This document shows, piece by piece, positions 1 to 64,000 of a stretch of 64,000 bases of DNA; position 1 is the stretch's first letter; the number at the start of each line of letters is the position of its first letter. This DNA is from Paucisalibacillus globulus (GTDB taxonomy: Bacteria > Bacillota > Bacilli > Bacillales > Amphibacillaceae). Position numbers and translations under genes: made by a program. Location of the stretch: positions 237,563 through 301,562 of the forward strand of contig NZ_LT855387.1 in the NCBI RefSeq assembly GCF_900184735.1, written 5' to 3'. The notes below the pieces were generated by a model. The model was not told the DNA's origin and ran no database searches. It saw nothing but the letters and a program-made list of their open reading frames with translations.

Positions 1-1156
<1,156 letters not shown>

Positions 1157-1161
1157 CTAAC

Positions 1162-1743
1162 TTATTTATTTACTTTCACCATAGCTGGTCGAATAACGCG
1201 ATCTTTAATTAGATATCCTTTTTGCAATTCTTCTACAACCACATTTGAGTCCATCGATTCATCTTCTACTTGCATTACAGCTTGATGAACATTCGGGTCA
1301 AATTCTTTGCCTACTGATTCAATTGCTTCAATACCTTGTGATTTTAACGCGTCAATAAGTTGTCGGTACACCATCGATATACCTTCAAGTAATCCTTTGT
1401 TTGACTCATCAACCTCAACTTGTAATGCTCGCTCGAAATTATCAATAGCTGGTAAAAGTTCGGTTGCAAGGTCTTGTGATTTATACTTAGCTGCTGCTTC
1501 TCGTTCTTTAATAGATCGTTTCTTGAAGTTATCAAATTCAGCCTGTGCTCTAAGGAATCTCTGATATAATTCATCTTTTTCCTTTTGCAGATTTTCTATT
1601 TCTTCGTTATGTGTTTCTGTTTCTAACTCTTCATCCTTGTTGGAAAGAGATTCTTCTTGATCAACAATCTCTGCCTCAACTGAATCATCAACTAATTGTT
1701 CTTCATTTTCTTTCTCAATGCCTGTAGTATCCTTTTCTTCCAT
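1162..1743 (-). CDS. grpE: Nucleotide exchange factor GrpE
   Basis: Co-chaperone that releases ADP from DnaK. The 193-residue protein has the family layout: an acidic disordered N-terminus (about 1-45), a long coiled coil ([21 protein letters not shown], then [13 protein letters not shown]) and the C-terminal beta domain ending [11 protein letters not shown]. An in-frame ATG exists 27 bp upstream, but the ATG at 1743 is preferred because GGAGGT (1751-1756) lies 7 bases before it and the protein then starts MEEKD. It sits between hrcA and dnaK in the class I heat-shock operon. Confidence 0.95.
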
Positions 1744-1800
1744 TTCGTGCACCTCCAAAAATACAATCAATCAAATAACAAGTATGTCTATTACAATCTT

Positions 1801-2835
1801 TTACTCGCCGTTGTTTTTATACCATAGATACAATGCATCTGTCATTTCATTTGATAACGCATTTAATAGAGTTATCACTTTTCGGTATTCCATTCTAGTT
1901 GGTCCTAGCAATGCTATTGTACCCTTTTGTTCACTTCCAAACTGGTAAGAAGCGGTTATGAGACTAAAATCCTTAATCTCTTCAATTTCATTTTCATTGC
2001 CAATCGTTACCTTGATGCCATGTTGAGGTGCCTTCAATAAATTTACTACTTGATCTTCGTTTTCCATCATTTGATAAAACGCCCGAATTTTATTTATATC
2101 ATTGAACTCAGGTTGGGTTAATAATTTCGTTTTACCACCAATATATAATTTAACTGGCTGTTCCTGAAAGAAAGCAGATTTTAAATATTGGAAAGATTTC
2201 TCAAAATCATGGACATACATTTGCATTAAGGAAAGTACTTCCTTCGTAATGACCTCTGGTAACCGAGCAAGAGAGATACCATGTAATCGATCATTTAAGA
2301 TATTTACGATCTTCTCTAAATCAGATGCACTGATTTCTGCTGGAAAAGTAAATGATCGGTGCTCAACATGCCCAGAATCTGTAACTAATATGGCTACAGC
2401 AGAATGATTTGTTAATGGTACTATTTGTAGCTGCTTTAATTTAGTCTCAAATATTTCCGGACCTAAAATAATGGATGTATAGTTAGTTAAATCAGATAAC
2501 ACCTCTGCAGACTTTTGCACCAACTTTTCAAAATCGATGAATTCATCCCTGACTAGGTCTCTCATAATACTTAAGTTTCCTTTACCCATAGATGATCCAA
2601 TGACATTGTCCACATAATATCGATACCCTTTTTCTGATGGCACACGACCAGATGAAGAATGTGTTTTTTCGAGATAACCCAGTTCTTCTAAGTCGGCCAT
2701 GACATTTCGTATCGTAGCAGCACTTAAGGATATTTCATCTTTTTTGGAAATAGCACGCGAGCCAACTGGGTGAGCTGATTCTATAAAATCATCAATAATA
2801 ACTTGCAAAATCAACAATTGCCTTTCTGTTAACAT
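1801..2835 (-). CDS. hrcA: Heat-inducible transcription repressor HrcA
   Basis: Represses class I heat-shock genes by binding CIRCE; GroEL keeps it active. The 344-residue protein has the N-terminal winged helix-turn-helix (about 1-75, with SAATIRNVMADLEELGYLEK and SGRVPSEKGYR) followed by the GAF-like and dimerisation regions, and its length is normal for the family. It is the first gene of hrcA-grpE-dnaK. A perfect CIRCE lies 16 bp upstream of its ATG, so the gene represses itself. Confidence 0.97.
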   Translation of the reverse strand: MLTERQLLILQVIIDDFIESAHPVGSRAISKKDEISLSAATIRNVMADLEELGYLEKTHSSSGRVPSEKGYRYYVDNVIGSSMGKGNLSIMRDLVRDEFIDFEKLVQKSAEVLSDLTNYTSIILGPEIFETKLKQLQIVPLTNHSAVAILVTDSGHVEHRSFTFPAEISASDLEKIVNILNDRLHGISLARLPEVITKEVLSLMQMYVHDFEKSFQYLKSAFFQEQPVKLYIGGKTKLLTQPEFNDINKIRAFYQMMENEDQVVNLLKAPQHGIKVTIGNENEIEEIKDFSLITASYQFGSEQKGTIALLGPTRMEYRKVITLLNALSNEMTDALYLWYKNNGE

Positions 2836-2850
2836 TAATGATCACCCCTG

Positions 2851-2877
2851 TTAGCACTCTGTTCACCTGAGTGCTAA
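2851..2877 (-). promoter_or_regulatory. CIRCE operator for HrcA
   Basis: A perfect inverted repeat TTAGCACTC-N9-GAGTGCTAA, identical to the CIRCE consensus. It lies between the hrcA promoter and start codon, so HrcA bound here would block initiation at the heat-shock operon. Confidence 0.97.
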
Positions 2878-2887
2878 TTCTAATAAT

Positions 2888-2916
2888 AAATTATCAAATC
2901 CTTATTTTTTTGTCAA
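2888..2916 (-). promoter_or_regulatory. Sigma-A promoter of hrcA-grpE-dnaK
   Basis: On the minus strand TTGACA (2911-2916), 17 bases, then TAATTT (2888-2893). Transcription would begin close to the CIRCE edge, as in B. subtilis. The -35 box lies inside the last codons of hemW. Confidence 0.75.
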
Positions 2917-4071
2917 TGCTATTGCCTCTAAGTCCTCATCTTCCAGTAAAAAATGTTCAAATACTTCATTTCCAAATAAAACACCATCATCAGTGAGGTG
3001 AAGTGATTTTTCAGTATTTACTAGCCAGCCCTTTTGAATGAGATAATCAATTTGGTTTTTGTAAATTAATTCAAGCGGAAAGTCAAATTTCGATATAAAC
3101 TTTTCTTTGTCTACCCCACTTAGCTTACGTAGTCCTAAGAATAATTCTTCCTCAATTTGTTCTTTTAATCCTATCGTTTCCACTTTTAAGGTTGGCTTCC
3201 CATCTTGCATAGCTTGTTTAATATAAGCTGGAATAGGTTTCATGTTAATGGTACGTTTTCCAGGTAGGTAACCACTAGCTCCTGCACCAAATCCGTAATA
3301 ATAGTCATTATTCCAGTAGGTTAAATTATGCTTACTTTCAAATCCTTTTTTCGAAAAATTACTTATCTCATACTGCTGTATACCTGACTCTTTCATTTTT
3401 GTTTTTAGGATGTCATACATTTTTACTTCTTCCTCTTGTGCAGGTCGATGTAATTGTCCTTTTTTATGTCGATTATAGAAAATCGTTTTGGGCTCTATTT
3501 GTAATGAATACGCTGAATAATGTGGAAGGTCAAATGCCAGCGCTTCTTTCACTGTTTTTTCAAAGTGTTCTGCTGACTGATTTGGTAAAGAATATATCAA
3601 ATCAAGGCTAATATTAGTTAAATCATGTTGCTTTAGTAATTCAACTGTCTTATATACATCTTCTATACGGTGTGCTCTTCCAAGTTCTTTGAGCATTTCA
3701 TTATCAAATACTTGAACACCTAACGATACCCTATTTACGCCATAATCTTTTAATAGTTTTGCCTTCTCTTCATCAAAGTCACCTGGATTTGCTTCGATTG
3801 TATATTCTTCACAATTTGAAACATCAAATTTATCAGAGATTAATTCTAATAACGTCTTTAACTGTTTATGATTTAATGCAGTTGGTGTACCTCCGCCAAT
3901 AAAAATAGTTTTTACTGGGTTCTTTTCACCATCCACTTGGGTATTTATTTCATTTGAAAGTGCTTCTAAATAATCCGTTGCCATTTGTTCATTATAAAAA
4001 AACTTCGTAAAGTCACAATAATGGCAAATATGATGACAAAACGGAATATGAATATACACAGATGGGATCAT
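2902..4071 (-). CDS. hemW: Heme chaperone HemW (radical SAM, HemN-like)
   Basis: Oxygen-independent coproporphyrinogen oxidase-like protein. The family is now known as a heme-binding chaperone that hands heme to membrane targets. The 389-residue protein has the radical SAM cluster motif C12-x3-C16-x2-C19 (FCHHICHYCDF), GGGTPT at about 60-65 and a HemN C-terminal domain. It has only the three cluster cysteines, without the extra N-terminal extension of true HemN. The ATG at 4071 is chosen over an in-frame start 36 bp upstream because the protein then begins MIPSVYIHIPFC and AGGAGA precedes it. It follows lepA and runs up to the hrcA promoter. Confidence 0.92.
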   Translation of the reverse strand: MIPSVYIHIPFCHHICHYCDFTKFFYNEQMATDYLEALSNEINTQVDGEKNPVKTIFIGGGTPTALNHKQLKTLLELISDKFDVSNCEEYTIEANPGDFDEEKAKLLKDYGVNRVSLGVQVFDNEMLKELGRAHRIEDVYKTVELLKQHDLTNISLDLIYSLPNQSAEHFEKTVKEALAFDLPHYSAYSLQIEPKTIFYNRHKKGQLHRPAQEEEVKMYDILKTKMKESGIQQYEISNFSKKGFESKHNLTYWNNDYYYGFGAGASGYLPGKRTINMKPIPAYIKQAMQDGKPTLKVETIGLKEQIEEELFLGLRKLSGVDKEKFISKFDFPLELIYKNQIDYLIQKGWLVNTEKSLHLTDDGVLFGNEVFEHFLLEDEDLEAIALTKK

Positions 4072-4128
4072 AGTACTTTCTCCTAACAAGCATAATTTGT
4101 ATTTCAATGTAACTCTAAAAAAGAAAAG

Positions 4129-4152
4129 GAAAAACTTTTATTAAAGTTCTTC
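4129..4152 (-). terminator. Weak terminator candidate after lepA
   Basis: On the minus strand a 7-bp stem GAACTTT/AAAGTTT with a 4-base loop is followed by TTCCTTTTC. The stem is short and AT-rich, and hemW starts 57 bp further on, so it may only attenuate readthrough. Confidence 0.35.
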
Positions 4153-4164
4153 CGTTCATTTTCT

Positions 4165-5973
4165 TTATTCGTCATCCATTTTAAGCACGGCCATAAATGC
4201 TTCTTGTGGTACTTCAACAGAACCGACCATCTTCATGCGTTTCTTACCTTCTTTTTGCTTTTCAAGTAGCTTTCTTTTTCGAGATATATCCCCACCATAA
4301 CATTTGGCAAGTACGTTTTTACGCATCGCTTTAATCGAAGACCTTGCAACTATTTTATTTCCAATTGCAGCTTGGACGGGTACTTCGAACTGTTGTCTAG
4401 GGATTAGTTCTTTTAGTTTTTCTACAATTAGTTTCCCGCGCTCATAAGAAAAATCTTTATGGACGATAAATGATAATGCATCTATGGTTTCACCATTTAA
4501 AAGAATATCCATCTTGACTAATTTCGAAGGACGATAGCCTATTAATTCATAGTCAAAAGAGGCATATCCTTTCGTGTTTGATTTTAATTGATCAAAAAAG
4601 TCGTAGACAATTTCTGAAAGTGGTATGTCATAGATTACATTAACACGAATATCATCAAGATATTCCATATCAATGAATTGCCCACGTTTCTTCTGAGCAA
4701 TCTCCATTACAGCTCCAACGTATTCATTAGGTACCATAATTGTAGCTTTTACATATGGTTCACGAATCTCTTGTATCTTTTGTGGATCTGGCATTATGGA
4801 AGGATTATCGATAATAATCGTTTCTCCATCAGTTTGTTCCACTTCATATATTACACTAGGTGCCGTTGTTATTAAATCGATTTTAAATTCACGTTCAATT
4901 CGTTCTTGGATAATTTCCATATGTAACAGTCCTAGAAATCCACAACGAAAACCAAATCCCAATGCTTGGGATGTTTCAGCTTCATATTGTAGAGCTGAAT
5001 CGTTAAGCTCTAAGCGTTCTAACGCCTCACGTAAGTCATTGTATTTATTAGAATCAACTGGGTAAAGTCCACAATAAACCATAGGATTTAAACGTCTGTA
5101 ACCAGGTAACGGTTCTGAAGCTGGGTTATTCGCGAATGTTATCGTATCACCAACACGAGTATCACCAACATTTTTGATCGATGCTGTTAAATATCCAACA
5201 TCACCAACACCCAGTTCCTTAAGCGGTAATTGCTTTGGTGTAAATACGCCCACTTCATTGACTTCAAATTCTTTACCTGTTGCCATCATCTTTATTTTAT
5301 CGCCAACCTTAACAGAGCCTTCCTTAATACACACATAAGCAACTACGCCACGGTAAGGATCATATAGAGAATCAAAAATAAGTGCTTTTAGTGGTTCTTC
5401 TGCATTCCCCATTGGAGGTGGTACAGCTTCTGTAATCCTCTCCAATATGTCTTCAATTCCAATGTTGGCTTTCGCTGAAGCTAGAATGACATCGTCTGGA
5501 TCAATTCCAATTACATCCTGAAGTTCTTTTTTAACTCGTTCTGGATCTGCACTAGGCAAGTCAATCTTATTAATAACCGGTATAATTTCAAGTTCATTAT
5601 CTAATGCAAGATATACGTTTGCCAATGTTTGTGCTTCAATTCCTTGGGCAGCGTCAACAACAAGAATAGCTCCTTCGCATGCTGCAAGGCTCCTTGAAAC
5701 TTCATATGTAAAGTCCACATGTCCCGGGGTGTCGATTAAATGAAAAGTAAAATCTTCCCCACTTTTACTCTGGTATTGTAATTGAACAGCATTTAACTTA
5801 ATAGTAATACCACGTTCTCTTTCTAAATCCATTGCATCTAGCAATTGATCTTTCATTTCACGTTTTGTAACCGTTCGTGTGTTTTCTAAAATACGGTCGG
5901 CCAGTGTTGATTTTCCATGGTCAATATGGGCTATGATAGAAAAATTACGTACATTTTCTTGTTTTCTCGCCAT
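4165..5973 (-). CDS. lepA: Elongation factor 4 (LepA), back-translocating GTPase
   Basis: Ribosome-dependent GTPase related to EF-G; known roles are back-translocation and help in initiation or assembly under stress. The 602 residues match the family length. The GTPase motifs are AHIDHGKST (15-23), [16 protein letters not shown] and [10 protein letters not shown], followed by domains II, III and V and the LepA-specific C-terminal domain ([18 protein letters not shown]). The ATG at 5973 has GGAGTG upstream. In B. subtilis yqxA lies directly upstream; here a repeat of about 455 bp separates them. Confidence 0.98.
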
Positions 5974-6227
5974 ACTTGGTGTTCACTCCTATTGCCTTTA
6001 CCAATGTTCAGTAAAAGTACAAATTTAATACATCATAATTTACGATAATTGCTAGGATGATTATAGCAATTGCAACCTTGAGTTTCAAGAAAGAGTTGTT
6101 AGGAGAGGTATAATTATCTCAAACAACCATTAAACAATTACTAAAATTTCATACTACAAACTATACCAATACATAGTCTATGTTTAGAAAGCTTCTTTTT
6201 GTAATGATTGTCTTCTAACATTCAGTA

Positions 6228-6682
6228 GATAAAAACTGCGCGGCTAATATTCTTTTTGGGGAGCACCATACCCGCTACGGAAATACACTCCGCACTCGCT
6301 GAGCGGCTGGTGAGCCTCCTCGTGCTATCGCACTGCGGGGTCTCACCTATGCCTATCCTCCCGCAGGACAAGGAACGCTACGAAAGCAATACATCGCACG
6401 CAGAAAAAGTGATTTTCTTTTTCAAGGAGTCTCCGTGTATTTCCTTCGCTAGTATAGAATGGAAAAAATATTGCATAAAAATAAAGAACAATTTTCTTCG
6501 TGCGATGATTACGCTGACGAAGCATTCCTTATCCTACGGGAATAGCACGTGTCCGAAGACCCCGCAGAGGTGGTTTTTCCTCGAGGAGGCTGAGGCCGGG
6601 CCCGTGGAAAGCGGAGTATTCTGCCGGAGCGGTATATTACCACCACGCCCATTCATGACACTCGTAACCGCACAGTTTCTAT
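6228..6682. repeat. GC-rich palindromic repeat, copy 1 (inverted relative to copies 2-4)
   Basis: This fills most of the 825-bp gap between lepA and yqxA; 5974-6227 shows nothing else recognisable. The ends are GATAAAAACTGCGCGG (left) and CCGCACAGTTTCTATTA (right). Between them are two inverted copies of a ~125 bp unit with the landmarks CTCCTGCGGG, GACCCCGCAG, GAGGAGGCT and CCGCGG. Short extra cassettes interrupt both units at the same site: 6369-6425 in the left and about 6479-6531 in the right. A 34-bp stretch at 6481-6514 is the exact reverse complement of 46755-46788 in copy 3. Open frames across it are by-products. It looks like a MITE-like or structured intergenic repeat without a transposase. 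Confidence 0.85.
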
Positions 6683-6711
6683 TAAATTCAACAAGAATTT
6701 GAACTAAACAA

Positions 6712-6764
6712 CACAAAAATAATTCGAACTGGAATGAATTCTTAGAATCACAGTTCGAATTATT
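6712..6764 (-). terminator. Rho-independent terminator after yqxA
   Basis: A perfect 14-bp stem AATAATTCGAACTG/CAGTTCGAATTATT (6718-6731 and 6751-6764) with a 19-base loop. On the minus strand it runs into TTTTTG. It closes the spoIIP-yqxA transcript before the repeat. Confidence 0.8.
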
Positions 6765-6798
6765 CTTTAATAGATTATCCTCTAGAATTCTCACTTTG

Positions 6799-7134
6799 TT
6801 AGTAGAATAATTGTGAGATTTGGTATAGGATTTGGACAATTAGGTCGTAGAAACCTTGAACAATTACTTCTAGGAAAGATGCTGTTTTTTGGCTTAGGTG
6901 TTCAGTGTTAGAAGCAGAGAGTTCATTAGCGACTGTTTGTTGATTTACTACTTCTGATTCTTGGTTTTTTGGTTTTACCGTCTGTTTTACTTCAGGTGTT
7001 GATTCTACTACCTCGGTATCTGCGACAGCATTGGTAGTTGGTAGAATAGATTTTCCATTATGGTCGATACCGACTAATGTTCCCACTAAAAAGCATACAA
7101 CTAAAAGTAACACGACAGATATAAACTTTGCCAT
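6799..7134 (-). CDS. yqxA: YqxA family protein (small membrane-anchored protein of unknown function)
   Basis: 111 residues: one N-terminal membrane segment (about 4-24, VVLLLVVCFLVGTLVGID), a polar low-complexity stretch and a hydrophobic C-terminus (VIVQGFYDLIVQILYQISQL). The DHNGK motif after the membrane segment and the position directly behind spoIIP match YqxA/DUF3679 of Bacillus. Its function is not known; the context suggests a sporulation-linked membrane role. It starts 15 bp after spoIIP and is therefore co-transcribed with it. Confidence 0.8.
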   Translation of the reverse strand: MAKFISVVLLLVVCFLVGTLVGIDHNGKSILPTTNAVADTEVVESTPEVKQTVKPKNQESEVVNQQTVANELSASNTEHLSQKTASFLEVIVQGFYDLIVQILYQISQLFY

Positions 7135-7149
7135 TTTCCTGAACCTCCT

Positions 7150-8319
7150 TTATTCCGCACTGACCTTTTCAGCATCCCAATAAAATTCACTAAATACTTC
7201 CGCTAAAGCTTCTGCTGATCGATATAATTCCTCGAGATTATTATCCACTCCACCAATTTCAACTGTTAGTGCATTTTCGTGTAAATCTTGGTTAAAGACC
7301 CCATCTGTCCCCGGACCTTTTTTTGGTGGCAAAACTCCGCGACTTAAACCAGGGTATTTCTTTTGCATAATCTTATGTAGTTTACTTGCAATTTCCACAT
7401 TTTTCTCGTAATTTTTATTTTCACCGCCAATGACAAACGCGATTTTTGCATAAGGTTCACCATTAATTACCTTTGTAGTAGCATCGCCTCTAATAGCATC
7501 TCGATGAATATCAAAGACATATCGAATTTCTTTGTTATTAGCAAATACTTCTTGAACATTACCTCGTATAGCATCGTATGACTGCCAATATTCCATATCC
7601 TTCTGTTCTAATAGTTTCATTGTATCCGTTTTATCTAATTGATTCCCAATACCATGTTGATCAAGTGCACTAGCAAAATGCTCACTTACCATGGTTATAT
7701 TAACTTTATTATGCTGTGCCAAATTTGGATTTGTTTCTTCTGGCAAATGTGGTAAAAAGGATTCATAGTTATGTGTATTGTAGATATACACTATATTTTT
7801 ATCACCAGTAGATGGCGGGTTCTCTTGACCTTCATTTTCCTCTTCATTCTCTAGTCCTTCATCAACAACTGCTTCTCTTTCTCTTAAAACCTCTTCTAAT
7901 GGTGGAGAAGATTCAACAGGAAGATTTGTGTAGTTGGTCCCCTCTCCAGCAATAAATATTTCACTATCATAAATTGACAATCCTGGGAGCTCACTACCTA
8001 GTAAACTTCTTGGGTCGTCTGGCTTTATACTAGTAGCTATCTGAAATATTGTTGATGTTATCTTTGGCATTTCAGAATCTGGTGGAAGTCCTTCCAAAAA
8101 TACTCTGTTTTCCATCCCAAATAGATATAGGAAAGTCGAGCTCTCTATCTCACTCGTCCAATTTGTTAATGTGTTGGAAGAAAAACGGAGCGCAGGGGAA
8201 ATAGTAGTAAATAGTCCGATTAATATAAATAAGCAAAGTACACTTATAACGTATAAGGCACTCTTTTTTACAATTAGAAATATTTTTTGTTTATTTTCGT
8301 GATTAGGTAACCCTACCAT
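7150..8319 (-). CDS. spoIIP: Stage II sporulation protein P (SpoIIP), peptidoglycan amidase/endopeptidase
   Basis: Mother-cell membrane enzyme of the SpoIIDMP engulfment machine; it cuts peptide stems and crosslinks of septal peptidoglycan. The 389-residue protein has a short cytoplasmic tail, one membrane segment (about 19-41), a variable acidic region (about 140-170) and the C-terminal catalytic domain. That domain carries the likely zinc ligands H in YNTHNYESF, the DIHRDAIRG segment and E in VEIGGVDNNLEE. The ATG at 8319 follows AGGAAGGTGG. It lies between gpr and yqxA as in B. subtilis, where spoIIP is sigma-E dependent; I could not assign a convincing promoter in the 102-bp gap. Confidence 0.96.
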   Translation of the reverse strand: MVGLPNHENKQKIFLIVKKSALYVISVLCLFILIGLFTTISPALRFSSNTLTNWTSEIESSTFLYLFGMENRVFLEGLPPDSEMPKITSTIFQIATSIKPDDPRSLLGSELPGLSIYDSEIFIAGEGTNYTNLPVESSPPLEEVLREREAVVDEGLENEEENEGQENPPSTGDKNIVYIYNTHNYESFLPHLPEETNPNLAQHNKVNITMVSEHFASALDQHGIGNQLDKTDTMKLLEQKDMEYWQSYDAIRGNVQEVFANNKEIRYVFDIHRDAIRGDATTKVINGEPYAKIAFVIGGENKNYEKNVEIASKLHKIMQKKYPGLSRGVLPPKKGPGTDGVFNQDLHENALTVEIGGVDNNLEELYRSAEALAEVFSEFYWDAEKVSAE

Positions 8320-8428
8320 ATTGTTCCACCTTCCTGTTCGTCTATATTAGAATCTATGACGAATCTTCGGAAGGTAGAACCGACACTCTCATTTATTGCA
8401 AAAATTTAATAGATTTATTCAATTTATC

Positions 8429-9526
8429 TTATCTTGAATAATTAGCAAAGTTATCAACATCTACTGCTTCATGTAGTGCTGCATTAATTCCATTTGCGAT
8501 TACATGTGACATATCAATCATAAATCCATCAACCTCTTTTGGAGTAACCATCATGTTATATCCAGTCGGGGTAAGGACTTCTGCAATAAGTTTTCTTTTT
8601 TCCTCGTCAGATAGAGTCCCAACAATCCCCATAAAGGTTTGCCTTTTATCTGGATCGGGTAAATCTTCTTCTGTAAACTTCTTATTTCCAAAAGACATAC
8701 TTGCTGGTGCTAGTGACTTAGATGGACGATCTTTTTCCCTCCACTCTCTTCCAAAGTGCTTTAAGATATAGTCTATTGTGTCACTTGTTATCGTAACGGC
8801 ATCTACAACCGTTGGAACGCCGATTGCAATAACTGGTACTCCGAGAGTTTCCTTACTTAATTCTTTTCTTTTATTTCCAACACCAGATCCAGGGTGTATT
8901 CCTGAATCAGAAAGTTGAATAGTTTCATTTACGCGCTCAATAGAACGTGAAGCTAATGCATCAATAGCGATAACAAAGTCTGGTTTAAATTTCTCAACAA
9001 TACCAAAAATAATATTACTTGTTTCGATTCCGGTCACTCCCATAACACCAGGAGTTACAGCTCCAACTGGTCGATATCCTTCTGAGACCGATTCATGTTC
9101 AAGTTTAAACAAATGACTTGTAACTAATACTTTTTCTACAGTCATTGGACCTAATGCATCTGGCGTAACATTCCAGTTTCCAAGACCAACTATTAATCCC
9201 GTACCATCTTTTTTGATATTATTTTTTTCTAATAGGTTCTCTAACTCTCTAGCAAGTATTTTGGCGGCATTTTCTTGTAGCTTTGTATCTTGTCTTTTTA
9301 CCCCATCTGCATAAATGGTTACATAAGACCCTGGTTTCTTGTTTAGTAAATTTGCACCTTCTTTATCAATATCAACATAGGACACTTTAATACCGTCTTC
9401 TTCATGATCCTTTAATGTAACACCCGTTATCTTGTCTTCGTCGGGTGTTTCTTTTTCAACGTACATATCCTTTGCTTCGATTGCTAGATCTGTTCGTACC
9501 TGTAGTTTGTTTACATCCATATCCAT
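8429..9526 (-). CDS. gpr: Germination protease GPR
   Basis: Spore-core protease that degrades small acid-soluble proteins when spores germinate. It is made as a zymogen with a short N-terminal propeptide. The conserved core is clear: [11 protein letters not shown] near the processing site, [58 protein letters not shown] and [11 protein letters not shown] take the ATG at 9526 (365 aa, starting [15 protein letters not shown]) because AAAGG lies 12 bases upstream and the leader length then fits B. megaterium GPR. The ATG at 9538 is possible, and the reading frame stays open to 9634. rpsT is divergent upstream. Confidence 0.95.
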
Positions 9527-9702
9527 AATTAATCGCATCCTTTCAGGTGAGTAAAAATCCTTCTGTAATCCCTTTTCACCCCCGTTAGTAATGAACAAAG
9601 CTGTAATTTGTGGATGAAAAGTAAAACAACACACTATCTATAGCATTAGCCTTAACACTTTTACTAAAATCATACAATTTATGGAACGATAAATAATTGT
9701 TA

Positions 9703-9731
9703 TTGAAAACAAGCTCTAACTTTGGTAAAAT
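9703..9731 (+). promoter_or_regulatory. Sigma-A promoter of rpsT
   Basis: TTGAAA (9703-9708), 17-base spacer, TAAAAT (9726-9731), 48 bp before the rpsT start codon. This suits a strongly expressed ribosomal protein gene. Confidence 0.8.
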
Positions 9732-9779
9732 GACTCTTGTTCAATGTAATGAACGTTCTTGTTTTTAGGAGGTGAAATA

Positions 9780-10046
9780 ATGGCTAATATTAAATCCGCA
9801 ATTAAACGTGTTGGTGTAAACAATAAAAAGCGTGCTCAAAACCAATCTGACAAATCAGAAATGCGTTCTCAAATTAAATTAGTTGAAAAATTTGTTGAAG
9901 CAAATGATGTTGAAAGTGCTAAATCAGCTTTAACTGTTACTATCAAAAAAATTGATAAAGCAGTTCAAAAAGGTCTTCTTCATAAAAATGCAGGAAACCG
10001 TCAAAAAGCTCGTCTAACTAAAAAAGTTAACGGACTTAGTGCATAA
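9780..10046 (+). CDS. rpsT: 30S ribosomal protein S20
   Basis: Small basic protein that binds 16S rRNA early in 30S assembly. It is 88 residues long with the family start [11 protein letters not shown] and the end [14 protein letters not shown]. The ATG at 9780 is chosen over one 21 bp upstream because AGGAGGTG (9767-9774) precedes it. It is a single-gene transcript with its own promoter and terminator, convergent with holA and divergent from gpr, as in B. subtilis. Confidence 0.98.
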
Positions 10047-10054
10047 TACATGAA

Positions 10055-10086
10055 AAAAAACGATCCGAAGTTGGATCGTTTTTTCA
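10055..10086 (+). terminator. Bidirectional terminator between rpsT and holA
   Basis: Stem AAAAAACGATCC/GGATCGTTTTTT with loop GAAGTT. T-runs follow on both strands, so it can end both rpsT and holA transcripts. Confidence 0.92.
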
Positions 10087-10095
10087 TTTATACAC

Positions 10096-11109
10096 TTAGT
10101 GTTTTATTAGGTTATATAATAATAATTCAAATGCTAGTTCTTTATCCATTTTTCCTTGTTTCATAATTGCATCTGTCTCAGCTAGGTTATCCATAAATGC
10201 TTTTAACTGTTGAACTGAAAATTTAGCTTCGCGATTCAAGGCGATCTTAATTACGTATGGGTGTGCACCTAATTGTTTTTGCATTTGACCTGAGCTGTAT
10301 CCCTTTTGTTTTAGTAACTTTACCCGAAGAATCGTTCTAAATTGAAAGGCTAATAAACCAATTAATGCGATTGGCTCTTCTTTCATTTTTTCAAGATCTT
10401 TGTAAATAGAGATAGCTTTGGCTAAGTTACCCTCAATAACAGCATCAACTAATCTAATTCCTGAACTACTTATAGTATGTGAGACCATTTCTTCTGCAAC
10501 TTGCTTTGTTACGATGCCACCTTCACCAATGTACATGGCAATCTTTTCTAGTTCTTTCTCCATGATTTTTAAATCATTTGAAAGTTCATTTTCAAATATT
10601 TCATAGGCATTCTCAGCAATTTCAACATTTAATTGCTTCGCTAAATCCATCATCCAATTTTTAATTTCATATTCTTTAACTGGGTTACATTCCGCAACGA
10701 GTCCCTTTTTCTTTAAGGCTTTGCTAATCTTTTTTCGTTCATCAATTTTTTCGTATGGTGCGATTAAAACTAGGATAGAATAATCTACTGGCATTTCTAG
10801 GTATTGTTCCAACACTTCCAGTTGATGTTCAAATGAGAGTTTATCTGGTTTTGCTTTTAGAAATGTTGCGTTTGTTGCAAAGATTAATTTACGGTCACCA
10901 AAAAAAGGATATGTTTCCACATCCGCAACTACTTCTTGTATAGATGTTTCTGTTAAATCATATGTAGAAAGATTCTCTTCATCGGATAACACATTTTTAA
11001 TTAGCAAATCCTTTATTTTTTGGATAAAATAGTTTTCCGTTCCATATAATAAAATGACTTCTGGTATATTTTGCTTCTTTATATGCTTAATTGTCTCCGT
11101 ATAATTCAT
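10096..11109 (-). CDS. holA: DNA polymerase III subunit delta
   Basis: Clamp-loader subunit that opens the sliding clamp. The 337-residue protein has the delta family N-terminus (VILLYGTENYFIQKIKDLL), the middle region DLKIMEKELEKIAMYIG and the C-terminal collar helices ending KELAFELLLYNL. The ATG at 11109 is chosen because GGAG lies 8 bases before it; a GTG 9 bp upstream falls inside the Shine-Dalgarno. Its position between comEC/yqzM and rpsT matches B. subtilis yqeN. Confidence 0.95.
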   Translation of the reverse strand: MNYTETIKHIKKQNIPEVILLYGTENYFIQKIKDLLIKNVLSDEENLSTYDLTETSIQEVVADVETYPFFGDRKLIFATNATFLKAKPDKLSFEHQLEVLEQYLEMPVDYSILVLIAPYEKIDERKKISKALKKKGLVAECNPVKEYEIKNWMMDLAKQLNVEIAENAYEIFENELSNDLKIMEKELEKIAMYIGEGGIVTKQVAEEMVSHTISSSGIRLVDAVIEGNLAKAISIYKDLEKMKEEPIALIGLLAFQFRTILRVKLLKQKGYSSGQMQKQLGAHPYVIKIALNREAKFSVQQLKAFMDNLAETDAIMKQGKMDKELAFELLLYNLIKH

Positions 11110-11178
11110 GCCATTCACTCCAAATTGTTATATATTCATGGTAATTGCTTAACAAGTGAATAGCAAGAAAAACCTGAG

Positions 11179-11207
11179 AGGGAAATTTAGGGATAGTAAA
11201 TTTCCCT
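11179..11207. repeat. Perfect inverted repeat upstream of holA
   Basis: An 11-bp perfect stem AGGGAAATTTA/TAAATTTCCCT with a 7-base loop. Read on the minus strand it is followed after six bases by GGTTTTTC, so it resembles a terminator or attenuator just before holA. The gap 11110-11419 otherwise holds only this, the neighbouring inverted repeat and the yqzM upstream region. Confidence 0.7.
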
Positions 11208-11222
11208 CCCTATCTATATGAA

Positions 11223-11259
11223 CGTTTAACATAAAGCCCTAGGAACGTTATGTTAAACG
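11223..11259. repeat. Second perfect inverted repeat between yqzM and holA
   Basis: A 12-bp perfect stem CGTTTAACATAA/TTATGTTAAACG with a 13-base loop. On the plus strand it is followed by ATGTTTTTCC. It could be a terminator-like structure or a protein-binding palindrome. Confidence 0.65.
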
Positions 11260-11419
11260 ATGTTTTTCCTTTATTTATAGCATGACCCTTCTCCCCAAAA
11301 GTATAGTTGTTAGTTCTTTCTAATTTTGGTTAATAAAATTAAATATGAACTTTTTGTATCATTGGTGGATTTTTTTATGTAATTAATTTATACTAAAGGT
11401 TGATATAGGAGGGTTAGCT

Positions 11420-11554
11420 ATGAATGAATTTGAAAAGGATCCACAATCCAAAAATCATGATGTTGTTGATTCCATTAAGGGGTTCGCATTTTCTTTAGTT
11501 TTCTTTCTACTAATTTTTGCTATTGGCGTAACCATTAGTGTAGTTGGCTCTTAA
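11420..11554 (+). CDS. yqzM: YqzM family small membrane protein
   Basis: A 44-residue protein read directly from the sequence: MNEFEKDPQS at the start, then KNHDVVDSIKGF, then one membrane segment (about 23-43) ending ISVVGS. Length, start and position between comEC and holA, on the opposite strand, match B. subtilis YqzM, whose function is unknown. The ATG is preceded by AGGAGGG (11408-11414), and a terminator follows. Confidence 0.88.
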   Translation: MNEFEKDPQSKNHDVVDSIKGFAFSLVFFLLIFAIGVTISVVGS

Positions 11555-11572
11555 AGGTACATAATTGAAGTG

Positions 11573-11614
11573 AACAAAAGAGACAGGAAATTACCTAGTC
11601 TCTTTTGTTTTTTT
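11573..11614 (+). terminator. Terminator between yqzM and comEC
   Basis: Stem AACAAAAGAGAC/GTCTCTTTTGTT followed by TTTTT on the plus strand. The convergent comEC ends 20 bp further on, so it may serve both directions. Confidence 0.88.
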
Positions 11615-11633
11615 ACATTACTCAATATATAAA

Positions 11634-13895
11634 CTATGGCTTAAATGGATAAAAGGTTCCGTTCTTTTCGGTATATCGATAAAAAATTGCACCATCTTTA
11701 TCAGTCCTCATAATAGTCACGTCTTCCTGATTGAATGTTTCAATCACGTTACGTGATGGATGTCCGTAACGATTCTCGCGGCCGACTGAAATTAACGCAA
11801 AAGTAGGATTAATTCGAGAAACAAATTCAGGATTTGATGACGTCTCACTTCCATGATGAGCAACTTTAAGGACGTCTACTGCTAAGTTTTGAAACCTATT
11901 AAGAATTTCTTGTTCATTATTAACATGAATGTCACCAGTAAATAACCAGGAAAAGTTTCCAATGTCTGCATGAAGTACTAATGAATTTTCATTACTGTTA
12001 TTTTTATCTACCCAAGGAGAAAGAATTGTAAACCTATTCCCTTTAATATCAACGTTTTGTCCCGCTTCTACTTGCAATAAATTAGGTCTACTCTCCAAGT
12101 GAAAATCATACTCAAAAAATTTACTGGTTATAACCTTCTCTACGTTAAAATCTTCTAATATGTATGGAATACTCCCAACATGGTCAATATCTTCATGACT
12201 AATAAACACCACGTCTATCTTATTAATTCCTTGATATTGTAAAAATGGTTTTATTATTCTTTTATAAATTGAATCGGAAGGCTCAAAATCATCAAAGGAG
12301 AAATTTGCACCAGAATCAATTAATACTACTCCTTTACGATATGGAAACTCAATTACAATAGCGTCACCTTGACCAATATCAAGCATCGTTACAGTTCCAT
12401 AAGGAGATAAATAAGGACGAATCAATAATGAAAATAGTAATGCTGTTAATATTACACCATACCCAAAAGCCTTTCGATTGTTTTGACGATGAATGCTATT
12501 CATCATTAAAACTAGTAAAGAATAATAAACTACAATTAGAATGGATGGAAATTTCCCTGTAATCCAAGGATAAAATGCGAATTGATCGATGTATTCAAGT
12601 GGTACTAAGAAGAAAACATCGTGAATAGTTGAGAATAGCTTGTCTACTAACTCAGGAACTAAAGGAATTGGAAAAACAATTATTAGTATGAACATTAACG
12701 GGATTACAAAGAAGGAGAAATACGGTACGACAAGGACATTAAGCACTATAGAAAGAGGATTAAATTGAAAGAAGTATATAATTTGTAATGGAATAATCAT
12801 TAGTTGAGAGATAAAACTTAGTTTCAACATTTGGAAAAATAAGGAGTTATCTTCTGAAATCCACTTTCTGGATAGAATGATTCCAAACGTTACAATAAAT
12901 GATAACTGGAAACCAACATGGTAAATAATATACTTATCCATTGCAATAAGGAGTAAGAACGTAACACTAATTACATCTGTTACCGAAAGTTTCAACCTGA
13001 TTTTACGAATAAGAATTACTAATATAACCATTGAACAAGCTCTCAAAACAGATGGTTCACCACCAGCAAGAATTGCATAGATTGGTAAAAATATAATGAT
13101 TACATAATGATATTTTTCCCTAGTTAATAAACCGAACTTGACTGTAATCATAAATAATAAGCCAACAACCAATCCAATGTGTAAACCTGAAATGGCCAAT
13201 AAATGTGATAATCCCCACCTTTGAAATAGTTCAGTGGTGTCTTTACTTATTAGACTGTCATCCCCAAGTACTAGTGCATTTATCCATGCACTTGTTTTCT
13301 CTGAGTAAGTTATTAACACATACTCTTTAATGCTGTCTCTAAGTTTATAAATCCAGTTCCAGTTTGTTTTTCCTTGACAGCTAATATCATTAAAGGACTC
13401 AACTTCCACTTCGAATTGAATTCCACTTGCAGCAAGGTATTTTTGATAATTAAATTGCCCTGGATTCGTACTTTCTTCCGGTATTCTTACCTCTCCAACA
13501 AGTTGACAATTGGCACCTAGTTGTATAGATAAGTAATTCGGATTTGTTGTTTCAGGATTATAATAGAGTACTTTTAAGATATTTTTTGTATTGCTTTCTT
13601 GAAAATCAAATTGAAGGACGGTTTCAGATGTACTGATTGGACTTACTATTTCACCAATTAAGGTCTTCTTCTCTTGGGTATTTATAGTAGTATTGAGTTC
13701 AATCTGAGGAATATAAATGAAGAAAAAAAGAAAGGTGGCTAGGGAAATGAAAAAAGGAATTTTCCCTAACCGGTTTGAACTATATAAATACACGAACCAA
13801 ACTAAAAGTGCAATAAAAAAGATACTCGAATCAAATACTCTTGTCAAGGCACTACATAAACATGCCATTGCCGGTACATACCAATAGCCTTTCAT
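11634..13895 (-). CDS. comEC: DNA internalization channel ComEC/Rec2
   Basis: Polytopic membrane protein that takes single-stranded DNA across the membrane during natural transformation. The 753 residues include N-terminal membrane segments and a soluble OB-like region (about 60-180), a competence domain of membrane helices (about 205-490, including HLLAISGLHIGLVVGLL), and a C-terminal metallo-beta-lactamase-like domain. The latter has MLDIGQGDAIVIEFP, FISHEDIDHVGS (HxDxDH), LFTGDI and VAHHGSETSS, so the putative nuclease ligands are intact. It starts 9 bp after comEB, with AGGTAG before the ATG. It is the last gene of comEABC. Confidence 0.96.
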   Translation of the reverse strand: MKGYWYVPAMACLCSALTRVFDSSIFFIALLVWFVYLYSSNRLGKIPFFISLATFLFFFIYIPQIELNTTINTQEKKTLIGEIVSPISTSETVLQFDFQESNTKNILKVLYYNPETTNPNYLSIQLGANCQLVGEVRIPEESTNPGQFNYQKYLAASGIQFEVEVESFNDISCQGKTNWNWIYKLRDSIKEYVLITYSEKTSAWINALVLGDDSLISKDTTELFQRWGLSHLLAISGLHIGLVVGLLFMITVKFGLLTREKYHYVIIIFLPIYAILAGGEPSVLRACSMVILVILIRKIRLKLSVTDVISVTFLLLIAMDKYIIYHVGFQLSFIVTFGIILSRKWISEDNSLFFQMLKLSFISQLMIIPLQIIYFFQFNPLSIVLNVLVVPYFSFFVIPLMFILIIVFPIPLVPELVDKLFSTIHDVFFLVPLEYIDQFAFYPWITGKFPSILIVVYYSLLVLMMNSIHRQNNRKAFGYGVILTALLFSLLIRPYLSPYGTVTMLDIGQGDAIVIEFPYRKGVVLIDSGANFSFDDFEPSDSIYKRIIKPFLQYQGINKIDVVFISHEDIDHVGSIPYILEDFNVEKVITSKFFEYDFHLESRPNLLQVEAGQNVDIKGNRFTILSPWVDKNNSNENSLVLHADIGNFSWLFTGDIHVNNEQEILNRFQNLAVDVLKVAHHGSETSSNPEFVSRINPTFALISVGRENRYGHPSRNVIETFNQEDVTIMRTDKDGAIFYRYTEKNGTFYPFKP

Positions 13896-13904
13896 CTTTT
13901 GCGT

Positions 13905-14468
13905 CTACCTATTTTGATAGAATAGATCTTGTGCTTTTTCTTTTAATGCTTTGACTTCATCTGATTGAGTTTCATCCACAATTTTAAGAAGTTCTTGCAC
14001 AACAGCATTCTTTTCTTTAAAAGAGAGATCTAATGACAAGTAATCTAATTCCACTTTTTCCGTTTTTACTCCCGCTTCTTTAAATAGTTGGATCGCGTAC
14101 GGATGATTCTTGTAATCCTCTGCATAATAGACAGACTTAATCCCACTTTGTATTAATTGTTTAGTACATTGTAAACAAGGAAAATGAGTAACATAAACTT
14201 CTGCATTCTCGGTTGGGACACCAAACTTAGCACATTGTAAGAGAGCATTAGCCTCTGCATGAACAGTACGAACACAATGTCCATCTATGACATAACAACC
14301 ATCGTCTATGCAATGAACACTTCCCGATACACTTCCATTATAGCCGCCTGCAATGATTCGTTTATCCCGAACAATAGTTGCTCCAACCATAAGTCTAGTA
14401 CAAGTACTCCTTAAAGCTAATAATTGGCTTTGTGCCATAAAATATTGATTCCATGAGATTCTTTCCAT
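13905..14468 (-). CDS. comEB: ComE operon protein 2 (dCMP/deoxycytidylate deaminase family)
   Basis: Zinc-dependent deaminase of the dCMP deaminase family. It is encoded in the competence operon but is not needed for DNA uptake in B. subtilis. The 187-residue protein has the catalytic HAEANALLQ (His plus Glu) and the second zinc motif PCLQC. It also keeps the extra cysteine/histidine cluster (VHCIDDGCYVIDGHC) typical of ComEB. The C-terminal tail is about 35 residues of charged helix. Confidence 0.95.
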   Translation of the reverse strand: MERISWNQYFMAQSQLLALRSTCTRLMVGATIVRDKRIIAGGYNGSVSGSVHCIDDGCYVIDGHCVRTVHAEANALLQCAKFGVPTENAEVYVTHFPCLQCTKQLIQSGIKSVYYAEDYKNHPYAIQLFKEAGVKTEKVELDYLSLDLSFKEKNAVVQELLKIVDETQSDEVKALKEKAQDLFYQNR

Positions 14469-14529
14469 CTTGTAATTCTCCTCTCTATTAACTCTAGTTT
14501 AACTTGCTTTATCTTCTACCGTCAATTTC

Positions 14530-15117
14530 TTATGGAATTTGAATCTCTTCTAATAGAGACTCCAATGTTTTTTCCCCAATCCCTGAAACATTTAATAAAT
14601 CTTGTGCTGATTGGAAGTAACCTATCTCATCTCTATATTCGACAATGGCCTTTGCTTTGGATGGTCCAATTCCAGGTAATTTCTGTATCTCTTCAACAGT
14701 AGCGTAGTTAATTCGAACTTTTGAACTTTTTATCACTGTATTACTAGTATTCTCTTCACCCAATTTCGGGACAATGAGAATCATTTCATCAAATAATTTC
14801 TGAGCAAGGTTAATTTCATATTGGTCTGCCTCCCCCGTAAATCCTCCCGCCCGCTTAATAACGTCCTTCACACGGGTATCTGCAGCCATCTCATAAACAC
14901 CCGGCTGCTTAACCTCCCCTTTTACATCTACAATTAATTGTCCCTGTTCTAGTTCTTTTGAACTCAAATCTTCACTTGAGCTTTCCGAAGAAACTTGGAC
15001 TATTTCTTGAGGTGGTACTTCCTCTTGATTCATCATAAATAGTAAAACGATTAATACCCCCACACCAATGAAAATGATAAATATATTTCTGCGGAACAAT
15101 TCTATCAAATTTATCAC
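14530..15117 (-). CDS. comEA: Competence DNA receptor ComEA
   Basis: Membrane-anchored double-stranded DNA receptor of the transformation apparatus. The 195-residue protein has one N-terminal membrane helix (about 10-28), a Ser/Glu-rich linker, an SLBB domain (about 60-118, VDVKGEVKQPGVYEM) and a C-terminal double helix-hairpin-helix DNA-binding domain (INYATVEEIQKLPGIGPSKA, LLNVSGIGEKTLESL). It is the first gene of comEABC with its own promoter upstream. comER, which in B. subtilis lies divergently next to comEA, is absent. Confidence 0.95.
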   Translation of the reverse strand: MINLIELFRRNIFIIFIGVGVLIVLLFMMNQEEVPPQEIVQVSSESSSEDLSSKELEQGQLIVDVKGEVKQPGVYEMAADTRVKDVIKRAGGFTGEADQYEINLAQKLFDEMILIVPKLGEENTSNTVIKSSKVRINYATVEEIQKLPGIGPSKAKAIVEYRDEIGYFQSAQDLLNVSGIGEKTLESLLEEIQIP

Positions 15118-15139
15118 ATCCTATTACACTTGTTTGTCC

Positions 15140-15168
15140 ATCATACATAAAGGATGTTTTTTTGACAA
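15140..15168 (-). promoter_or_regulatory. Promoter of comEABC
   Basis: On the minus strand TTGTCA (15163-15168), 17 bases, TATGAT (15140-15145), 23 bp before the comEA start. No clear pair of ComK boxes (AAAAN5TTTT) was seen beside it. Confidence 0.65.
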
Positions 15169-15210
15169 AAAAAGAAAAGGACAAGATAATAAAATTATCC
15201 CATCCTTTTT
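15165..15210 (-). terminator. Terminator after yqeM
   Basis: On the minus strand GGATGGGATAAT pairs with ATTATCTTGTCC (with wobble pairs), followed by TTTTCTTTTTTT. The stem starts within the last yqeM codons. It separates the yqeG-yqeM transcript from comEABC, and its T-run overlaps the comEA -35 box. Confidence 0.8.
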
Positions 15211-15944
15211 TGAGCAATAATAAAGATTCTTTCTGAACTTTCTTCGGAAAAATCTTTTTCTATTGAAAAATCTGCATAGATATTTAAAACTTCTAAACCA
15301 CAGTTTTTTAATAAGTTTTGATACACATCTACGGAAAAGGTTCTTTGATGATGAGTCTCATCGAATCGAGAGTAGTTGTCCTTATCTGAGGTAAAAAAAG
15401 TTAACTCATGAAACATTTCACCTTGATGGTCACCAGGATAGCAAAACCAAATATAAGCATTGTCATCGGTAACATCTGCAAATGTTTTCTCAATTAAATC
15501 CTCTTCAATATGCTTCATGGAATGCACATCGAAAATAAATATACCCTCATTTTTTAATGAATTTGCTACATTAGAAAAAACCTTATGGAGTTCAGACTCT
15601 GATGTTATATAATTCATGACATCACAATAACTAATCGCCATGTCAAATTCGGATAAACCTTCTAATTCCCGTAAATCCTGGTGAATCAGGTTTATATTCA
15701 GATTAGCTTCTACAGCCTTTTGTGCTGCTATAGTAAGCATATCGGTGGAATAATCTACACCAGTAATGGGATACTTCTTTGCCAATTGTACGGTGATCTC
15801 ACCCGTACCACAACCTAAATCAATTATTTTAGGTCTTTCTATATTATATTTATTCACCACAATTTCTGTAAACTCAACCCATTTTTCGTATGGTGCATCC
15901 ATCATAAATTCATCATATAATCTTGCCATTAATTGATAAGACAT
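15195..15944 (-). CDS. yqeM: Class I SAM-dependent methyltransferase YqeM
   Basis: Small-molecule-type methyltransferase of unknown substrate. The 249-residue protein has motif I IIDLGCGTGEITVQLA (about 40-55), then TGVDYSTDMLTIA, DMAISYCDVMNYI and the later FDVHSMKH. The location directly after rsfS and before comEA matches B. subtilis YqeM. The stop of rsfS is 3 bp before the ATG, so translation is probably coupled. Confidence 0.9.
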   Translation of the reverse strand: MSYQLMARLYDEFMMDAPYEKWVEFTEIVVNKYNIERPKIIDLGCGTGEITVQLAKKYPITGVDYSTDMLTIAAQKAVEANLNINLIHQDLRELEGLSEFDMAISYCDVMNYITSESELHKVFSNVANSLKNEGIFIFDVHSMKHIEEDLIEKTFADVTDDNAYIWFCYPGDHQGEMFHELTFFTSDKDNYSRFDETHHQRTFSVDVYQNLLKNCGLEVLNIYADFSIEKDFSEESSERIFIIAQKRMG

Positions 15945-15947
15945 GCT

Positions 15948-16304
15948 CTACCAGCCTACCTCTAAAGGCACTTGGGCAGCATCTCCCCACAAGCGTTCCA
16001 AGTTATAGTAGCTTCTTTCATCCTTATGGAAAACGTGGCATACAACATCTCCTAGGTCTACTAAAATCCATCTTGCTTCTTCAAAACCCTCTAGACGTTT
16101 CACTGAGATATCATGTTCTTCCATCTTTTCTTTAACAGCTCTTGCAATGGATTGAACTTGTCGCTCATTTGTACCATGACAAATAAGAAAATAATCAGCT
16201 ACTAATGACACTTCTGCTAAATCTAGTGCAAGGATTTCCTCAGCTCGTTTATCATCACATGCTTCTGCTGCTAGCTTTAAAATTTCCAAAGGATTATTGT
16301 CCAA
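15948..16304 (-). CDS. rsfS: Ribosomal silencing factor RsfS
   Basis: Binds uL14 on the 50S subunit and blocks joining to 30S in starved cells. The 118-residue protein has the family core: AEEILALDLAEVSLVADYFLICHGTNERQVQSI, shown here by DYFLICHGTNERQV, and WILVDLGDVVCHVFHKDERSYYNLERLW at the C-terminus, shown by WILVDLGDVVCHVF. It overlaps yqeK by 11 bp, within the nadD-yqeK-rsfS-yqeM group. Confidence 0.96.
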   Translation of the reverse strand: MDNNPLEILKLAAEACDDKRAEEILALDLAEVSLVADYFLICHGTNERQVQSIARAVKEKMEEHDISVKRLEGFEEARWILVDLGDVVCHVFHKDERSYYNLERLWGDAAQVPLEVGW

Positions 16305-16878
16305 ATTTATTACCTCCGTTTAAAAGTCTTGTCAAATCATTATATGCATGGAATGTATCCGGATATATACTATTTTTCTTTTCCATTAAATAATTTATCG
16401 TATTACGGGACACCATCCAAGCTGCCCCAACTAGGTCCTTCTGTGCCATATCACGTACTTCATCCAATCCCGGAAAGCTTCTCCCAGGTTCAATATAATC
16501 AGCTACAAAAACAATAAGTTCTAAATCACTCATATTAGCTCTACCGGTAGTGTGATAATAAATGGCTTTCTTTATCGCCTCGTCTTCAACCCCATATTCT
16601 TGTTCTATCATAAAGGAAGCTACCGGTCCATGCCATAATTCATGATGATATAATAGTAAATCCTTCGGTAGATAGGTGGTTTTAATTATTCTTCTCATTT
16701 CCTCTAAAGAACGATATTTACAATAGTCATGGAAAATAGACGCTATCTCTGCTTTTTCAATCGAGACATTATTCAGTTTAGCTAATTTTACCGCTGTTTC
16801 TGCCACACGCAAAGTATGTTCAAACCGTTGTTTCGTTAATAAAGGCTCTATAATAGCTATTGCTTCATTTTTGTGCAT
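16294..16878 (-). CDS. yqeK: HD-domain hydrolase YqeK (symmetrical Ap4A hydrolase family)
   Basis: Metal-dependent phosphohydrolase; bacillar YqeK is reported to split diadenosine tetraphosphate into two ADP. The 194 residues keep the HD-domain ligands: RFEHTLRVAETAV, IFHDYCKY, YHHELWHGPVA and VADYIEPGRS. Several ATGs lie upstream; the one at 16878 is chosen because AAGGAG sits 10 bases before it and the length fits B. subtilis. It overlaps the end of nadD by 14 bp, which indicates translational coupling. Confidence 0.93.
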   Translation of the reverse strand: MHKNEAIAIIEPLLTKQRFEHTLRVAETAVKLAKLNNVSIEKAEIASIFHDYCKYRSLEEMRRIIKTTYLPKDLLLYHHELWHGPVASFMIEQEYGVEDEAIKKAIYYHTTGRANMSDLELIVFVADYIEPGRSFPGLDEVRDMAQKDLVGAAWMVSRNTINYLMEKKNSIYPDTFHAYNDLTRLLNGGNKFGQ

Positions 16879-17434
16879 AGAAACCATGCTCCTTAATAAA
16901 AGTATGTACAGACTCTGGAACAAGGTATTGGATGCTCTTATTCTCTTGAAGTCGCTTCCGAATTAAAGTAGAAGAAATGTCTACCAACGGAATATTTACC
17001 TCGATTATTGGATAGTTGGTTTCAAGTTTATATCCGGAACGCTTTACTCCCACAAATTTAACTAAATTAATTAATTCATCTATCTTATACCATTTTGGTA
17101 AGTATTCTACCATATCAGCTCCAATAATGAAGTGAAAATCTGCTTCAGGATATTGTTCCCTCAGTGCAATCATCGTGTCATACGTGTAAGATTTCCCCGC
17201 TCTATCAACTTCAATCGTGTTCAACTGAAACAATTCATTGTTGGTTAAAGCATGTTGTAGCATTTCTATTCGATTTCCAACTGGAACACTAGCTTCATTC
17301 TTATGAGGAGGCTCATAGGTTGGAATAAACCAAACTTCCTCCAATTGTAACGAATCCAACACTTCCTGAGCAATAATTAAATGTCCGATATGTGGTGGAT
17401 CAAAGGTTCCACCTAGAATTCCGATTCGTTTCAT
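16865..17434 (-). CDS. nadD: Nicotinate-nucleotide adenylyltransferase
   Basis: Makes deamido-NAD from nicotinate mononucleotide and ATP, an essential step of NAD synthesis. The 189-residue protein shows the nucleotidyltransferase signature GGTFDPPHIGHL (8-19) and the C-terminal ISSTLIRKRL (SSTxIRxR). The middle FHFIIGADMVEYLPKWYK is typical of NadD. It lies between yqeI and yqeK as in other bacilli. Confidence 0.97.
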   Translation of the reverse strand: MKRIGILGGTFDPPHIGHLIIAQEVLDSLQLEEVWFIPTYEPPHKNEASVPVGNRIEMLQHALTNNELFQLNTIEVDRAGKSYTYDTMIALREQYPEADFHFIIGADMVEYLPKWYKIDELINLVKFVGVKRSGYKLETNYPIIEVNIPLVDISSTLIRKRLQENKSIQYLVPESVHTFIKEHGFYAQK

Positions 17435-17461
17435 TCTTTGAACTCCTTTAACAGTTATTCG

Positions 17462-17752
17462 TTATGGTAGCTCAATCTGTTTATTTTCTTCTGATTCTTT
17501 ATATAAAACAATATTATTTCCAATTATTTGGACAATCTCGGAATTCGTGCCAGCCTGTAATTCTTCTGAAACAGTCTCCTTATCATCCATACAATTTTGT
17601 AAAATGCTTACCTTAATTAATTCCCTTTTTTCTAAGGCCTCGTTTACCTGTACAATCATATTTTCATTTACACCAACTTTTCCAACTTGAAAAATTGGTT
17701 TTAAATGATGTGCTTTTGAGCGTAGAAATCGCTTTTGTTTGCCTGTTAGCAT
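17462..17752 (-). CDS. yqeI: YhbY/YqeI family RNA-binding protein (CRM domain)
   Basis: A 96-residue single CRM-domain protein associated with pre-50S particles in the family. It starts MLTGKQKRFLRSKAHHLKP and keeps the RNA-binding GKVGVNENMI (GxxG-type loop) and ALEKRELIKVSIL. It follows aroE by 4 bp. Confidence 0.93.
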   Translation of the reverse strand: MLTGKQKRFLRSKAHHLKPIFQVGKVGVNENMIVQVNEALEKRELIKVSILQNCMDDKETVSEELQAGTNSEIVQIIGNNIVLYKESEENKQIELP

Positions 17753-17756
17753 TGTA

Positions 17757-18596
17757 TCACCCTTCTAATAGTTGTTTTAATTGTTGCTCCATATCCCTTA
17801 ATTCTGGCTTGAAACCGAACCATATTTCAAATGCATATTGGGCTTGGTATAATAACATAGTATGACCATGATGAATACTTGCTCCATTTATGTGTGCTTC
17901 TCTTAAAAAGCTTGTCCAGATTGGTTGGTAGATAATATCACTAACAATAGCAGAATCTCGAATATTGTTTAGTTTTAATGGTGAATGTAGTACGTCTGGC
18001 TTCATCCCTATATTTGTAGTTTGTATAATCACATCATATTGATGTATATTCTTCTCACCTTGATTAAGGGAAAGGACATTAGTATTGGTATTTCGTGAAG
18101 CTAATTCCTGAATAGATTCTGCTTTACCCGAAGTCCGATTGGCGATATCAATGGTTTTAAATCCTGCTTGACTCAGGACATAATATATACCCCTTGCTGC
18201 GCCACCAGCACCAATTATTAATATACTATTATCCTTATCCTCAACTAATTCCGGATAGTATTGCTGTAATGCCCTGAAATAGCCAGTACCATCTGTATTG
18301 AATCCAATTAACCGACCATTATCGTTCAATACAGTATTCACTGCGCCAATAACTTTGGCAGTATCATCGATTTCATCTAAAAAGGGAATTACTTTTTGCT
18401 TATAAGGAATCGTTACATTAAAACCTCTGTATTCCTTTTCCTTCATCATTTCTATTTGGTTAAACAGAGAATCTTCTCTAACTTCATAAATAGAATATTC
18501 CCCTTTTATCTTCGCACTTTCTAGGAATTGATTGTGTATCCAAGGAGATAAGGAATGCTTAATCGGATAACCAATTAAGCCTAGTTTGAATTCCAT
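17757..18596 (-). CDS. aroE: Shikimate dehydrogenase (NADP+)
   Basis: Reduces 3-dehydroshikimate in aromatic amino acid and folate synthesis. The 279-residue protein has the substrate site KHSLSPWIHN, the catalytic Lys in FNVTIPYKQ, NTDGTGYFRAL with the catalytic Asp, and the Rossmann loop GAGGAARGIYYVL. It lies 10 bp behind yqeH in the yqeG-yqeH-aroE order typical of bacilli (called aroD in B. subtilis). Confidence 0.96.
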   Translation of the reverse strand: MEFKLGLIGYPIKHSLSPWIHNQFLESAKIKGEYSIYEVREDSLFNQIEMMKEKEYRGFNVTIPYKQKVIPFLDEIDDTAKVIGAVNTVLNDNGRLIGFNTDGTGYFRALQQYYPELVEDKDNSILIIGAGGAARGIYYVLSQAGFKTIDIANRTSGKAESIQELASRNTNTNVLSLNQGEKNIHQYDVIIQTTNIGMKPDVLHSPLKLNNIRDSAIVSDIIYQPIWTSFLREAHINGASIHHGHTMLLYQAQYAFEIWFGFKPELRDMEQQLKQLLEG

Positions 18597-18606
18597 TATT
18601 GTCCCC

Positions 18607-19707
18607 CTAAATTAATGATTTCCTAATCGAAACTGCAACTTCTTTTGGGCTATGTGCGACAACTGTCGTATTTTTTCCATTCACTGTTATCCAGCCTAAA
18701 CCTGGAAATACTATGTCAGTTTTTTCACCAGTTAAACGAAATGCATTATTAGAAAACTCCGGGAGTAACCTCATGGACTCTTCATCAGGTGGAGATAATA
18801 GTTCACCAACATGATTTTCATATAATTCATCCGCTTTCTCTAACTTAGTTCGATGAATAGGTAGTTGGTTGGAAAAATAGCAAACAAAAGATTGTCTTTC
18901 TCCCTTAATAAAGTCTAATCGTGCCAATCCACCAACAAATAATGTTTGACCAGCATTTAATTGATAGACTCTCGGTTTTATCTCTTTAGTAGGTGTAACA
19001 AATTTTAAATCGTTATCTGAAATATAATGAGCAATTTGTTCTTGATTAACAATTCCCGGTGTATCAATAAGTACCGAGTTGTCATCCAACGGTATCTCAA
19101 TAAAACCTAAAGTTGTACCTGGAAAATAGGAAGTTGTAATAACATCACTTTCACCAATAGATTGTTTAATTAATCGGTTAATAAATGTTGATTTACCTAC
19201 ATTAGTTGTTCCCACAATATAAACATCTTGATTCTGACGGTGGTATTCAATTTGATCTGTTAACTCTTCAATTCCATATCCTTTAACAGACGAAATTAGA
19301 AAAACATCCTTTACTTTTAAGCCTGATTCTTTGGCCGAGGAGCGTAACCATTGTATTAGTTTACTTTTGTTTGTAGATTTTGGCAATAAATCCATTTTAT
19401 TACCAACTAAGATAATCGGATTATTCCCAACGATTCTCGGTAAACTTTTAATCAACGTTCCATTTACATCAAAAATGTCAATTATATGTACTACAAGACC
19501 CTGTTTATCTCGGATAGAACTAACCATCTTAAGAAAATCATCATCATGTATGGAAACATCTTGAATTTCATTATAATGCTTTAGTCGAAAACATCGCTTA
19601 CACAAAATACTATCTTTTTCTAGAGAGGATTTTGGTGTATACCCGATTCCTTCTGGATCTTCTGTTTGAGTTTGAACACCACACCCTACACAATAGATGG
19701 CTTCCAA
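18607..19707 (-). CDS. yqeH: Ribosome biogenesis GTPase YqeH (circularly permuted)
   Basis: GTPase needed for 30S assembly. The 366-residue protein begins with a four-cysteine zinc finger (CVGCG and CKRCF). The GTPase motifs are in permuted order: G4 VGNKMDLLP, G5 SSVKGYG, G1 GTTNVGKSTF, G3 DTPGI. I choose the TTG at 19707: GGAGG ends 7 bases before it, and the length equals the B. subtilis protein. The open frame reaches a TTG at 19722, but that codon overlaps the Shine-Dalgarno. The ribosome-binding site lies inside the last codons of yqeG, so the two are translationally coupled. Confidence 0.94.
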   Translation of the reverse strand: MEAIYCVGCGVQTQTEDPEGIGYTPKSSLEKDSILCKRCFRLKHYNEIQDVSIHDDDFLKMVSSIRDKQGLVVHIIDIFDVNGTLIKSLPRIVGNNPIILVGNKMDLLPKSTNKSKLIQWLRSSAKESGLKVKDVFLISSVKGYGIEELTDQIEYHRQNQDVYIVGTTNVGKSTFINRLIKQSIGESDVITTSYFPGTTLGFIEIPLDDNSVLIDTPGIVNQEQIAHYISDNDLKFVTPTKEIKPRVYQLNAGQTLFVGGLARLDFIKGERQSFVCYFSNQLPIHRTKLEKADELYENHVGELLSPPDEESMRLLPEFSNNAFRLTGEKTDIVFPGLGWITVNGKNTTVVAHSPKEVAVSIRKSLI

Positions 19708-19709
19708 TT

Positions 19710-20225
19710 CTATTCCTCCCAACTAATTAATCCCTTTTTTCGAAAGTAATTCATAATTTTACGCTCAATTTTCCGGTTCACCTGCGTAATTTTTTCATCA
19801 GTTTTCACAATTGGTACGACAAGAATCGTATAAAAACCAGCAGAGTTACCACCTAATACATCTGTCAGTAATTGGTCTCCAACCACTACAATTTCTTCCT
19901 TATTTAATTCCATTTGCTTTGCGGCTGTTTTAAATGCACGTCTTAACGGTTTTCTAGCACTAAAAACAAATGGAGTACCCAGTGGTTCTGAGAACATCTT
20001 TACACGATCTTCCTTATTATTTGAAATGATAGTAACTTTAATGCCATTATCCTTCATAAGTTTAAACCAATTAACCACTTCGGGAGTTGCTTCTTTTACA
20101 TTCCAAGCTACTAATGTATTATCCAAGTCAGTAATAATCCCTTTAATCCCCTGTTCTTTCAACACACTAGGCTTAATCTCGAATATATTCTTAACGTGCT
20201 CGTTAGGTAAAAATCGCTTTAACAA
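19710..20225 (-). CDS. yqeG: YqeG family HAD-superfamily phosphatase
   Basis: HAD IIIA phosphatase related to phosphatidylglycerophosphate phosphatases; the substrate in bacilli is not settled. The 171-residue protein has motif I DLDNTLVAW, motif II in TIISNNKE, and motif III/IV VVGDQLLTDVLGGN. It is the first gene of the long minus-strand run down to yqeM. Confidence 0.92.
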   Translation of the reverse strand: MLKRFLPNEHVKNIFEIKPSVLKEQGIKGIITDLDNTLVAWNVKEATPEVVNWFKLMKDNGIKVTIISNNKEDRVKMFSEPLGTPFVFSARKPLRRAFKTAAKQMELNKEEIVVVGDQLLTDVLGGNSAGFYTILVVPIVKTDEKITQVNRKIERKIMNYFRKKGLISWEE

Positions 20226-20464
20226 TAATCACACCTCATTATGTAATAAATCTACCATAATTAATTGAACCAATTATACCATGTTTATATTATAGTATTT
20301 TGGGCTAATAATATAGTAATTACTTAAATTATAGTAGGTAATACTGACATTTTTAAAAACCTACGAATATAAAAATACCATATATATGTTATAGAAGGTA
20401 GAAATATGTAAATTACGGGTAAAAAACTCGAAAATCGTTCGACAAATCCCTACATTTCTCGCAT

Positions 20465-20563
20465 TGTGGATAAGTCTATTCACATTATCAACAGTATTAT
20501 TACTGGGTTTATTGCAAATATTACCACTTTATACACAACTTATCTACAACCGACTGTAGATAA
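20465..20563. promoter_or_regulatory. Cluster of DnaA boxes upstream of sda
   Basis: Within 100 bp there are two perfect TTATNCACA matches, TGTGGATAA at 20465-20473 (minus orientation) and TTATACACA at 20529-20537. Two one-mismatch sites flank them, TTATCTACA at 20540-20548 and TGTAGATAA at 20555-20563. CTATTCACA (20476-20484) and TTATCAACA (20485-20493) are further near matches. In B. subtilis DnaA activates sda, so this is most likely its DnaA-responsive control region. The rest of the 20226-20654 gap is AT-rich without genes. Confidence 0.85.
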
Positions 20564-20654
20564 GTCGCATCTTGTCCTGTCTTTTATTTCGTGATACGTT
20601 ATAACTATCCTAAATCTAGCAAAAAAGCAGGAAATATATAGGAGGGCTACATTT

Positions 20655-20795
20655 ATGGAACATTTGTCAGATGAATTATTAATCGAATCTTATCATAAAG
20701 CAAATGAATTAAAATTAAGCCCTGATTTTGTTTCACTTATTAAAGATGAAATATATCGAAGAGGTTTAACCCATAAAATCAGATTTTCTAGTTAG
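20655..20795 (+). CDS. sda: Sporulation checkpoint inhibitor Sda
   Basis: A 46-residue helical-hairpin protein that inhibits the histidine kinase KinA and so blocks Spo0A phosphorylation while replication is ongoing or damaged. It reads [20 protein letters not shown], then [18 protein letters not shown]. The SDELLIESY and RRGL/RRSL elements and the length equal B. subtilis Sda. The Shine-Dalgarno is AGGAGGG. It neighbours yqeG, as in B. subtilis, and a DnaA-box cluster lies upstream. Confidence 0.95.
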
Positions 20796-20847
20796 CGAAA
20801 ATTCGACAGGAAACATAAAAATATATTAAATAGGAAGAAAAAAATAT

Positions 20848-20893
20848 CACTCTTGTCATTCTTGTGAATGATGAGAGTTTTTGTTTTTTCATA
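20848..20893 (+). terminator. Terminator after sda
   Basis: Stem ACTCTTGTCATTC/GAATGATGAGAGT (two imperfect pairs) with loop TTGT, followed by TTTTGTTTTTTC. Confidence 0.85.
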
Positions 20894-20943
20894 CCCTTAA
20901 AATATGGTAAGCTATCTTTTATATACACGACCGCTATTTCGTT

Positions 20944-20972
20944 TTGAGACTTAGCTATGCATGTATTAGAAT
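20944..20972 (+). promoter_or_regulatory. Promoter candidate of the mrp operon
   Basis: TTGAGA (20944-20949), 17 bases, TAGAAT (20967-20972), about 100 bp before mrpA. No obvious operator was seen in the leader. Confidence 0.55.
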
Positions 20973-21072
20973 GGTTGTTAGATACTTAATTAGATGGGAA
21001 CAACCAAACAAGAAGAAAACGCTTTACTATTCTCAGAAATTATCGATAACTTATTAGGAGGTTTAATCGTAC

Positions 21073-23409
21073 ATGATTTTTGCAGTTTTATTACCACTTG
21101 TACTTGCTTTATTTATCCCTTTCTTAAGTAAATTTAAAGAAAAAGTACATACAGGTATATTCGTTGTATTAATCCCCTTAGGAATCTTCCTTTATTTTGT
21201 TAGTTTTGTTGGAAATGACTTTTCTCCTATACATCATACATATAACTGGATTCCTTCCCTTAATATCAATTTTGATTTTTATTTAGATGGCCTTAGTTTA
21301 CTATTTGTATTATTAATCAGCGGTATCGGCACCCTAGTTGTTTTCTATTCAATCTATTACTTACATACTTCTGAAAATCTAGGTCATTTTTATGTTTACC
21401 TACTAATGTTCATGTCAGCCATGTTAGGGGTTGTATTGTCTGATAATGTATTTGTACTATACACTTTTTGGGAATTAACTTCTATATCTTCCTTCTTGTT
21501 AATTGGTTATTGGCATCACCGTGAACGTTCACGCTATGGTGCACAAAAATCGATGCTAATCACGGTTTTTGGTGGATTAAGTATGTTAGGTGGACTTGTT
21601 TTACTTTCAGTCATTACTGGTACAACTAGTATTCGTTCCATGATTGATCAAGTTGATGTAATTGCGAGTAGTGGGTATTTACCATTAATACTTGTGTTTA
21701 TATTATTAGGTGCTTTTACTAAGTCTGCACAATTTCCATTTCACATTTGGCTTCCAGATGCAATGGAAGCTCCAACTCCAGTTAGTGCTTACTTGCACTC
21801 CGCTACGATGGTAAAAGCAGGAATCTATCTTGTTGCCCGCTTTTCACCAATTTTTGTAGACTATGAATGGTTCTTTATAACAGTAAGCTTAGTTGGAATC
21901 ATTACATTAGTGTGGGCTTCCTATATGGCAGTTAGACAGACAGACTTGAAAGGTATTCTTGCCTTTTCAACTGTCAGTCAATTAGGTATGATCATGGCAA
22001 TGCTTGGTTTCGGTACAGAAGCTGCAGTATTTGCTGCTGTATTCCATATTCTAAACCATGCTACATTTAAAGGTAGCCTCTTCATGATTGCAGGTATTAT
22101 TGACCATGAAACTGGCACTAGGGACATCCGCAAGCTTGGTGGATTACTTACGTTTATGCCAATGTCGGCAACATTAGCGTTATTTGGTACTTTTTCTATG
22201 GCCGGTGTTCCACTACCATTCTTAAACGGATTTTACAGTAAAGAATTATTCTTTGGAGCAACCCTATTAAATGAAAATAGTAGTTCAATCGCTAGTTTCC
22301 TTTCAGCAGCAATACCTTATTTAGCAGTATTCGGGAGTATTTTTACTTTTGTGTATTCCATGTACTTTTTCTTTGGAGTGTTTACGGGACCTAAGAAGCT
22401 TCATTTACTAACGAAAAAACCACATGAAGCACCAATTGGGATGTTAATCTCGCCAGTAGTTTTAGTTCTAGGAGTCATTATTATTGGTTTGTTCCCTAAT
22501 ATTGTTAATGGTTCATTACTAAATCATGCTGCCCAGGCTGTTAGGAATAGTACGGTTCAATATACAAACATTCATTATTGGCATGGATTTGAACCACAAT
22601 TTATAATGTCCCTGATAGTAGTCGGAGTTGGATTAATATTATTCCTTACACTTAAGAAATGGAGCAATATATACTCTATCATTCCTGGAAAGCTTAACTT
22701 AAATAAACTCTACGATAAAATCATTAATAAAACAGATGACTACTCTGCTAGAATAACAAATTCTTACATGACTGGCTCTCTAAAACTTTATATGTCGATT
22801 ATTTTAGCGGCAATTATTCTCTTTAGCTTTACTGTTATGATTACAACTGGTGGATTTAATAACATTACCTTTGATGACCTAGCTGAAGTTGAAATCGTAG
22901 ATATTTCAATTGTTTTAATTATGGTTCTAGCAGCTATTTGCACAATCTTTATTAATAATAAACTTTCCTTAATTATTATCACTGGTATTGTTGGCTTTGG
23001 TATATCACTACTATTTGTAGTTTTTAGAGCACCTGATTTGGCTTTAACTCAGTTAGTTGTGGAGACAGTATCGATGGCATTATTTCTACTGGCCTACTAT
23101 CATTTGCCAGAGTTAAGGAAAAGAGAAGAGACAGTTGGCTCTTCATTTACGAACCTATTCCTAGCTATTGGTACTGGTGCTTTAATTACAATGGTTGGTA
23201 TCGCAGCCCATAGTTCAGATTGGTTTAAGACAATATCGGACTACTTTGTGGAAACCTCTTATACTTTAGGTGGAGGAAATAATATTGTTAACGTAATTTT
23301 AGTTGATATGCGTGGACTAGATACATTATTTGAGATTACGGTACTAGGTATTGCTGCCTTAGCAATCTACGGCCTCATTAAAGTAAGAAAGGACAAGGAG
23401 GCAGAGTAA
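21073..23409 (+). CDS. mrpA: Na+/H+ antiporter subunit MrpA
   Basis: Largest subunit of the Mrp complex, related to complex I NuoL plus NuoJ/NuoK-like C-terminal modules; it takes part in proton/sodium translocation. The 778 residues form about 20 membrane segments. The complex I signatures are ELTSISSFLLIGYWHH, GAFTKSAQFPFHIWLPDAM (key Lys), ATMVKAGIYLVARF and FHILNHATFKGSLF. The C-terminal MbhD/MbhE-like part (FRAPDLALTQLVVE and NVILVDMRGLDTLFE) is complete. AGGAGG precedes the ATG. Its last base is shared with the mrpC start codon. No mrpB domain is fused at the end. Confidence 0.97.
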   Translation: MIFAVLLPLVLALFIPFLSKFKEKVHTGIFVVLIPLGIFLYFVSFVGNDFSPIHHTYNWIPSLNINFDFYLDGLSLLFVLLISGIGTLVVFYSIYYLHTSENLGHFYVYLLMFMSAMLGVVLSDNVFVLYTFWELTSISSFLLIGYWHHRERSRYGAQKSMLITVFGGLSMLGGLVLLSVITGTTSIRSMIDQVDVIASSGYLPLILVFILLGAFTKSAQFPFHIWLPDAMEAPTPVSAYLHSATMVKAGIYLVARFSPIFVDYEWFFITVSLVGIITLVWASYMAVRQTDLKGILAFSTVSQLGMIMAMLGFGTEAAVFAAVFHILNHATFKGSLFMIAGIIDHETGTRDIRKLGGLLTFMPMSATLALFGTFSMAGVPLPFLNGFYSKELFFGATLLNENSSSIASFLSAAIPYLAVFGSIFTFVYSMYFFFGVFTGPKKLHLLTKKPHEAPIGMLISPVVLVLGVIIIGLFPNIVNGSLLNHAAQAVRNSTVQYTNIHYWHGFEPQFIMSLIVVGVGLILFLTLKKWSNIYSIIPGKLNLNKLYDKIINKTDDYSARITNSYMTGSLKLYMSIILAAIILFSFTVMITTGGFNNITFDDLAEVEIVDISIVLIMVLAAICTIFINNKLSLIIITGIVGFGISLLFVVFRAPDLALTQLVVETVSMALFLLAYYHLPELRKREETVGSSFTNLFLAIGTGALITMVGIAAHSSDWFKTISDYFVETSYTLGGGNNIVNVILVDMRGLDTLFEITVLGIAALAIYGLIKVRKDKEAE

Positions 23410-23747
23410 TGGAATATATTATATTGCTATTAGCTGGTATTTTATTTGCAACAGCTATCTACAACCTATTACAAAAACAATTACTTAGGATAATTATTGG
23501 TACTGTGTTGATTTCTCATGGAGCTCACTTAGTAATCTTAACTATGGGGAAATTAAAGCGTGGTCAACCCCCTATCCTAGATGAGTCTGTAGCCGACTAT
23601 ACCGACCCTTTACCACAAGCACTGATCTTAACATCAATTGTAATTAGCTTCGGTATTACTAGTTTATTACTAGTATTAAGTTATCGCACAGCAAAGGAAA
23701 ATAATACAGATAATATGGAAGAAATGAGGGGTGAATCGAATGAGTAA
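23409..23747 (+). CDS. mrpC: Na+/H+ antiporter subunit MrpC (NuoK-like)
   Basis: A 112-residue protein with three membrane helices, homologous to NuoK. It shows ISHGAHLVILTMG and PLPQALILTSIVISFG, the hallmark of MrpC. Its ATG overlaps the mrpA stop (TAATG), so mrpB, which normally sits between mrpA and mrpC, is missing. It overlaps mrpD by 8 bp. Confidence 0.95.
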   Translation: MEYIILLLAGILFATAIYNLLQKQLLRIIIGTVLISHGAHLVILTMGKLKRGQPPILDESVADYTDPLPQALILTSIVISFGITSLLLVLSYRTAKENNTDNMEEMRGESNE

Positions 23748-25221
23748 TTTAGCGGTATTACCGATTATCATCCCAATGTTAGCCGGTATAATAGTTGCTT
23801 TTACGAATAAGAATGTTAAAATTACCCGATTTTTATCAAAACTATTTTCCATTATTAGTTTACTTGTAGCAGCATATGTTACTTATGAAGTGTTTTTAAA
23901 TGGATCTATTATATTAGAAACAGGTGATTGGGCTGCACCTTATGGGATTATTTTGGTAGCTGACCAATTATCTATTTTACTCATTCTAACGACAAATATT
24001 ATTGCTGCAACAGCTGCGTTTTATGCACCACACTCATTAAACATAAAACAAGAAACACATTACTATTACACTTTCTTTTTCTTATTAATTACTGGTGTTT
24101 CTGGTGCATTTTTAACAGGTGACTTATTTAATCTATTCGTATTCTTTGAAGTACTATTAATGGCTTCCTATGCGTTAATCGTTTTGGGTGGCGATAAGGT
24201 TCAGCTTAGAGAATCCGTCAAATATGTCCTGATAAACTTATTCTCTTCTATGTTATTCGTTACAGCAGTAGCATTACTGTACGGTGTTGTTGGAACTGTA
24301 AATATGGCACATATTGCTGAACGTGTTGCAGAAGTAGAACAAAAAGGAATCTTAACAACAATTGGAGTAATACTATTCTTTGTTTTCGGAACTAAAGCTG
24401 CGTTATTCCCGTTATATTACTGGTTACCAAGGCCTTACATAGTTCCAAATCCGGTAGTATCTGCTTTATTTGGTGCTTTGTTAACAAAAGTAGGTATTTA
24501 CTCGATACTCCGTGTATTCTCACTCATATTCGTCTACAAAATGGATATTACACATGAGTCCTTTATCTGGATAGCAGGATTGTCTATGTTATTTGGTGTT
24601 GTTGGCGCACTCTCTACCAACAATATTAAACTCATCATAGCGTACAACATAATTCCTGCAATTGGTTTTATCATTATGGGAATAGGAATCTTCAATCAAG
24701 ATTCATTAAGTGGGTCAATTTATTATTTGATTCACGATATGATTATTAAGTCAGCTTTATTCTTATTAGTAGGTGTGATAGCTTATGTAGCTGGTACCTC
24801 AGACTTGAGAAAGATGAAAGGTCTGATCCATCACTACCCTGTTATAGGATGGCTACTATTTATTAGCGCTTTTGTCTTAGCTGGCATTCCGCCATTCAGT
24901 GGCTTTATAGGAAAACTATTACTACTTAGGGGAGCATTATCAGCAGACGAAGTCGTAATAACCATTATTGCTCTATTATCCAGTTTACTAATTCTATACT
25001 CCGTTATGAAAATATTCATTCGCGGATTCTGGGGAGAAAAAGACGATAACAAGACATATACCAAAAAAGTGTCTGCAGGTTTCATCATGCCAATCGTTTG
25101 TTTATTAGCTATTTCTGTTTTCCTAGGATTAGGAGCTCAATTTGTTTATCCAGCAGTTGATGGAATTGCAGAATACTTACTAGACCCCCAAATATATATA
25201 GATTCTGTGTTAAAGGAGTAG
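23740..25221 (+). CDS. mrpD: Na+/H+ antiporter subunit MrpD (NuoN/M-like)
   Basis: Antiporter-like membrane subunit with about 14 helices. The 493-residue length equals B. subtilis MrpD. Conserved charged motifs are FFEVLLMASYALIVLGG (Glu of the proton channel), FGTKAALFPLYYWLPRPY and ALLTKVGIYSILRVF. The ATG at 23740 is chosen over one 9 bp upstream: AGGGGTG lies 6 bases before it and the protein then starts MSNLAVLPIIIP. Confidence 0.96.
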   Translation: MSNLAVLPIIIPMLAGIIVAFTNKNVKITRFLSKLFSIISLLVAAYVTYEVFLNGSIILETGDWAAPYGIILVADQLSILLILTTNIIAATAAFYAPHSLNIKQETHYYYTFFFLLITGVSGAFLTGDLFNLFVFFEVLLMASYALIVLGGDKVQLRESVKYVLINLFSSMLFVTAVALLYGVVGTVNMAHIAERVAEVEQKGILTTIGVILFFVFGTKAALFPLYYWLPRPYIVPNPVVSALFGALLTKVGIYSILRVFSLIFVYKMDITHESFIWIAGLSMLFGVVGALSTNNIKLIIAYNIIPAIGFIIMGIGIFNQDSLSGSIYYLIHDMIIKSALFLLVGVIAYVAGTSDLRKMKGLIHHYPVIGWLLFISAFVLAGIPPFSGFIGKLLLLRGALSADEVVITIIALLSSLLILYSVMKIFIRGFWGEKDDNKTYTKKVSAGFIMPIVCLLAISVFLGLGAQFVYPAVDGIAEYLLDPQIYIDSVLKE

Positions 25222-25227
25222 ACGACT

Positions 25228-25704
25228 ATGGCCTTTCAAATTTTAATCAATATTATTATTGCGCTTATGTGGATGTTCTTAAGCGAATCTTATACATTCG
25301 CTAGTTTTATTGCAGGATATATATGGGGGTTACTTTTAGTACTAATTTTAAATAGGTTTATTCCTGGTAGATTTTACGGTTTACGTGTTGCCAAAATAAT
25401 AAAGCTTTTCCTCATTTTTATAAGAGAATTAGTTCTATCTAACATTAGTATCCTTAAGCTTGTATATACACCTAGACCGGAAATTGAACCAGGGATATTT
25501 GCATTACCACTAGAGGTAAAAAGCAACTGGGAGATTACTCTATTAGCACATTTAATTACATTAACACCTGGAACTTTATCTGTAGCAGTTTCAGATAACA
25601 ATGAGACACTTTTTATTCATGCAATGGATATTGATGAAGTGGATCAATCCATTCGAGAAATAAAGGACAGCTTTGAGAAGGCAATATTGGAGGTGACAAG
25701 ATAG
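25228..25704 (+). CDS. mrpE: Na+/H+ antiporter subunit MrpE
   Basis: A 158-residue membrane protein, the exact family length. Two or three N-terminal helices are followed by a cytoplasmic domain with LLAHLITLTPGTLSVAVSD, the MrpE signature. It has no complex I counterpart. It lies 6 bp after mrpD and directly abuts mrpF. Confidence 0.95.
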   Translation: MAFQILINIIIALMWMFLSESYTFASFIAGYIWGLLLVLILNRFIPGRFYGLRVAKIIKLFLIFIRELVLSNISILKLVYTPRPEIEPGIFALPLEVKSNWEITLLAHLITLTPGTLSVAVSDNNETLFIHAMDIDEVDQSIREIKDSFEKAILEVTR

Positions 25705-26016
25705 ATGGCTGATGCAATTGCATTTACAGATAGATTATTAAATTACACCATAATCATTTCCTCCATATTAATCGGTATCTCTCTAGTTTTACTACTATAC
25801 CGAATTTTTAAAGGACCAACAAATCCAGATCGTGCAGTTGGTTTGGATACAATAGGAATTAATTTAATGGCCTTAACAGGAATTATTGCCATTTACCTTT
25901 CTACCCCATATTTAAATGATGTTGCCTTGCTAGTTGGTATTCTAGGTTTCTTAGGTACGTTGGCTACGGCAAAATACGTAGAAAAGGGTGTTATAATTGA
26001 CCGGGACATGGATTGA
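25705..26016 (+). CDS. mrpF: Na+/H+ antiporter subunit MrpF
   Basis: A 103-residue protein with three membrane helices. Signature segments are RIFKGPTNPDRAVGLDTIG and LVGILGFLGTLATAKYVEKG. It starts right after the mrpE stop; GGAGGTG lies about 10 bases upstream within mrpE. Its 3' end overlaps mrpG by 20 bp. Confidence 0.95.
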   Translation: MADAIAFTDRLLNYTIIISSILIGISLVLLLYRIFKGPTNPDRAVGLDTIGINLMALTGIIAIYLSTPYLNDVALLVGILGFLGTLATAKYVEKGVIIDRDMD

Positions 26017-26362
26017 GTTAGTAGTTAATATTATGGTTATCTTATTGCTTCTAATTGGAGCATTTATTACCCTTTCCGCAACGATTGGTATTATTCGTTT
26101 TCCTGACATATATACAAGACTTCACGCTGCGACTAAAGCCTCTACATTAGGCGTGACAAGTATTTTAATTGCAGCTTTTCTGTACTTATATGTAAAGGAA
26201 GATATTGTAAGTGGAAAACTATTAATCGGAATTATCTTTATCATGGTGACAGCACCTGTTTCGGCTCATATGATTGGACGAGCAGCTCATAATAGTGGAA
26301 TTAAACCACTTACCAAAAATCGAACAGATGCATATGAAGAAGCCATGCGAAAACATCAATAA
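25997..26362 (+). CDS. mrpG: Na+/H+ antiporter subunit MrpG
   Basis: A 121-residue protein with three membrane helices and the signature IGIIRFPDIYTRLHAATKAS followed by TLGVTSIL. The start is a TTG at 25997: AAAGGGTG lies 6 bases before it and no ATG in this frame fits. It overlaps the mrpF end and is the last gene of the operon. Confidence 0.95.
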   Translation: MTGTWIELVVNIMVILLLLIGAFITLSATIGIIRFPDIYTRLHAATKASTLGVTSILIAAFLYLYVKEDIVSGKLLIGIIFIMVTAPVSAHMIGRAAHNSGIKPLTKNRTDAYEEAMRKHQ

Positions 26363-26369
26363 ACCTTCC

Positions 26370-26420
26370 AGAACGTCTAAAGAAAGGTACTAGTCCTTTC
26401 CGGGACGTTCTTTTCTTTTG
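26370..26420 (+). terminator. Terminator of the mrp operon
   Basis: Outer stem AGAACGTC/GACGTTCT and inner stem AAAGG/CCTTT, followed by TTTCTTTTG. Confidence 0.88.
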
Positions 26421-26565
26421 TCATCATTACTTATCACAAGGTAAATTCAGGATACAAGCGAAATGAAGTTTAATTTTATTTTGAAAGGACAGACACAAGA
26501 CACGCTATATCATCATAGGGTGATTATATAGGCTATAGCCCAGCCTAGTCAGGAGGTGTATCTGT

Positions 26566-27270
26566 TTGTCCGGAATATTGAGTGTCCTTGCATTGCTAAT
26601 TAAGGAAGCTCTATTCTTCGTTTCCTATGTGAAAAATCATGCGTTTCCACAGCCGCTATCTTCAGAAGACGAAGCGAAATACATTGCGGAAATGCAAAAT
26701 GGAAGTGAAGAAGCAAGGAATAAATTAATTGAACATAATTTACGTCTTGTAGCACACATCGTGAAGAAATTTGAAAATACTGGAGAAGATATGGAAGACT
26801 TAATCTCTATTGGAACGATTGGGTTAATTAAAGGGATAGAGAGCTTCTCTGTAGGTAAAGGTACCAAGCTAGCAACCTATGCAGCAAGATGTATTGAAAA
26901 TGAGATCTTAATGCATTTACGAGCCTTGAAAAAGGTTAAGAAAGACGTTTCATTACATGACCCAATTGGTCAGGATAAAGAAGGGAACGAGATTAGTCTT
27001 ATTGACATTTTAGAGGCGGAAAATGAAAATGTGATTGAATACATCCAACTAAATATGGAAATTGAGAAAATGCAGGATTATTTTTCGATTCTAGATAAAC
27101 GCGAAAGAGAAGTAATTATATATCGCTATGGATTGAATAATAAAAAAGAAATGACTCAACGTGAGATTGCAAAAAAACTTAATATCTCAAGAAGCTATGT
27201 ATCACGTATTGAGAAAAGGGCATTAATGAAGGTTTTCCATGAGTATTACCGAAATGAGCGTAAAGGATAA
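26566..27270 (+). CDS. sigK: RNA polymerase sigma-K factor (uninterrupted)
   Basis: Late mother-cell sigma factor that drives coat, cortex and lysis genes. The 234-residue protein carries the pro-sequence (1-20, [20 protein letters not shown]) removed by SpoIVFB before YVKN, then region 2 ([52 protein letters not shown]) and region 4 ([18 protein letters not shown]). The start is a TTG at 26566 with AGGAGGTG 7 bases upstream. The gene is intact in one piece, without the skin element that splits it in B. subtilis. I found no certain sigma-E/K promoter. Confidence 0.97.
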
Positions 27271-27277
27271 AATAAAG

Positions 27278-27316
27278 GATGCCAATGCTGGGGTATATAT
27301 CCAGCCGGTGGCATCC
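27278..27316 (-). terminator. Terminator between sigK and mtnN
   Basis: Stem GGATGCCA..GCTGG/CCAGC..TGGCATCC. On the minus strand TTTATTTTATC follows, so it ends mtnN. It may also stop sigK, although the plus side has only a weak T-run. Confidence 0.8.
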
Positions 27317-27327
27317 CAATTATTAAC

Positions 27328-28014
27328 TTATACGTCAAGCATACGAAAAATAATGTCTGAGGCGTTCTTTGCAGCCTTCTCAAGGAAAGTATCGAACGAA
27401 ACAGATGACTCCTTACCAGCAATATCAGAAAGAGCTCGGATAACTACAAATGGGCAGTTATATTGATGACAAATTTGTGCTACCGCTGCTGCTTCCATTT
27501 CTGACGCAATCATATTAGGAAACTTCCCACGAACATCGCTAACTCGAGTAGGATCTTCCATAAATGAATCCCCTGTCGCAATTAAACCTATCTCCCCATT
27601 CACATCTAGAAGGTCAATTGCCTTCATTGCCTCATTTATGAGTGTAGAATCTGCTTTAAAAGTAGCTGGCATTCCTGGTACTTGTCCATATACATAATCA
27701 AACGCTGTGACATCTACGTCGTGATGAACAACTTCTGACGATACGACAATATCCCCCACCTCAAGTTTAGTAGAAAATCCTCCTGCGGAACCTGTGTTAA
27801 TAATATACTCAGGAGAATATCTTTCCATCAGTATTGTGGTTGACATAGCAGCATTAACTTTACCTATACCAGACTTTAATAGTACAACATCTTTTCCTTG
27901 TAATTTACCTTTTATAAATAAACTATTGGCTATGACTGTTTCTTCTTTATCTGTCATTTTGGCCTTAATTATTTCTATTTCTTCATCCATTGCACCTATG
28001 ATACCTATTGCCAT
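27328..28014 (-). CDS. mtnN: 5'-methylthioadenosine/S-adenosylhomocysteine nucleosidase
   Basis: Cleaves adenine from methylthioadenosine and S-adenosylhomocysteine, for methionine salvage and SAM recycling. The 228-residue protein starts [15 protein letters not shown] (catalytic Glu) and shows [28 protein letters not shown] and RALSDIAG with the catalytic Asp. It lies 28 bp downstream of yrrS in the same orientation. Confidence 0.96.
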
Positions 28015-28042
28015 GATGTCATGATCCTCCTATTAAATAGAC

Positions 28043-28753
28043 CTATTCAAATCTCCATTTTTGATCATTTTCACTTAAAACCTCTACTAAAGTAGGTTGC
28101 CAACCTTGATTATCTACCCAACTTATATATACTCGGTAGGTTTGTGTTTCCGCTTTATCAGAAACAGTACCAATCACCTTTTGGTCACCATTTCGTTGTA
28201 GCCACCAAGTGATGATATTATCTTCTGATAAACCAGTAGCATATTGAAGTGCTTTTTCCATTTCCAATCTGTCCTGAGAACCGTCTTCATACACCACTGA
28301 ATGTGGCCCTTCTTGTTCAGTACCGATTGGTTGCCATTCTTTTGTATATGCCTCTACTACAACATCGTCATTTGCAGCAGGGTCTACTTGCTCTTTTTCA
28401 CCTGGGTCTTGCATATTTTCATTTTTATCATCAGTTTCAGATTCTGAGCCATCACTCTCACCTTCCTCGTTCTGAGAAGAACTTTCCTCTGAATCTGCAG
28501 AGTCTTGTCCAGTTTCTGTCCCGTCTTCATCTATATTTTCTTCTTCAGCTTGTTCTTCACTCTCTGTCGTATCATCATTTGAGCTTGCGATGTTATTCGG
28601 TTGCTCAGGATCTTCATCTGGTCCGAATATCCAAAGACCGATTAAAAGAATAATAAGGAAGCTTCCAGCAATAATTAATATGGACATTAACTTTGTATTT
28701 TTGCGTCTTTTTTCGAATTTGTTAACACGAGTATATCTATCAAAATCACTCAT
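28043..28753 (-). CDS. yrrS: YrrS family protein (DUF1510), membrane-anchored
   Basis: A 236-residue protein of unknown function. A basic N-terminus is followed by one membrane helix (about 23-43), an acidic Glu/Asp/Ser-rich linker (about 46-125) and a C-terminal DUF1510 domain with EAYTKEWQPIGTEQEGPHSV and NIITWWLQRNGDQKVIGTV. In B. subtilis yrrS follows pbpI near greA. Here pbpI is absent and repeat copy 2 fills the interval. Confidence 0.88.
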   Translation of the reverse strand: MSDFDRYTRVNKFEKRRKNTKLMSILIIAGSFLIILLIGLWIFGPDEDPEQPNNIASSNDDTTESEEQAEEENIDEDGTETGQDSADSEESSSQNEEGESDGSESETDDKNENMQDPGEKEQVDPAANDDVVVEAYTKEWQPIGTEQEGPHSVVYEDGSQDRLEMEKALQYATGLSEDNIITWWLQRNGDQKVIGTVSDKAETQTYRVYISWVDNQGWQPTLVEVLSENDQKWRFE

Positions 28754-28861
28754 ACAATCTTCCCCTCCCTATGTATACGTTATTATATTAACATAATTTA
28801 TATTCTAGGAATAATATCCTTATCTTTTATTTTAAATTGTTTTGTTGTTAATTACATAATT

Positions 28862-29343
28862 GATAGAAACTGCGCGGTAACTAGTTCAAATACCCAATAG
28901 TTCATGGTTATAGCAGTACGACACCGCTCCGGCAGAATACTATGCTTTCCGCGGGCCCGGACTCAGCCTCCTCGAGGAAAGTTCGCCTCTCTAGGGGTCT
29001 TCGGACACGTGCATTTCCCGCAGGAGTCTTCGTATTCTGCCTGCGCTAGTTTAGTTTTCTAATTAAAGATAGTAATTAGCTTGCATTGCCAGCAATTGAA
29101 CACCAATATTTCTATTTACTCTATCTCAGCGAAGGAAATACACGGAGACTCCTGCTGGAGGATAGGCATCGGTGAGACCCCGCAGTGCGTAAGCGGGAGG
29201 CTCACCAGCCGCCGCGGCAAGGTAGACACTGTGAGGTACTTTCGAACAGATGTCGCCCCTGTGCTGACAGTAAAAGCGGAGTGTATTTCCGTAGCGGGTA
29301 TGATGCGCTACCATAATGCTTAGTTACCGCACAGTTTCTAATT
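28862..29343. repeat. GC-rich palindromic repeat, copy 2
   Basis: Occupies most of the 28754-29434 gap between greA and yrrS. The ends are GATAGAAACTGCGCGGTAAC and TTACCGCACAGTTTCTAATT. The left unit (about 28920-29053) has no insertion. The right unit (about 29128-29300) carries a 55-bp cassette at 29218-29272, between CCGCGG and AAAGCGG. The same cassette lies in the other arm of copy 3 (46571-46626). The open frame across 29081-29323 is a by-product. Confidence 0.85.
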
Positions 29344-29399
29344 AACTGCGAATATAAAACTTAATATAAGTTGTATTTTATTAAATAAATGGATGAATA

Positions 29400-29430
29400 T
29401 AAAAAGCGGAGCATCTACTCCGCTTTTTGT
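29400..29430 (-). terminator. Terminator after greA
   Basis: Stem AAAAAGCGGAG/CTCCGCTTTTT with loop CATCTA, five bases after the greA stop. Confidence 0.92.
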
Positions 29431-29434
29431 GTTT

Positions 29435-29911
29435 CTATTCAACTTTAAGTATTTTTACTTGGATATCTCCACCTGGTGTTGTTACAGCTACCTCTTCACC
29501 TATTTCATGGCCTAGTAGACTTTTTGCCATCGGTGAATCGTTGGAAATTCTTCCTTCAAATGGATCTGCTTCAGCACTTCCTACAATCGTATAGGTTTCT
29601 TCTTCTCCGTCAGGCAATTCCTTAAATGTAACTGATTTACCTAGAGATACCATATTAGGATTTTGGTTATCATTTTCAATAATTACTGCATTACGAATCA
29701 TCTTTTCAACTTGAGCTATGCGTGACTCCACAAATGCTTGCTCATCTTTTGCAGCATCGTACTCGGAGTTCTCGGATAAATCACCGAAATCACGTGCTAC
29801 CTTAATTCGCTCTACGACTTCTTGTCTTCTTTCTGTCTTCAAGTAAAGAAGCTCTTTTTCTAATTTCTCTTTCCCCTCATGCGTCATATAATAACTTTTC
29901 TCTACAGCCAT
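29435..29911 (-). CDS. greA: Transcription elongation factor GreA
   Basis: Rescues backtracked RNA polymerase by stimulating transcript cleavage. The 158-residue protein has the N-terminal coiled coil ([18 protein letters not shown]), the acidic tip [16 protein letters not shown] and the C-terminal FKBP-like domain ending [17 protein letters not shown]. It follows udk, as in B. subtilis. Confidence 0.97.
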
Positions 29912-30027
29912 AAAAAAACACTCCTTTTATCTATCTACTGCTACCAACTATCATACTTTGGTTGTGTTGTATATAATGCAACGAGTAACTAAAAAGTATA
30001 CTAACCATAACTATGGCAGATTTTATT

Positions 30028-30687
30028 TTAATTTTCAATACTTTTGTTCAAACTATTTTCGTTATTTTTTGACAATATATGCTCGATTTTTGTTGCCATT
30101 ATGTCGATAGCAACATGATTCTCTCCCCCCTCAGGGATAATGATATCAGCATATCTTTTTGTTGGCTCAACAAATTGTAAATGCATAGGACGAACAGAAT
30201 TCAAATACTGATCAATAACAGAATCTAATGTTCTTCCACGGTCTTTTATGTCTCTAAGTAATCTTCTAATAATTCGTAAATCAGCATCTGTATCCACAAA
30301 TACTTTAATATCCATTAAATCAACTAATCGGGGATCCTCTAAAATTAAAATGCCTTCTAAGATAATAACATCCTTAGGTTCCACGTTAATAACATCTTTT
30401 GAACGTGTATGGATTTTATAATCATATATCGGCTTTTCAATTGGTTTATGATTTAATAATGAATGTACATGTTTAATTAATAAGTCATTATCGAAAGCTA
30501 GAGGGTGGTCATAATTAGTCTCTAAACGTTCTTCAAATGGTAAATGACTTTGATCTTTATAATAATAGTCCTGTTCAATTACAAGAATCGTCTTATCAGT
30601 AAATCGCTGGCAGATTGATTTAGTTACAGATGTTTTTCCACTACCACTACCACCTGCAACACCAATTACTACTGGTTTGTCTTGCAT
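30028..30687 (-). CDS. udk: Uridine kinase
   Basis: Phosphorylates uridine and cytidine with GTP/ATP in pyrimidine salvage. The 219-residue protein has the P-loop [13 protein letters not shown], the substrate segment [22 protein letters not shown] and VILEGILIL. The ATG at 30687 is chosen over one 18 bp upstream because AAGAGGT lies 6 bases before it. It follows trmR by 14 bp; the two U32 peptidase genes usually between them in Bacillus are absent. Confidence 0.96.
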
Positions 30688-30701
30688 CTTGCTACCTCTT
30701 T

Positions 30702-31343
30702 TCATGATTTTTTAACACTAATAGCAACCCCATCACCAATAGGTAATATTGTTGTAATATAATCTGGATGGTTTACCAGCCATTCATTATATGCTCTTAT
30801 TTTCTCAACCATTTTCTTATGTCTCGGATGTTCAAAATTAGGGTCATAGACATGCCCCTTAAACAGAACATTATCGGTTACTATAAGCCCGTTTTCTGCT
30901 AAGAGTGGCTGTGATAATTCAAAGAAACGCATATATTGTCCTTTAGCAGCATCGATAAATATGCAATCATATTGATCGCCATTATCAGCAAGCTCTATTA
31001 ATACTTCTAATGCGTCTCCATGAATAATCTCAATCGTGTTGTCTTTATTAAGCAATTTTATATTTTGGACTGCTTGTTCAAACCTATTATCATCACGTTC
31101 AATTGTAGTAATTTTTGAACTGGGATTTGCTTCGCTCATTCTTAAAGCGGAATAACCAATAGCACTCCCAATTTCTAATATTTTATGTGGTTTATGCAAC
31201 CGAATAAGTTGCATTAAAAAATTTATTCCGATTGGATCCATTATTGGGACATGGTCAATTTTTGCTTGCTTTTCCAAATCCTTTACCCAATCTTCCGTAT
31301 GGGGAAGATGCTTAACTAAATAATTATTTAACAATTCATCCAT
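30702..31343 (-). CDS. trmR: tRNA 5-hydroxyuridine methyltransferase TrmR (YrrM)
   Basis: SAM-dependent O-methyltransferase; B. subtilis TrmR methylates 5-hydroxyuridine to 5-methoxyuridine at the tRNA wobble position 34. The 213-residue protein has the SAM motif [16 protein letters not shown], the metal-site region [16 protein letters not shown] and [11 protein letters not shown]. Family membership is clear, and the assignment to TrmR rests on similarity and its place between mltG and udk. The trhP1/trhP2-type genes that supply the hydroxylated substrate are not next to it. Confidence 0.85.
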
Positions 31344-31521
31344 TTTTTACCCTCATTTTTATACTTATCCTATTAGGATACCAAATTAAAGTGGAAATAT
31401 GTTCGAAAATATCACTCTAGACAACCTTTTGTAGTCCCACCTTCACTAAAGTGATACTTGCTTTTACTATTCATAACAGACCAATAACTTCTGCTAGTCT
31501 ACTGTAATATGTCCCTTATTA

Positions 31522-31560
31522 CCAAAAAAACGGGAAATGTGAAATATATTCACACTTCCT
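31522..31560 (-). terminator. Terminator after mltG
   Basis: On the minus strand stem GGAAGTGTGAA/TTTCACATTTCC, then CGTTTTTTTGG, seven bases after the mltG stop. It separates mltG from the trmR-udk-greA group. The gap 31344-31566 holds nothing else recognised. Confidence 0.88.
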
Positions 31561-31566
31561 CATTAG

Positions 31567-32694
31567 TTATTGTATATGTTGATTTTTATTAACCAAATGT
31601 TCTTCAAACGTTTCTGCATAATGTATATTTCCTTGGCCATCATGCAGGAAGAAATAGAAATCTGTTTCTTCCGGATTTATTCCCGCTTCAAATGCATTCT
31701 GTGAGAAATTCGATATCGGGCCAATTGGCAATCCATCATTTCTATATGTGTTGAAAGGTGAATCTACCTCAAGATCTTTTAATAGTACCTTTTCCTTATG
31801 ACGACCGAGTGCATATTGAACCGTTGGATCCGTTTCTAATCTCATATCTGCCTCGAGACGGTTATAAAAGATCCCTGCTATTTTCTTACGTTGATCATCT
31901 GTTACAGCCTCTTTTTCAACTAATGAAGCCATCGTAACAGCTTCATGAATTGTTAAACCTTTTTCAGTAATGGCATCCATGTACTGACCTAAAACAGATT
32001 GTGTTTTGTCTAACATATTCTCAATAATCGTTTCAATCGGTGGGCTTTCCTCATAAAAGTCATACGTTGCAGCAAATAAATACCCTTCAAGAGAATACCT
32101 TAAATCAGGATTAAGTATATCTTCTGTTAAGAATGGATATTTTTGCATTAATTGATTAATATAATCAGGGTCGTTTACCTTCTCTATGAAATCATCTTCA
32201 GAAATTGGTAATTTATCTGCATAAATAGCTGCAATTTCATCAATTGTTAAACCTTCACGTATTGTTACTCGATGTACAGGTTCTTTTATAATACGGCCAC
32301 TCTTTAGCGATTCAATAATTTGATCCAAAGTCATTGCTTTTGTAAATGTATAGTTACCTGCCTGAAATCCGGATTCATTCTTAAACTTAATATAGAACCG
32401 AAAAATCATGGAGTCTTTTATAATTCCGCTTTTTTCTAGTACCTCAGCAATTCCTGAGGTTGATGATCCTAAAGGGATTTCAACTTCTACACCTTGCTCA
32501 TTTCCTGGGTCGACTGGTTCTAGTGCTGATTTAACATATGTATATCCAGATATACCTCCAACAACAAGGACTATAAGAAGAGATAAGATAACGATTGCAA
32601 CAATTTTACGAACTGTTCTTGCATCTTCTCCTCTAGCGACTAGATTATCTCTAAAATTACGTTTGTTTTTATTTTTATCTTTACCCTCAGACAT
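31567..32694 (-). CDS. mltG: Endolytic murein transglycosylase MltG (YceG-like)
   Basis: Membrane-bound lytic transglycosylase that cuts nascent glycan strands during cell-wall growth. The 375-residue protein has a basic cytoplasmic tail, one membrane helix (about 32-53), a LysM-like region and the YceG catalytic domain. The catalytic Glu is in TMASLVEKEAVTDDQRK, followed by GIFYNRL, LETDPTVQYALG, SPFNTYRNDGLPIGPISNF and the end YFFLHDGQGNIHYAETFEEH. Confidence 0.95.
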   Translation of the reverse strand: MSEGKDKNKNKRNFRDNLVARGEDARTVRKIVAIVILSLLIVLVVGGISGYTYVKSALEPVDPGNEQGVEVEIPLGSSTSGIAEVLEKSGIIKDSMIFRFYIKFKNESGFQAGNYTFTKAMTLDQIIESLKSGRIIKEPVHRVTIREGLTIDEIAAIYADKLPISEDDFIEKVNDPDYINQLMQKYPFLTEDILNPDLRYSLEGYLFAATYDFYEESPPIETIIENMLDKTQSVLGQYMDAITEKGLTIHEAVTMASLVEKEAVTDDQRKKIAGIFYNRLEADMRLETDPTVQYALGRHKEKVLLKDLEVDSPFNTYRNDGLPIGPISNFSQNAFEAGINPEETDFYFFLHDGQGNIHYAETFEEHLVNKNQHIQ

Positions 32695-32777
32695 CCATTA
32701 TCCCCCTCTCATCCGGTATATTATACTAAAAAAAGACAATATACGCTAGGATTTATTAAATTCTTTTACTATCCACA

Positions 32778-32815
32778 CAAAAAAGTAGGTACCCCCAAGG
32801 TGGCACCTACTTTCA
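32778..32815 (-). terminator. Terminator of the alaS-ireB-ruvX-yrzB transcript
   Basis: On the minus strand stem AAAGTAGGT/ACCTACTTT with an inner GCCACC/GGGGGT-type loop region, followed by TTTG. It lies 24 bp after the yrzB stop. Confidence 0.88.
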
Positions 32816-32838
32816 TACAAGATTAAAGATACATTAAC

Positions 32839-33123
32839 CTACTCTTTTAAATCTTCCTCTTCTGCTAGGGTGTTTAGCATTTCTTCTACGATATCCCATT
32901 CGTCATCAGATTCAATAGCAAACAATGATAGGTCTTCATCTTCCTTTTCTTCGTAACGGAAAGCGTAAACTTCTACTTCTTCATCGTCTTTTTGCTCTGC
33001 TGGTACTACAGCGATATAGGAATACCCTGTTTCATCCACATCAAATGTGAAAAGTACTTCAAATAAATGCTCTTCACCATTTTCGTCTGGAATGATGATG
33101 CGTTCTTTTTCTTCAATAGCCAT
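32839..33123 (-). CDS. yrzB: YrzB family protein (DUF1292)
   Basis: A 94-residue very acidic cytosolic protein of unknown function. The DUF1292 pattern is clear: IIIPDENGEEHLFEVLFTFD, YIAVVP and EVYAFRYEEKE. The ATG at 33123 is chosen over one 30 bp upstream because AAGGAGAT precedes it. It follows ruvX/yrrK by 16 bp, the same order as in most bacilli (alaS-yrzL-yrrK-yrzB). Confidence 0.92.
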   Translation of the reverse strand: MAIEEKERIIIPDENGEEHLFEVLFTFDVDETGYSYIAVVPAEQKDDEEVEVYAFRYEEKEDEDLSLFAIESDDEWDIVEEMLNTLAEEEDLKE

Positions 33124-33139
33124 AAATGTAATCTCCTTT

Positions 33140-33553
33140 TCATTTTTGATCAAGATAGCCTTGCAAAATCATCATTGCGGCCATTTTATCAATTACTTTT
33201 TTACGCTTTTTTCTACTTACATCAGCTTCAAGCAATACACGCTCAGCTGCCATGGTAGTCAGGCGTTCATCCCATAGAACAGTTGGTAAACCGTGTACTT
33301 TTTCAATATGTTCAGCATAGCTTATTGATGCCTCACCACGTTCACCGATTGAGCCATTCATATTTTTAGGTAGCCCAATTACAACTTTTTCTACATGATG
33401 CTCCTTGATAATCTCCTTTAGCTGAATATCAGCAGAGTCAATTTCATTTTCATCCCATTTAATTGTAGTTAAACCTTGAGCTGTCCAACCCAAACCATCA
33501 CTAACTGCAACACCTATTGTTTTTGAGCCAACATCTAAACCCATTATCTTCAT
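33140..33553 (-). CDS. yrrK: Pre-16S rRNA nuclease YqgF/RuvX family (YrrK)
   Basis: RNase H-fold nuclease implicated in maturing the 16S rRNA 5' end; also annotated as a putative Holliday junction resolvase. The 137-residue protein keeps the acidic active site: [27 protein letters not shown] and [12 protein letters not shown]. The stop of ireB overlaps the start region: the genes abut without a gap. Confidence 0.94.
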
Positions 33554-33823
33554 TTATTTACCTGCATATTGCTGTTCTAGATAATATTTAACAAGTTCTT
33601 CAATTACTTCATCGCGTTCAATTCTACGGATTAAATTTCTTGCGTCTTTGTACCTTGGAATATAGGCAGGGTCACCTGATAATAGATAGCCAACAATTTG
33701 ATTTATCGGGTTATAGCCTTTTTCTTGAAGTGCCTCATGGACAGTCATTAGAATTTCTTTAATATCTCGATCAAATGGCTCTTCTGAAAAGTTGAATTTC
33801 ATTGTTTTATCGATTGAACTCAT
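33554..33823 (-). CDS. yrzL: IreB family regulatory phosphoprotein (YrzL)
   Basis: An 89-residue small protein; the E. faecalis homologue IreB is phosphorylated by the PASTA kinase IreK and lowers cephalosporin resistance. Family features are [29 protein letters not shown] and [15 protein letters not shown]. The N-terminal Thr (DKTMKF) matches the phosphorylated position reported for IreB. The ATG at 33823 has GAGGTG 7 bases upstream; a GTG lies one codon earlier. It follows alaS. Confidence 0.92.
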
Positions 33824-33930
33824 CACGACACCTCATTCCACTTTTTGTTTCTATTTCCATTCTATCACGTTTAAAAGATTAAATATAATAATTTAAGCGA
33901 GTAGAATGATGGTTATTATTAGAATCTATA

Positions 33931-36573
33931 TTATCCTTGTAAATTCAACTCTACATATTCCAACACGTATTGTAAAGCTTCATTTATTTTGCTTGGATCT
34001 TTACCACCTGCTTGTGCCATATCTGGACGACCACCGCCTCCACCGCCACAAAGCTGTGCTGCTTGTTTAATTAGATTTCCTGCATGTAGACCCTTATCAA
34101 TTAAATCTTTTGAAACTCCTGCAGCTAATTGTACTTTATTATCATTTTCTGCTGCTAGTAGAACAATTGCAGAACCTATCTTTTGTTTTAATTCATCTAG
34201 CATCGTTCTTAATTGATTCATATCTTTAACATTAACCTTTTGTGCTAATACGTTAATTCCTCTTACTTCTTGTACTTGATCCAATATCGAAGAAGCCTCT
34301 AAATTTGAAAGCTTGGCACCTAGTGACTCGTTTTCTTTCTGTAATTCCTTCATTTCATGGAATAATGAACCGACACGTTCTGGTACCTTTTCCTCATTTG
34401 TTTTTAATAGTTGTGCTGTATTTTGTAATAAATTCAACTTACCTGAAAGGAAATCATAAGCAAATTTACTTGTTACAGCCTCAATTCGTCTTGTACCTGC
34501 ACCAATTCCACCTTCTGAAACGATCTTAAAGAGACCGATTTCTGATGTATTACGAACATGGCAGCCACCACATAATTCCAAGCTATAGTCACCAATTTGT
34601 ACAACACGGACAATTTCGCCATACTTCTCACCGAATAAAGCCATGGCTCCCATTTCTTTTGCTTCTTTCAGATTCTTGAAGCTAATATTAAGGTGAATAG
34701 AATCCCATATTCTTTCATTTACAATCTTTTCAATTTCTTCCAATTCCTCTTTGGTAACGGAACTAAAGTGTGAGAAATCAAATCGTAACCGTTCAGGTGC
34801 TACCAATGATCCAGCTTGATTTACATGTTTTCCTAGAACATCTTTTAATGCCTGATGAAGTAAATGGGTTGCAGTATGGTTCTTTATAATCAAGTTACGA
34901 GAGTCTACATCAACTAAGGCATTTATGTCGTCCCCTACTTGTAGTACACCGTTCTCAATCACGGCATGATGTATATTCTGATTTTTAGGAGACTTTTGGA
35001 CATTCTTTACAAGTGCTGATCCATTCTGAGAAGAAATGACTCCTTGGTCTGCAATTTGACCACCGCTCTCTGCATAGAATGGTGTTTCTTGTAGAAAGAG
35101 TAACACTTCTTCACCCTGTTCTGCAACGTCTACTAATTCACCATCTTTTATGATTGCGACAACTTTTGTTTCCTTCTCTAATGTTTCATAACCTACAAAT
35201 TCACTTTCAACATTAACTTGACTTAATACTTCATCTTGTACATGCATAGAGTCTACTTTTTGACGTGCACTTCTAGCACGTTCGCGTTGTTTTTCCATTT
35301 CCTCTTCATATCCAGCTTCATCGACTGTAAATCCAAGTTGCTCTACATATTCCTGAGTTAATTCTTTTGGAAAACCATACGTATCATATAAACGGAATAC
35401 TTCATGTCCTGGGAAAATAGTGGATTGATTTGCTTTTTCTTTTTCAATAAGATCAGTTAACATTTCAAGACCTTCATTCAACGTCTCATGGAAACGCTCT
35501 TCTTCAACCTTAATAATATTTTGTATAAATTCACGTTGATTTATTACTGCAGGGTAGAACTCTTTCATGATTTGTCCTACTGTGTCTACTAATTCATACA
35601 TAAACGGTTTTTCAATTCCAATCTCTTTTGCAAACCGGACCGCTCTTCTTAACAATCTTCTTAAAACATAGCCTCTACCATCATTTGAAGGTAATGCACC
35701 ATCACTAATAGCAAAACTCACCGTTCTAATATGATCTGCAACTACTTTATATGCTGTGTCACTTTCCTTGTTCACACCATATTTAACATTTGCTAATTCC
35801 TCAGTCTTCTTAATGATAGGCATGAATAAGTCCGTCTCAAAATTGGTAGGAGCATCTTGAATAACAGATACAACACGTTCTAACCCCATACCAGTATCGA
35901 TATTTTTCTTTGGTAATGGAGTGTATGTATCATCTGGATTATGGTTAAATTGAGAAAATACAAGATTCCAAATTTCTAGGTACCTATCATTTTCTCCACC
36001 TGGATATAATTCCGGATCTTCTGGGTCACTACCATAAGACTCGCCACGATCATAAAATATTTCCGTATTTGGTCCACTAGGACCTTCTCCAATATCCCAA
36101 AAGTTTTCTTCAAGGCGAATAATTCGTTCTTTTGGAAGTTTAATATCATTTAACCACATGTCATACGCTTCATCATCTTCTGGATGAACGGTAACAGATA
36201 GCCTTTCTGGATCAAATCCTAACCATTTTTCACTTGTAAGAAATTCCCAAGCCCATTCAATAGCTTCCTTTTTAAAATAATCACCAATTGAAAAATTACC
36301 AAGCATTTCAAAGAATGTATGGTGTCTTGCTGTATAACCTACATTCTCTATGTCGTTAGTACGAATGGATTTTTGAGCATTCACTATTCGGGGATTATCT
36401 GGAATAACCCGTCCATCGAAATATTTTTTTAAAGTAGCAACTCCACTGTTAATCCATAATAATGTTGGATCATCTTGTGGCACTAGTGATGCACTTGGTT
36501 CTACTTTATGACCTTTTTCTTGGAAGAAATCAAGATACATTTGTCTAATTTGAGCTGATGTTAGTTTTTTCAT
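33931..36573 (-). CDS. alaS: Alanine--tRNA ligase
   Basis: Charges tRNA-Ala. The 880-residue protein has the class II catalytic domain ([18 protein letters not shown]), the editing domain with zinc ligands ([11 protein letters not shown] and CGGCHV), and the C-terminal oligomerisation domain ending [15 protein letters not shown]. The ATG at 36573 is chosen over a frame open to 36705 because AAGGAGG precedes it and the upstream part is the T-box leader. It is the first gene of alaS-yrzL-yrrK-yrzB. Confidence 0.98.
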
Positions 36574-36607
36574 ATATATCCTCCTTTTTATCTTTGTGTT
36601 TCTGTAG

Positions 36608-36845
36608 AAAACAAAAAAATCCCCTCTCTGCTTTAATAGCAGGGACGAGATTAAACGCGGTACCACCCTAATTATGAACAAGATTTTGTTCATCACTTTT
36701 GGCATGTTAACGGTTGCGAACCGACGGGGATTAGCCGTACTCAGGTTTAGCTTTCCATGGTTCTAACTTAGAATTTCTTTCAGCCTTGGGAAATCCCTCT
36801 CTACAAATCGAGTGCCATGTACTTATAACCATCATCGAGATAATT
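36608..36845 (-). promoter_or_regulatory. T-box riboswitch leader of alaS
   Basis: The minus strand holds the T-box AGGGTGGTACCGCG (36656-36669) followed by the terminator hairpin (GTCCCTGC..GCAGAGAGGGGA, then seven Ts). Stem I has the AGAGAG bulge and the GGCTGAAAGA distal loop. The likely specifier is GCT (Ala), followed by A, at 36749-36751. Uncharged tRNA-Ala would allow read-through into alaS. Confidence 0.95.
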
Positions 36846-36860
36846 AATATAACTAGCGAT

Positions 36861-36889
36861 ATTATAGTTAACTTTACTATAAATGTCAA
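36861..36889 (-). promoter_or_regulatory. Consensus sigma-A promoter of alaS
   Basis: On the minus strand a perfect TTGACA (36884-36889), 17 bases, and a perfect TATAAT (36861-36866). The -35 box overlaps the end of the upstream membrane protein gene. Confidence 0.92.
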
Positions 36890-37953
36890 TTAACTCTAAT
36901 CATAATCCACAAATGTTTTATTATCACTCTAAATATGGTAAATGTTGGAACCGCTAGAACCATCCCTAAAACACCAAAAAGTTTTCCACCTAGTAGTAGG
37001 ACAAATATAATGGCTACTGGGTGAATCTTAATGCTTTTACCCACAATATATGGGGATAATAAATTACTCTCTATGAGTTGAATAACAAATACCCCAATCA
37101 CCACGAAAAGTACCATCTTCCCAGAAATAGTTAAAGCAATTAGTATCGCAGGAATAGCTCCAATAATCGGACCAAAATATGGAATGAAATTCATCAGCCC
37201 CATAAAAATAGCTAACAATAGAGCATATTTTAAGTCCAAGAACTGGTATATTAGGTAACTCGTGATGGCTACGAACAAACAAACTAGCAATTGCCCTCTT
37301 ATATATCCACCAAGTCCTTCGTCAATAGCGTGGGCTAGGTTGCTTGCAGGTTCACGGTATTTTCGGGGTAATAATCGTTTTATGTAGTCATTGATCTTTC
37401 TGTAGTCCTTTAAAAAGTAAAAAACCAATACTGGTATTACCGTTAAAATGACAATGAAATCAATTATTTTGGTTACTCCACCAATTAAATTACCAATTAA
37501 AGCATCTATTGACTCTTCAAAATTCCGGATCATTTCATCTATCTTATCGTGGACAGTTTCCGGTAAAAATGAAGTTGATTCATAAATTTGGTACATGATG
37601 TCTTGATACATTGCTACTAGTTGTGGTAAATACTCATCTAAATCTCTTAGTTGGGTTACAATTGCTGGGTAAACCCGATATATCAAGTACCCAGTTATTC
37701 CGAAGAAGAGTAGATATATCATTAATATTGCAATACTTCTTGGTATATTATACTGATGTATTTTCTGTACAATTGGATAAAGCAAATAAGCAATTAGACA
37801 TGCGATTAAAAAAGGTGCAGCCAAATGCCATATGAAAGAAAAAAAAGCCTTATAATAAGGAAAAAGCTTTACTAGCAAAAAAATGAAAAGAAAAAGTAAA
37901 ATACCAGAGATAATCCAATATAGAAAATTAACTGGTTTTTTAGAAGAAAACAC
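36886..37953 (-). CDS. yrrI: AI-2E family transporter / permease (YrrI-like)
   Basis: A 355-residue polytopic protein of the AI-2E (formerly UPF0118) family, with about 8 membrane segments. It has the family pattern of two N-terminal helices, an extended soluble segment (about 100-160) and a cluster of C-terminal helices with FMGLMNFIPYFGPIIGAIPA. The substrate is unknown; some homologues are Na+/H+ antiporters. The start is taken as a GTG at 37953 with AGAGGGG 8 bases upstream; a GTG at 37962 also exists. The position before alaS matches yrrI. Confidence 0.85.
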   Translation of the reverse strand: MFSSKKPVNFLYWIISGILLFLFIFLLVKLFPYYKAFFSFIWHLAAPFLIACLIAYLLYPIVQKIHQYNIPRSIAILMIYLLFFGITGYLIYRVYPAIVTQLRDLDEYLPQLVAMYQDIMYQIYESTSFLPETVHDKIDEMIRNFEESIDALIGNLIGGVTKIIDFIVILTVIPVLVFYFLKDYRKINDYIKRLLPRKYREPASNLAHAIDEGLGGYIRGQLLVCLFVAITSYLIYQFLDLKYALLLAIFMGLMNFIPYFGPIIGAIPAILIALTISGKMVLFVVIGVFVIQLIESNLLSPYIVGKSIKIHPVAIIFVLLLGGKLFGVLGMVLAVPTFTIFRVIIKHLWIMIRVN

Positions 37954-38001
37954 ATGGCACACCCCTCTAAGTCTCTTTAGTTACTCATTCGACCTATAGG
38001 T

Positions 38002-38196
38002 TTACCATTCTAGCTTTCTCTCTTCTTCTGTAAACAAGTCATTCAAAGAACTTAAACTACCATCTGATTCTACCTGATGTATTGTTAATTCATTACCTGT
38101 TATAGACATCTCTACAAAGCAGTTCCAACAATAGAATTGTTGTGACCCTATTTTTCCAATATCTTTACTACTACAGTTCGGGCATCGCATTAACAT
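38002..38196 (-). CDS. Small zinc-ribbon protein (YrzR-like)
   Basis: A 64-residue protein with two CxxC knuckles (CPNC and CWNC) spaced for one zinc ribbon, an aromatic FYCWNCF core and an acidic tail. No function can be assigned. Its place between recD2 and yrrI resembles a small conserved Bacillus gene. AGGAGAG lies 11 bases before the ATG at 38196; a second ATG is two codons further in. Confidence 0.8.
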   Translation of the reverse strand: MLMRCPNCSSKDIGKIGSQQFYCWNCFVEMSITGNELTIHQVESDGSLSSLNDLFTEEERKLEW

Positions 38197-38271
38197 AAGT
38201 ACTAATCTCTCCTGAAATTAAATTATAAGTATTATGTTATGCTTGCCCGAGATTTCTTTAAATATACATAA

Positions 38272-40590
38272 CTACATAAAATCGTAGGGAGAAATTTCCT
38301 CTTCTTCTTCATCTTCATGAGGTACAGGTAAGTCTTCTAGCCTTCCTATTAATTGTTCCTTTAATGATGTATACCGTTTGTTTGTGTCTAGTGTTTTTAT
38401 CCCTCGAGAAAATGCTTGTTTCTCACCACATATAATCAATGATTGTTTCCCTCGAGTGATTGCTGTATATAATAGATTTTTCCTTAACATACGATGATAG
38501 GATGATACTACCGGTAATATCACAATAGGGAACTCGCTTCCCTGTGATTTATGGATAGAAATACAGTAAGCATGCATTAGATTAATATAGTCCTTTCGTT
38601 CATAGACTACTTCACGATCATCAAATAGAACTACTAATTGCTCTACATTCTCTGTATTTTCATTTTCTCTAAAAATGGCAACAACCTCACCGATATCTCC
38701 GTTAAATACCTGGTCTTCCGGTTGATTTACCAATTGGATAACTTTATCTCCAATCCGAAAAACGACATCATTTGCTGTTACTTCTCTTTTCCCCTTAGTC
38801 CTAGGATTAATTAATTCTTGTAAAGCTTTGTTTATAAGGGTTATTCCTGCCTGTGATTTATACATCGGTGCTAAAACCTGAATATCTTTTATATCCAATC
38901 CCTTTTTCATTGCTTTTTCAAAAACTTGGGTAATGACATCAACAACATGATGCTCACGACATGAAATAAAACTAAAATCTTTATCGTTTTCTAACAAATC
39001 CATGGACAAGTTATCATTTTTAATTCCATGGGCTAATTGGATTATTTTAGAACCTTCTTTTTGCCTATAAACTTCATGCAGACTTACTTTAGGTATGCTA
39101 GTATTTTCTAGTAAATCGGATAATACCTGCCCAGGTCCAACAGAAGGAAGTTGATCTTCATCTCCTACCAGTAATACCTGCATATTGGTTGGAATTGCCT
39201 TAAATAGATTATTGGCAAGCCAAATATCCACCATGGAAAACTCATCAATAATTAAATACTTACCCTCTAACTGTTCATGTTCGTCCTTCTCAAACCCTTC
39301 ACTACCATTCCATCCTAATAATCGATGAATCGTTAATGCTGGTAATCCCGTTGATTCTGTTAATCGTTTTGCAGCTCTACCTGTTGGCGCAGCAAGGACA
39401 AAGGGAAAATCCTTTTTATGTTGATAGTTGTTCGGCTCAATAGATACTTGATTGATAGCAGCATAAGCTTTTATAATACCTTTAATTACCGTAGTTTTGC
39501 CTGTTCCAGGTCCACCAGTCAATATCATTAATTTCGACTTTAATGCCTTTTCAATGGCAGCAAATTGTTCTTTTCCGTAGCTTAGAACTTCTTCCTCTTC
39601 TATTTGGCCAATTATTTTCATTAGGTCTGCTAGTGTGGTTTCTTCTTCAACCTGTTGCATAATGATTCGCTTGATACTAGATGCAAATCCATCCTCTGCA
39701 TAGTAAAGTGAGGGTAGATATACATTCCCTTGGAAAAGTATTAGTTTCTTTTCCTTATTTAATTCTTCTATGACATTAGTTAGTTGTTCTTCTGTTAATG
39801 GTTGTTCCGAGTTTTGCAACAACATCAGAACTTCCTGTATACACACTTGTAATGGTAGATAAACATGTCCATCTACAACACTCTTCTGCAAAACATAAAT
39901 ACATCCAGCCCCAATTCTATTGGGGCTGGACAGGGATATACCATTTTTTCTAGCAATCTCGTCTGCTGTTCTAAATCCAAATCCCTCAATATCAAAAACA
40001 AATTGATATGGGTCATCTGCTAACTTTTCAACCGTTTGATCTTTATACTTTTCGTATACCTTTTGGGCCATTTTTAACCCAATATTATATTTTGAAAGAC
40101 TGACCACAACATGTTCAAAACCTTGGTTTTCTTGCAGTGTTTTGGAAATTGTTATTGCAGCATCACTCTTTAAACCTGGTATGGATTGGAGTACTTCGGG
40201 GTTATTTAAGATTTTAGAAACTGCAGATTCCCCCAAAGTATCTACCACTTTTTTTGCTGTTTTCTTTCCAATTCCATGAAACATATCACTAGATAAGTAG
40301 GCAATTAATCCATCTTTTGTGTTTGGAATAAAGCTTTGGTAAGTAGTCACATTATATTGCTGACCATATTTAGGATGTCTTTCAAGTTGTCCAAAAAATT
40401 GGTAGACAGTTCCTTCAAGCAATTGTGAGAAATATCCTTTTACCACAATTTCTTTTTCGTTGTAATTTAAATTGGTATCAAGTACTTTTACTTTTGCAAT
40501 AGTAAAATGCTCTATATCATTCTGAAAAATAGTATAGAGGAGCTCCCCTTTTATATATTCATCTACTTGTTCCAATTGACTATTTTCCAT
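38272..40590 (-). CDS. recD2: ATP-dependent DNA helicase RecD2
   Basis: SF1B 5'-3' helicase without RecBC partners, involved in replication fork and repair functions in bacilli. The 772-residue protein has an N-terminal domain with helix-hairpin-helix motifs (LSSDMFHGIGKKTAKKVV, shown by GIGKKTAKKV), Walker A LTGGPGTGKTTVI, motif II IDEFSMVD, VGDEDQLPSVGPGQ, motif V SIHKSQGSEFP and motif VI YTAITRGKQSL. It lies 25 bp behind the TPR gene. Confidence 0.96.
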   Translation of the reverse strand: MENSQLEQVDEYIKGELLYTIFQNDIEHFTIAKVKVLDTNLNYNEKEIVVKGYFSQLLEGTVYQFFGQLERHPKYGQQYNVTTYQSFIPNTKDGLIAYLSSDMFHGIGKKTAKKVVDTLGESAVSKILNNPEVLQSIPGLKSDAAITISKTLQENQGFEHVVVSLSKYNIGLKMAQKVYEKYKDQTVEKLADDPYQFVFDIEGFGFRTADEIARKNGISLSSPNRIGAGCIYVLQKSVVDGHVYLPLQVCIQEVLMLLQNSEQPLTEEQLTNVIEELNKEKKLILFQGNVYLPSLYYAEDGFASSIKRIIMQQVEEETTLADLMKIIGQIEEEEVLSYGKEQFAAIEKALKSKLMILTGGPGTGKTTVIKGIIKAYAAINQVSIEPNNYQHKKDFPFVLAAPTGRAAKRLTESTGLPALTIHRLLGWNGSEGFEKDEHEQLEGKYLIIDEFSMVDIWLANNLFKAIPTNMQVLLVGDEDQLPSVGPGQVLSDLLENTSIPKVSLHEVYRQKEGSKIIQLAHGIKNDNLSMDLLENDKDFSFISCREHHVVDVITQVFEKAMKKGLDIKDIQVLAPMYKSQAGITLINKALQELINPRTKGKREVTANDVVFRIGDKVIQLVNQPEDQVFNGDIGEVVAIFRENENTENVEQLVVLFDDREVVYERKDYINLMHAYCISIHKSQGSEFPIVILPVVSSYHRMLRKNLLYTAITRGKQSLIICGEKQAFSRGIKTLDTNKRYTSLKEQLIGRLEDLPVPHEDEEEEEISPYDFM

Positions 40591-40615
40591 ACCAGATACC
40601 TCACTTAAAAAACGT

Positions 40616-41272
40616 TTAATTTATTGCTTCTTCCGCTACACGTTTTCCGTTAGCAGCTAACACATGACTAGGATCAAATTCTAATGCCTGATTAAAACAG
40701 TCCAGTGCTCTGGAAACATTTTCTTCAAATAACGCTATAACACCTAAGTTATATAAGGCATCGCTATGTTCTGAATTCAATTTGAGCACTGCTTCAAATA
40801 CTTCTTTCGCTTCAGACAATAATTCACTTTGTGCTAAGGCAAGTCCATATTGAAATGTTACTTCAACATCTGTTGGAGTAAGTTCCTTTGCACGAAGTAA
40901 ATATGGTAAAGCTAATCTAAATTGCTGTTGATTTTGGTGAGCCATTCCAAGCATAAAATATACATCAGCTTCTTCTAAACCATTCTTAATAGCCTCCAAG
41001 AAGTTCTTTTGTGCTTTAGGGTAATCTTCTTGCTCAAAAAAGACATTTCCTAATCCATAATAAGCAGTGGCTGTCTTATCATCTAATGTGATTGCTTTTT
41101 CAAAAAAATTAATAGCATGTTCATGGTCTCCAAGATGCATTAACAAGTTACCGAAATTCACAAAACCAACTGGGTCATTAGGGTTCTCTTCAATATATTC
41201 ATTAAATAAGTTTGCCGCTTCTTCATACTTATTTTCTTTCATTAGGTTTACAGCTTGTGAAATTTTATTCAT
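40616..41272 (-). CDS. yrrB: Tetratricopeptide repeat protein (YrrB-like)
   Basis: A 218-residue protein composed of about six TPR units (for example YEEAANLFNEYIEENPNDP, HAINFFEKAITLDDKTATAY, RALDCFNQALEFDPSHVLA). It lacks a signal peptide and is therefore cytosolic. B. subtilis YrrB sits at the same place between trmU/mnmA and recD2. Its partner is unproven; the gene order suggests a tie to tRNA thiolation or cysteine metabolism. Confidence 0.88.
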   Translation of the reverse strand: MNKISQAVNLMKENKYEEAANLFNEYIEENPNDPVGFVNFGNLLMHLGDHEHAINFFEKAITLDDKTATAYYGLGNVFFEQEDYPKAQKNFLEAIKNGLEEADVYFMLGMAHQNQQQFRLALPYLLRAKELTPTDVEVTFQYGLALAQSELLSEAKEVFEAVLKLNSEHSDALYNLGVIALFEENVSRALDCFNQALEFDPSHVLAANGKRVAEEAIN

Positions 41273-41298
41273 TTTCTAACTCCTTTAGGGTGGAAAAC

Positions 41299-42420
<1,122 letters not shown>

Positions 42421-43563
42421 CTACTTTACTAATCGCTTAATTATTTTCGCTACACGGTGTGCTGCTTCTAACACATTTTCATTCGTATTCGCAGCTCCGA
42501 AACTGAAACGAATGGAATTTGTTGTACATGGATTATTTGCTCCATATATCGCTGATAAGACATGGGAAGGCTCAACAGATCCCGCTGTACACGCACTTCC
42601 ACTAGATGCAGCCACACCTGATAAATCAAAATTAGCTAATAACTTCTCCACATTGGTTCCTGGAAAGCTTATATTAACTATAGAAGGAATTGTATTTGGT
42701 AGATCCCCATTTATATCAAAGATTATATCTTTTTCCTTTAGTACTTGTAGAAATAACTGTTTATATTCCTCGTATTTTTCATTACGAATAATTCTCTCTT
42801 CGCGCATCAGTTCAACTGCCGTTTTAAACCCAATTACTCCAACAACATTTTCAGTACCTGGACGGCGTTTACGTTCCTGCTCCCCACCAAATTGTAAGGC
42901 GTTTAGTTTGATTCCTTCCTTAGCATATAAAAAACCAATTCCTTTTGGACCATTGATTTTATGTGCGGAAACCGATAATAAATCTACGTTTAGTTTTTCA
43001 ACATCGATTTCTAATGTTCCATATGCTTGAACGGCATCTGTATGAAAATATGCTTGGTGATTTTTCAGGATATCACCGACCGCTTCAACTGGTTGAATTA
43101 TTCCTGTTTCATTATTGACATACATAATGGATACTAAAATAGTTTCATCTTTTAATGCACTTTTTAAATCCGCAACAGAAATTCTCCCATCCTCTTGGAC
43201 TGGAAGATACGTAACCTCGAACCCTTCCTTTTCTAGGTACTCCGCTGTATGAAGTGTAGCATGGTGCTCAATATTTGTAGTAATAATATGATTCCCTTTA
43301 TGCTTGTTCGCAAATGCTGTACCCATTAATGCAAGATTATCTGCTTCTGTTCCACCACTGGTGAAGATAATTTCTTTTTCATTCGCATGTATGCTACCCG
43401 CTAATACTCTTCTTGCCTCATCTAATAATTGTCTTGCCTTTCTACCAAAGGCATGTACACTTGATGGATTACCGAATACCTCTTCATATATAGGAACCAT
43501 CGCTTCTATAACCCTTGTATCCATTGGGGTAGTTGCGGCATGGTCTAAATAGATATGTTCCAT
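42421..43563 (-). CDS. yrvO: Cysteine desulfurase (IscS/YrvO-like)
   Basis: PLP enzyme that mobilises sulfur from cysteine. The 380-residue protein has the N-terminal LDHAATTPMD, HHATLH, PLP-binding Lys in SVSAHKINGPKG, RPGTENV and the catalytic Cys loop SSGSACTAGSVEPSHVL. Adjacent cymR upstream and mnmA downstream indicate the YrvO role, sulfur delivery to MnmA, rather than general Fe-S assembly. The stop abuts the mnmA start region. Confidence 0.93.
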   Translation of the reverse strand: MEHIYLDHAATTPMDTRVIEAMVPIYEEVFGNPSSVHAFGRKARQLLDEARRVLAGSIHANEKEIIFTSGGTEADNLALMGTAFANKHKGNHIITTNIEHHATLHTAEYLEKEGFEVTYLPVQEDGRISVADLKSALKDETILVSIMYVNNETGIIQPVEAVGDILKNHQAYFHTDAVQAYGTLEIDVEKLNVDLLSVSAHKINGPKGIGFLYAKEGIKLNALQFGGEQERKRRPGTENVVGVIGFKTAVELMREERIIRNEKYEEYKQLFLQVLKEKDIIFDINGDLPNTIPSIVNISFPGTNVEKLLANFDLSGVAASSGSACTAGSVEPSHVLSAIYGANNPCTTNSIRFSFGAANTNENVLEAAHRVAKIIKRLVK

Positions 43564-43592
43564 GTTACGCTCGTCCTTTCTAAGTCTTGGGG

Positions 43593-44012
43593 CTATATAT
43601 AAAACATATAACCATCCATTGGATCATCTTTTTCATGATTGATTAAATCTTCTAAAGTTGTTGTATCCAAAACTTCTTTAATAGCTTTTGTCACACGTTT
43701 CCATAGGGCTTGCTTTGCAGGCTCTTCGTCTTCAATTCCCTCTACTAAGGCAATTGGTCCTTCTAACACCCGTATTATGTCACCTGCAGTAATCTCTTTC
43801 GGTTCCCTTGGCAAAATATATCCCCCATAAGCCCCTCGAACACTCTTTACTAATCCAGCGTTTCTTAAAGGGGATGCTAACTGTTCTAAGTAATGTTCCG
43901 ATAAATTATTCTCTCTTGCTATCGTCTTTAACGGAATCGGGCCTTCCCCATAATTTCGAGCCAATTCAATCATAATAGTTAGCCCGTAACGACCTTTAGT
44001 AGATATTTTCAT
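43593..44012 (-). CDS. cymR: Cysteine metabolism repressor CymR (Rrf2 family)
   Basis: Represses cysteine and methionine uptake and synthesis genes in Firmicutes, together with CysK. The 139-residue protein has the Rrf2 winged helix (KISTKGRYGLTIMIELA, RENNLSEHYLEQL, VRGAYGGYILPREPKEIT). It contains no cysteine at all, so it is not an Fe-S sensor of the IscR type; this fits CymR. It heads cymR-yrvO-mnmA and is divergent from rarA. Confidence 0.93.
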   Translation of the reverse strand: MKISTKGRYGLTIMIELARNYGEGPIPLKTIARENNLSEHYLEQLASPLRNAGLVKSVRGAYGGYILPREPKEITAGDIIRVLEGPIALVEGIEDEEPAKQALWKRVTKAIKEVLDTTTLEDLINHEKDDPMDGYMFYI

Positions 44013-44060
44013 TATAATACTCCTCTTATCCTTAAAAACTAACGTGTTTTTTCTATATCA

Positions 44061-44089
44061 ACTATACCATTATTGATGCTAACTTTAAA
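44061..44089 (-). promoter_or_regulatory. Promoter candidate of cymR-yrvO-mnmA
   Basis: On the minus strand TTTAAA (44084-44089), 17 bases, TATAGT (44061-44066), about 50 bp before the cymR start. The rarA promoter must overlap this region on the other strand, but no good match was found. Confidence 0.6.
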
Positions 44090-44190
44090 ATACATGGTAT
44101 TATAGCATGAAGATTGTCTTCTTGCATTTTTTTCGAATCAAGCTTAGGCTAAGTATACCAAACTATTATTTTATTCAAAGGTTGATGAAA

Positions 44191-45474
44191 ATGAGATCAA
44201 AACCACTTACCTATCGGATGAGACCCACTCATATCAATGAGATCATTGGACAAGAGCACCTAGTAGGAGAAGGTAAGATACTAAACCGAATGGTTAAGGC
44301 TGAAAATCTAGCATCCATGATTTTGTATGGTCCTCCTGGTACAGGAAAAACTTCCTTGGCAACTGCACTTGCAAAAAGTTTAAAGTTACAAGTTCGTCTA
44401 TTAAATGCCGTTGTGGACAAGAAAAAAGATATGGAAATTGTCGTTGAAGAGGCTAAGATGTCTGGAAACATGGTTTTAATACTGGATGAGGTACATCGTC
44501 TTGATAAGGCAAAACAAGACTTCCTATTGCCACATTTAGAGAGTAATTTGATTACGCTGATTGGTTGTACCACTAGTAACCCATACCATGCAATAAATCC
44601 CGCTATCAGAAGTCGCTGTCATATCTTTGAATTACATTCGCTTGAACCTAGTGATGTGAAACAAGCAATTAAGAGGGCACTTGCTGATGAAAAACATGGT
44701 TTTGGTGAATTAGACATTCATATTACTGAAGAAGCACTTGATCATTTTTCTGGTAGTTCAGGCGGTGATATGCGCTCGGCATTGAATGGTCTCGAGTTAG
44801 CTGTTGCCTCCACACCGAAAAGTAACAATAATGAAATCTTTATAGATTTAGCAGTTGCAGAAGAATGTATGCAACGGAAAAGCTTTTCCCATGATAAGAA
44901 CGGGGATGCACATTATGATGTGATTTCTGCTTTTCAAAAATCCATACGTGGTAGTGATGTCGATGCTGCCCTTCATTATTTAGGTAGATTAATTGAAGCA
45001 GGTGACCTAGATTCCATTGCTAGAAGAATGATTGTAATTGCATATGAAGATATTGGACTTGCCAATCCACAAGCAGGACCTCGTGCTATAGCAGCAGTTC
45101 AAGCTGCAGAGAGACTGGGGTTTCCAGAAGCAAGGATACCACTATCAGTAGCAATTATCGAGCTTTGTCTTTCTCCTAAATCAAACACAGCCTACTCAGC
45201 ACTAGACGCTGCTCTATCCGATATTCGTAGTGGAAAAAGCGGGGATGTACCAAATCATCTCAAGGATTCCCACTATCAAGGTGCAAAAGAATTAGGCAGA
45301 GGAGTAGAATATAAGTATCCGCATGATTATCCAGGTGGTTGGGTCGATCAGCAATATTTACCTGATACAATTAAGAATAAGCAATATTATCGACCAAAGA
45401 ACACTGGAAAATTTGAGCAAGCAATGAAACAAGTATACGAAAAGATATTGAAAGAGAAAAAGAATAATAAATAA
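44191..45474 (+). CDS. rarA: Replication-associated recombination protein RarA (MgsA family AAA+ ATPase)
   Basis: AAA+ ATPase that acts at stalled replication forks. The 427-residue protein has Walker A LYGPPGTGKTSLA, Walker B LILDEVHRLDK, sensor GCTTSNPYHAINPAIRSRC and the MgsA C-terminal region (GDAHYDVISAFQKSIRGSD, YEDIGLANPQAGPRA, YKYPHDYPGGWV). The frame is open further upstream, but the ATG at 44191 has AAAGG 9 bases before it and the protein then starts MRSKPLTYRMRP, as in B. subtilis YrvN. Confidence 0.95.
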   Translation: MRSKPLTYRMRPTHINEIIGQEHLVGEGKILNRMVKAENLASMILYGPPGTGKTSLATALAKSLKLQVRLLNAVVDKKKDMEIVVEEAKMSGNMVLILDEVHRLDKAKQDFLLPHLESNLITLIGCTTSNPYHAINPAIRSRCHIFELHSLEPSDVKQAIKRALADEKHGFGELDIHITEEALDHFSGSSGGDMRSALNGLELAVASTPKSNNNEIFIDLAVAEECMQRKSFSHDKNGDAHYDVISAFQKSIRGSDVDAALHYLGRLIEAGDLDSIARRMIVIAYEDIGLANPQAGPRAIAAVQAAERLGFPEARIPLSVAIIELCLSPKSNTAYSALDAALSDIRSGKSGDVPNHLKDSHYQGAKELGRGVEYKYPHDYPGGWVDQQYLPDTIKNKQYYRPKNTGKFEQAMKQVYEKILKEKKNNK

Positions 45475-45492
45475 AGAGAAATAATAATTTAA

Positions 45493-45520
45493 GGCATCCA
45501 CTATAGGATGTCTTTTTTTG
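45493..45520 (+). terminator. Terminator after rarA
   Basis: Stem GGCATCC/GGATGTC with loop ACTATA, then TTTTTTT. The remaining gap 45521-45738 shows no gene. Confidence 0.85.
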
Positions 45521-45738
45521 GGTTAGAGTAGTTTAGAAATTACTTAGATCATAAAAAATATCATAGCGTAACGTATAAAAATTATCTCTCTCGTCAAAAC
45601 TATAGAAAACGAAATACTGACCTGAAAGTCACTTCTTAAACTGTCTATCTAATGAACTGACTTTTTGCCAACACAATTTACTAGTTAAAATCTATTGTTT
45701 TGAACAGGTAGTTACCAGAAAAAGGAGATGAAACATAC

Positions 45739-46410
45739 ATGACAAAAGTTAGACAAGATGCGTGGTCACATGAAGATGACCTGTTACTTGCAGAAACTGT
45801 GCTGCGTCATATTAGAGAAGGAAGTACTCAATTAAATGCTTTTGAAGAAGTTGGCGATAAATTAAATCGTACTTCTGCTGCATGTGGATTTAGGTGGAAT
45901 GCTGAAATCCGAAAAAAATACATTAGTGCAATTGACCTTGCCAAAAGGCAACGTAAAGAAAAGAAACGTGCAATAGAGAAGGCAAAAAAAAATACGCGGC
46001 CATCTATTATTACCTTTCAGCCAAACTATGAAACCGTAATGGAAGAGAATACAGATACTACTACTGAGGTAGCACAAATGCAGCCTACAACTATAACATT
46101 AGAGACTGTTATACAATTTTTAAATCAGCTTAAAAAAGACTACTATGCTTCCAATCAATCAAAAGTTTCATTGGATCAAGCACAAAAAGAGAATATTATG
46201 TTGAAAGAACAGATTGCTAAACTTGAAAAGAAGCTTTCTGAAACAGAACATGAGCTAGTTACCATCCAGGAAGATTACAAGGTATTTGTTCAGATTATGG
46301 ATCGTGCTAGAAAGATGACAGTTCTTGAAGATCAAGGTTCATTTAAAGCACCTGCATTCCGCATGGATAAGAATGGTAATCTAGAGCAAATCGCACAAGG
46401 TTCCAATTAA
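45739..46410 (+). CDS. RsfA family transcription factor (Myb/SANT-like, prespore regulator type)
   Basis: A 223-residue DNA-binding protein. The N-terminal SANT/Myb-like domain (about 1-58, WSHEDDLLLAETVLRHIREG, FEEVGDKLNRTSAACGFRWN) is that of RsfA/YlbO. A basic patch (RQRKEKKRAIEKAKKN) and a coiled coil (about 135-180) follow. RsfA of B. subtilis is made under sigma-F and fine-tunes the prespore regulon; whether this is that orthologue or the YlbO-type paralogue cannot be decided here. AAAGGAGATG precedes the ATG. Confidence 0.88.
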   Translation: MTKVRQDAWSHEDDLLLAETVLRHIREGSTQLNAFEEVGDKLNRTSAACGFRWNAEIRKKYISAIDLAKRQRKEKKRAIEKAKKNTRPSIITFQPNYETVMEENTDTTTEVAQMQPTTITLETVIQFLNQLKKDYYASNQSKVSLDQAQKENIMLKEQIAKLEKKLSETEHELVTIQEDYKVFVQIMDRARKMTVLEDQGSFKAPAFRMDKNGNLEQIAQGSN

Positions 46411-46413
46411 TAT

Positions 46414-46449
46414 AAAGATGTCTAGGAATTTTCCTAAGACATCTTTTTA
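46414..46449 (+). terminator. Terminator after the rsfA-like gene
   Basis: Stem AAAGATGTCT/AGACATCTTT with inner AGGAA/TTCCT, followed by TT. It is symmetric, so it may work in both directions. Confidence 0.88.
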
Positions 46450-46493
46450 ATTGTTTGATTTCAATGTGTTAATTCCTAATTTCTTCTCAATTT

Positions 46494-47062
46494 GATAGAA
46501 ACTTTGCGGTAATGACTGTCAATTAATAAGTGTAGTATTAATATACCGCTCCGGCAGAATACTCCGCTTTTACTGTCAGCACAGGGGCGACATCTGCTCG
46601 AAAAGACCGTCGCAGTGTCTACCTTGCCGCGGACCCGGCCTCAGCCTCCTCGAGGAAAGTTCGCCTCTCTAGGGGTCTTCGGACACGTGCTATTCCCGCA
46701 GGACAATGGTTTTCGGTGGGGCGAGTAATCGCAGTCCCAAGGAAGTCTACGGCTGCGTAATCATCGCACGAAGAAAATTGTTCTTTATTTTCGAGGAGTC
46801 TACGTATTCTGCCTGCGCTAGTTTGGGTTTTCTAACTTTAAGTTAGCAAGTAATTATTGTGTTGGTTTTAATTACTTATATTTTTTTCACTCAATACTAG
46901 CGAAGGAAATACACGGAGACTCCTGCGGGAGGATAGGCATCGGTGAGACCCCGCAGTGCGTAAGCGCGAGGAGGCTCACCAGCCGCCCGCGGAAAGCGGA
47001 GTGTATTTCCGAAGCGGGTATGTTGCTCCCAAATAAAAAATATTCACCGCATAGTTTCTATC
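46494..47062. repeat. GC-rich palindromic repeat, copy 3 (longest, two cassettes)
   Basis: Lies in the 46411-47452 gap. The ends are GATAGAAACTTTGCGG and CCGCATAGTTTCTATC. The left unit carries two insertions relative to copy 4: a 56-bp cassette at 46571-46626 next to CCGCGG, and a 91-bp cassette at 46704-46794 between CGCAGGA and GGAGTCT. The right unit (about 46898-47020) is uninterrupted. These insertions explain its 569-bp length compared with 432 bp for copy 4. Confidence 0.85.
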
Positions 47063-47089
47063 AAATACCAAGTAACTGCATTCATATTA

Positions 47090-47138
47090 AACAAAAAATA
47101 GCCAGAATCTATTAAGGATAGACTCTGGCTTTTATTTA
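47090..47138 (-). terminator. Terminator downstream of 6S RNA
   Basis: Stem AGCCAGAGTCTATCC/AGATTCTGGCT, followed on the minus strand by ATTTTTTG. The plus strand also has TTTTATTTATT, so it can work both ways. Confidence 0.85.
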
Positions 47139-47154
47139 TTCTATGTATTTTATC

Positions 47155-47328
47155 AATCCCAATTATGCCGTCTATAGTAAGTTTTGATCCCCGCTCCTAG
47201 CAGGTGGGTGCTTTGTTTCGAATATTATACGTCCTTTGAAAAGGCATGTATGCCATACGAAAACAATCAAGCTCCCTCTTTTAAACTGTTCGGTCAAAAC
47301 ATATTTTATAGACTAACATATCAGGATT
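47155..47328 (-). ncRNA. ssrS: 6S RNA (SsrS/BsrA type)
   Basis: About 174 nt. The minus strand starts AATCCTGATATGTTAG and ends GACGGCATAATTGGGATT, close to the ends of B. subtilis 6S-1 RNA, and the ends pair (AATCC/GGGATT). The middle can form a long interrupted hairpin with an open central bulge that mimics a melted promoter and traps sigma-A RNA polymerase. The site upstream of the rarA side and downstream of aspS matches bsrA, to my recollection. The exact ends are inferred from base pairing. Confidence 0.85.
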
Positions 47329-47452
47329 GACGTATACAGATACATTTCGTTTGTAAAATTATCTTAACACATGGACTCAAGTCCATTCAACATCACTTTA
47401 TATGAAGATTTAGTTACAAATGTTACAAATTACAAACATATCTTCATTTTAG

Positions 47453-49216
47453 TCATAATTTTGGGTTTAACTGAATAGACAATTCCGATAACTGTGCTTC
47501 ACTAACATCACTCGGAGCATTTGTTAAAAGATCCGAAGCGGATGCTGTTTTCGGGAAGAGTATTGTATCACGTAAATTGCTTCTTCCTGTAAGCAACATT
47601 ACAATTCGATCTAATCCGAGTGCAATTCCACCATGTGGTGGAGCACCATATTCTAATGCTTCTAATAAGAAACCAAACTGCGCTTCTGCTTCTTCTTCTG
47701 TAAAGCCTAGTACTTTAAACATTTCATTCTGCACTTCACGCTTATAGATACGAATTGAGCCTCCTCCTAATTCGTAGCCATTTAAAACAAGGTCATAGGC
47801 ATTCGCTCGTACGCTTTTAGGATCTGTAGATAGCTTTTCAAAATCTTCTTCGAAAGGCATCGTAAATGGATGATGTGCTGCAAAATAGCGGCCAAGTTCT
47901 TCATCATACTCTAATAATGGCCAATCTGTTACCCATAAGAAGTTAAATTTGCTTTCATCGATTAAGCCATTTTCTTTACCTAATTTTAATCGTAATGCAC
48001 CAAGACTATCATATACAACAGATGTTTTGTCAGCTACAAATAAGAGTAAATCTCCATTTTCCGCATTTGCACGTTCAAAAAGACCTTGTTTTTCCTCATC
48101 AGAAATGAATTTTGCAATTGGTCCTTTTAATTCTTCCTCTTCCACTTTAAGCCACGCTAAACCTTTAGCTCCATAAACCTTCACAAACTCTGTTAATTTA
48201 TCAATATCTTTACGAGAGTAATTGGTTGCCTCTCCTTTAACATTCAAGAGTGCAACCTTTCCTCCACTTTCAATTGCACCTTGGAACACTTTAAAGTTCG
48301 ATTTGTCTAGCACATCGGAAACATGTATTAACTCTAAATCGAATCGGGTATCAGGTTTATCAGAGCCATAACGTTCCATTGCTTCTTGATATGGCATGCG
48401 TTGTAATGGTAGCTCAATTTCAACGTTGTTTACTTCTTTCATAACCTTCTGCATCATACGTTCCGTCATGGACATGATTTCGTCACTAGTCATAAAGGAA
48501 GTTTCGATGTCAATTTGAGTAAATTCTGGCTGACGGTCAGCGCGCAAGTCCTCGTCACGGAAGCAACGTGCAATTTGATAATACTTTTCAAACCCACTCA
48601 TCATAATTAACTGTTTAAATAATTGTGGGGACTGTGGTAAAGCATAAAATTCCCCTGAATGAACTCTACTTGGTACTAAATAGTCACGTGCCCCTTCTGG
48701 TGTGCTTTTTGTTAAAATTGGAGTTTCCATTTCTAAGAAACCATCGTCATTTAAAAAGTTCCTTACTACTTGTGAGATCTGATGTCGTTTCTTAAATGTT
48801 TCTTGTAGTGGAGCTCTTCGCAAATCTATATAACGATATTTTAATCGTAAATCTTCCGATACATCTGTTTCATCTTGTATTAGGAATGGAGGATTTTTGG
48901 ATTTGTTTAATACCACCACTTCATTTGCAATAACTTCCAGGGTACCAGTTTCCATTAGTGGATTAATGGTTTTATCATCACGTAAGACAACTTGTCCCTT
49001 TACTTCTATAACATATTCACTACGAACGTTTTCTGCTATAGCTAATGCTTCTTCATACTTTGGATTGAAAACAACCTGGACAATTCCCGATTTATCACGA
49101 AGATCAATGAAAATTAACCCTCCCAAATCGCGTCGTTTTTGAACCCAACCTTTTAATAGAATTTCTTTTTCAACGTCTGATTCCCGAATTGTGCCGGCAA
49201 GTACTCTTTCGCTCAT
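47453..49216 (-). CDS. aspS: Aspartate--tRNA ligase (bacterial type)
   Basis: Charges tRNA-Asp. The 587-residue protein has the N-terminal OB-fold anticodon domain ([22 protein letters not shown], shown by [13 protein letters not shown]), class II motifs ([18 protein letters not shown], shown by [13 protein letters not shown]; and [15 protein letters not shown]) and the bacterial GAD insertion. Its ATG directly follows the hisS stop, and its AGGAGG lies in the last hisS codons, so the two are coupled. Confidence 0.98.
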
Positions 49217-50497
49217 CTATTTTCCTCCTAATATCTTTTCCTTCATTGTGTTTATTAATTGATTTAGAGGAACTTCAACCTGTTCACCAGTTGCCATTTC
49301 CTTAACATTAATTACTTCTTTTTGTATCTCATCTTCTCCAAGAACCAAGACATACTTTGTCTTATAGCGATCTGCTGCTTTAAACTGGGCTTTTACTTTT
49401 CTCCCCTGATAATCTTGGTCTACTTGAATACCATTCTGGCGAAGTTCATGAACTAATTTTACTGCTACCTCTTTCGATCCTTCTCCTAAAGTAACAACAT
49501 AACAATCAAGCTCAGCTTCTAATGGAAGTTCGATATCCTCTGCTTCCAGCGCCATTAGTAATCGTTCAATTCCCATACCAAAACCAATTCCAGGGGTAGC
49601 AGGACCATTAAGTTCCTCAACAAGTCCATTATATCTACCACCACCACAAAGAGTGGTTATTGCACCAAATCCCTTTGCCTCACTCATAATCTCGAATGCA
49701 GTATGGTTATAATAATCAAGGCCACGAACTAGATTCGAATCTACTTCATATTCAATTCCCATTAAGTCAAGATAGTGTTTAACCTGTTCAAAATACTCTT
49801 TTGATTCTTCATTTAAATAATCCAATATTGAAGGTGCTGTCTTCATAGAAGGATGATCACGGTCCACTTTACAATCAAGAACCCTCATTGGATTTTGTTC
49901 TAATCGTGATTGACAATCTTTACACAATTCTTCTTTATATGGTGTAAAGTGTGTAATTAAAGCTTCTCTGTGATTTGTTCTACTTTCAACATCACCTAGA
50001 GTATTGATGACTAATTTTAATGATGTTAGTCCTAATGTTTTATATACGGTCATTGCTAAATCAATTACTTCCGCATCAACAGCTGGGTCAGCACTTCCGA
50101 GCACCTCAACCCCAAATTGATTTAATTGACGCATCCTACCTTGCTGAGGTCGTTCATATCGAAACATTTGAGCAAAATAGTATAATTTTACGGGTTGATT
50201 AGGCTCCCCATATAATTTGTTTTGAACAAATGCTCTCGTCACAGAAGCAGTTCCTTCAGGACGGAGAGTTAAACTTCTTCCACCTCGGTCTTCAAACGTA
50301 TACATTTCCTTTTGAACAATGTCCGTAGAGTCTCCAACTCCTCGTGCAAAAACCTCTGTATGTTCAAATAATGGTGTACGGATTTCCTCGTAATGATAAT
50401 TATTACTAATTCCTTTTATTACATTCTCCACATACTGCCATTTTTTAGCATCCTTTGGTAGAATGTCGGCAGTTCCTCTTGGCGCCTTAATTTCCAT
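49217..50497 (-). CDS. hisS: Histidine--tRNA ligase
   Basis: Charges tRNA-His. The 426-residue protein has the class II core: [35 protein letters not shown] (shown by [15 protein letters not shown]), the histidine motif [15 protein letters not shown] and [14 protein letters not shown], plus a C-terminal anticodon domain. The ATG at 50497 is chosen over a frame open to 50533 because GGAGG lies 8 bases upstream. It heads the hisS-aspS operon under T-box control. Confidence 0.98.
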
Positions 50498-50524
50498 AAT
50501 AAAATCCTCCCTCAAACTAAGTAA

Positions 50525-50795
50525 AAAACACAAAAAACTCCCGTCCCTTATAATAAAGGGACGAGAGTTACCCGCGTTGCCACCCTAGTTGATGCTATTA
50601 GTGCATCCACCTTTCACAGTTAACGCCTGCAAAACGTCTATATTTACTAGTTAATTCGTTCAATATAGATCCTAAGGAATGTCTTTCACTAAATTGTTAT
50701 GCAAAATGCTCACAGCCAAGGCATTTTGTCTCTGGACATACATGATTTAGTTACTCTTTCCCTCACTGGATTAAGTATAGTACGTTCCTATTACT
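50525..50795 (-). promoter_or_regulatory. T-box riboswitch leader of hisS-aspS
   Basis: On the minus strand the T-box AGGGTGGCAACGCGG (50572-50586) is followed by the terminator ACTCTCGTCCCTT/AAGGGACGGGAGT and TTTTTTG. Stem I has AGAGACAA and the distal loop TTGGCTGTGAGC. The expected specifier position (50679-50683) reads GACAT: GAC codes Asp and CAT codes His. The leader fills the gap upstream of hisS. Confidence 0.93.
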
Positions 50796-50807
50796 TGAAT
50801 GACTATT

Positions 50808-50836
50808 ATCATAATGTTTCAGATGTAGAATGTCAA
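50808..50836 (-). promoter_or_regulatory. Sigma-A promoter of hisS-aspS
   Basis: On the minus strand TTGACA (50831-50836), 17 bases, TATGAT (50808-50813). The -35 box overlaps the stop codon of the small yrzK-like gene. Confidence 0.88.
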
Positions 50837-51006
50837 GTACGATTTATTTTTTTCTTCAATGCTTTTACCTCACCTAATGAAATACCAAGTTCTTGTGCGA
50901 TTTCCATATGTCCTGATGAGTCTTGCATTTCTACAAAACGATGTAAATTAACACCAAAAACATCCCGGTTATTCTGTGAATTCCAATGCTTTTCGTTCAT
51001 TCGCAA
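50833..51006 (-). CDS. yrzK: Small helix-turn-helix-like protein (YrzK-like)
   Basis: A 57-residue protein from a TTG at 51006 (Shine-Dalgarno AGGAGG 8 bases upstream); an ATG lies two codons in. It reads MRMNEKHWNSQNNRDVFGVN, later SSGHMEIAQELGISLGEV, then KALKKKINRT. The segment EIAQELGISLGEVKALKKK looks like a sigma-70 region 4-type helix-turn-helix. A small gene of this type lies between hisS and the yrvJ amidase in B. subtilis. No function is known. Divergent from the amidase gene. Confidence 0.8.
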   Translation of the reverse strand: MRMNEKHWNSQNNRDVFGVNLHRFVEMQDSSGHMEIAQELGISLGEVKALKKKINRT

Positions 51007-51105
51007 GATTTCCGCCTCCTCTTTCTCATAAGACTAGCTTTGCCTATTTGTTTGTTTTTTATTAGAATATAAAAGAAGAGTTGTTTAAAATTAGGAGGAA
51101 GTTTT

Positions 51106-52200
51106 TTGCGAAAAAGAGATTTAGTAGTCGTATTACTTTGTCTAGCACTTCTAATCTGGAATATTCCTGTAGTTGCTAGTACAAAGGAAGTCATTATTAA
51201 TGAAGATAATTTGAATCTAAGAAGTGGCCCTGGTACTACATATGGTAATTTAGGACAAGTACATAAGGATGAGGTTTATTCTGTTATTGATGAACAAGCA
51301 GGATGGGTCGAAATCCAGTTAGAGGGTTATACAGCGTGGGTATCCACCGATTATGTTTCAATGAAAGGTGAATCATTGGATAAAGATACATCAGAAGAAA
51401 TTGAAGATGAGAATACAACTGACTTGAACGAATCGACAGTAAGTGACGAACAAAAAACAATAGAAATACTCTATAACAAGACACAAATCCGAAGTGGCCC
51501 TTCGACCGATAAAGAAATCACATCTTTTGCTAAAAAAGGTGATAAATATCAGGTAGTTGGGGAAACAGATAGTTGGTTAAAAGTAAAGTCTGAAGATTCT
51601 GAGGGCTATATCTTCAAAGAACTAGTAGAAGTAACTGCAGATAATCTGACAGATGGAATGAACGGGAAAACAGTAGTAATTGATCCTGGTCACGGTGGTA
51701 ATGATTCAGGGGCATTAAGCGTAAATGAAGTATATGAAAGAGATTTGACATATAAAACTGCTGAAATACTAGCACAAGAACTTACGATACTTGGAGCAGA
51801 AGTTATCTTGACTCGAGATGAAGAAACATTTGTCTCTTTAACAAGTAGAGCCACCTTGGCGAATACAGTGAACGCTGACGCTTTCATAAGTTTACACTAT
51901 AATAGTGTACCTGACTTACCAAGCGTTACAGGTATTGGGACATACTATTATCAGGAACAATATGAACCGTTAGCAACTTACATTCAGCAAGAAATTATTA
52001 AAGAGTCAGACGATCGGGACCGTGGTGCAGATTTTGGTGACTTCCAAGTGATTCGCCAAAATTTAACGCCTTCTGTTTTAATTGAATTAGGATTTATATC
52101 TAATCCTGAGGTTGAACAACTATTACTAACTAATGTTTATCAAGAAAAATTAGTTGCGGGTATAGTTAATGGATTACAGCGGTATTTTGCTGTTCAGTAA
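51106..52200 (+). CDS. yrvJ: N-acetylmuramoyl-L-alanine amidase with SH3b domains (YrvJ-like)
   Basis: Secreted cell-wall hydrolase. The 364-residue protein has a signal peptide (about 1-24, cleavage near VVAST), two bacterial SH3 domains (about 28-87, NLNLRSGPGTTYGNLG; about 117-175, TQIRSGPSTDKEIT) and an Amidase_3 domain (about 187-363). The zinc ligands are in VIDPGHGGNDSG, E in YERDLTYK and H in ISLHYNS; the catalytic Glu is in VLIELGFISN. It begins with TTG at 51106, with AGGAGG 7 bases upstream. Confidence 0.94.
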   Translation: MRKRDLVVVLLCLALLIWNIPVVASTKEVIINEDNLNLRSGPGTTYGNLGQVHKDEVYSVIDEQAGWVEIQLEGYTAWVSTDYVSMKGESLDKDTSEEIEDENTTDLNESTVSDEQKTIEILYNKTQIRSGPSTDKEITSFAKKGDKYQVVGETDSWLKVKSEDSEGYIFKELVEVTADNLTDGMNGKTVVIDPGHGGNDSGALSVNEVYERDLTYKTAEILAQELTILGAEVILTRDEETFVSLTSRATLANTVNADAFISLHYNSVPDLPSVTGIGTYYYQEQYEPLATYIQQEIIKESDDRDRGADFGDFQVIRQNLTPSVLIELGFISNPEVEQLLLTNVYQEKLVAGIVNGLQRYFAVQ

Positions 52201-52283
52201 TATGACTTAATCTAATTAGACAGGAAAAGGCTACATCCTAAAATAATTTATTGCTTCTGGATAGTTTAATATAACAAATAGTA

Positions 52284-52715
52284 GATAGAAACTGTGCGGT
52301 AACTAGTATAATTACACAGAATTAGTTATTGGGTATAGCTATACGACACCGCTCCGGCAGAATACTCCGCTTTCCGCGGGCCCGGCCTCAGCCTCCTCGA
52401 GGAAAGTTCGCCTCTGCGGGGTCTTCGGACACGTGCTATTCCCGCAGGAGTCTCCGTATTCTGCCTGCGCTAGTTAAGTTTTCAAGTTATTGTTAGTTTA
52501 TGAATCATATCATGGATTATAATGGTACTTTCATTTTTGTTAACTCTATCTCAGCGAAGGAAATACACGGAGACTCCTGCGGGAGGATAGGCATAGGTGA
52601 GACCCCGCAGTGCGTTAGCACGAGGAGGCTCACCAGCCGCCCGCGGAAAGCGGAGTGTATTTCCGTAGCGGGTATGGTGCTCCCCCAAAAAAATATTAGC
52701 CGCACAGTTTCTATC
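52284..52715. repeat. GC-rich palindromic repeat, copy 4 (no cassettes; reference form)
   Basis: Lies in the 52201-52750 gap between the convergent amidase and dtd genes. The ends are GATAGAAACTGTGCGG and CCGCACAGTTTCTATC. Two uninterrupted ~125-bp units in inverted orientation (about 52345-52472 and 52553-52672) flank an AT-rich spacer of about 80 bp. Each unit has internal palindromes (CTCCTGCGGG with CCCCGCAG; GGAAATACAC with GTGTATTTCC; GGTGAG with CTCACC). It is the cleanest copy for defining the family. Confidence 0.88.
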
Positions 52716-52750
52716 AATAGCAACAAACTGTACGATACTAGCCTTGGAAA

Positions 52751-53197
52751 TTACTTATCTTTACTATCCAATATCAATGTTACAGGACCAACATTGGTTA
52801 ATTTCACATCCATCATTGCTCCAAACTGACCAGTCTCTACTTTTACCCCTTCAACTCTAATCAAACTATTAAATTGTTCATACAACTCATTTGCTATTTC
52901 TGGTTTCGCTGCCTGCATAAAGTTTGGTCTTCTTCCCTTCCTTGTATCCCCGTACAAGGTAAATTGAGAAATAGAAAGAATATCTCCCTTTACATCTTTA
53001 AGTGATAAATTCATTTTTTCATTTTCATCTTCAAACACACGTAAATTAACTATTTTATTCACAAGATATTTTGCATCTTCCACAGTATCTTCATGTGTTA
53101 CTCCTAACAACACAACAAACCCATTAGTGATTTCACCAATCACTTCATTTTTAACAGTAACTGATGCATCTTTTGCGCGTTGAACAACTGCCCGCAA
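52751..53197 (-). CDS. dtd: D-aminoacyl-tRNA deacylase
   Basis: Removes D-amino acids (and glycine from tRNA-Ala) from mischarged tRNA. The 148-residue protein has the motifs [17 protein letters not shown] and [12 protein letters not shown] (GPVT motif). The start is a TTG at 53197 giving [12 protein letters not shown], the family N-terminus; AAAGGGG precedes it. A longer frame to 53311 comes from a neighbouring repeat and is rejected. It follows relA, as in B. subtilis, but with a repeat in between. Confidence 0.95.
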
Positions 53198-53226
53198 TTC
53201 AAAAACCCCTTTCCTTATGTAAAAAA

Positions 53227-53354
53227 AGAGGCTAGGACAAAAGAGTTTGTAAGTGAAAGAAAATCGGAACGAATATAAATTGCGCATATACCCGTTCGGG
53301 AAGTATGGCAAAACGTTCAGTTTTTTTGACTTAATCTCTTATTATGTCCCGGCC
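53227..53354. repeat. Short inverted-end repeat between relA and dtd (GAGGCTRGGACA type)
   Basis: Starts AGAGGCTAGGACAA (53227-53240) and ends TTATGTCCCGGCC (53342-53354), one base before the relA stop codon. The ends pair as RNA (GGCCGGGACA with TGTCCTAGCC). On the minus strand the second arm runs into TCTTTTTTT, so the element looks like a long-loop terminator between the two genes. The same end sequence appears at 63870-63884. Confidence 0.75.
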
Positions 53355-53355
53355 A

Positions 53356-55560
53356 CTATTGTAATGTTCTAGTTACGGTATATACATCTTTAATTTGTTT
53401 AATACGTTCAACAATTTTTCTTAAATGATCGGTATTATGAATTAAAATGGTGATTTGGATGATTGCCATCTTATTTCGATCCGAACGTCCATTTACATGG
53501 GTAATGTTGGTTTTCATTTCATTTACGGCTTGGAGAACTTCATTTAATAGTCCTCTTCGATCATAACCTGATATTTCCAGGTCCACATGATACTGCTTTT
53601 GTGTTTGATCTACTTCCCACTCAACATGCAGATGACGTTCCTTAGCTTCTTCTGTTAGTACATTAGGACAATCAGAACGGTGAACAGAGACACCACGCCC
53701 TTTGGTGATATAGCCGATTATTTCATCACCTGGAACAGGATTACAGCATTTAGAGAGTCGGACTAGTAAGTTTTCGACACCCTCAACAATAACTCCAGAG
53801 TCTTTTTTATACTTTTTCTTTTCCTTTTCCTTATACTCGTTTCTAGCTCCCTCAAGTGTTTGAGCCAGATCCTGTTCTTTCTGGCGCGTTTGACGAATTT
53901 TATCGGTCAACCTTGTAGCTACTAATGCAGCTGTAATTCCTTGATAGCCTACTGCAGCATATAAATCATCATCATTAATAAAGTTAAAACGCTCATATAC
54001 ACGTTTCAGATTCTCTTCTGTTAGAGCTTCTTTTGGTTCGATACCTAATGCTCGAATCTCTTTATCAACTAAATCTTTACCTTTGGCTATATTTTCGTCA
54101 CGACGTTGTTTCTTAAAAAATGCTCTAATTTTATTTTTAGCCTGTGAAGTTTGTGTAATCTTCAGCCAATCTTGAGATGGTCCATAGGAATGCTTTGACG
54201 TCATTACTTCAATAATGTCGCCATTTTTAAGTTCATAATCAAGTGGCTCCATCTTACCATTTATTTTCGCACCGATTGTCTGGTTACCAATCTCTGTGTG
54301 AATTCGATAAGCAAAATCAAGTGGAACCGAACCAGATGGCAGTTCAATTACATCTCCTTTTGGTGTAAACACATAGACCATGTCGGAGAACAAATCTACT
54401 TTTAATGATTCTACAAATTCTTCCGCATCATGTGTTTCACTTTGCCAATCCAATATTTCTCGAAACCAAGTTAACTTCTCTTCAAAGGATTTTTTGTCTT
54501 TATTAAGCTGTTTCCCCTCTTTGTAGGCCCAGTGAGCAGCAATTCCATATTCCGCAATCTCATGCATTTCCTTTGTGCGGATTTGCACTTCTAACGGGTC
54601 ACCCTTTGGACCAATTACAGTTGTGTGCAAGGACTGATAAAGATTTTGTTTTGGCATGGCGATATAGTCTTTGAATCTACCTGGCATTGGTTTCCAACAA
54701 GTATGGATTATTCCTAATACAGCATAACAATCTTTTATACTATTAACCAAAATACGAACAGCTAATAAGTCATAAATCTCATTAAACTGTTTATTTTGTT
54801 TATACATCTTTTGATAGATACTATATAAATGCTTTGGTCTACCGGATATATCAGCATCTATATTAACATCTAATAATTGATTAGATACTTCCTTTATTAC
54901 CTCTTCAATATATGATTCACGCTGTTCACGTTTCTGTTTCATTAATTGAACAATGCGGTAATATTGCTGTGGATTTAAATATCGTAACGAGATATCCTCT
55001 AGTTCCCATTTAATCGTGGAGATTCCCAGACGATGAGCTAAAGGAGCAAAAATTTCTATCGTTTCATTTGCTTTTTGTCTTTGTTTTTCTGGTGGTAAAA
55101 ACTTTAATGTACGCATATTATGCAATCTATCAGCTAACTTGATCAAGATAACACGAATATCCTTAGCCATAGCAACAAACATTTTCCGATGGTTTTCTGC
55201 TTGTTGTGCTTCCTTGGATTGATATTTGATCTTTCCGAGTTTCGTTACACCATCGACAAGCATAGCGACTTCTTTATTAAATTCTTCTTCGATCATTTCC
55301 AAAGTAATTTCGGTATCCTCTACAACATCATGTAAAAATCCACCAGCTATTGTGACAGGATCCATTTTTAAGTCCACTAAGATTCCAGCAACTTGAATAG
55401 GGTGAATGATATATGCTTCCCCAGACTTTCGATACTGATCCTTATGAGCGTTTTCTGCATATTTATAGGCCCTAGAAACAAATTCTACATCATCTGCAGT
55501 TAGATAGTTTCGGGCTTTTTCTATTAATTGTTCAATTGTTATAATGTCACTCTTTGCCAT
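53356..55560 (-). CDS. relA: Bifunctional (p)ppGpp synthetase/hydrolase RelA/Rel
   Basis: Stringent-response enzyme that makes and degrades (p)ppGpp. The 734-residue protein has the HD hydrolase (HPIQVAGILVDLKMD, FLHDVVEDTE, LADRLHNMRTLKFL), the synthetase domain (SIYQKMYKQNKQFNEIYDLLA shown by YQKMYKQNKQFNEIYD; PMPGRFKDYIAMPKQNLYQS), TGS (about 392-453, VFTPKGDVIELPSGS), the zinc-finger region with conserved Cys (LSKCCNPVPGDEI) and a C-terminal ACT domain. The HDxxED motif is intact, so hydrolysis is expected. Preceded by apt. Confidence 0.98.
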   Translation of the reverse strand: MAKSDIITIEQLIEKARNYLTADDVEFVSRAYKYAENAHKDQYRKSGEAYIIHPIQVAGILVDLKMDPVTIAGGFLHDVVEDTEITLEMIEEEFNKEVAMLVDGVTKLGKIKYQSKEAQQAENHRKMFVAMAKDIRVILIKLADRLHNMRTLKFLPPEKQRQKANETIEIFAPLAHRLGISTIKWELEDISLRYLNPQQYYRIVQLMKQKREQRESYIEEVIKEVSNQLLDVNIDADISGRPKHLYSIYQKMYKQNKQFNEIYDLLAVRILVNSIKDCYAVLGIIHTCWKPMPGRFKDYIAMPKQNLYQSLHTTVIGPKGDPLEVQIRTKEMHEIAEYGIAAHWAYKEGKQLNKDKKSFEEKLTWFREILDWQSETHDAEEFVESLKVDLFSDMVYVFTPKGDVIELPSGSVPLDFAYRIHTEIGNQTIGAKINGKMEPLDYELKNGDIIEVMTSKHSYGPSQDWLKITQTSQAKNKIRAFFKKQRRDENIAKGKDLVDKEIRALGIEPKEALTEENLKRVYERFNFINDDDLYAAVGYQGITAALVATRLTDKIRQTRQKEQDLAQTLEGARNEYKEKEKKKYKKDSGVIVEGVENLLVRLSKCCNPVPGDEIIGYITKGRGVSVHRSDCPNVLTEEAKERHLHVEWEVDQTQKQYHVDLEISGYDRRGLLNEVLQAVNEMKTNITHVNGRSDRNKMAIIQITILIHNTDHLRKIVERIKQIKDVYTVTRTLQ

Positions 55561-55654
55561 AATATCACCTTTAATTGTAGAAGATACTTATTTACTAGTA
55601 TCAAAAAGATTTTCAAAAATGTAAAGTAAAAAATATATATTTACGTATTAGAAG

Positions 55655-55684
55655 AGGTCTGACGGAACTTTTCTCATCAGACCT
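55655..55684 (-). terminator. Hairpin after apt, weak terminator
   Basis: An 8-bp stem AGGTCTGA/TCAGACCT. The following minus-strand sequence CTTCTAATACG is not a strong T-run, so it may be only partial. Confidence 0.5.
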
Positions 55685-55695
55685 AGTCATTGTAA

Positions 55696-56208
55696 TTAGT
55701 ATTTCATTAATGTTAACACATCATAGCCTTTTAGTTTGTCTAAACCATCAAGGTAAGATAATTCAATTAGGAACGCACATCCAACAACAATACCGCCTAG
55801 CTCTTCTACTAATTTGATCGTCGCTTCAATTGTTCCACCAGTTGCAAGTAGGTCGTCTGTAATCAATACACGTTGACCAGGCTTAATAGCATCCTTATGA
55901 ATTGTTAACACATTTTGTCCATATTCTAGGCCATAGTCTACCTTGATAACCTCACGTGGTAGTTTTCCTTCTTTTCTAACTGGTGCAAATCCCACTTCTA
56001 ATGCATAGGATACAGGGCATCCAACGATAAACCCTCGTGCTTCTGGACCTACTACTAGGTCGATTTGTTTATCTTTTGCGAATTCCACTATTTCATCAAC
56101 TGCAGCTTTAAATGCTTTTCCATTATCCATCAATGGCGTGATATCTTTGAATTCAATACCTTCTTTAGGCCAATCATTTACAATTTTAATATATTTTTTA
56201 TAATCCAT
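55696..56208 (-). CDS. apt: Adenine phosphoribosyltransferase
   Basis: Makes AMP from adenine and PRPP. The 170-residue protein has the PRPP-binding motif [28 protein letters not shown] and [17 protein letters not shown]. It overlaps the end of recJ by 11 bp; recJ-apt-relA is the usual order in bacilli. Confidence 0.97.
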
Positions 56209-58534
56209 GGATTACTTCCTCCTTAGGTTTAACCTCTTGCTCCATACTATCTTGAAACCATTTCACTAATTCATCATAAGGTGCGTAATAGAGATTTTTT
56301 TCAATTTCGGCTTGTTTTAGCCGCTCTTGATAAACAGTTGCTTCCTGTAAATCCTTTTTCTGCGGTGAATTATTTAAGATAATAAGTCCATTATTTATAT
56401 TAACAAATTCCAGCTCAGAAAACACGTTTAACATAAAATGAACCGATTCCTTAGTCCACCCTTTTGCGTTCATGATAGCATTTAACTCGTTGCGGATATC
56501 TAATTCTTTCTTTTTCCATACTAATGAATATAACCATTTAAAATCTTCTCTAGTCGGAAAAGCAGATAAATAGGCACTGTTTTCAACATAGAAACAAGCA
56601 TGGATGCACATGGGTTTAACCTTGGTGATAAATTGTTTCAATTCATTTAAGTCTGGAGGTAAATCAAACAAGTACAATACTTCTACTTGCTCTACTAATT
56701 CATACGCATTTTCATAGGTAACTTTTCTAATTCCTTCTGGAAATGTATGAAGGCTTTGGCCGTTTTCATTATACAGTAGTATATGGTTATCAAACTGGTG
56801 AAGATAATTAGTTAAATCGATTTGTTTCTTACCTCGATGGTCAAATAATTGCCAATGATCTATTCTCATATCTTCTACCACAAGTTGTGGTTTTCGAATT
56901 CCATTCCATTCATTAATGCCTAATTCTCCTACAACAGAAACTGTTACACTTGGAGAAATATAATGGAATAATTCACCCATGCCAAAGGCAATTCCTTCTA
57001 GTGTATGGCCATTTTCTTTAAAGTTTAGTTTGAGATGTTTTTTCATGTTACCAAGTTGTCTAATCTCATTAGGTTTACAATTAATATGAAATTTTGGTTT
57101 TGGATTAGCCATACCAAATGGAGCTAGTTGACTAATCTCATCGATAAGTTCTTCACTTACATCCGATAGCTCTAGAGTTTTACTAATCAATATTTCTTGT
57201 TTGAAATCTTCACTAGATAATTCTTCGCTAATAATTTTATCTAAATTATTCTCGAGCAAAGAAATATTTTCAATCGGTAATGTCATTCCAGCCGCTTGAG
57301 CGTGGCCACCAAAATGAGTAAAAACATCCTTTATACGCATACACCCTTGGAATAAATCAAAACGCGGAATACTTCTTGCTGAACCTTTCGCTGTACCATC
57401 TTCTACATCAATAGCTAAAACGATGGCTGGTCGATCATATTTCCGTACCAACCTAGATGCAACTATTCCCAGTACACCTTGATTCCAACCCTCTCTAGCA
57501 ACAACAATAACCCCTTTTTGGGAATCGATATCTACAGATTCTTCCACTTCTTTAACAATAGAAGCAACCACTTTCTGGCGCTCTAGATTCAACTGATCCA
57601 CCATTTCTGCAAGTTCTTCTGCTTCCTGTCTATCATCGGTCATTAGAAGATGCACTGCCAAATCAGCATCTTGAAGTCTACCAACAGCATTTAAACGAGG
57701 TCCAATAAGAAATCCAATGTCTTCTTCTGTTGTTCTGCCTTCCATTTTGCATCGTTTTTTTAACGCAATTAATCCCTCGCGTTTAGTGATGGTTAATTTT
57801 CGCAAACCAAAGAAGGCTAGTATACGGTTCTCACCAACTAATGGTACTAAATCAGCAATTGTCCCAATCACTACTAAATCCAGTAGATGTTCTGGGAAAT
57901 AACCGAGTAGTGCTTCTGCAAACTTAAATGCCACACCAGCACCCGCAAGTTCTTTAAAAGGATAATCAGGTGAACATTTAGGGTGTATGATAGCAAATGC
58001 ATCTGGTAATTCATCTTGTGGTTCATGGTGATCTGTGATAATCAAATCAATCCCCAGTTCTTTAGCCACTTTAGCCTCATGAACAGAAGCTATACCAGTA
58101 TCCACTGTTATTATTACATGAAATCCATCTTCTTTTGCCTGTCTAAAGGCATTTTCATTTGGTCCGTATCCTTCTGTAAAACGGTTCGGTATATAAAAAT
58201 CACAATTCGCGCCCAGTTCTTGTAGTGTTTTCATTAGAATTGTAGTGGAACTAACCCCATCAGCATCATAATCACCAAAAACTAGGATCTTTTCATTATT
58301 CTCAATTGCTTGTCCTACTCGATCTCTAGCCATATTCATCGATGCTAGTCTATTAGGATTAATAAGATGATCAATGGATGGTTTCAAGAATTGTTGTATT
58401 TCTTCAATTGTTGTCATACCACGTTGTAAAAGCAGTTCTTTTATCACGGGGGATAATTCGCTTGAGCCATCCATCCAATCGTTTGTATTCTCTTGTATGC
58501 TAGCAAAATTCCAATTTGACTTGCTCCGTAACAT
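56198..58534 (-). CDS. recJ: Single-stranded-DNA-specific exonuclease RecJ
   Basis: 5'-3' exonuclease in recombination and mismatch repair. The 778-residue protein has the DHH core ([44 protein letters not shown]), the DHHA1 domain ([13 protein letters not shown]), an OB fold and a long C-terminal extension (about 560-778) typical of Firmicutes. The ATG at 58534 is chosen over a frame open to 58585: the protein starts [10 protein letters not shown] and AGGGGTG lies before it. That Shine-Dalgarno lies in one arm of a palindrome. Confidence 0.95.
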
Positions 58535-58540
58535 AAATTC

Positions 58541-58580
58541 ACCCCTGACTAATCTATTATACACAAATACAGTCAGGGGT
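58541..58580 (-). promoter_or_regulatory. recJ promoter enclosed by a perfect 10-bp inverted repeat
   Basis: Arms ACCCCTGACT (58541-58550) and AGTCAGGGGT (58571-58580), 20 bases apart. Between them on the minus strand is TATAAT (58556-58561), with TTGCTA 18 bases upstream (58580-58585). One arm covers the spacer of the promoter and the other contains the recJ Shine-Dalgarno AGGGGTG. It may be an operator, or in read-through RNA a hairpin that hides the ribosome-binding site. Confidence 0.7.
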
Positions 58581-58593
58581 AGCAATTAAATTT

Positions 58594-58923
58594 CTAACTA
58601 TGATCATCAGTTTTCATTTCTGTTTCTGGTAAGGAATGATTTTCATACTCTGATAAACCATTTTCCTCAACAAGTAGAGTTAGCTGCTGATTTTCTCTTT
58701 TTAATAGTTTAATTTCCCTTTGCATTCTAAACATACGAACCATACCAACCGCAGCAGTGATAACCCCACCCATTAAAACAGAGAACAGAATTACCAAGAT
58801 CAATGGTGATTCTACTTTCCAAAAGAAATAATTAACTTCTACAGGATTAACGTTAGTTACAGCAAATACTGCTACTAGTATCATAAATATGATAGCAATA
58901 ATGACATAAGTTTGTCCTTTCAT
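58594..58923 (-). CDS. LapA family membrane protein (YrvD-like, DUF1049)
   Basis: A 109-residue protein with two membrane helices (about 4-22 and 40-62), the LapA signature NVNPVEVNYFFWKVESPLILV, and a cytoplasmic coiled-coil tail (about 70-90). Function in Bacillus is not known; E. coli LapA works with LapB in LPS control, which does not apply here. It lies between secDF and recJ, as YrvD does. AGGAGG precedes the ATG. Confidence 0.85.
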   Translation of the reverse strand: MKGQTYVIIAIIFMILVAVFAVTNVNPVEVNYFFWKVESPLILVILFSVLMGGVITAAVGMVRMFRMQREIKLLKRENQQLTLLVEENGLSEYENHSLPETEMKTDDHS

Positions 58924-58964
58924 AAGTAAACCTCCTTAGTTAGTTTATATTTTACACATCAGAA

Positions 58965-59000
58965 TAAAAATAATCCCCTTGGCATAGGCCAAGGGGACCC
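58965..59000 (-). terminator. Terminator after secDF
   Basis: On the minus strand stem GTCCCCTTGGC/GCCAAGGGGAT with loop CTAT, followed by TATTTTTATTC. Confidence 0.9.
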
Positions 59001-59005
59001 TTTTA

Positions 59006-61294
59006 TTAGACCTGTGGTCCTTCTACACGCTTTTTCTTTCTAAAATCAACTGGTTTATCTTTAATATTCTTTCCACGCCATACTAGCCATAATTGAGTAG
59101 CAAGGAATAGGGAAGAGTACGTTCCTGCAATCAGACCTACCGTTAATGCAATTCCGAAACCTTGTATTGGTTCTGCACCTAGGAATAGGAATGCCAAAAC
59201 AGCAATTAACGTCGTTATCGTTGTATTCACTGTTCTTGTCATCGTTTGTACGATACTAGTATTTACAATACTAGCTAAATCTTTAAATGCCTTAATAGGC
59301 TTCTTCCGCTTCTGAATATTCTCCCGAATACGGTCAAAGGTAACAATAGTCGCGTTAATTGAATATCCGATGATGGTCAGAATTGCAGCAACTATAGTGA
59401 CATCAAATTCAATTCTAAAGATACTAAAGACCATTAACATAATAAAGACATCATGTAGCAGGGCTATAATTGTTGTAATCGCAAAGAAAAATTCAAAGCG
59501 GAATGCAACATAAATTATCATACCAATAGCCGCAATAGCCAGTGCATAGAGGGCATTTTTCACCAGTTCTTGTCCAACAATTGGGGAAACAACACTCACA
59601 CTTGGTTCTACCCCATATTCATCCATAAAGTATGATTTTAATTCTGCAATTTTACCTTCTTCAATAATCTCTTCGTAACGAATTACTGCAATCTCATTAT
59701 TTTCACCAGATAGAACAACTTTACCCGATAACCCTAACTCTTCTAGGCCTGCTTTAACCTTCTCTGAGTCTAAGCTTTCTTCTGCCATGATTTGTACCCT
59801 GGAACCACTAGTAAAATCAATTCCTGGATTTAATCTAAAGAACAGGAGTGAAAGAGCACCAATAATTACTAAAATCGATGTAATCATGAAAAATTTCTTT
59901 CGATTATCTACAAAATTCCATTCCTTATTAGCAAATTTCGCAGGCACTTCTGCATTATCTCTAATATCTCGGATATCTGATTTTTTCACTCCTAACCAAC
60001 CAGGGTTATGTTTAAAGAACTTCACTTTTATCCATAGTTGCAATAACCATTTTGTTCCAAAAACAGCGGTTAAAAAGCTCACCAGTATACTGATAATTAA
60101 CATGGTAGCGAAGCCTTTAACAGAGCTTGTACCAAAAATAAACAATACGGTTGCAGCCAAGATGGTTGTAATGTTAGCGTCTAAAATCGCTCTAAATGAA
60201 TTACTCGTTCCAGCTTTAAATGATGCTGGAAGTGATTTTCCTTCACGTAACTCTTCTTTAATTCGTTCAAAGGTGATTACATTGGCATCTACTGCCATAC
60301 CAACTCCTAGAATTAACGCTGCAATTCCTGGAAGAGTAAGAACTCCATTTAATGCTTCAAAGATAACTATTACTAAAAATGTGTAAGCACTTAAAGAAAT
60401 AACAGAAATAAGACCAAGAAAACGGTAAACAACAATCATGAATAGGAAAATAATTGCAATACCAATGATTCCAGCCATTACCGTTTCATTTAAAGCTTGT
60501 TCCCCAAACTGTGCACCAACTGATGTGGAAAAGATTTCTTTCATGTCTACTGGTAGGGAACCAGAGTTAATAATATCCGCTAAATACTGAGCAGATTCAA
60601 CAGTAAAGTTCCCGCTGATCATAACATTGGTACCAGGGATTGGTTCCTGAACTCCTGGTGCAGAAATATACTTGTGATCTTCTTTTAGAACTTCTTCTTT
60701 AAAGGAATCTCCTTCTTGGTAATCCATCCAAATCACTAGTAAATCTTCTCGTTCTGGTAGTGGTGTTACTGATTCTAAATTTCCAGGATGCTTTTTCGAT
60801 AGTTCAGTAGTAACTTCTGTTAACTTCTTAGCATCCTTAACTTGCAAGGTAACAATTGGTGAATTTGTTGTTGGATCAAAATCCTGTTTTGCACTACCTT
60901 CTTTAATATCAGATCCATCTAACAATACATTATCATTTACATCACGGAATGATAGCCTTGCAGTAGTAGCTAGCATTTCACGAGCTTGAGTCTGATCTTT
61001 AACACCAGCAAGCTGTACTCGGATTCGATTTTCACCTTCTATATCAATTACAGCTTCACTGATACCAAGTTTATTTACTCTATCATTTAATAATTGAACG
61101 GTTGATTCTAATAATTTTCGATCTGTATTTTGTGATTTATCAATCGGTTTTACTTCATACAGAACTTCAAATCCGCCTTGTAAGTCCAGTCCTAGATTAA
61201 CATCACTAGCAACCTTAGGTGTGAATATTCCAATAACAAGTCCTAATGCAATGACGATTAGGAAAAAGGATGTAATACGTCCTTTATTTTTCAT
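59006..61294 (-). CDS. secDF: Protein translocase subunit SecDF (fused)
   Basis: RND-type membrane protein that uses the proton motive force to help SecYEG export. The 762-residue protein is the natural SecD-SecF fusion found in bacilli. The SecD half (1-430) has DLQGGFEVLYEV, the P1 domain and ALILGVGMAVDANVITFERI. The SecF half (about 455-740) has IDFTSGSRVQI and LTIIGYSINATIVTFDRIREN, so both proton-path Asp motifs are present. About 12 membrane segments. Preceded by comN. Confidence 0.97.
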   Translation of the reverse strand: MKNKGRITSFFLIVIALGLVIGIFTPKVASDVNLGLDLQGGFEVLYEVKPIDKSQNTDRKLLESTVQLLNDRVNKLGISEAVIDIEGENRIRVQLAGVKDQTQAREMLATTARLSFRDVNDNVLLDGSDIKEGSAKQDFDPTTNSPIVTLQVKDAKKLTEVTTELSKKHPGNLESVTPLPEREDLLVIWMDYQEGDSFKEEVLKEDHKYISAPGVQEPIPGTNVMISGNFTVESAQYLADIINSGSLPVDMKEIFSTSVGAQFGEQALNETVMAGIIGIAIIFLFMIVVYRFLGLISVISLSAYTFLVIVIFEALNGVLTLPGIAALILGVGMAVDANVITFERIKEELREGKSLPASFKAGTSNSFRAILDANITTILAATVLFIFGTSSVKGFATMLIISILVSFLTAVFGTKWLLQLWIKVKFFKHNPGWLGVKKSDIRDIRDNAEVPAKFANKEWNFVDNRKKFFMITSILVIIGALSLLFFRLNPGIDFTSGSRVQIMAEESLDSEKVKAGLEELGLSGKVVLSGENNEIAVIRYEEIIEEGKIAELKSYFMDEYGVEPSVSVVSPIVGQELVKNALYALAIAAIGMIIYVAFRFEFFFAITTIIALLHDVFIMLMVFSIFRIEFDVTIVAAILTIIGYSINATIVTFDRIRENIQKRKKPIKAFKDLASIVNTSIVQTMTRTVNTTITTLIAVLAFLFLGAEPIQGFGIALTVGLIAGTYSSLFLATQLWLVWRGKNIKDKPVDFRKKKRVEGPQV

Positions 61295-61356
61295 AACGTT
61301 GTTCCTCCCTTAATCTGTATCAAACCAACTATGTATATACTTTCATGCATATAGAA

Positions 61357-61653
61357 TTAATTCTTACCTGTTAGGGCTGCAATAGACGCCATTAAATCAT
61401 CATCCTGATATGCATCGATTGTTAAATAACTCATGTAACTATTAGAACTTAGGTGAAATATGTCTTGAACTACCTCATGTAATCTTTTTTCGGGATTCCC
61501 TTTCCACACCTTCTTCACAAGGCATTTCCAAATATCCTCATCACTAGCTTTAGAATACCCCATCATTTGTAACTCTTCGGCTTTACTAACTAATACCGGT
61601 TTTAACTCACGCTTCCATGCTTCAACAGCCTTTGTTGCCTCCAAGACCTTCAC
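61357..61653 (-). CDS. comN: Post-transcriptional regulator ComN
   Basis: A 98-residue protein of the ComN/YrzD family; in B. subtilis it controls comE mRNA post-transcriptionally and localises with DivIVA. Features are VEAWKRELKPVLVSKAEELQ, MGYSKASDEDIWKCLVKKVW and YMSYLTIDAYQDDDLMASIA. Length and location next to secDF and divergent from spoVB match B. subtilis. The comE operon in this window lacks comER. Confidence 0.9.
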   Translation of the reverse strand: MKVLEATKAVEAWKRELKPVLVSKAEELQMMGYSKASDEDIWKCLVKKVWKGNPEKRLHEVVQDIFHLSSNSYMSYLTIDAYQDDDLMASIAALTGKN

Positions 61654-61762
61654 CTCTTCAAGAAAGAATTTAATACATTAGACAAGTTGTCATGCTCGGC
61701 CACCAATCTTGCATATATATCATTGTATATGAAATTTTATTTTTTGAGAAGGCAGGTTATCA

Positions 61763-63319
61763 ATGTTGTCTAAACAAACTTTTTTACAAGGCACGCTTAT
61801 CTTAATATTAGCAGGCATGATTACCAGATTTCTAGGGTTTATTAACCGTTTAGTGGTTGCTAGATTAATGGGTGAAGAAGGAATCGGTTTATACATGATG
61901 GCCCTTCCTACTCTATTTTTGGTCATGACATTAACACAACTAGGACTACCTGTTGCCATATCCAAGCGAGTAGCAGAAGCAGATGCAAGAAATGACCGAG
62001 CTAAAGTTAAACGCATATTAGTAGTTTCAATAATCATAACATCTATTTCAAGTATTTTCTTTACCGTAGTCATGATTTTCGCTGCTCCATTTATAGCAAC
62101 AACACTATTAACAGACGATCGTACCTTATTACCATTAATAGCTGTAAGCCCTATTATTCCTATTGTTGCTGTTTCTTCTGTTTTGCGTGGTTATTTCCAA
62201 GGAATGCAAAATATGAAACCACAAAGTTATTCACAAGTAATTGAACAAATCGTTCGAATTAGTTGTGTTGCCTTATTTGTAAAGCTATTACTACCTCTTG
62301 GTGTGGAATATGCAGCTGCCGGAGCAATGTTTAGTGTTATTTTAGGAGAATTCATCTCTTTACTTTATATGATATATCAATTTAAAAGCAAGAAAACAAT
62401 TCGCATTAGGCACCGTTTTTTCAAGTACTTAAAATCAAGTAAACAAACAATGAAAGAACTTTTCTCTATTGCTCTACCAAGTACTGGTAGTAGAATGATT
62501 AGCTCATTTTCTTATTTCTTGGAGCCTATTATTGTCGCACACAGCCTAGCCATAGCTGGTATATCAAGTTCGCTTGCTACAAGGCAGTATGGTGAATTGA
62601 CAGGATTTGTCTTACCATTATTATTTTTACCAACCTTTATTACCCAGTCACTGTCCATTGCGCTAGTACCAAACATCTCCGAGGCAGAGGCAACAAAAAA
62701 CAGGAATTTAATTCATTATCGAATTCATCAATCTATCCGCATTTCATTTGCATCGGGGGCAATAGCAACTGTTGTATTATCCATTTTTGCAGTACCTATC
62801 TTATCGTTTATGTATGGTACAGCTAATGCTAGTACCATTCTTATATTCATGGCACCATTTTATATCCTTCTATATATCCAATCTCCATTACAAGCAGCAT
62901 TGCAGGCATTAGATCTCGCAAAACCTGCCATGTGGAATAGTCTAATTGGGGCAGTTGTGAAATTTATTGTATTATTCATCCTTGCCTCTAATGAGAGTTT
63001 TGGGATCATGGGTGTCGCGATTGCAATGTCTGTTGGAGTTATTTTAATTACGTTATTACACTTAGCATCCTTACGAAGAGAAATCAATTTTTATATACCT
63101 ATTAAAGATATCGCTAAGATGGTTGCATTGATTCTAGCAACCTGGGGCTTAGGAAAGATAGTATATGACTTTTACATGAACTATGATCCAAATATAATCT
63201 TATTTGGTTTATCCTTAATTCTTTTAACAATTGTCTACATCATCCTATTATTCATACTAAAATTCATATCGAAAGACGAATTAGAACAAATACCATTTTT
63301 ACAAAAATGGATCCGTTAG
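61763..63319 (+). CDS. spoVB: Stage V sporulation protein B (MOP-family flippase)
   Basis: Membrane protein of the MurJ/polysaccharide flippase superfamily needed for spore cortex synthesis; it probably flips lipid II in the mother cell. The 518-residue protein has about 14 membrane helices, starting FLQGTLILILAGMITRFLGF and with RLMGEEGIGLYMMALPTLFL (SpoVB signature region). The ATG at 61763 has only a weak ribosome site (AAGGCAGG). Place between comN and the yrzE-like gene supports spoVB over the ytgP/murJ-type paralogues. Confidence 0.92.
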   Translation: MLSKQTFLQGTLILILAGMITRFLGFINRLVVARLMGEEGIGLYMMALPTLFLVMTLTQLGLPVAISKRVAEADARNDRAKVKRILVVSIIITSISSIFFTVVMIFAAPFIATTLLTDDRTLLPLIAVSPIIPIVAVSSVLRGYFQGMQNMKPQSYSQVIEQIVRISCVALFVKLLLPLGVEYAAAGAMFSVILGEFISLLYMIYQFKSKKTIRIRHRFFKYLKSSKQTMKELFSIALPSTGSRMISSFSYFLEPIIVAHSLAIAGISSSLATRQYGELTGFVLPLLFLPTFITQSLSIALVPNISEAEATKNRNLIHYRIHQSIRISFASGAIATVVLSIFAVPILSFMYGTANASTILIFMAPFYILLYIQSPLQAALQALDLAKPAMWNSLIGAVVKFIVLFILASNESFGIMGVAIAMSVGVILITLLHLASLRREINFYIPIKDIAKMVALILATWGLGKIVYDFYMNYDPNIILFGLSLILLTIVYIILLFILKFISKDELEQIPFLQKWIR

Positions 63320-63485
63320 TATTTGTTTTTGTTCTACAAAAGGTATCGGATATTCTTTCACTGGAAAGAGTCAAGCTCATGAATTGGAGGTATTTAATAA
63401 TCCATAAAATTAACAAAAAACTCGTCTACTTTTGTTAGGACAAGAATATGATTCTATAAAAGGACTATTTACGAGGGGGATTTTA

Positions 63486-63863
63486 ATGCGTAATCAACAA
63501 TTTATGGCATTACTTTATGGATGGATTGTAGTACTTGGATTAATCTTAGTATCTAGTATGGCACTAGCTTTATTATTACGTTTCTCCAGCTTTAATGAAC
63601 CCGCACTTAATTGGGTGACACTCGTTATTGGTTTAATTTCACTATTTATTGGCGGGGCTGTTGCTGGAGGAAAAGGAAAACAAAAAGGTTGGATGATTGG
63701 TGCATTTACAGGCCTAGGGTTTACTGTATTTACATTTTTAGTCCAATATTTAGGTTTCCAGGAAGGCTTTGGTCTACAACAGACTATCCATCATTTATTT
63801 TACATTCTGGCTGCCCTATTTGGTGGAGCGGTAGGAGTGAATATTGCTACCAATCATAAATAA
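63486..63863 (+). CDS. yrzE: TIGR04086 family membrane protein (YrzE-like)
   Basis: A 125-residue protein with four membrane helices, each rich in Gly/Ala/Leu (LLYGWIVVLGLILVSSMALA, LFIGGAVAGGKGKQKGWMIG, ALFGGAVGVNIA). The function is not known. The ATG at 63486 is chosen over one 54 bp upstream because GAGGGGG precedes it and the protein then starts MRNQQFMALL. It follows spoVB, as in B. subtilis. The gap 63320-63485 holds no other gene. Confidence 0.85.
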   Translation: MRNQQFMALLYGWIVVLGLILVSSMALALLLRFSSFNEPALNWVTLVIGLISLFIGGAVAGGKGKQKGWMIGAFTGLGFTVFTFLVQYLGFQEGFGLQQTIHHLFYILAALFGGAVGVNIATNHK

Positions 63864-63867
63864 CCAT

Positions 63868-64000
63868 CAAAAAGAGGCTGGGACATAACTAAAAGTATAA
63901 GTTGAGAACCTGAACGAAACACCACATCAGCTCCGGAAATATACGGAGACTCCTACGGGAGGATAGGCATCGGTGAGACCCCGGAAGAGCTTTAGCTCTG
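63868..64000. repeat. Repeat with GAGGCTGGGACATAA end and core unit, cut by window edge
   Basis: Starts 5 bp after the yrzE stop with AAAAAGAGGCTGGGACATAA, the same end type as 53227-53354. From about 63928 it continues into the core unit of the large repeats: CGGAGACTCCTACGGGAGGA, then GGCATCGGTGAGACCCCG. The other end is outside the window. It combines the ends of one repeat type with the core of the other. Confidence 0.78.

What the first reader, a model, noticed from the sequence alone, without database searches (positions are those of the whole stretch)
6228..52715. A family of large palindromic intergenic repeats with conserved inverted ends
Four complete copies (6228-6682, 28862-29343, 46494-47062, 52284-52715) share ends reading GATAGAAACTG.GCGG and the inverse. 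All have two inverted copies of one ~125-bp GC-rich unit around an AT-rich spacer. They are much richer in GC than the genes around them, code for nothing convincing, and lie only between transcription units. One copy is in the opposite orientation. The unit has several internal palindromes and could fold into a branched RNA or cruciform. Similar GC-rich repeats occur in other Bacillaceae as far as I recall, but I know of no assigned function or mobilising enzyme.
Basis: partly seen in the sequence, partly recalled or inferred. Interest (0 to 1): 0.7.

Follow-up and report, generated by a model that had tools for sequence, protein, structure and literature searches.

The report
Hairpin-carrying IS1595-type miniature transposons
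About a hundred GC-rich repeats between genes of this bacterium are likely miniature transposons: where their decayed outer ends can still be read, they match the ends of a complete IS1595-family transposon in a related species, and they carry a folded hairpin module that also occurs in many other genomes of its order.

Summary
In detail: the four copies belong to a family of roughly 100 elements in this 3.9-Mb genome (222 end matches against 25 for the reversed-pattern control). These outer ends match (27 and 24 of 28 bases) a complete 1,880-bp IS1595-family transposon in a species of the same genus, flanked by an exact 8-bp duplication. Elements of the family also show 8-bp duplications above chance (own genome 5 of 57 against 0.98; same-genus species 4 of 18 against 0.00). 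I conclude that they are old IS1595-type MITEs. No IS1595 transposase was found in the own genome, so they are probably orphaned. The cargo is two inverted ~125-nt GC-rich units that fold locally; such units covary across genomes. An exact unit motif occurs in 129 of 299 genomes of the order. The same unit also sits between IS1182-type ends elsewhere. What the unit does is unproven; I favour a cis-acting role in the elements' own spread.

The parts
6228..6682 (-). Copy 1, core between inner ends (opposite orientation); outer ends decayed, placed by eye at about 6190 and 6705
   Evidence: outer ends by eye only
28862..29343 (+). Copy 2, core between inner ends; beta unit carries the ~60-bp stem module at about 29220-29276; outer ends not mapped
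   Evidence: (L025)
46494..47062 (+). Copy 3, core between inner ends; outer ends by eye about 46453 and 47080; alpha unit carries the stem module. The orthologous site of same-genus genome G007 holds a core-less 68-bp outer element
52284..52715 (+). Copy 4, core between perfect 16-bp inner inverted ends GATAGAAACTGTGCGG
52229..52743 (+). Copy 4, whole element between outer ends placed by eye (GGCTAC...TAGCC), between two convergent genes
52345..52475 (-). Copy 4 alpha unit (sense strand GACTCCTGCGGGA... is the - strand); stem GGCAGAATAC/GTATTCTGCC
52550..52675 (+). Copy 4 beta unit (sense on + strand); stem GGAAATACAC/GTGTATTTCC; fold z-score -5.6

Best explanation
The four repeats belong to a family of about 100 elements whose outer ends, where still readable, match those of a complete IS1595-family transposon in the same genus, so they are likely MITEs (non-autonomous elements) that were once moved in trans by such a transposase. 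Anatomy (shown): outer end GGCTGTTTTC with a ~28-bp end stretch like the transposon's, an AT-rich linker, an inner inverted repeat TTGATAGAAACTGYGCGGTAA, a GC-rich folded unit (alpha), an AT-rich spacer, a second inverted unit (beta), then the mirror image. Insertion gave 8-bp AT-rich duplications (shown statistically and in single cases). The transposase family was not found in this genome, so the copies are probably orphaned and decaying (inferred). The GC-rich unit is a structured module found across the order and also carried between IS1182-type ends. I infer that it acts in cis for the elements' own propagation or for tolerated insertion, for example as a hairpin of a single strand or by insulating transcription, rather than for the host at each site.
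For: Outer end GGCTGTTTTC at <=2 mismatches in 45 of 136 ends against 0 of 136 shuffled. Flank consensus A (read by eye) matches 27 of 28 bases of one end, and B 24 of 28 of the other, of a complete element in same-genus genome G004: L251 602-2481, 1,880 bp, exact duplication ATAATTAA/ATAATTAA, transposase from ATG 335 aa, Pfam PF12762 E=2.7e-18, NCBIfam IS1595 transposase E=3.4e-63. A Priestia flexa plasmid holds a 1,303-bp element with such ends, duplication TTAACATA/TTAGCATA and an interrupted transposase whose pieces match IS1595 models (E=3.5e-28 and 2.4e-11); a Niallia plasmid has an IS1595 transposase 81 bp inside the same end. Duplications of >=7/8: own genome 5 of 57 against 0.98; fetched same-genus elements 4 of 18 against 0.00, two exact, all four in G001. 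IS1595/IS1016 elements are reported to make 8-bp, A/T-rich repeats (PMC12561309 and PMC10045372, passages). Presence/absence: at the copy-4 site 8 of 10 other genus members keep both neighbours; 7 of these show no unit or inner end between them. Copy-3 site: core-less in G007, empty in G001. End counts at <=2 mismatches run from 0 to 101 in the 10 other genus members, 164 here. Unit divergence stays near 6% while linker divergence goes from 10 to 50%, yet close pairs diverge in units (3.3%) and inner ends (9%) too.
Against: 91 of 136 outer ends are not recognisable at <=2 mismatches and 52 of 57 elements show no duplication of >=7/8. L030, whose two outer ends are perfect, has only 4 of 8, and its entry among the five uses another, doubtful end. 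At <=3 mismatches 5-bp repeats are also in excess (6 against 2.35). None of the 3 G007 elements shows a duplication. IS1595 transposase is absent from the own genome and from 15 of 17 others searched. Inner ends are better kept than outer ends, odd if only the outer ends are used. The core-less relative at the copy-3 site allows the core to be a separate insertion. The autonomous L251 carries no unit motif. The role of the units is inference.
Confidence: 0.83

Rival explanations
1. The core (inner ends TTGATAGAAACTGYGCGG plus two units) is a separate mobile element that inserts into the palindromic centre of a short, common IS1595-type mini-element; the outer ends are then its target, not its own.
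For: The G007 orthologue of copy 3 is a core-less 68-bp outer element with duplication TTTAATAT/TTTTATAT; inner ends are better conserved than outer; different linker classes carry the same core, and the A/B pair occurs in both orientations to the core (A-B 13 times, B-A 6 of 68).
Against: Flank A at <=2 mismatches adjoins a core at 16 of 16 places in the own genome. In G001, 8-bp duplications lie outside the outer ends with the core inside, so outer ends and core moved together at least there. Only L269 of the loci held shows a core-less element over its full length; the whole genome was not searched for one. No transposase with the inner ends was found; none was specifically sought.
Confidence: 0.3
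2. The units are a structured RNA or a 3'-end/terminator element with a function for the host at each site.
For: Stems covary across genomes: own-partner scores 12.96 and 22.64 against maxima of 10.92 and 14.72 in 200 swaps, 25 of 32 units parsed. G-U exceeds A-C on the GACTCC strand (27 against 12; genomes 13 against 4, 8 ties). Fold z-scores -5.6 (beta) and -6.9 (L168). In two Priestia loci the element begins just after a stop codon and in G328 one replaces a terminator.
Against: End counts swing from 0 to over 100 within one genus. Close copies diverge in units too. On fixed Watson-Crick columns in the own genome G-U against A-C is only 43 to 25. The alpha unit of copy 4 folds no better than shuffles (z -0.98). 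Tandem, convergent and divergent positions all occur. Transcription could not be looked at.
Confidence: 0.2
3. REP/REPIN-like repeats moved by a RAYT (Y1) transposase through single-strand hairpins.
For: Two inverted folded units around a spacer resemble a REPIN in outline (recalled); GC-rich, intergenic, high copy.
Against: Units are ~125 nt, not 20-40 bp (REP size from the abstract of PMC3733652); 8-bp duplications and IS1595-type ends point to a DDE enzyme. A Y1 transposase was not searched for.
Confidence: 0.05

Closest known systems
IS1595 family (ISXO2-like DDE transposase, PF12762); MITEs of IS families in general
   Same: Terminal GGCTGTTTTC, 28-bp end match, 8-bp AT-rich duplication
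   Different: No transposase inside; cargo of two inverted structured units and an inner inverted repeat; the autonomous L251 has no unit motif
IS1182 family (IS1272/TnSha1 type)
   Same: The same GC-rich unit is carried between GGCTGGGACAAAA-type ends like those of two incomplete PF13751 transposons in this genome; at one G328 site such an element stands in place of a terminator hairpin, as reported for TnSha1/IS1272 (PMC4923244, passages)
   Different: Window copies have GGCTGTTTTC ends and 8-bp duplications instead
Bhal-1 family of B. halodurans (PMC2267715, passages)
   Same: Undescribed intergenic stem-loop family, 74 bp, 36 copies, in a Bacillaceae
   Different: Its sequences are in a supplement I could not read; identity untested
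REPINs, ERIC, bcr1 (recalled, apart from listings and passages)
   Same: Intergenic palindromic multi-copy elements
   Different: Not compared by sequence

Membership tests
IS1595-type MITE | Ends match an IS1595-family transposon | tested here: met
   27/28 and 24/28 of flank consensuses against L251; transposase named by Pfam and NCBIfam; single outer ends readable at 45 of 136
IS1595-type MITE | 8-bp target duplication | tested here: met
   5/57 against 0.98 and 4/18 against 0.00; met for the family statistically, not for most single copies
IS1595-type MITE | No transposase gene inside | tested here: met
   Three ORFs in or across copies match no Pfam family at E<=0.1; L031 carries an IS110 transposase inside a copy, read as a later insertion
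IS1595-type MITE | Moved in trans by an IS1595 transposase | not testable with these tools
   Needs a transposition assay
IS1182-type MITE | GGCTGGGACAAAA-type ends | tested here: not met
   Window family ends are GGCTGTTTTC; such ends are seen instead on unit-bearing elements of Priestia, G328 and G010
ISL3-type MITE (first guess from GG ends and 8 bp, recalled) | ISL3 transposase in the genome | tested here: not met
   PF01610: 0 matches; by itself weak, since IS1595 is absent from this genome too
Known Rfam RNA | Match above gathering score | tested here: not met
REPIN/RAYT | 20-40 bp REP with GTAG or CGTC tag; RAYT gene | not tested
   Unit length argues against; Y1 transposase not searched
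Structured RNA | Covarying helices on one transcribed strand | tested here: inconclusive
   Covariation met; strand asymmetry weak; transcription not testable

The most novel reading that the evidence does not exclude
The ~125-nt GC-rich hairpin is a hyperparasite: a structured nucleic-acid module, with no gene and no transposase of its own, that spreads through Bacillales by riding in the palindromic centres of unrelated transposon ends (IS1595 and IS1182 types), and that pays its way by making the host element's insertion succeed or be tolerated.
Probability: 0.28. Interest if true: 0.78.

Novelty: new variant of a known kind. Interest (0 to 1): 0.56.

Why it matters
An anonymous repeat family gets a probable mobilising enzyme, likely true ends and a duplication length, so its mobility becomes directly testable. 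The same covarying module between two kinds of transposon ends, with an exact unit motif in 129 of 299 sampled genomes of the order, raises a sharper question: why does one folded sequence recur in unrelated miniature transposons? At one gene pair, two species of the genus even carry it in the two different types. It also adds a case in which a mobile element stands where relatives have a terminator hairpin.

Tried and rejected
ISL3 as the enzyme: PF01610 absent from the own genome, and the ends then led to IS1595. IS1182 as the enzyme of the window family: the copies found here have other ends. IS110 inside L031 as the parent: it lies inside one of the 68 parsed copies and was read as a later insertion (its own ends were not mapped). 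Long-range hairpin of the whole element: the minimum-energy fold of the whole consensus does pair the arms with each other, but the closing stems of each arm fit each other perfectly only within the arm, so I prefer local folds. Flanks as a target site: flank A was not found without a core, though G007 at copy 3 keeps this open. Host selection on every copy: the contrast units 4-6%, linkers 27-33% looked like it, but close pairs diverge in units too. G-U/A-C counts from alifold structures were set aside as biased by the structure search. A unit from another genome (L168) in phages: no match in 50,697 records; the window element itself was not searched there. Plasmid comparisons for empty sites gave nothing. 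My first reading of the copy-4 site read the wrong side for four loci; redid all. My note of A/B orientations used locus, not core, orientation; one search gives the right counts. Papers: in the listings of searches I saw no report of this family; most subscription papers are not held.
Full report
What is there. The four copies are at the stated places. A blast of copy 4 against its own genome (3,924,109 bases, 23 contigs) found 174 candidate places, scored 40 and listed 117 matching pieces. The pattern TAGAAACTGYGCGGTAA with up to 3 mismatches occurs 116 times forward and 106 reverse, against 11 and 14 for the same pattern read backwards. That is about 197 real ends, or roughly 100 elements. 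I fetched 53 stretches besides 30 search loci and parsed 68 different elements with both inner ends: 67 are 280-882 bp between inner ends, and one of 2,030 bp has an IS110 transposase gene inside.

Anatomy. The consensus core is 427 nt: inner end, AT linker, alpha unit, AT spacer, beta unit, AT linker, inner end. The alpha and beta units are inverted relatives, but each has its own closing stem: GGCAGAATAC/GTATTCTGCC in alpha and GGAAATACAC/GTGTATTTCC in beta. They therefore fit better within the arm than with each other, although the lowest-energy fold of the whole consensus does pair arm with arm. As RNA the beta unit of copy 4 folds at z = -5.6, the alpha unit at only z = -0.98.

The likely true ends lie outside. 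Sequence beyond the inner ends is not random: recurring flank classes lead to an outer GGCTGTTTTC. Searched 25-90 bp outside, 45 of 136 ends carry it at <=2 mismatches, against 0 of 136 shuffled sequences. Flank A was searched on its own: all 16 hits at <=2 mismatches adjoin a core. In core orientation A-B occurs 13 times and B-A 6 times among 68 elements.

The enzyme. A 31-base outer end searched against 72,556 plasmids gave 13 records. I opened five. Two have IS1595-type genes: a Niallia plasmid with an annotated IS1595 transposase (PF12762 E=1.3e-14) starting 81 bp inside the end, and a Priestia flexa plasmid with a 1,303-bp element, duplication TTAACATA/TTAGCATA, and an interrupted transposase whose two pieces match IS1595-type models. 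The other three list no transposase within reach; of these I read only one further. PF12762 was then sought in 18 genomes: absent from the own genome, intact in G004 and with a stop in G008, both of the same genus. The G004 element (L251 602-2481) is complete, with a 335-aa transposase (PF12762 E=2.7e-18, NCBIfam IS1595 E=3.4e-63) and an exact ATAATTAA duplication; its two ends match flank consensuses A and B at 27 and 24 of 28 bases.

Duplications. Among the 57 of 68 own elements with candidate outer ends at <=4 mismatches on both sides, 5 have >=7/8 identical bases against 0.98 expected from swapped flanks; lengths 4-7 are at or modestly above expectation and 9-10 show none. At <=3 mismatches 8 bp stands at 3 against 0.28, but 5 bp at 6 against 2.35 too. 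Of the five, two (L033 8/8, L055 7/8) look sound by eye; L030 does not, since its two perfect outer ends give 4 of 8. Two further own elements seen look good by eye (L122 TATACTTA/TATACTTA, L138 ATTACAAA/ATTACAAT). Of 20 loci fetched from G001 and G007, 18 could be parsed; 4, all from G001, have >=7/8, two exact, against 0.00 expected. Papers give 8-bp, A/T-rich repeats for IS1595/IS1016 elements (PMC12561309 and PMC10045372, passages).

Presence and absence. At the copy-4 site (amidase-like gene, then a convergent gene that I take for D-tyrosyl-tRNA deacylase, both named by eye) 8 of 10 other genus members keep both neighbours. Seven of them show no exact unit or inner-end motif between the genes. 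The eighth, G010, has a unit-bearing element there, but with GAGGCTGGGACAA at its end, i.e. of the IS1182 type. At the copy-3 site, G007 has a 68-bp element with outer ends but no core, duplication TTTAATAT/TTTTATAT, and G001 has neither. Two of 11 loci could not be parsed; the other six have no inner-end or unit motif in the first 700 bp after the gene, and one of them (L272) has a unit motif at 735. So the core may have been lost or gained there; I leave both open.

The module beyond this genome. GACTCCTGCGGGA N(8-30) AGACCCCGCAG occurs exactly in 129 of 299 genomes sampled from the window's order, 59 of 116 genera, up to 71 per genome (the own), with 0 reversed-control matches. An exact beta core gave 15 stretches, in Paucisalibacillus, Ornithinibacillus, Lentibacillus and Heyndrickxia. 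Plasmids: 7 records for copy 4 and 14 for a unit from another genome; phages none for that unit. In Priestia megaterium and in G328 the unit lies in elements with ends GGCTGGGACAAAA or GGCTGAGACAAAC, about 345 bp long in Priestia. Two PF13751 transposons of the window's own genome have such ends; as read they are incomplete, one cut by a contig end and one with a masked stretch. A related intact gene in G001 is named IS1182 by NCBIfam (E=7.1e-147). In G328 one such element occupies the place of an intrinsic terminator hairpin seen in relatives 92% and 90% identical at that locus, with both flanks kept and no duplication seen (one site). IS1272 and TnSha1, of the IS1182 family, are reported to insert in terminator hairpins and delete part of them (PMC4923244, passages).

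Covariation. For one unit per genome (25 of 32 given could be parsed; one is from the own genome), the inner and outer stems fit their own partner better than in any of 200 swaps: 12.96 against at most 10.92, and 22.64 against at most 14.72. On the GACTCC strand G-U pairs exceed A-C (27 to 12; 13 genomes to 4, 8 ties; 95 to 21 over 84 of 99 units, many closely related), but within the own genome on fixed Watson-Crick columns only 43 to 25. This favours a single-stranded form of that strand but does not settle RNA.

What the units do. Across 57 aligned copies, units differ from the majority by 4-6%, AT linkers by 27-33%, inner ends by 6-8%. Unit divergence stays near 0.06 while linker divergence rises from 0.1 to 0.5, then 0.13 beyond; yet in the 15 closest pairs units (3.3%) and inner ends (9%) diverge alongside linkers, and private changes are 0.5%, 0.9% and 1.4% for units, linkers and inner ends. 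I read this as constraint on the lineages that spread, with decay after insertion, which fits a cis-acting role in propagation. Gene conversion among units is not excluded, and the twofold lower rate of private changes in units leaves room for some selection on copies.

Verdict. IS1595-type MITE family with a two-hairpin cargo: well supported. Mobilisation by the transposase: inferred. Role of the cargo: open.

Noticed in passing
L239 (genome G001), 360-2030: An intact IS1182-family transposon (NCBIfam E=7.1e-147) sits just after a flagellin gene (Flagellin_C E=5.3e-33); a 21-bp hairpin AGGATGTCCAATGGACATCCT is present on both sides, so here a whole terminator-like hairpin seems duplicated rather than partly deleted.
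   Followed up: partly
L183 (genome G010), between the amidase-like and deacylase-like genes: At the site of window copy 4, another species carries a unit-bearing element with IS1182-type ends: two element types at one gene pair.
   Followed up: partly
window 29220-29276 and about 46567-46630; also L145, L182, L183: A ~60-bp module (AAGGTAGACACTG...) is inserted in a stem of beta or alpha units; similar modules are seen in another family of the order and in two genus members.
   Followed up: partly
L223 (genome G062), right after a stop codon: A ~220-bp element with GGCTCTTTTC/GAAAACAGCC ends and a 7/8 duplication (TTGTATTA/TTATATTA) carries a quite different body without the GC-rich unit.
   Followed up: no
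L031 (G000:C4:183400-186700): An IS110-family transposase gene lies inside one copy of the repeat.
   Followed up: partly
L177 (Peribacillus plasmid), about 1471-1710: A unit lies between GACTGTAGGCAAA and TTTGTCTACAGTC, next to an annotated IS1182 transposase: a possible third end type for the unit.
   Followed up: no
window 50554-50775 (-), 36638-36844 (-), 47152-47330 (-): Two T-box leaders and the 6S RNA; copy 3 lies about 90 bp from the 6S RNA gene.
   Followed up: no
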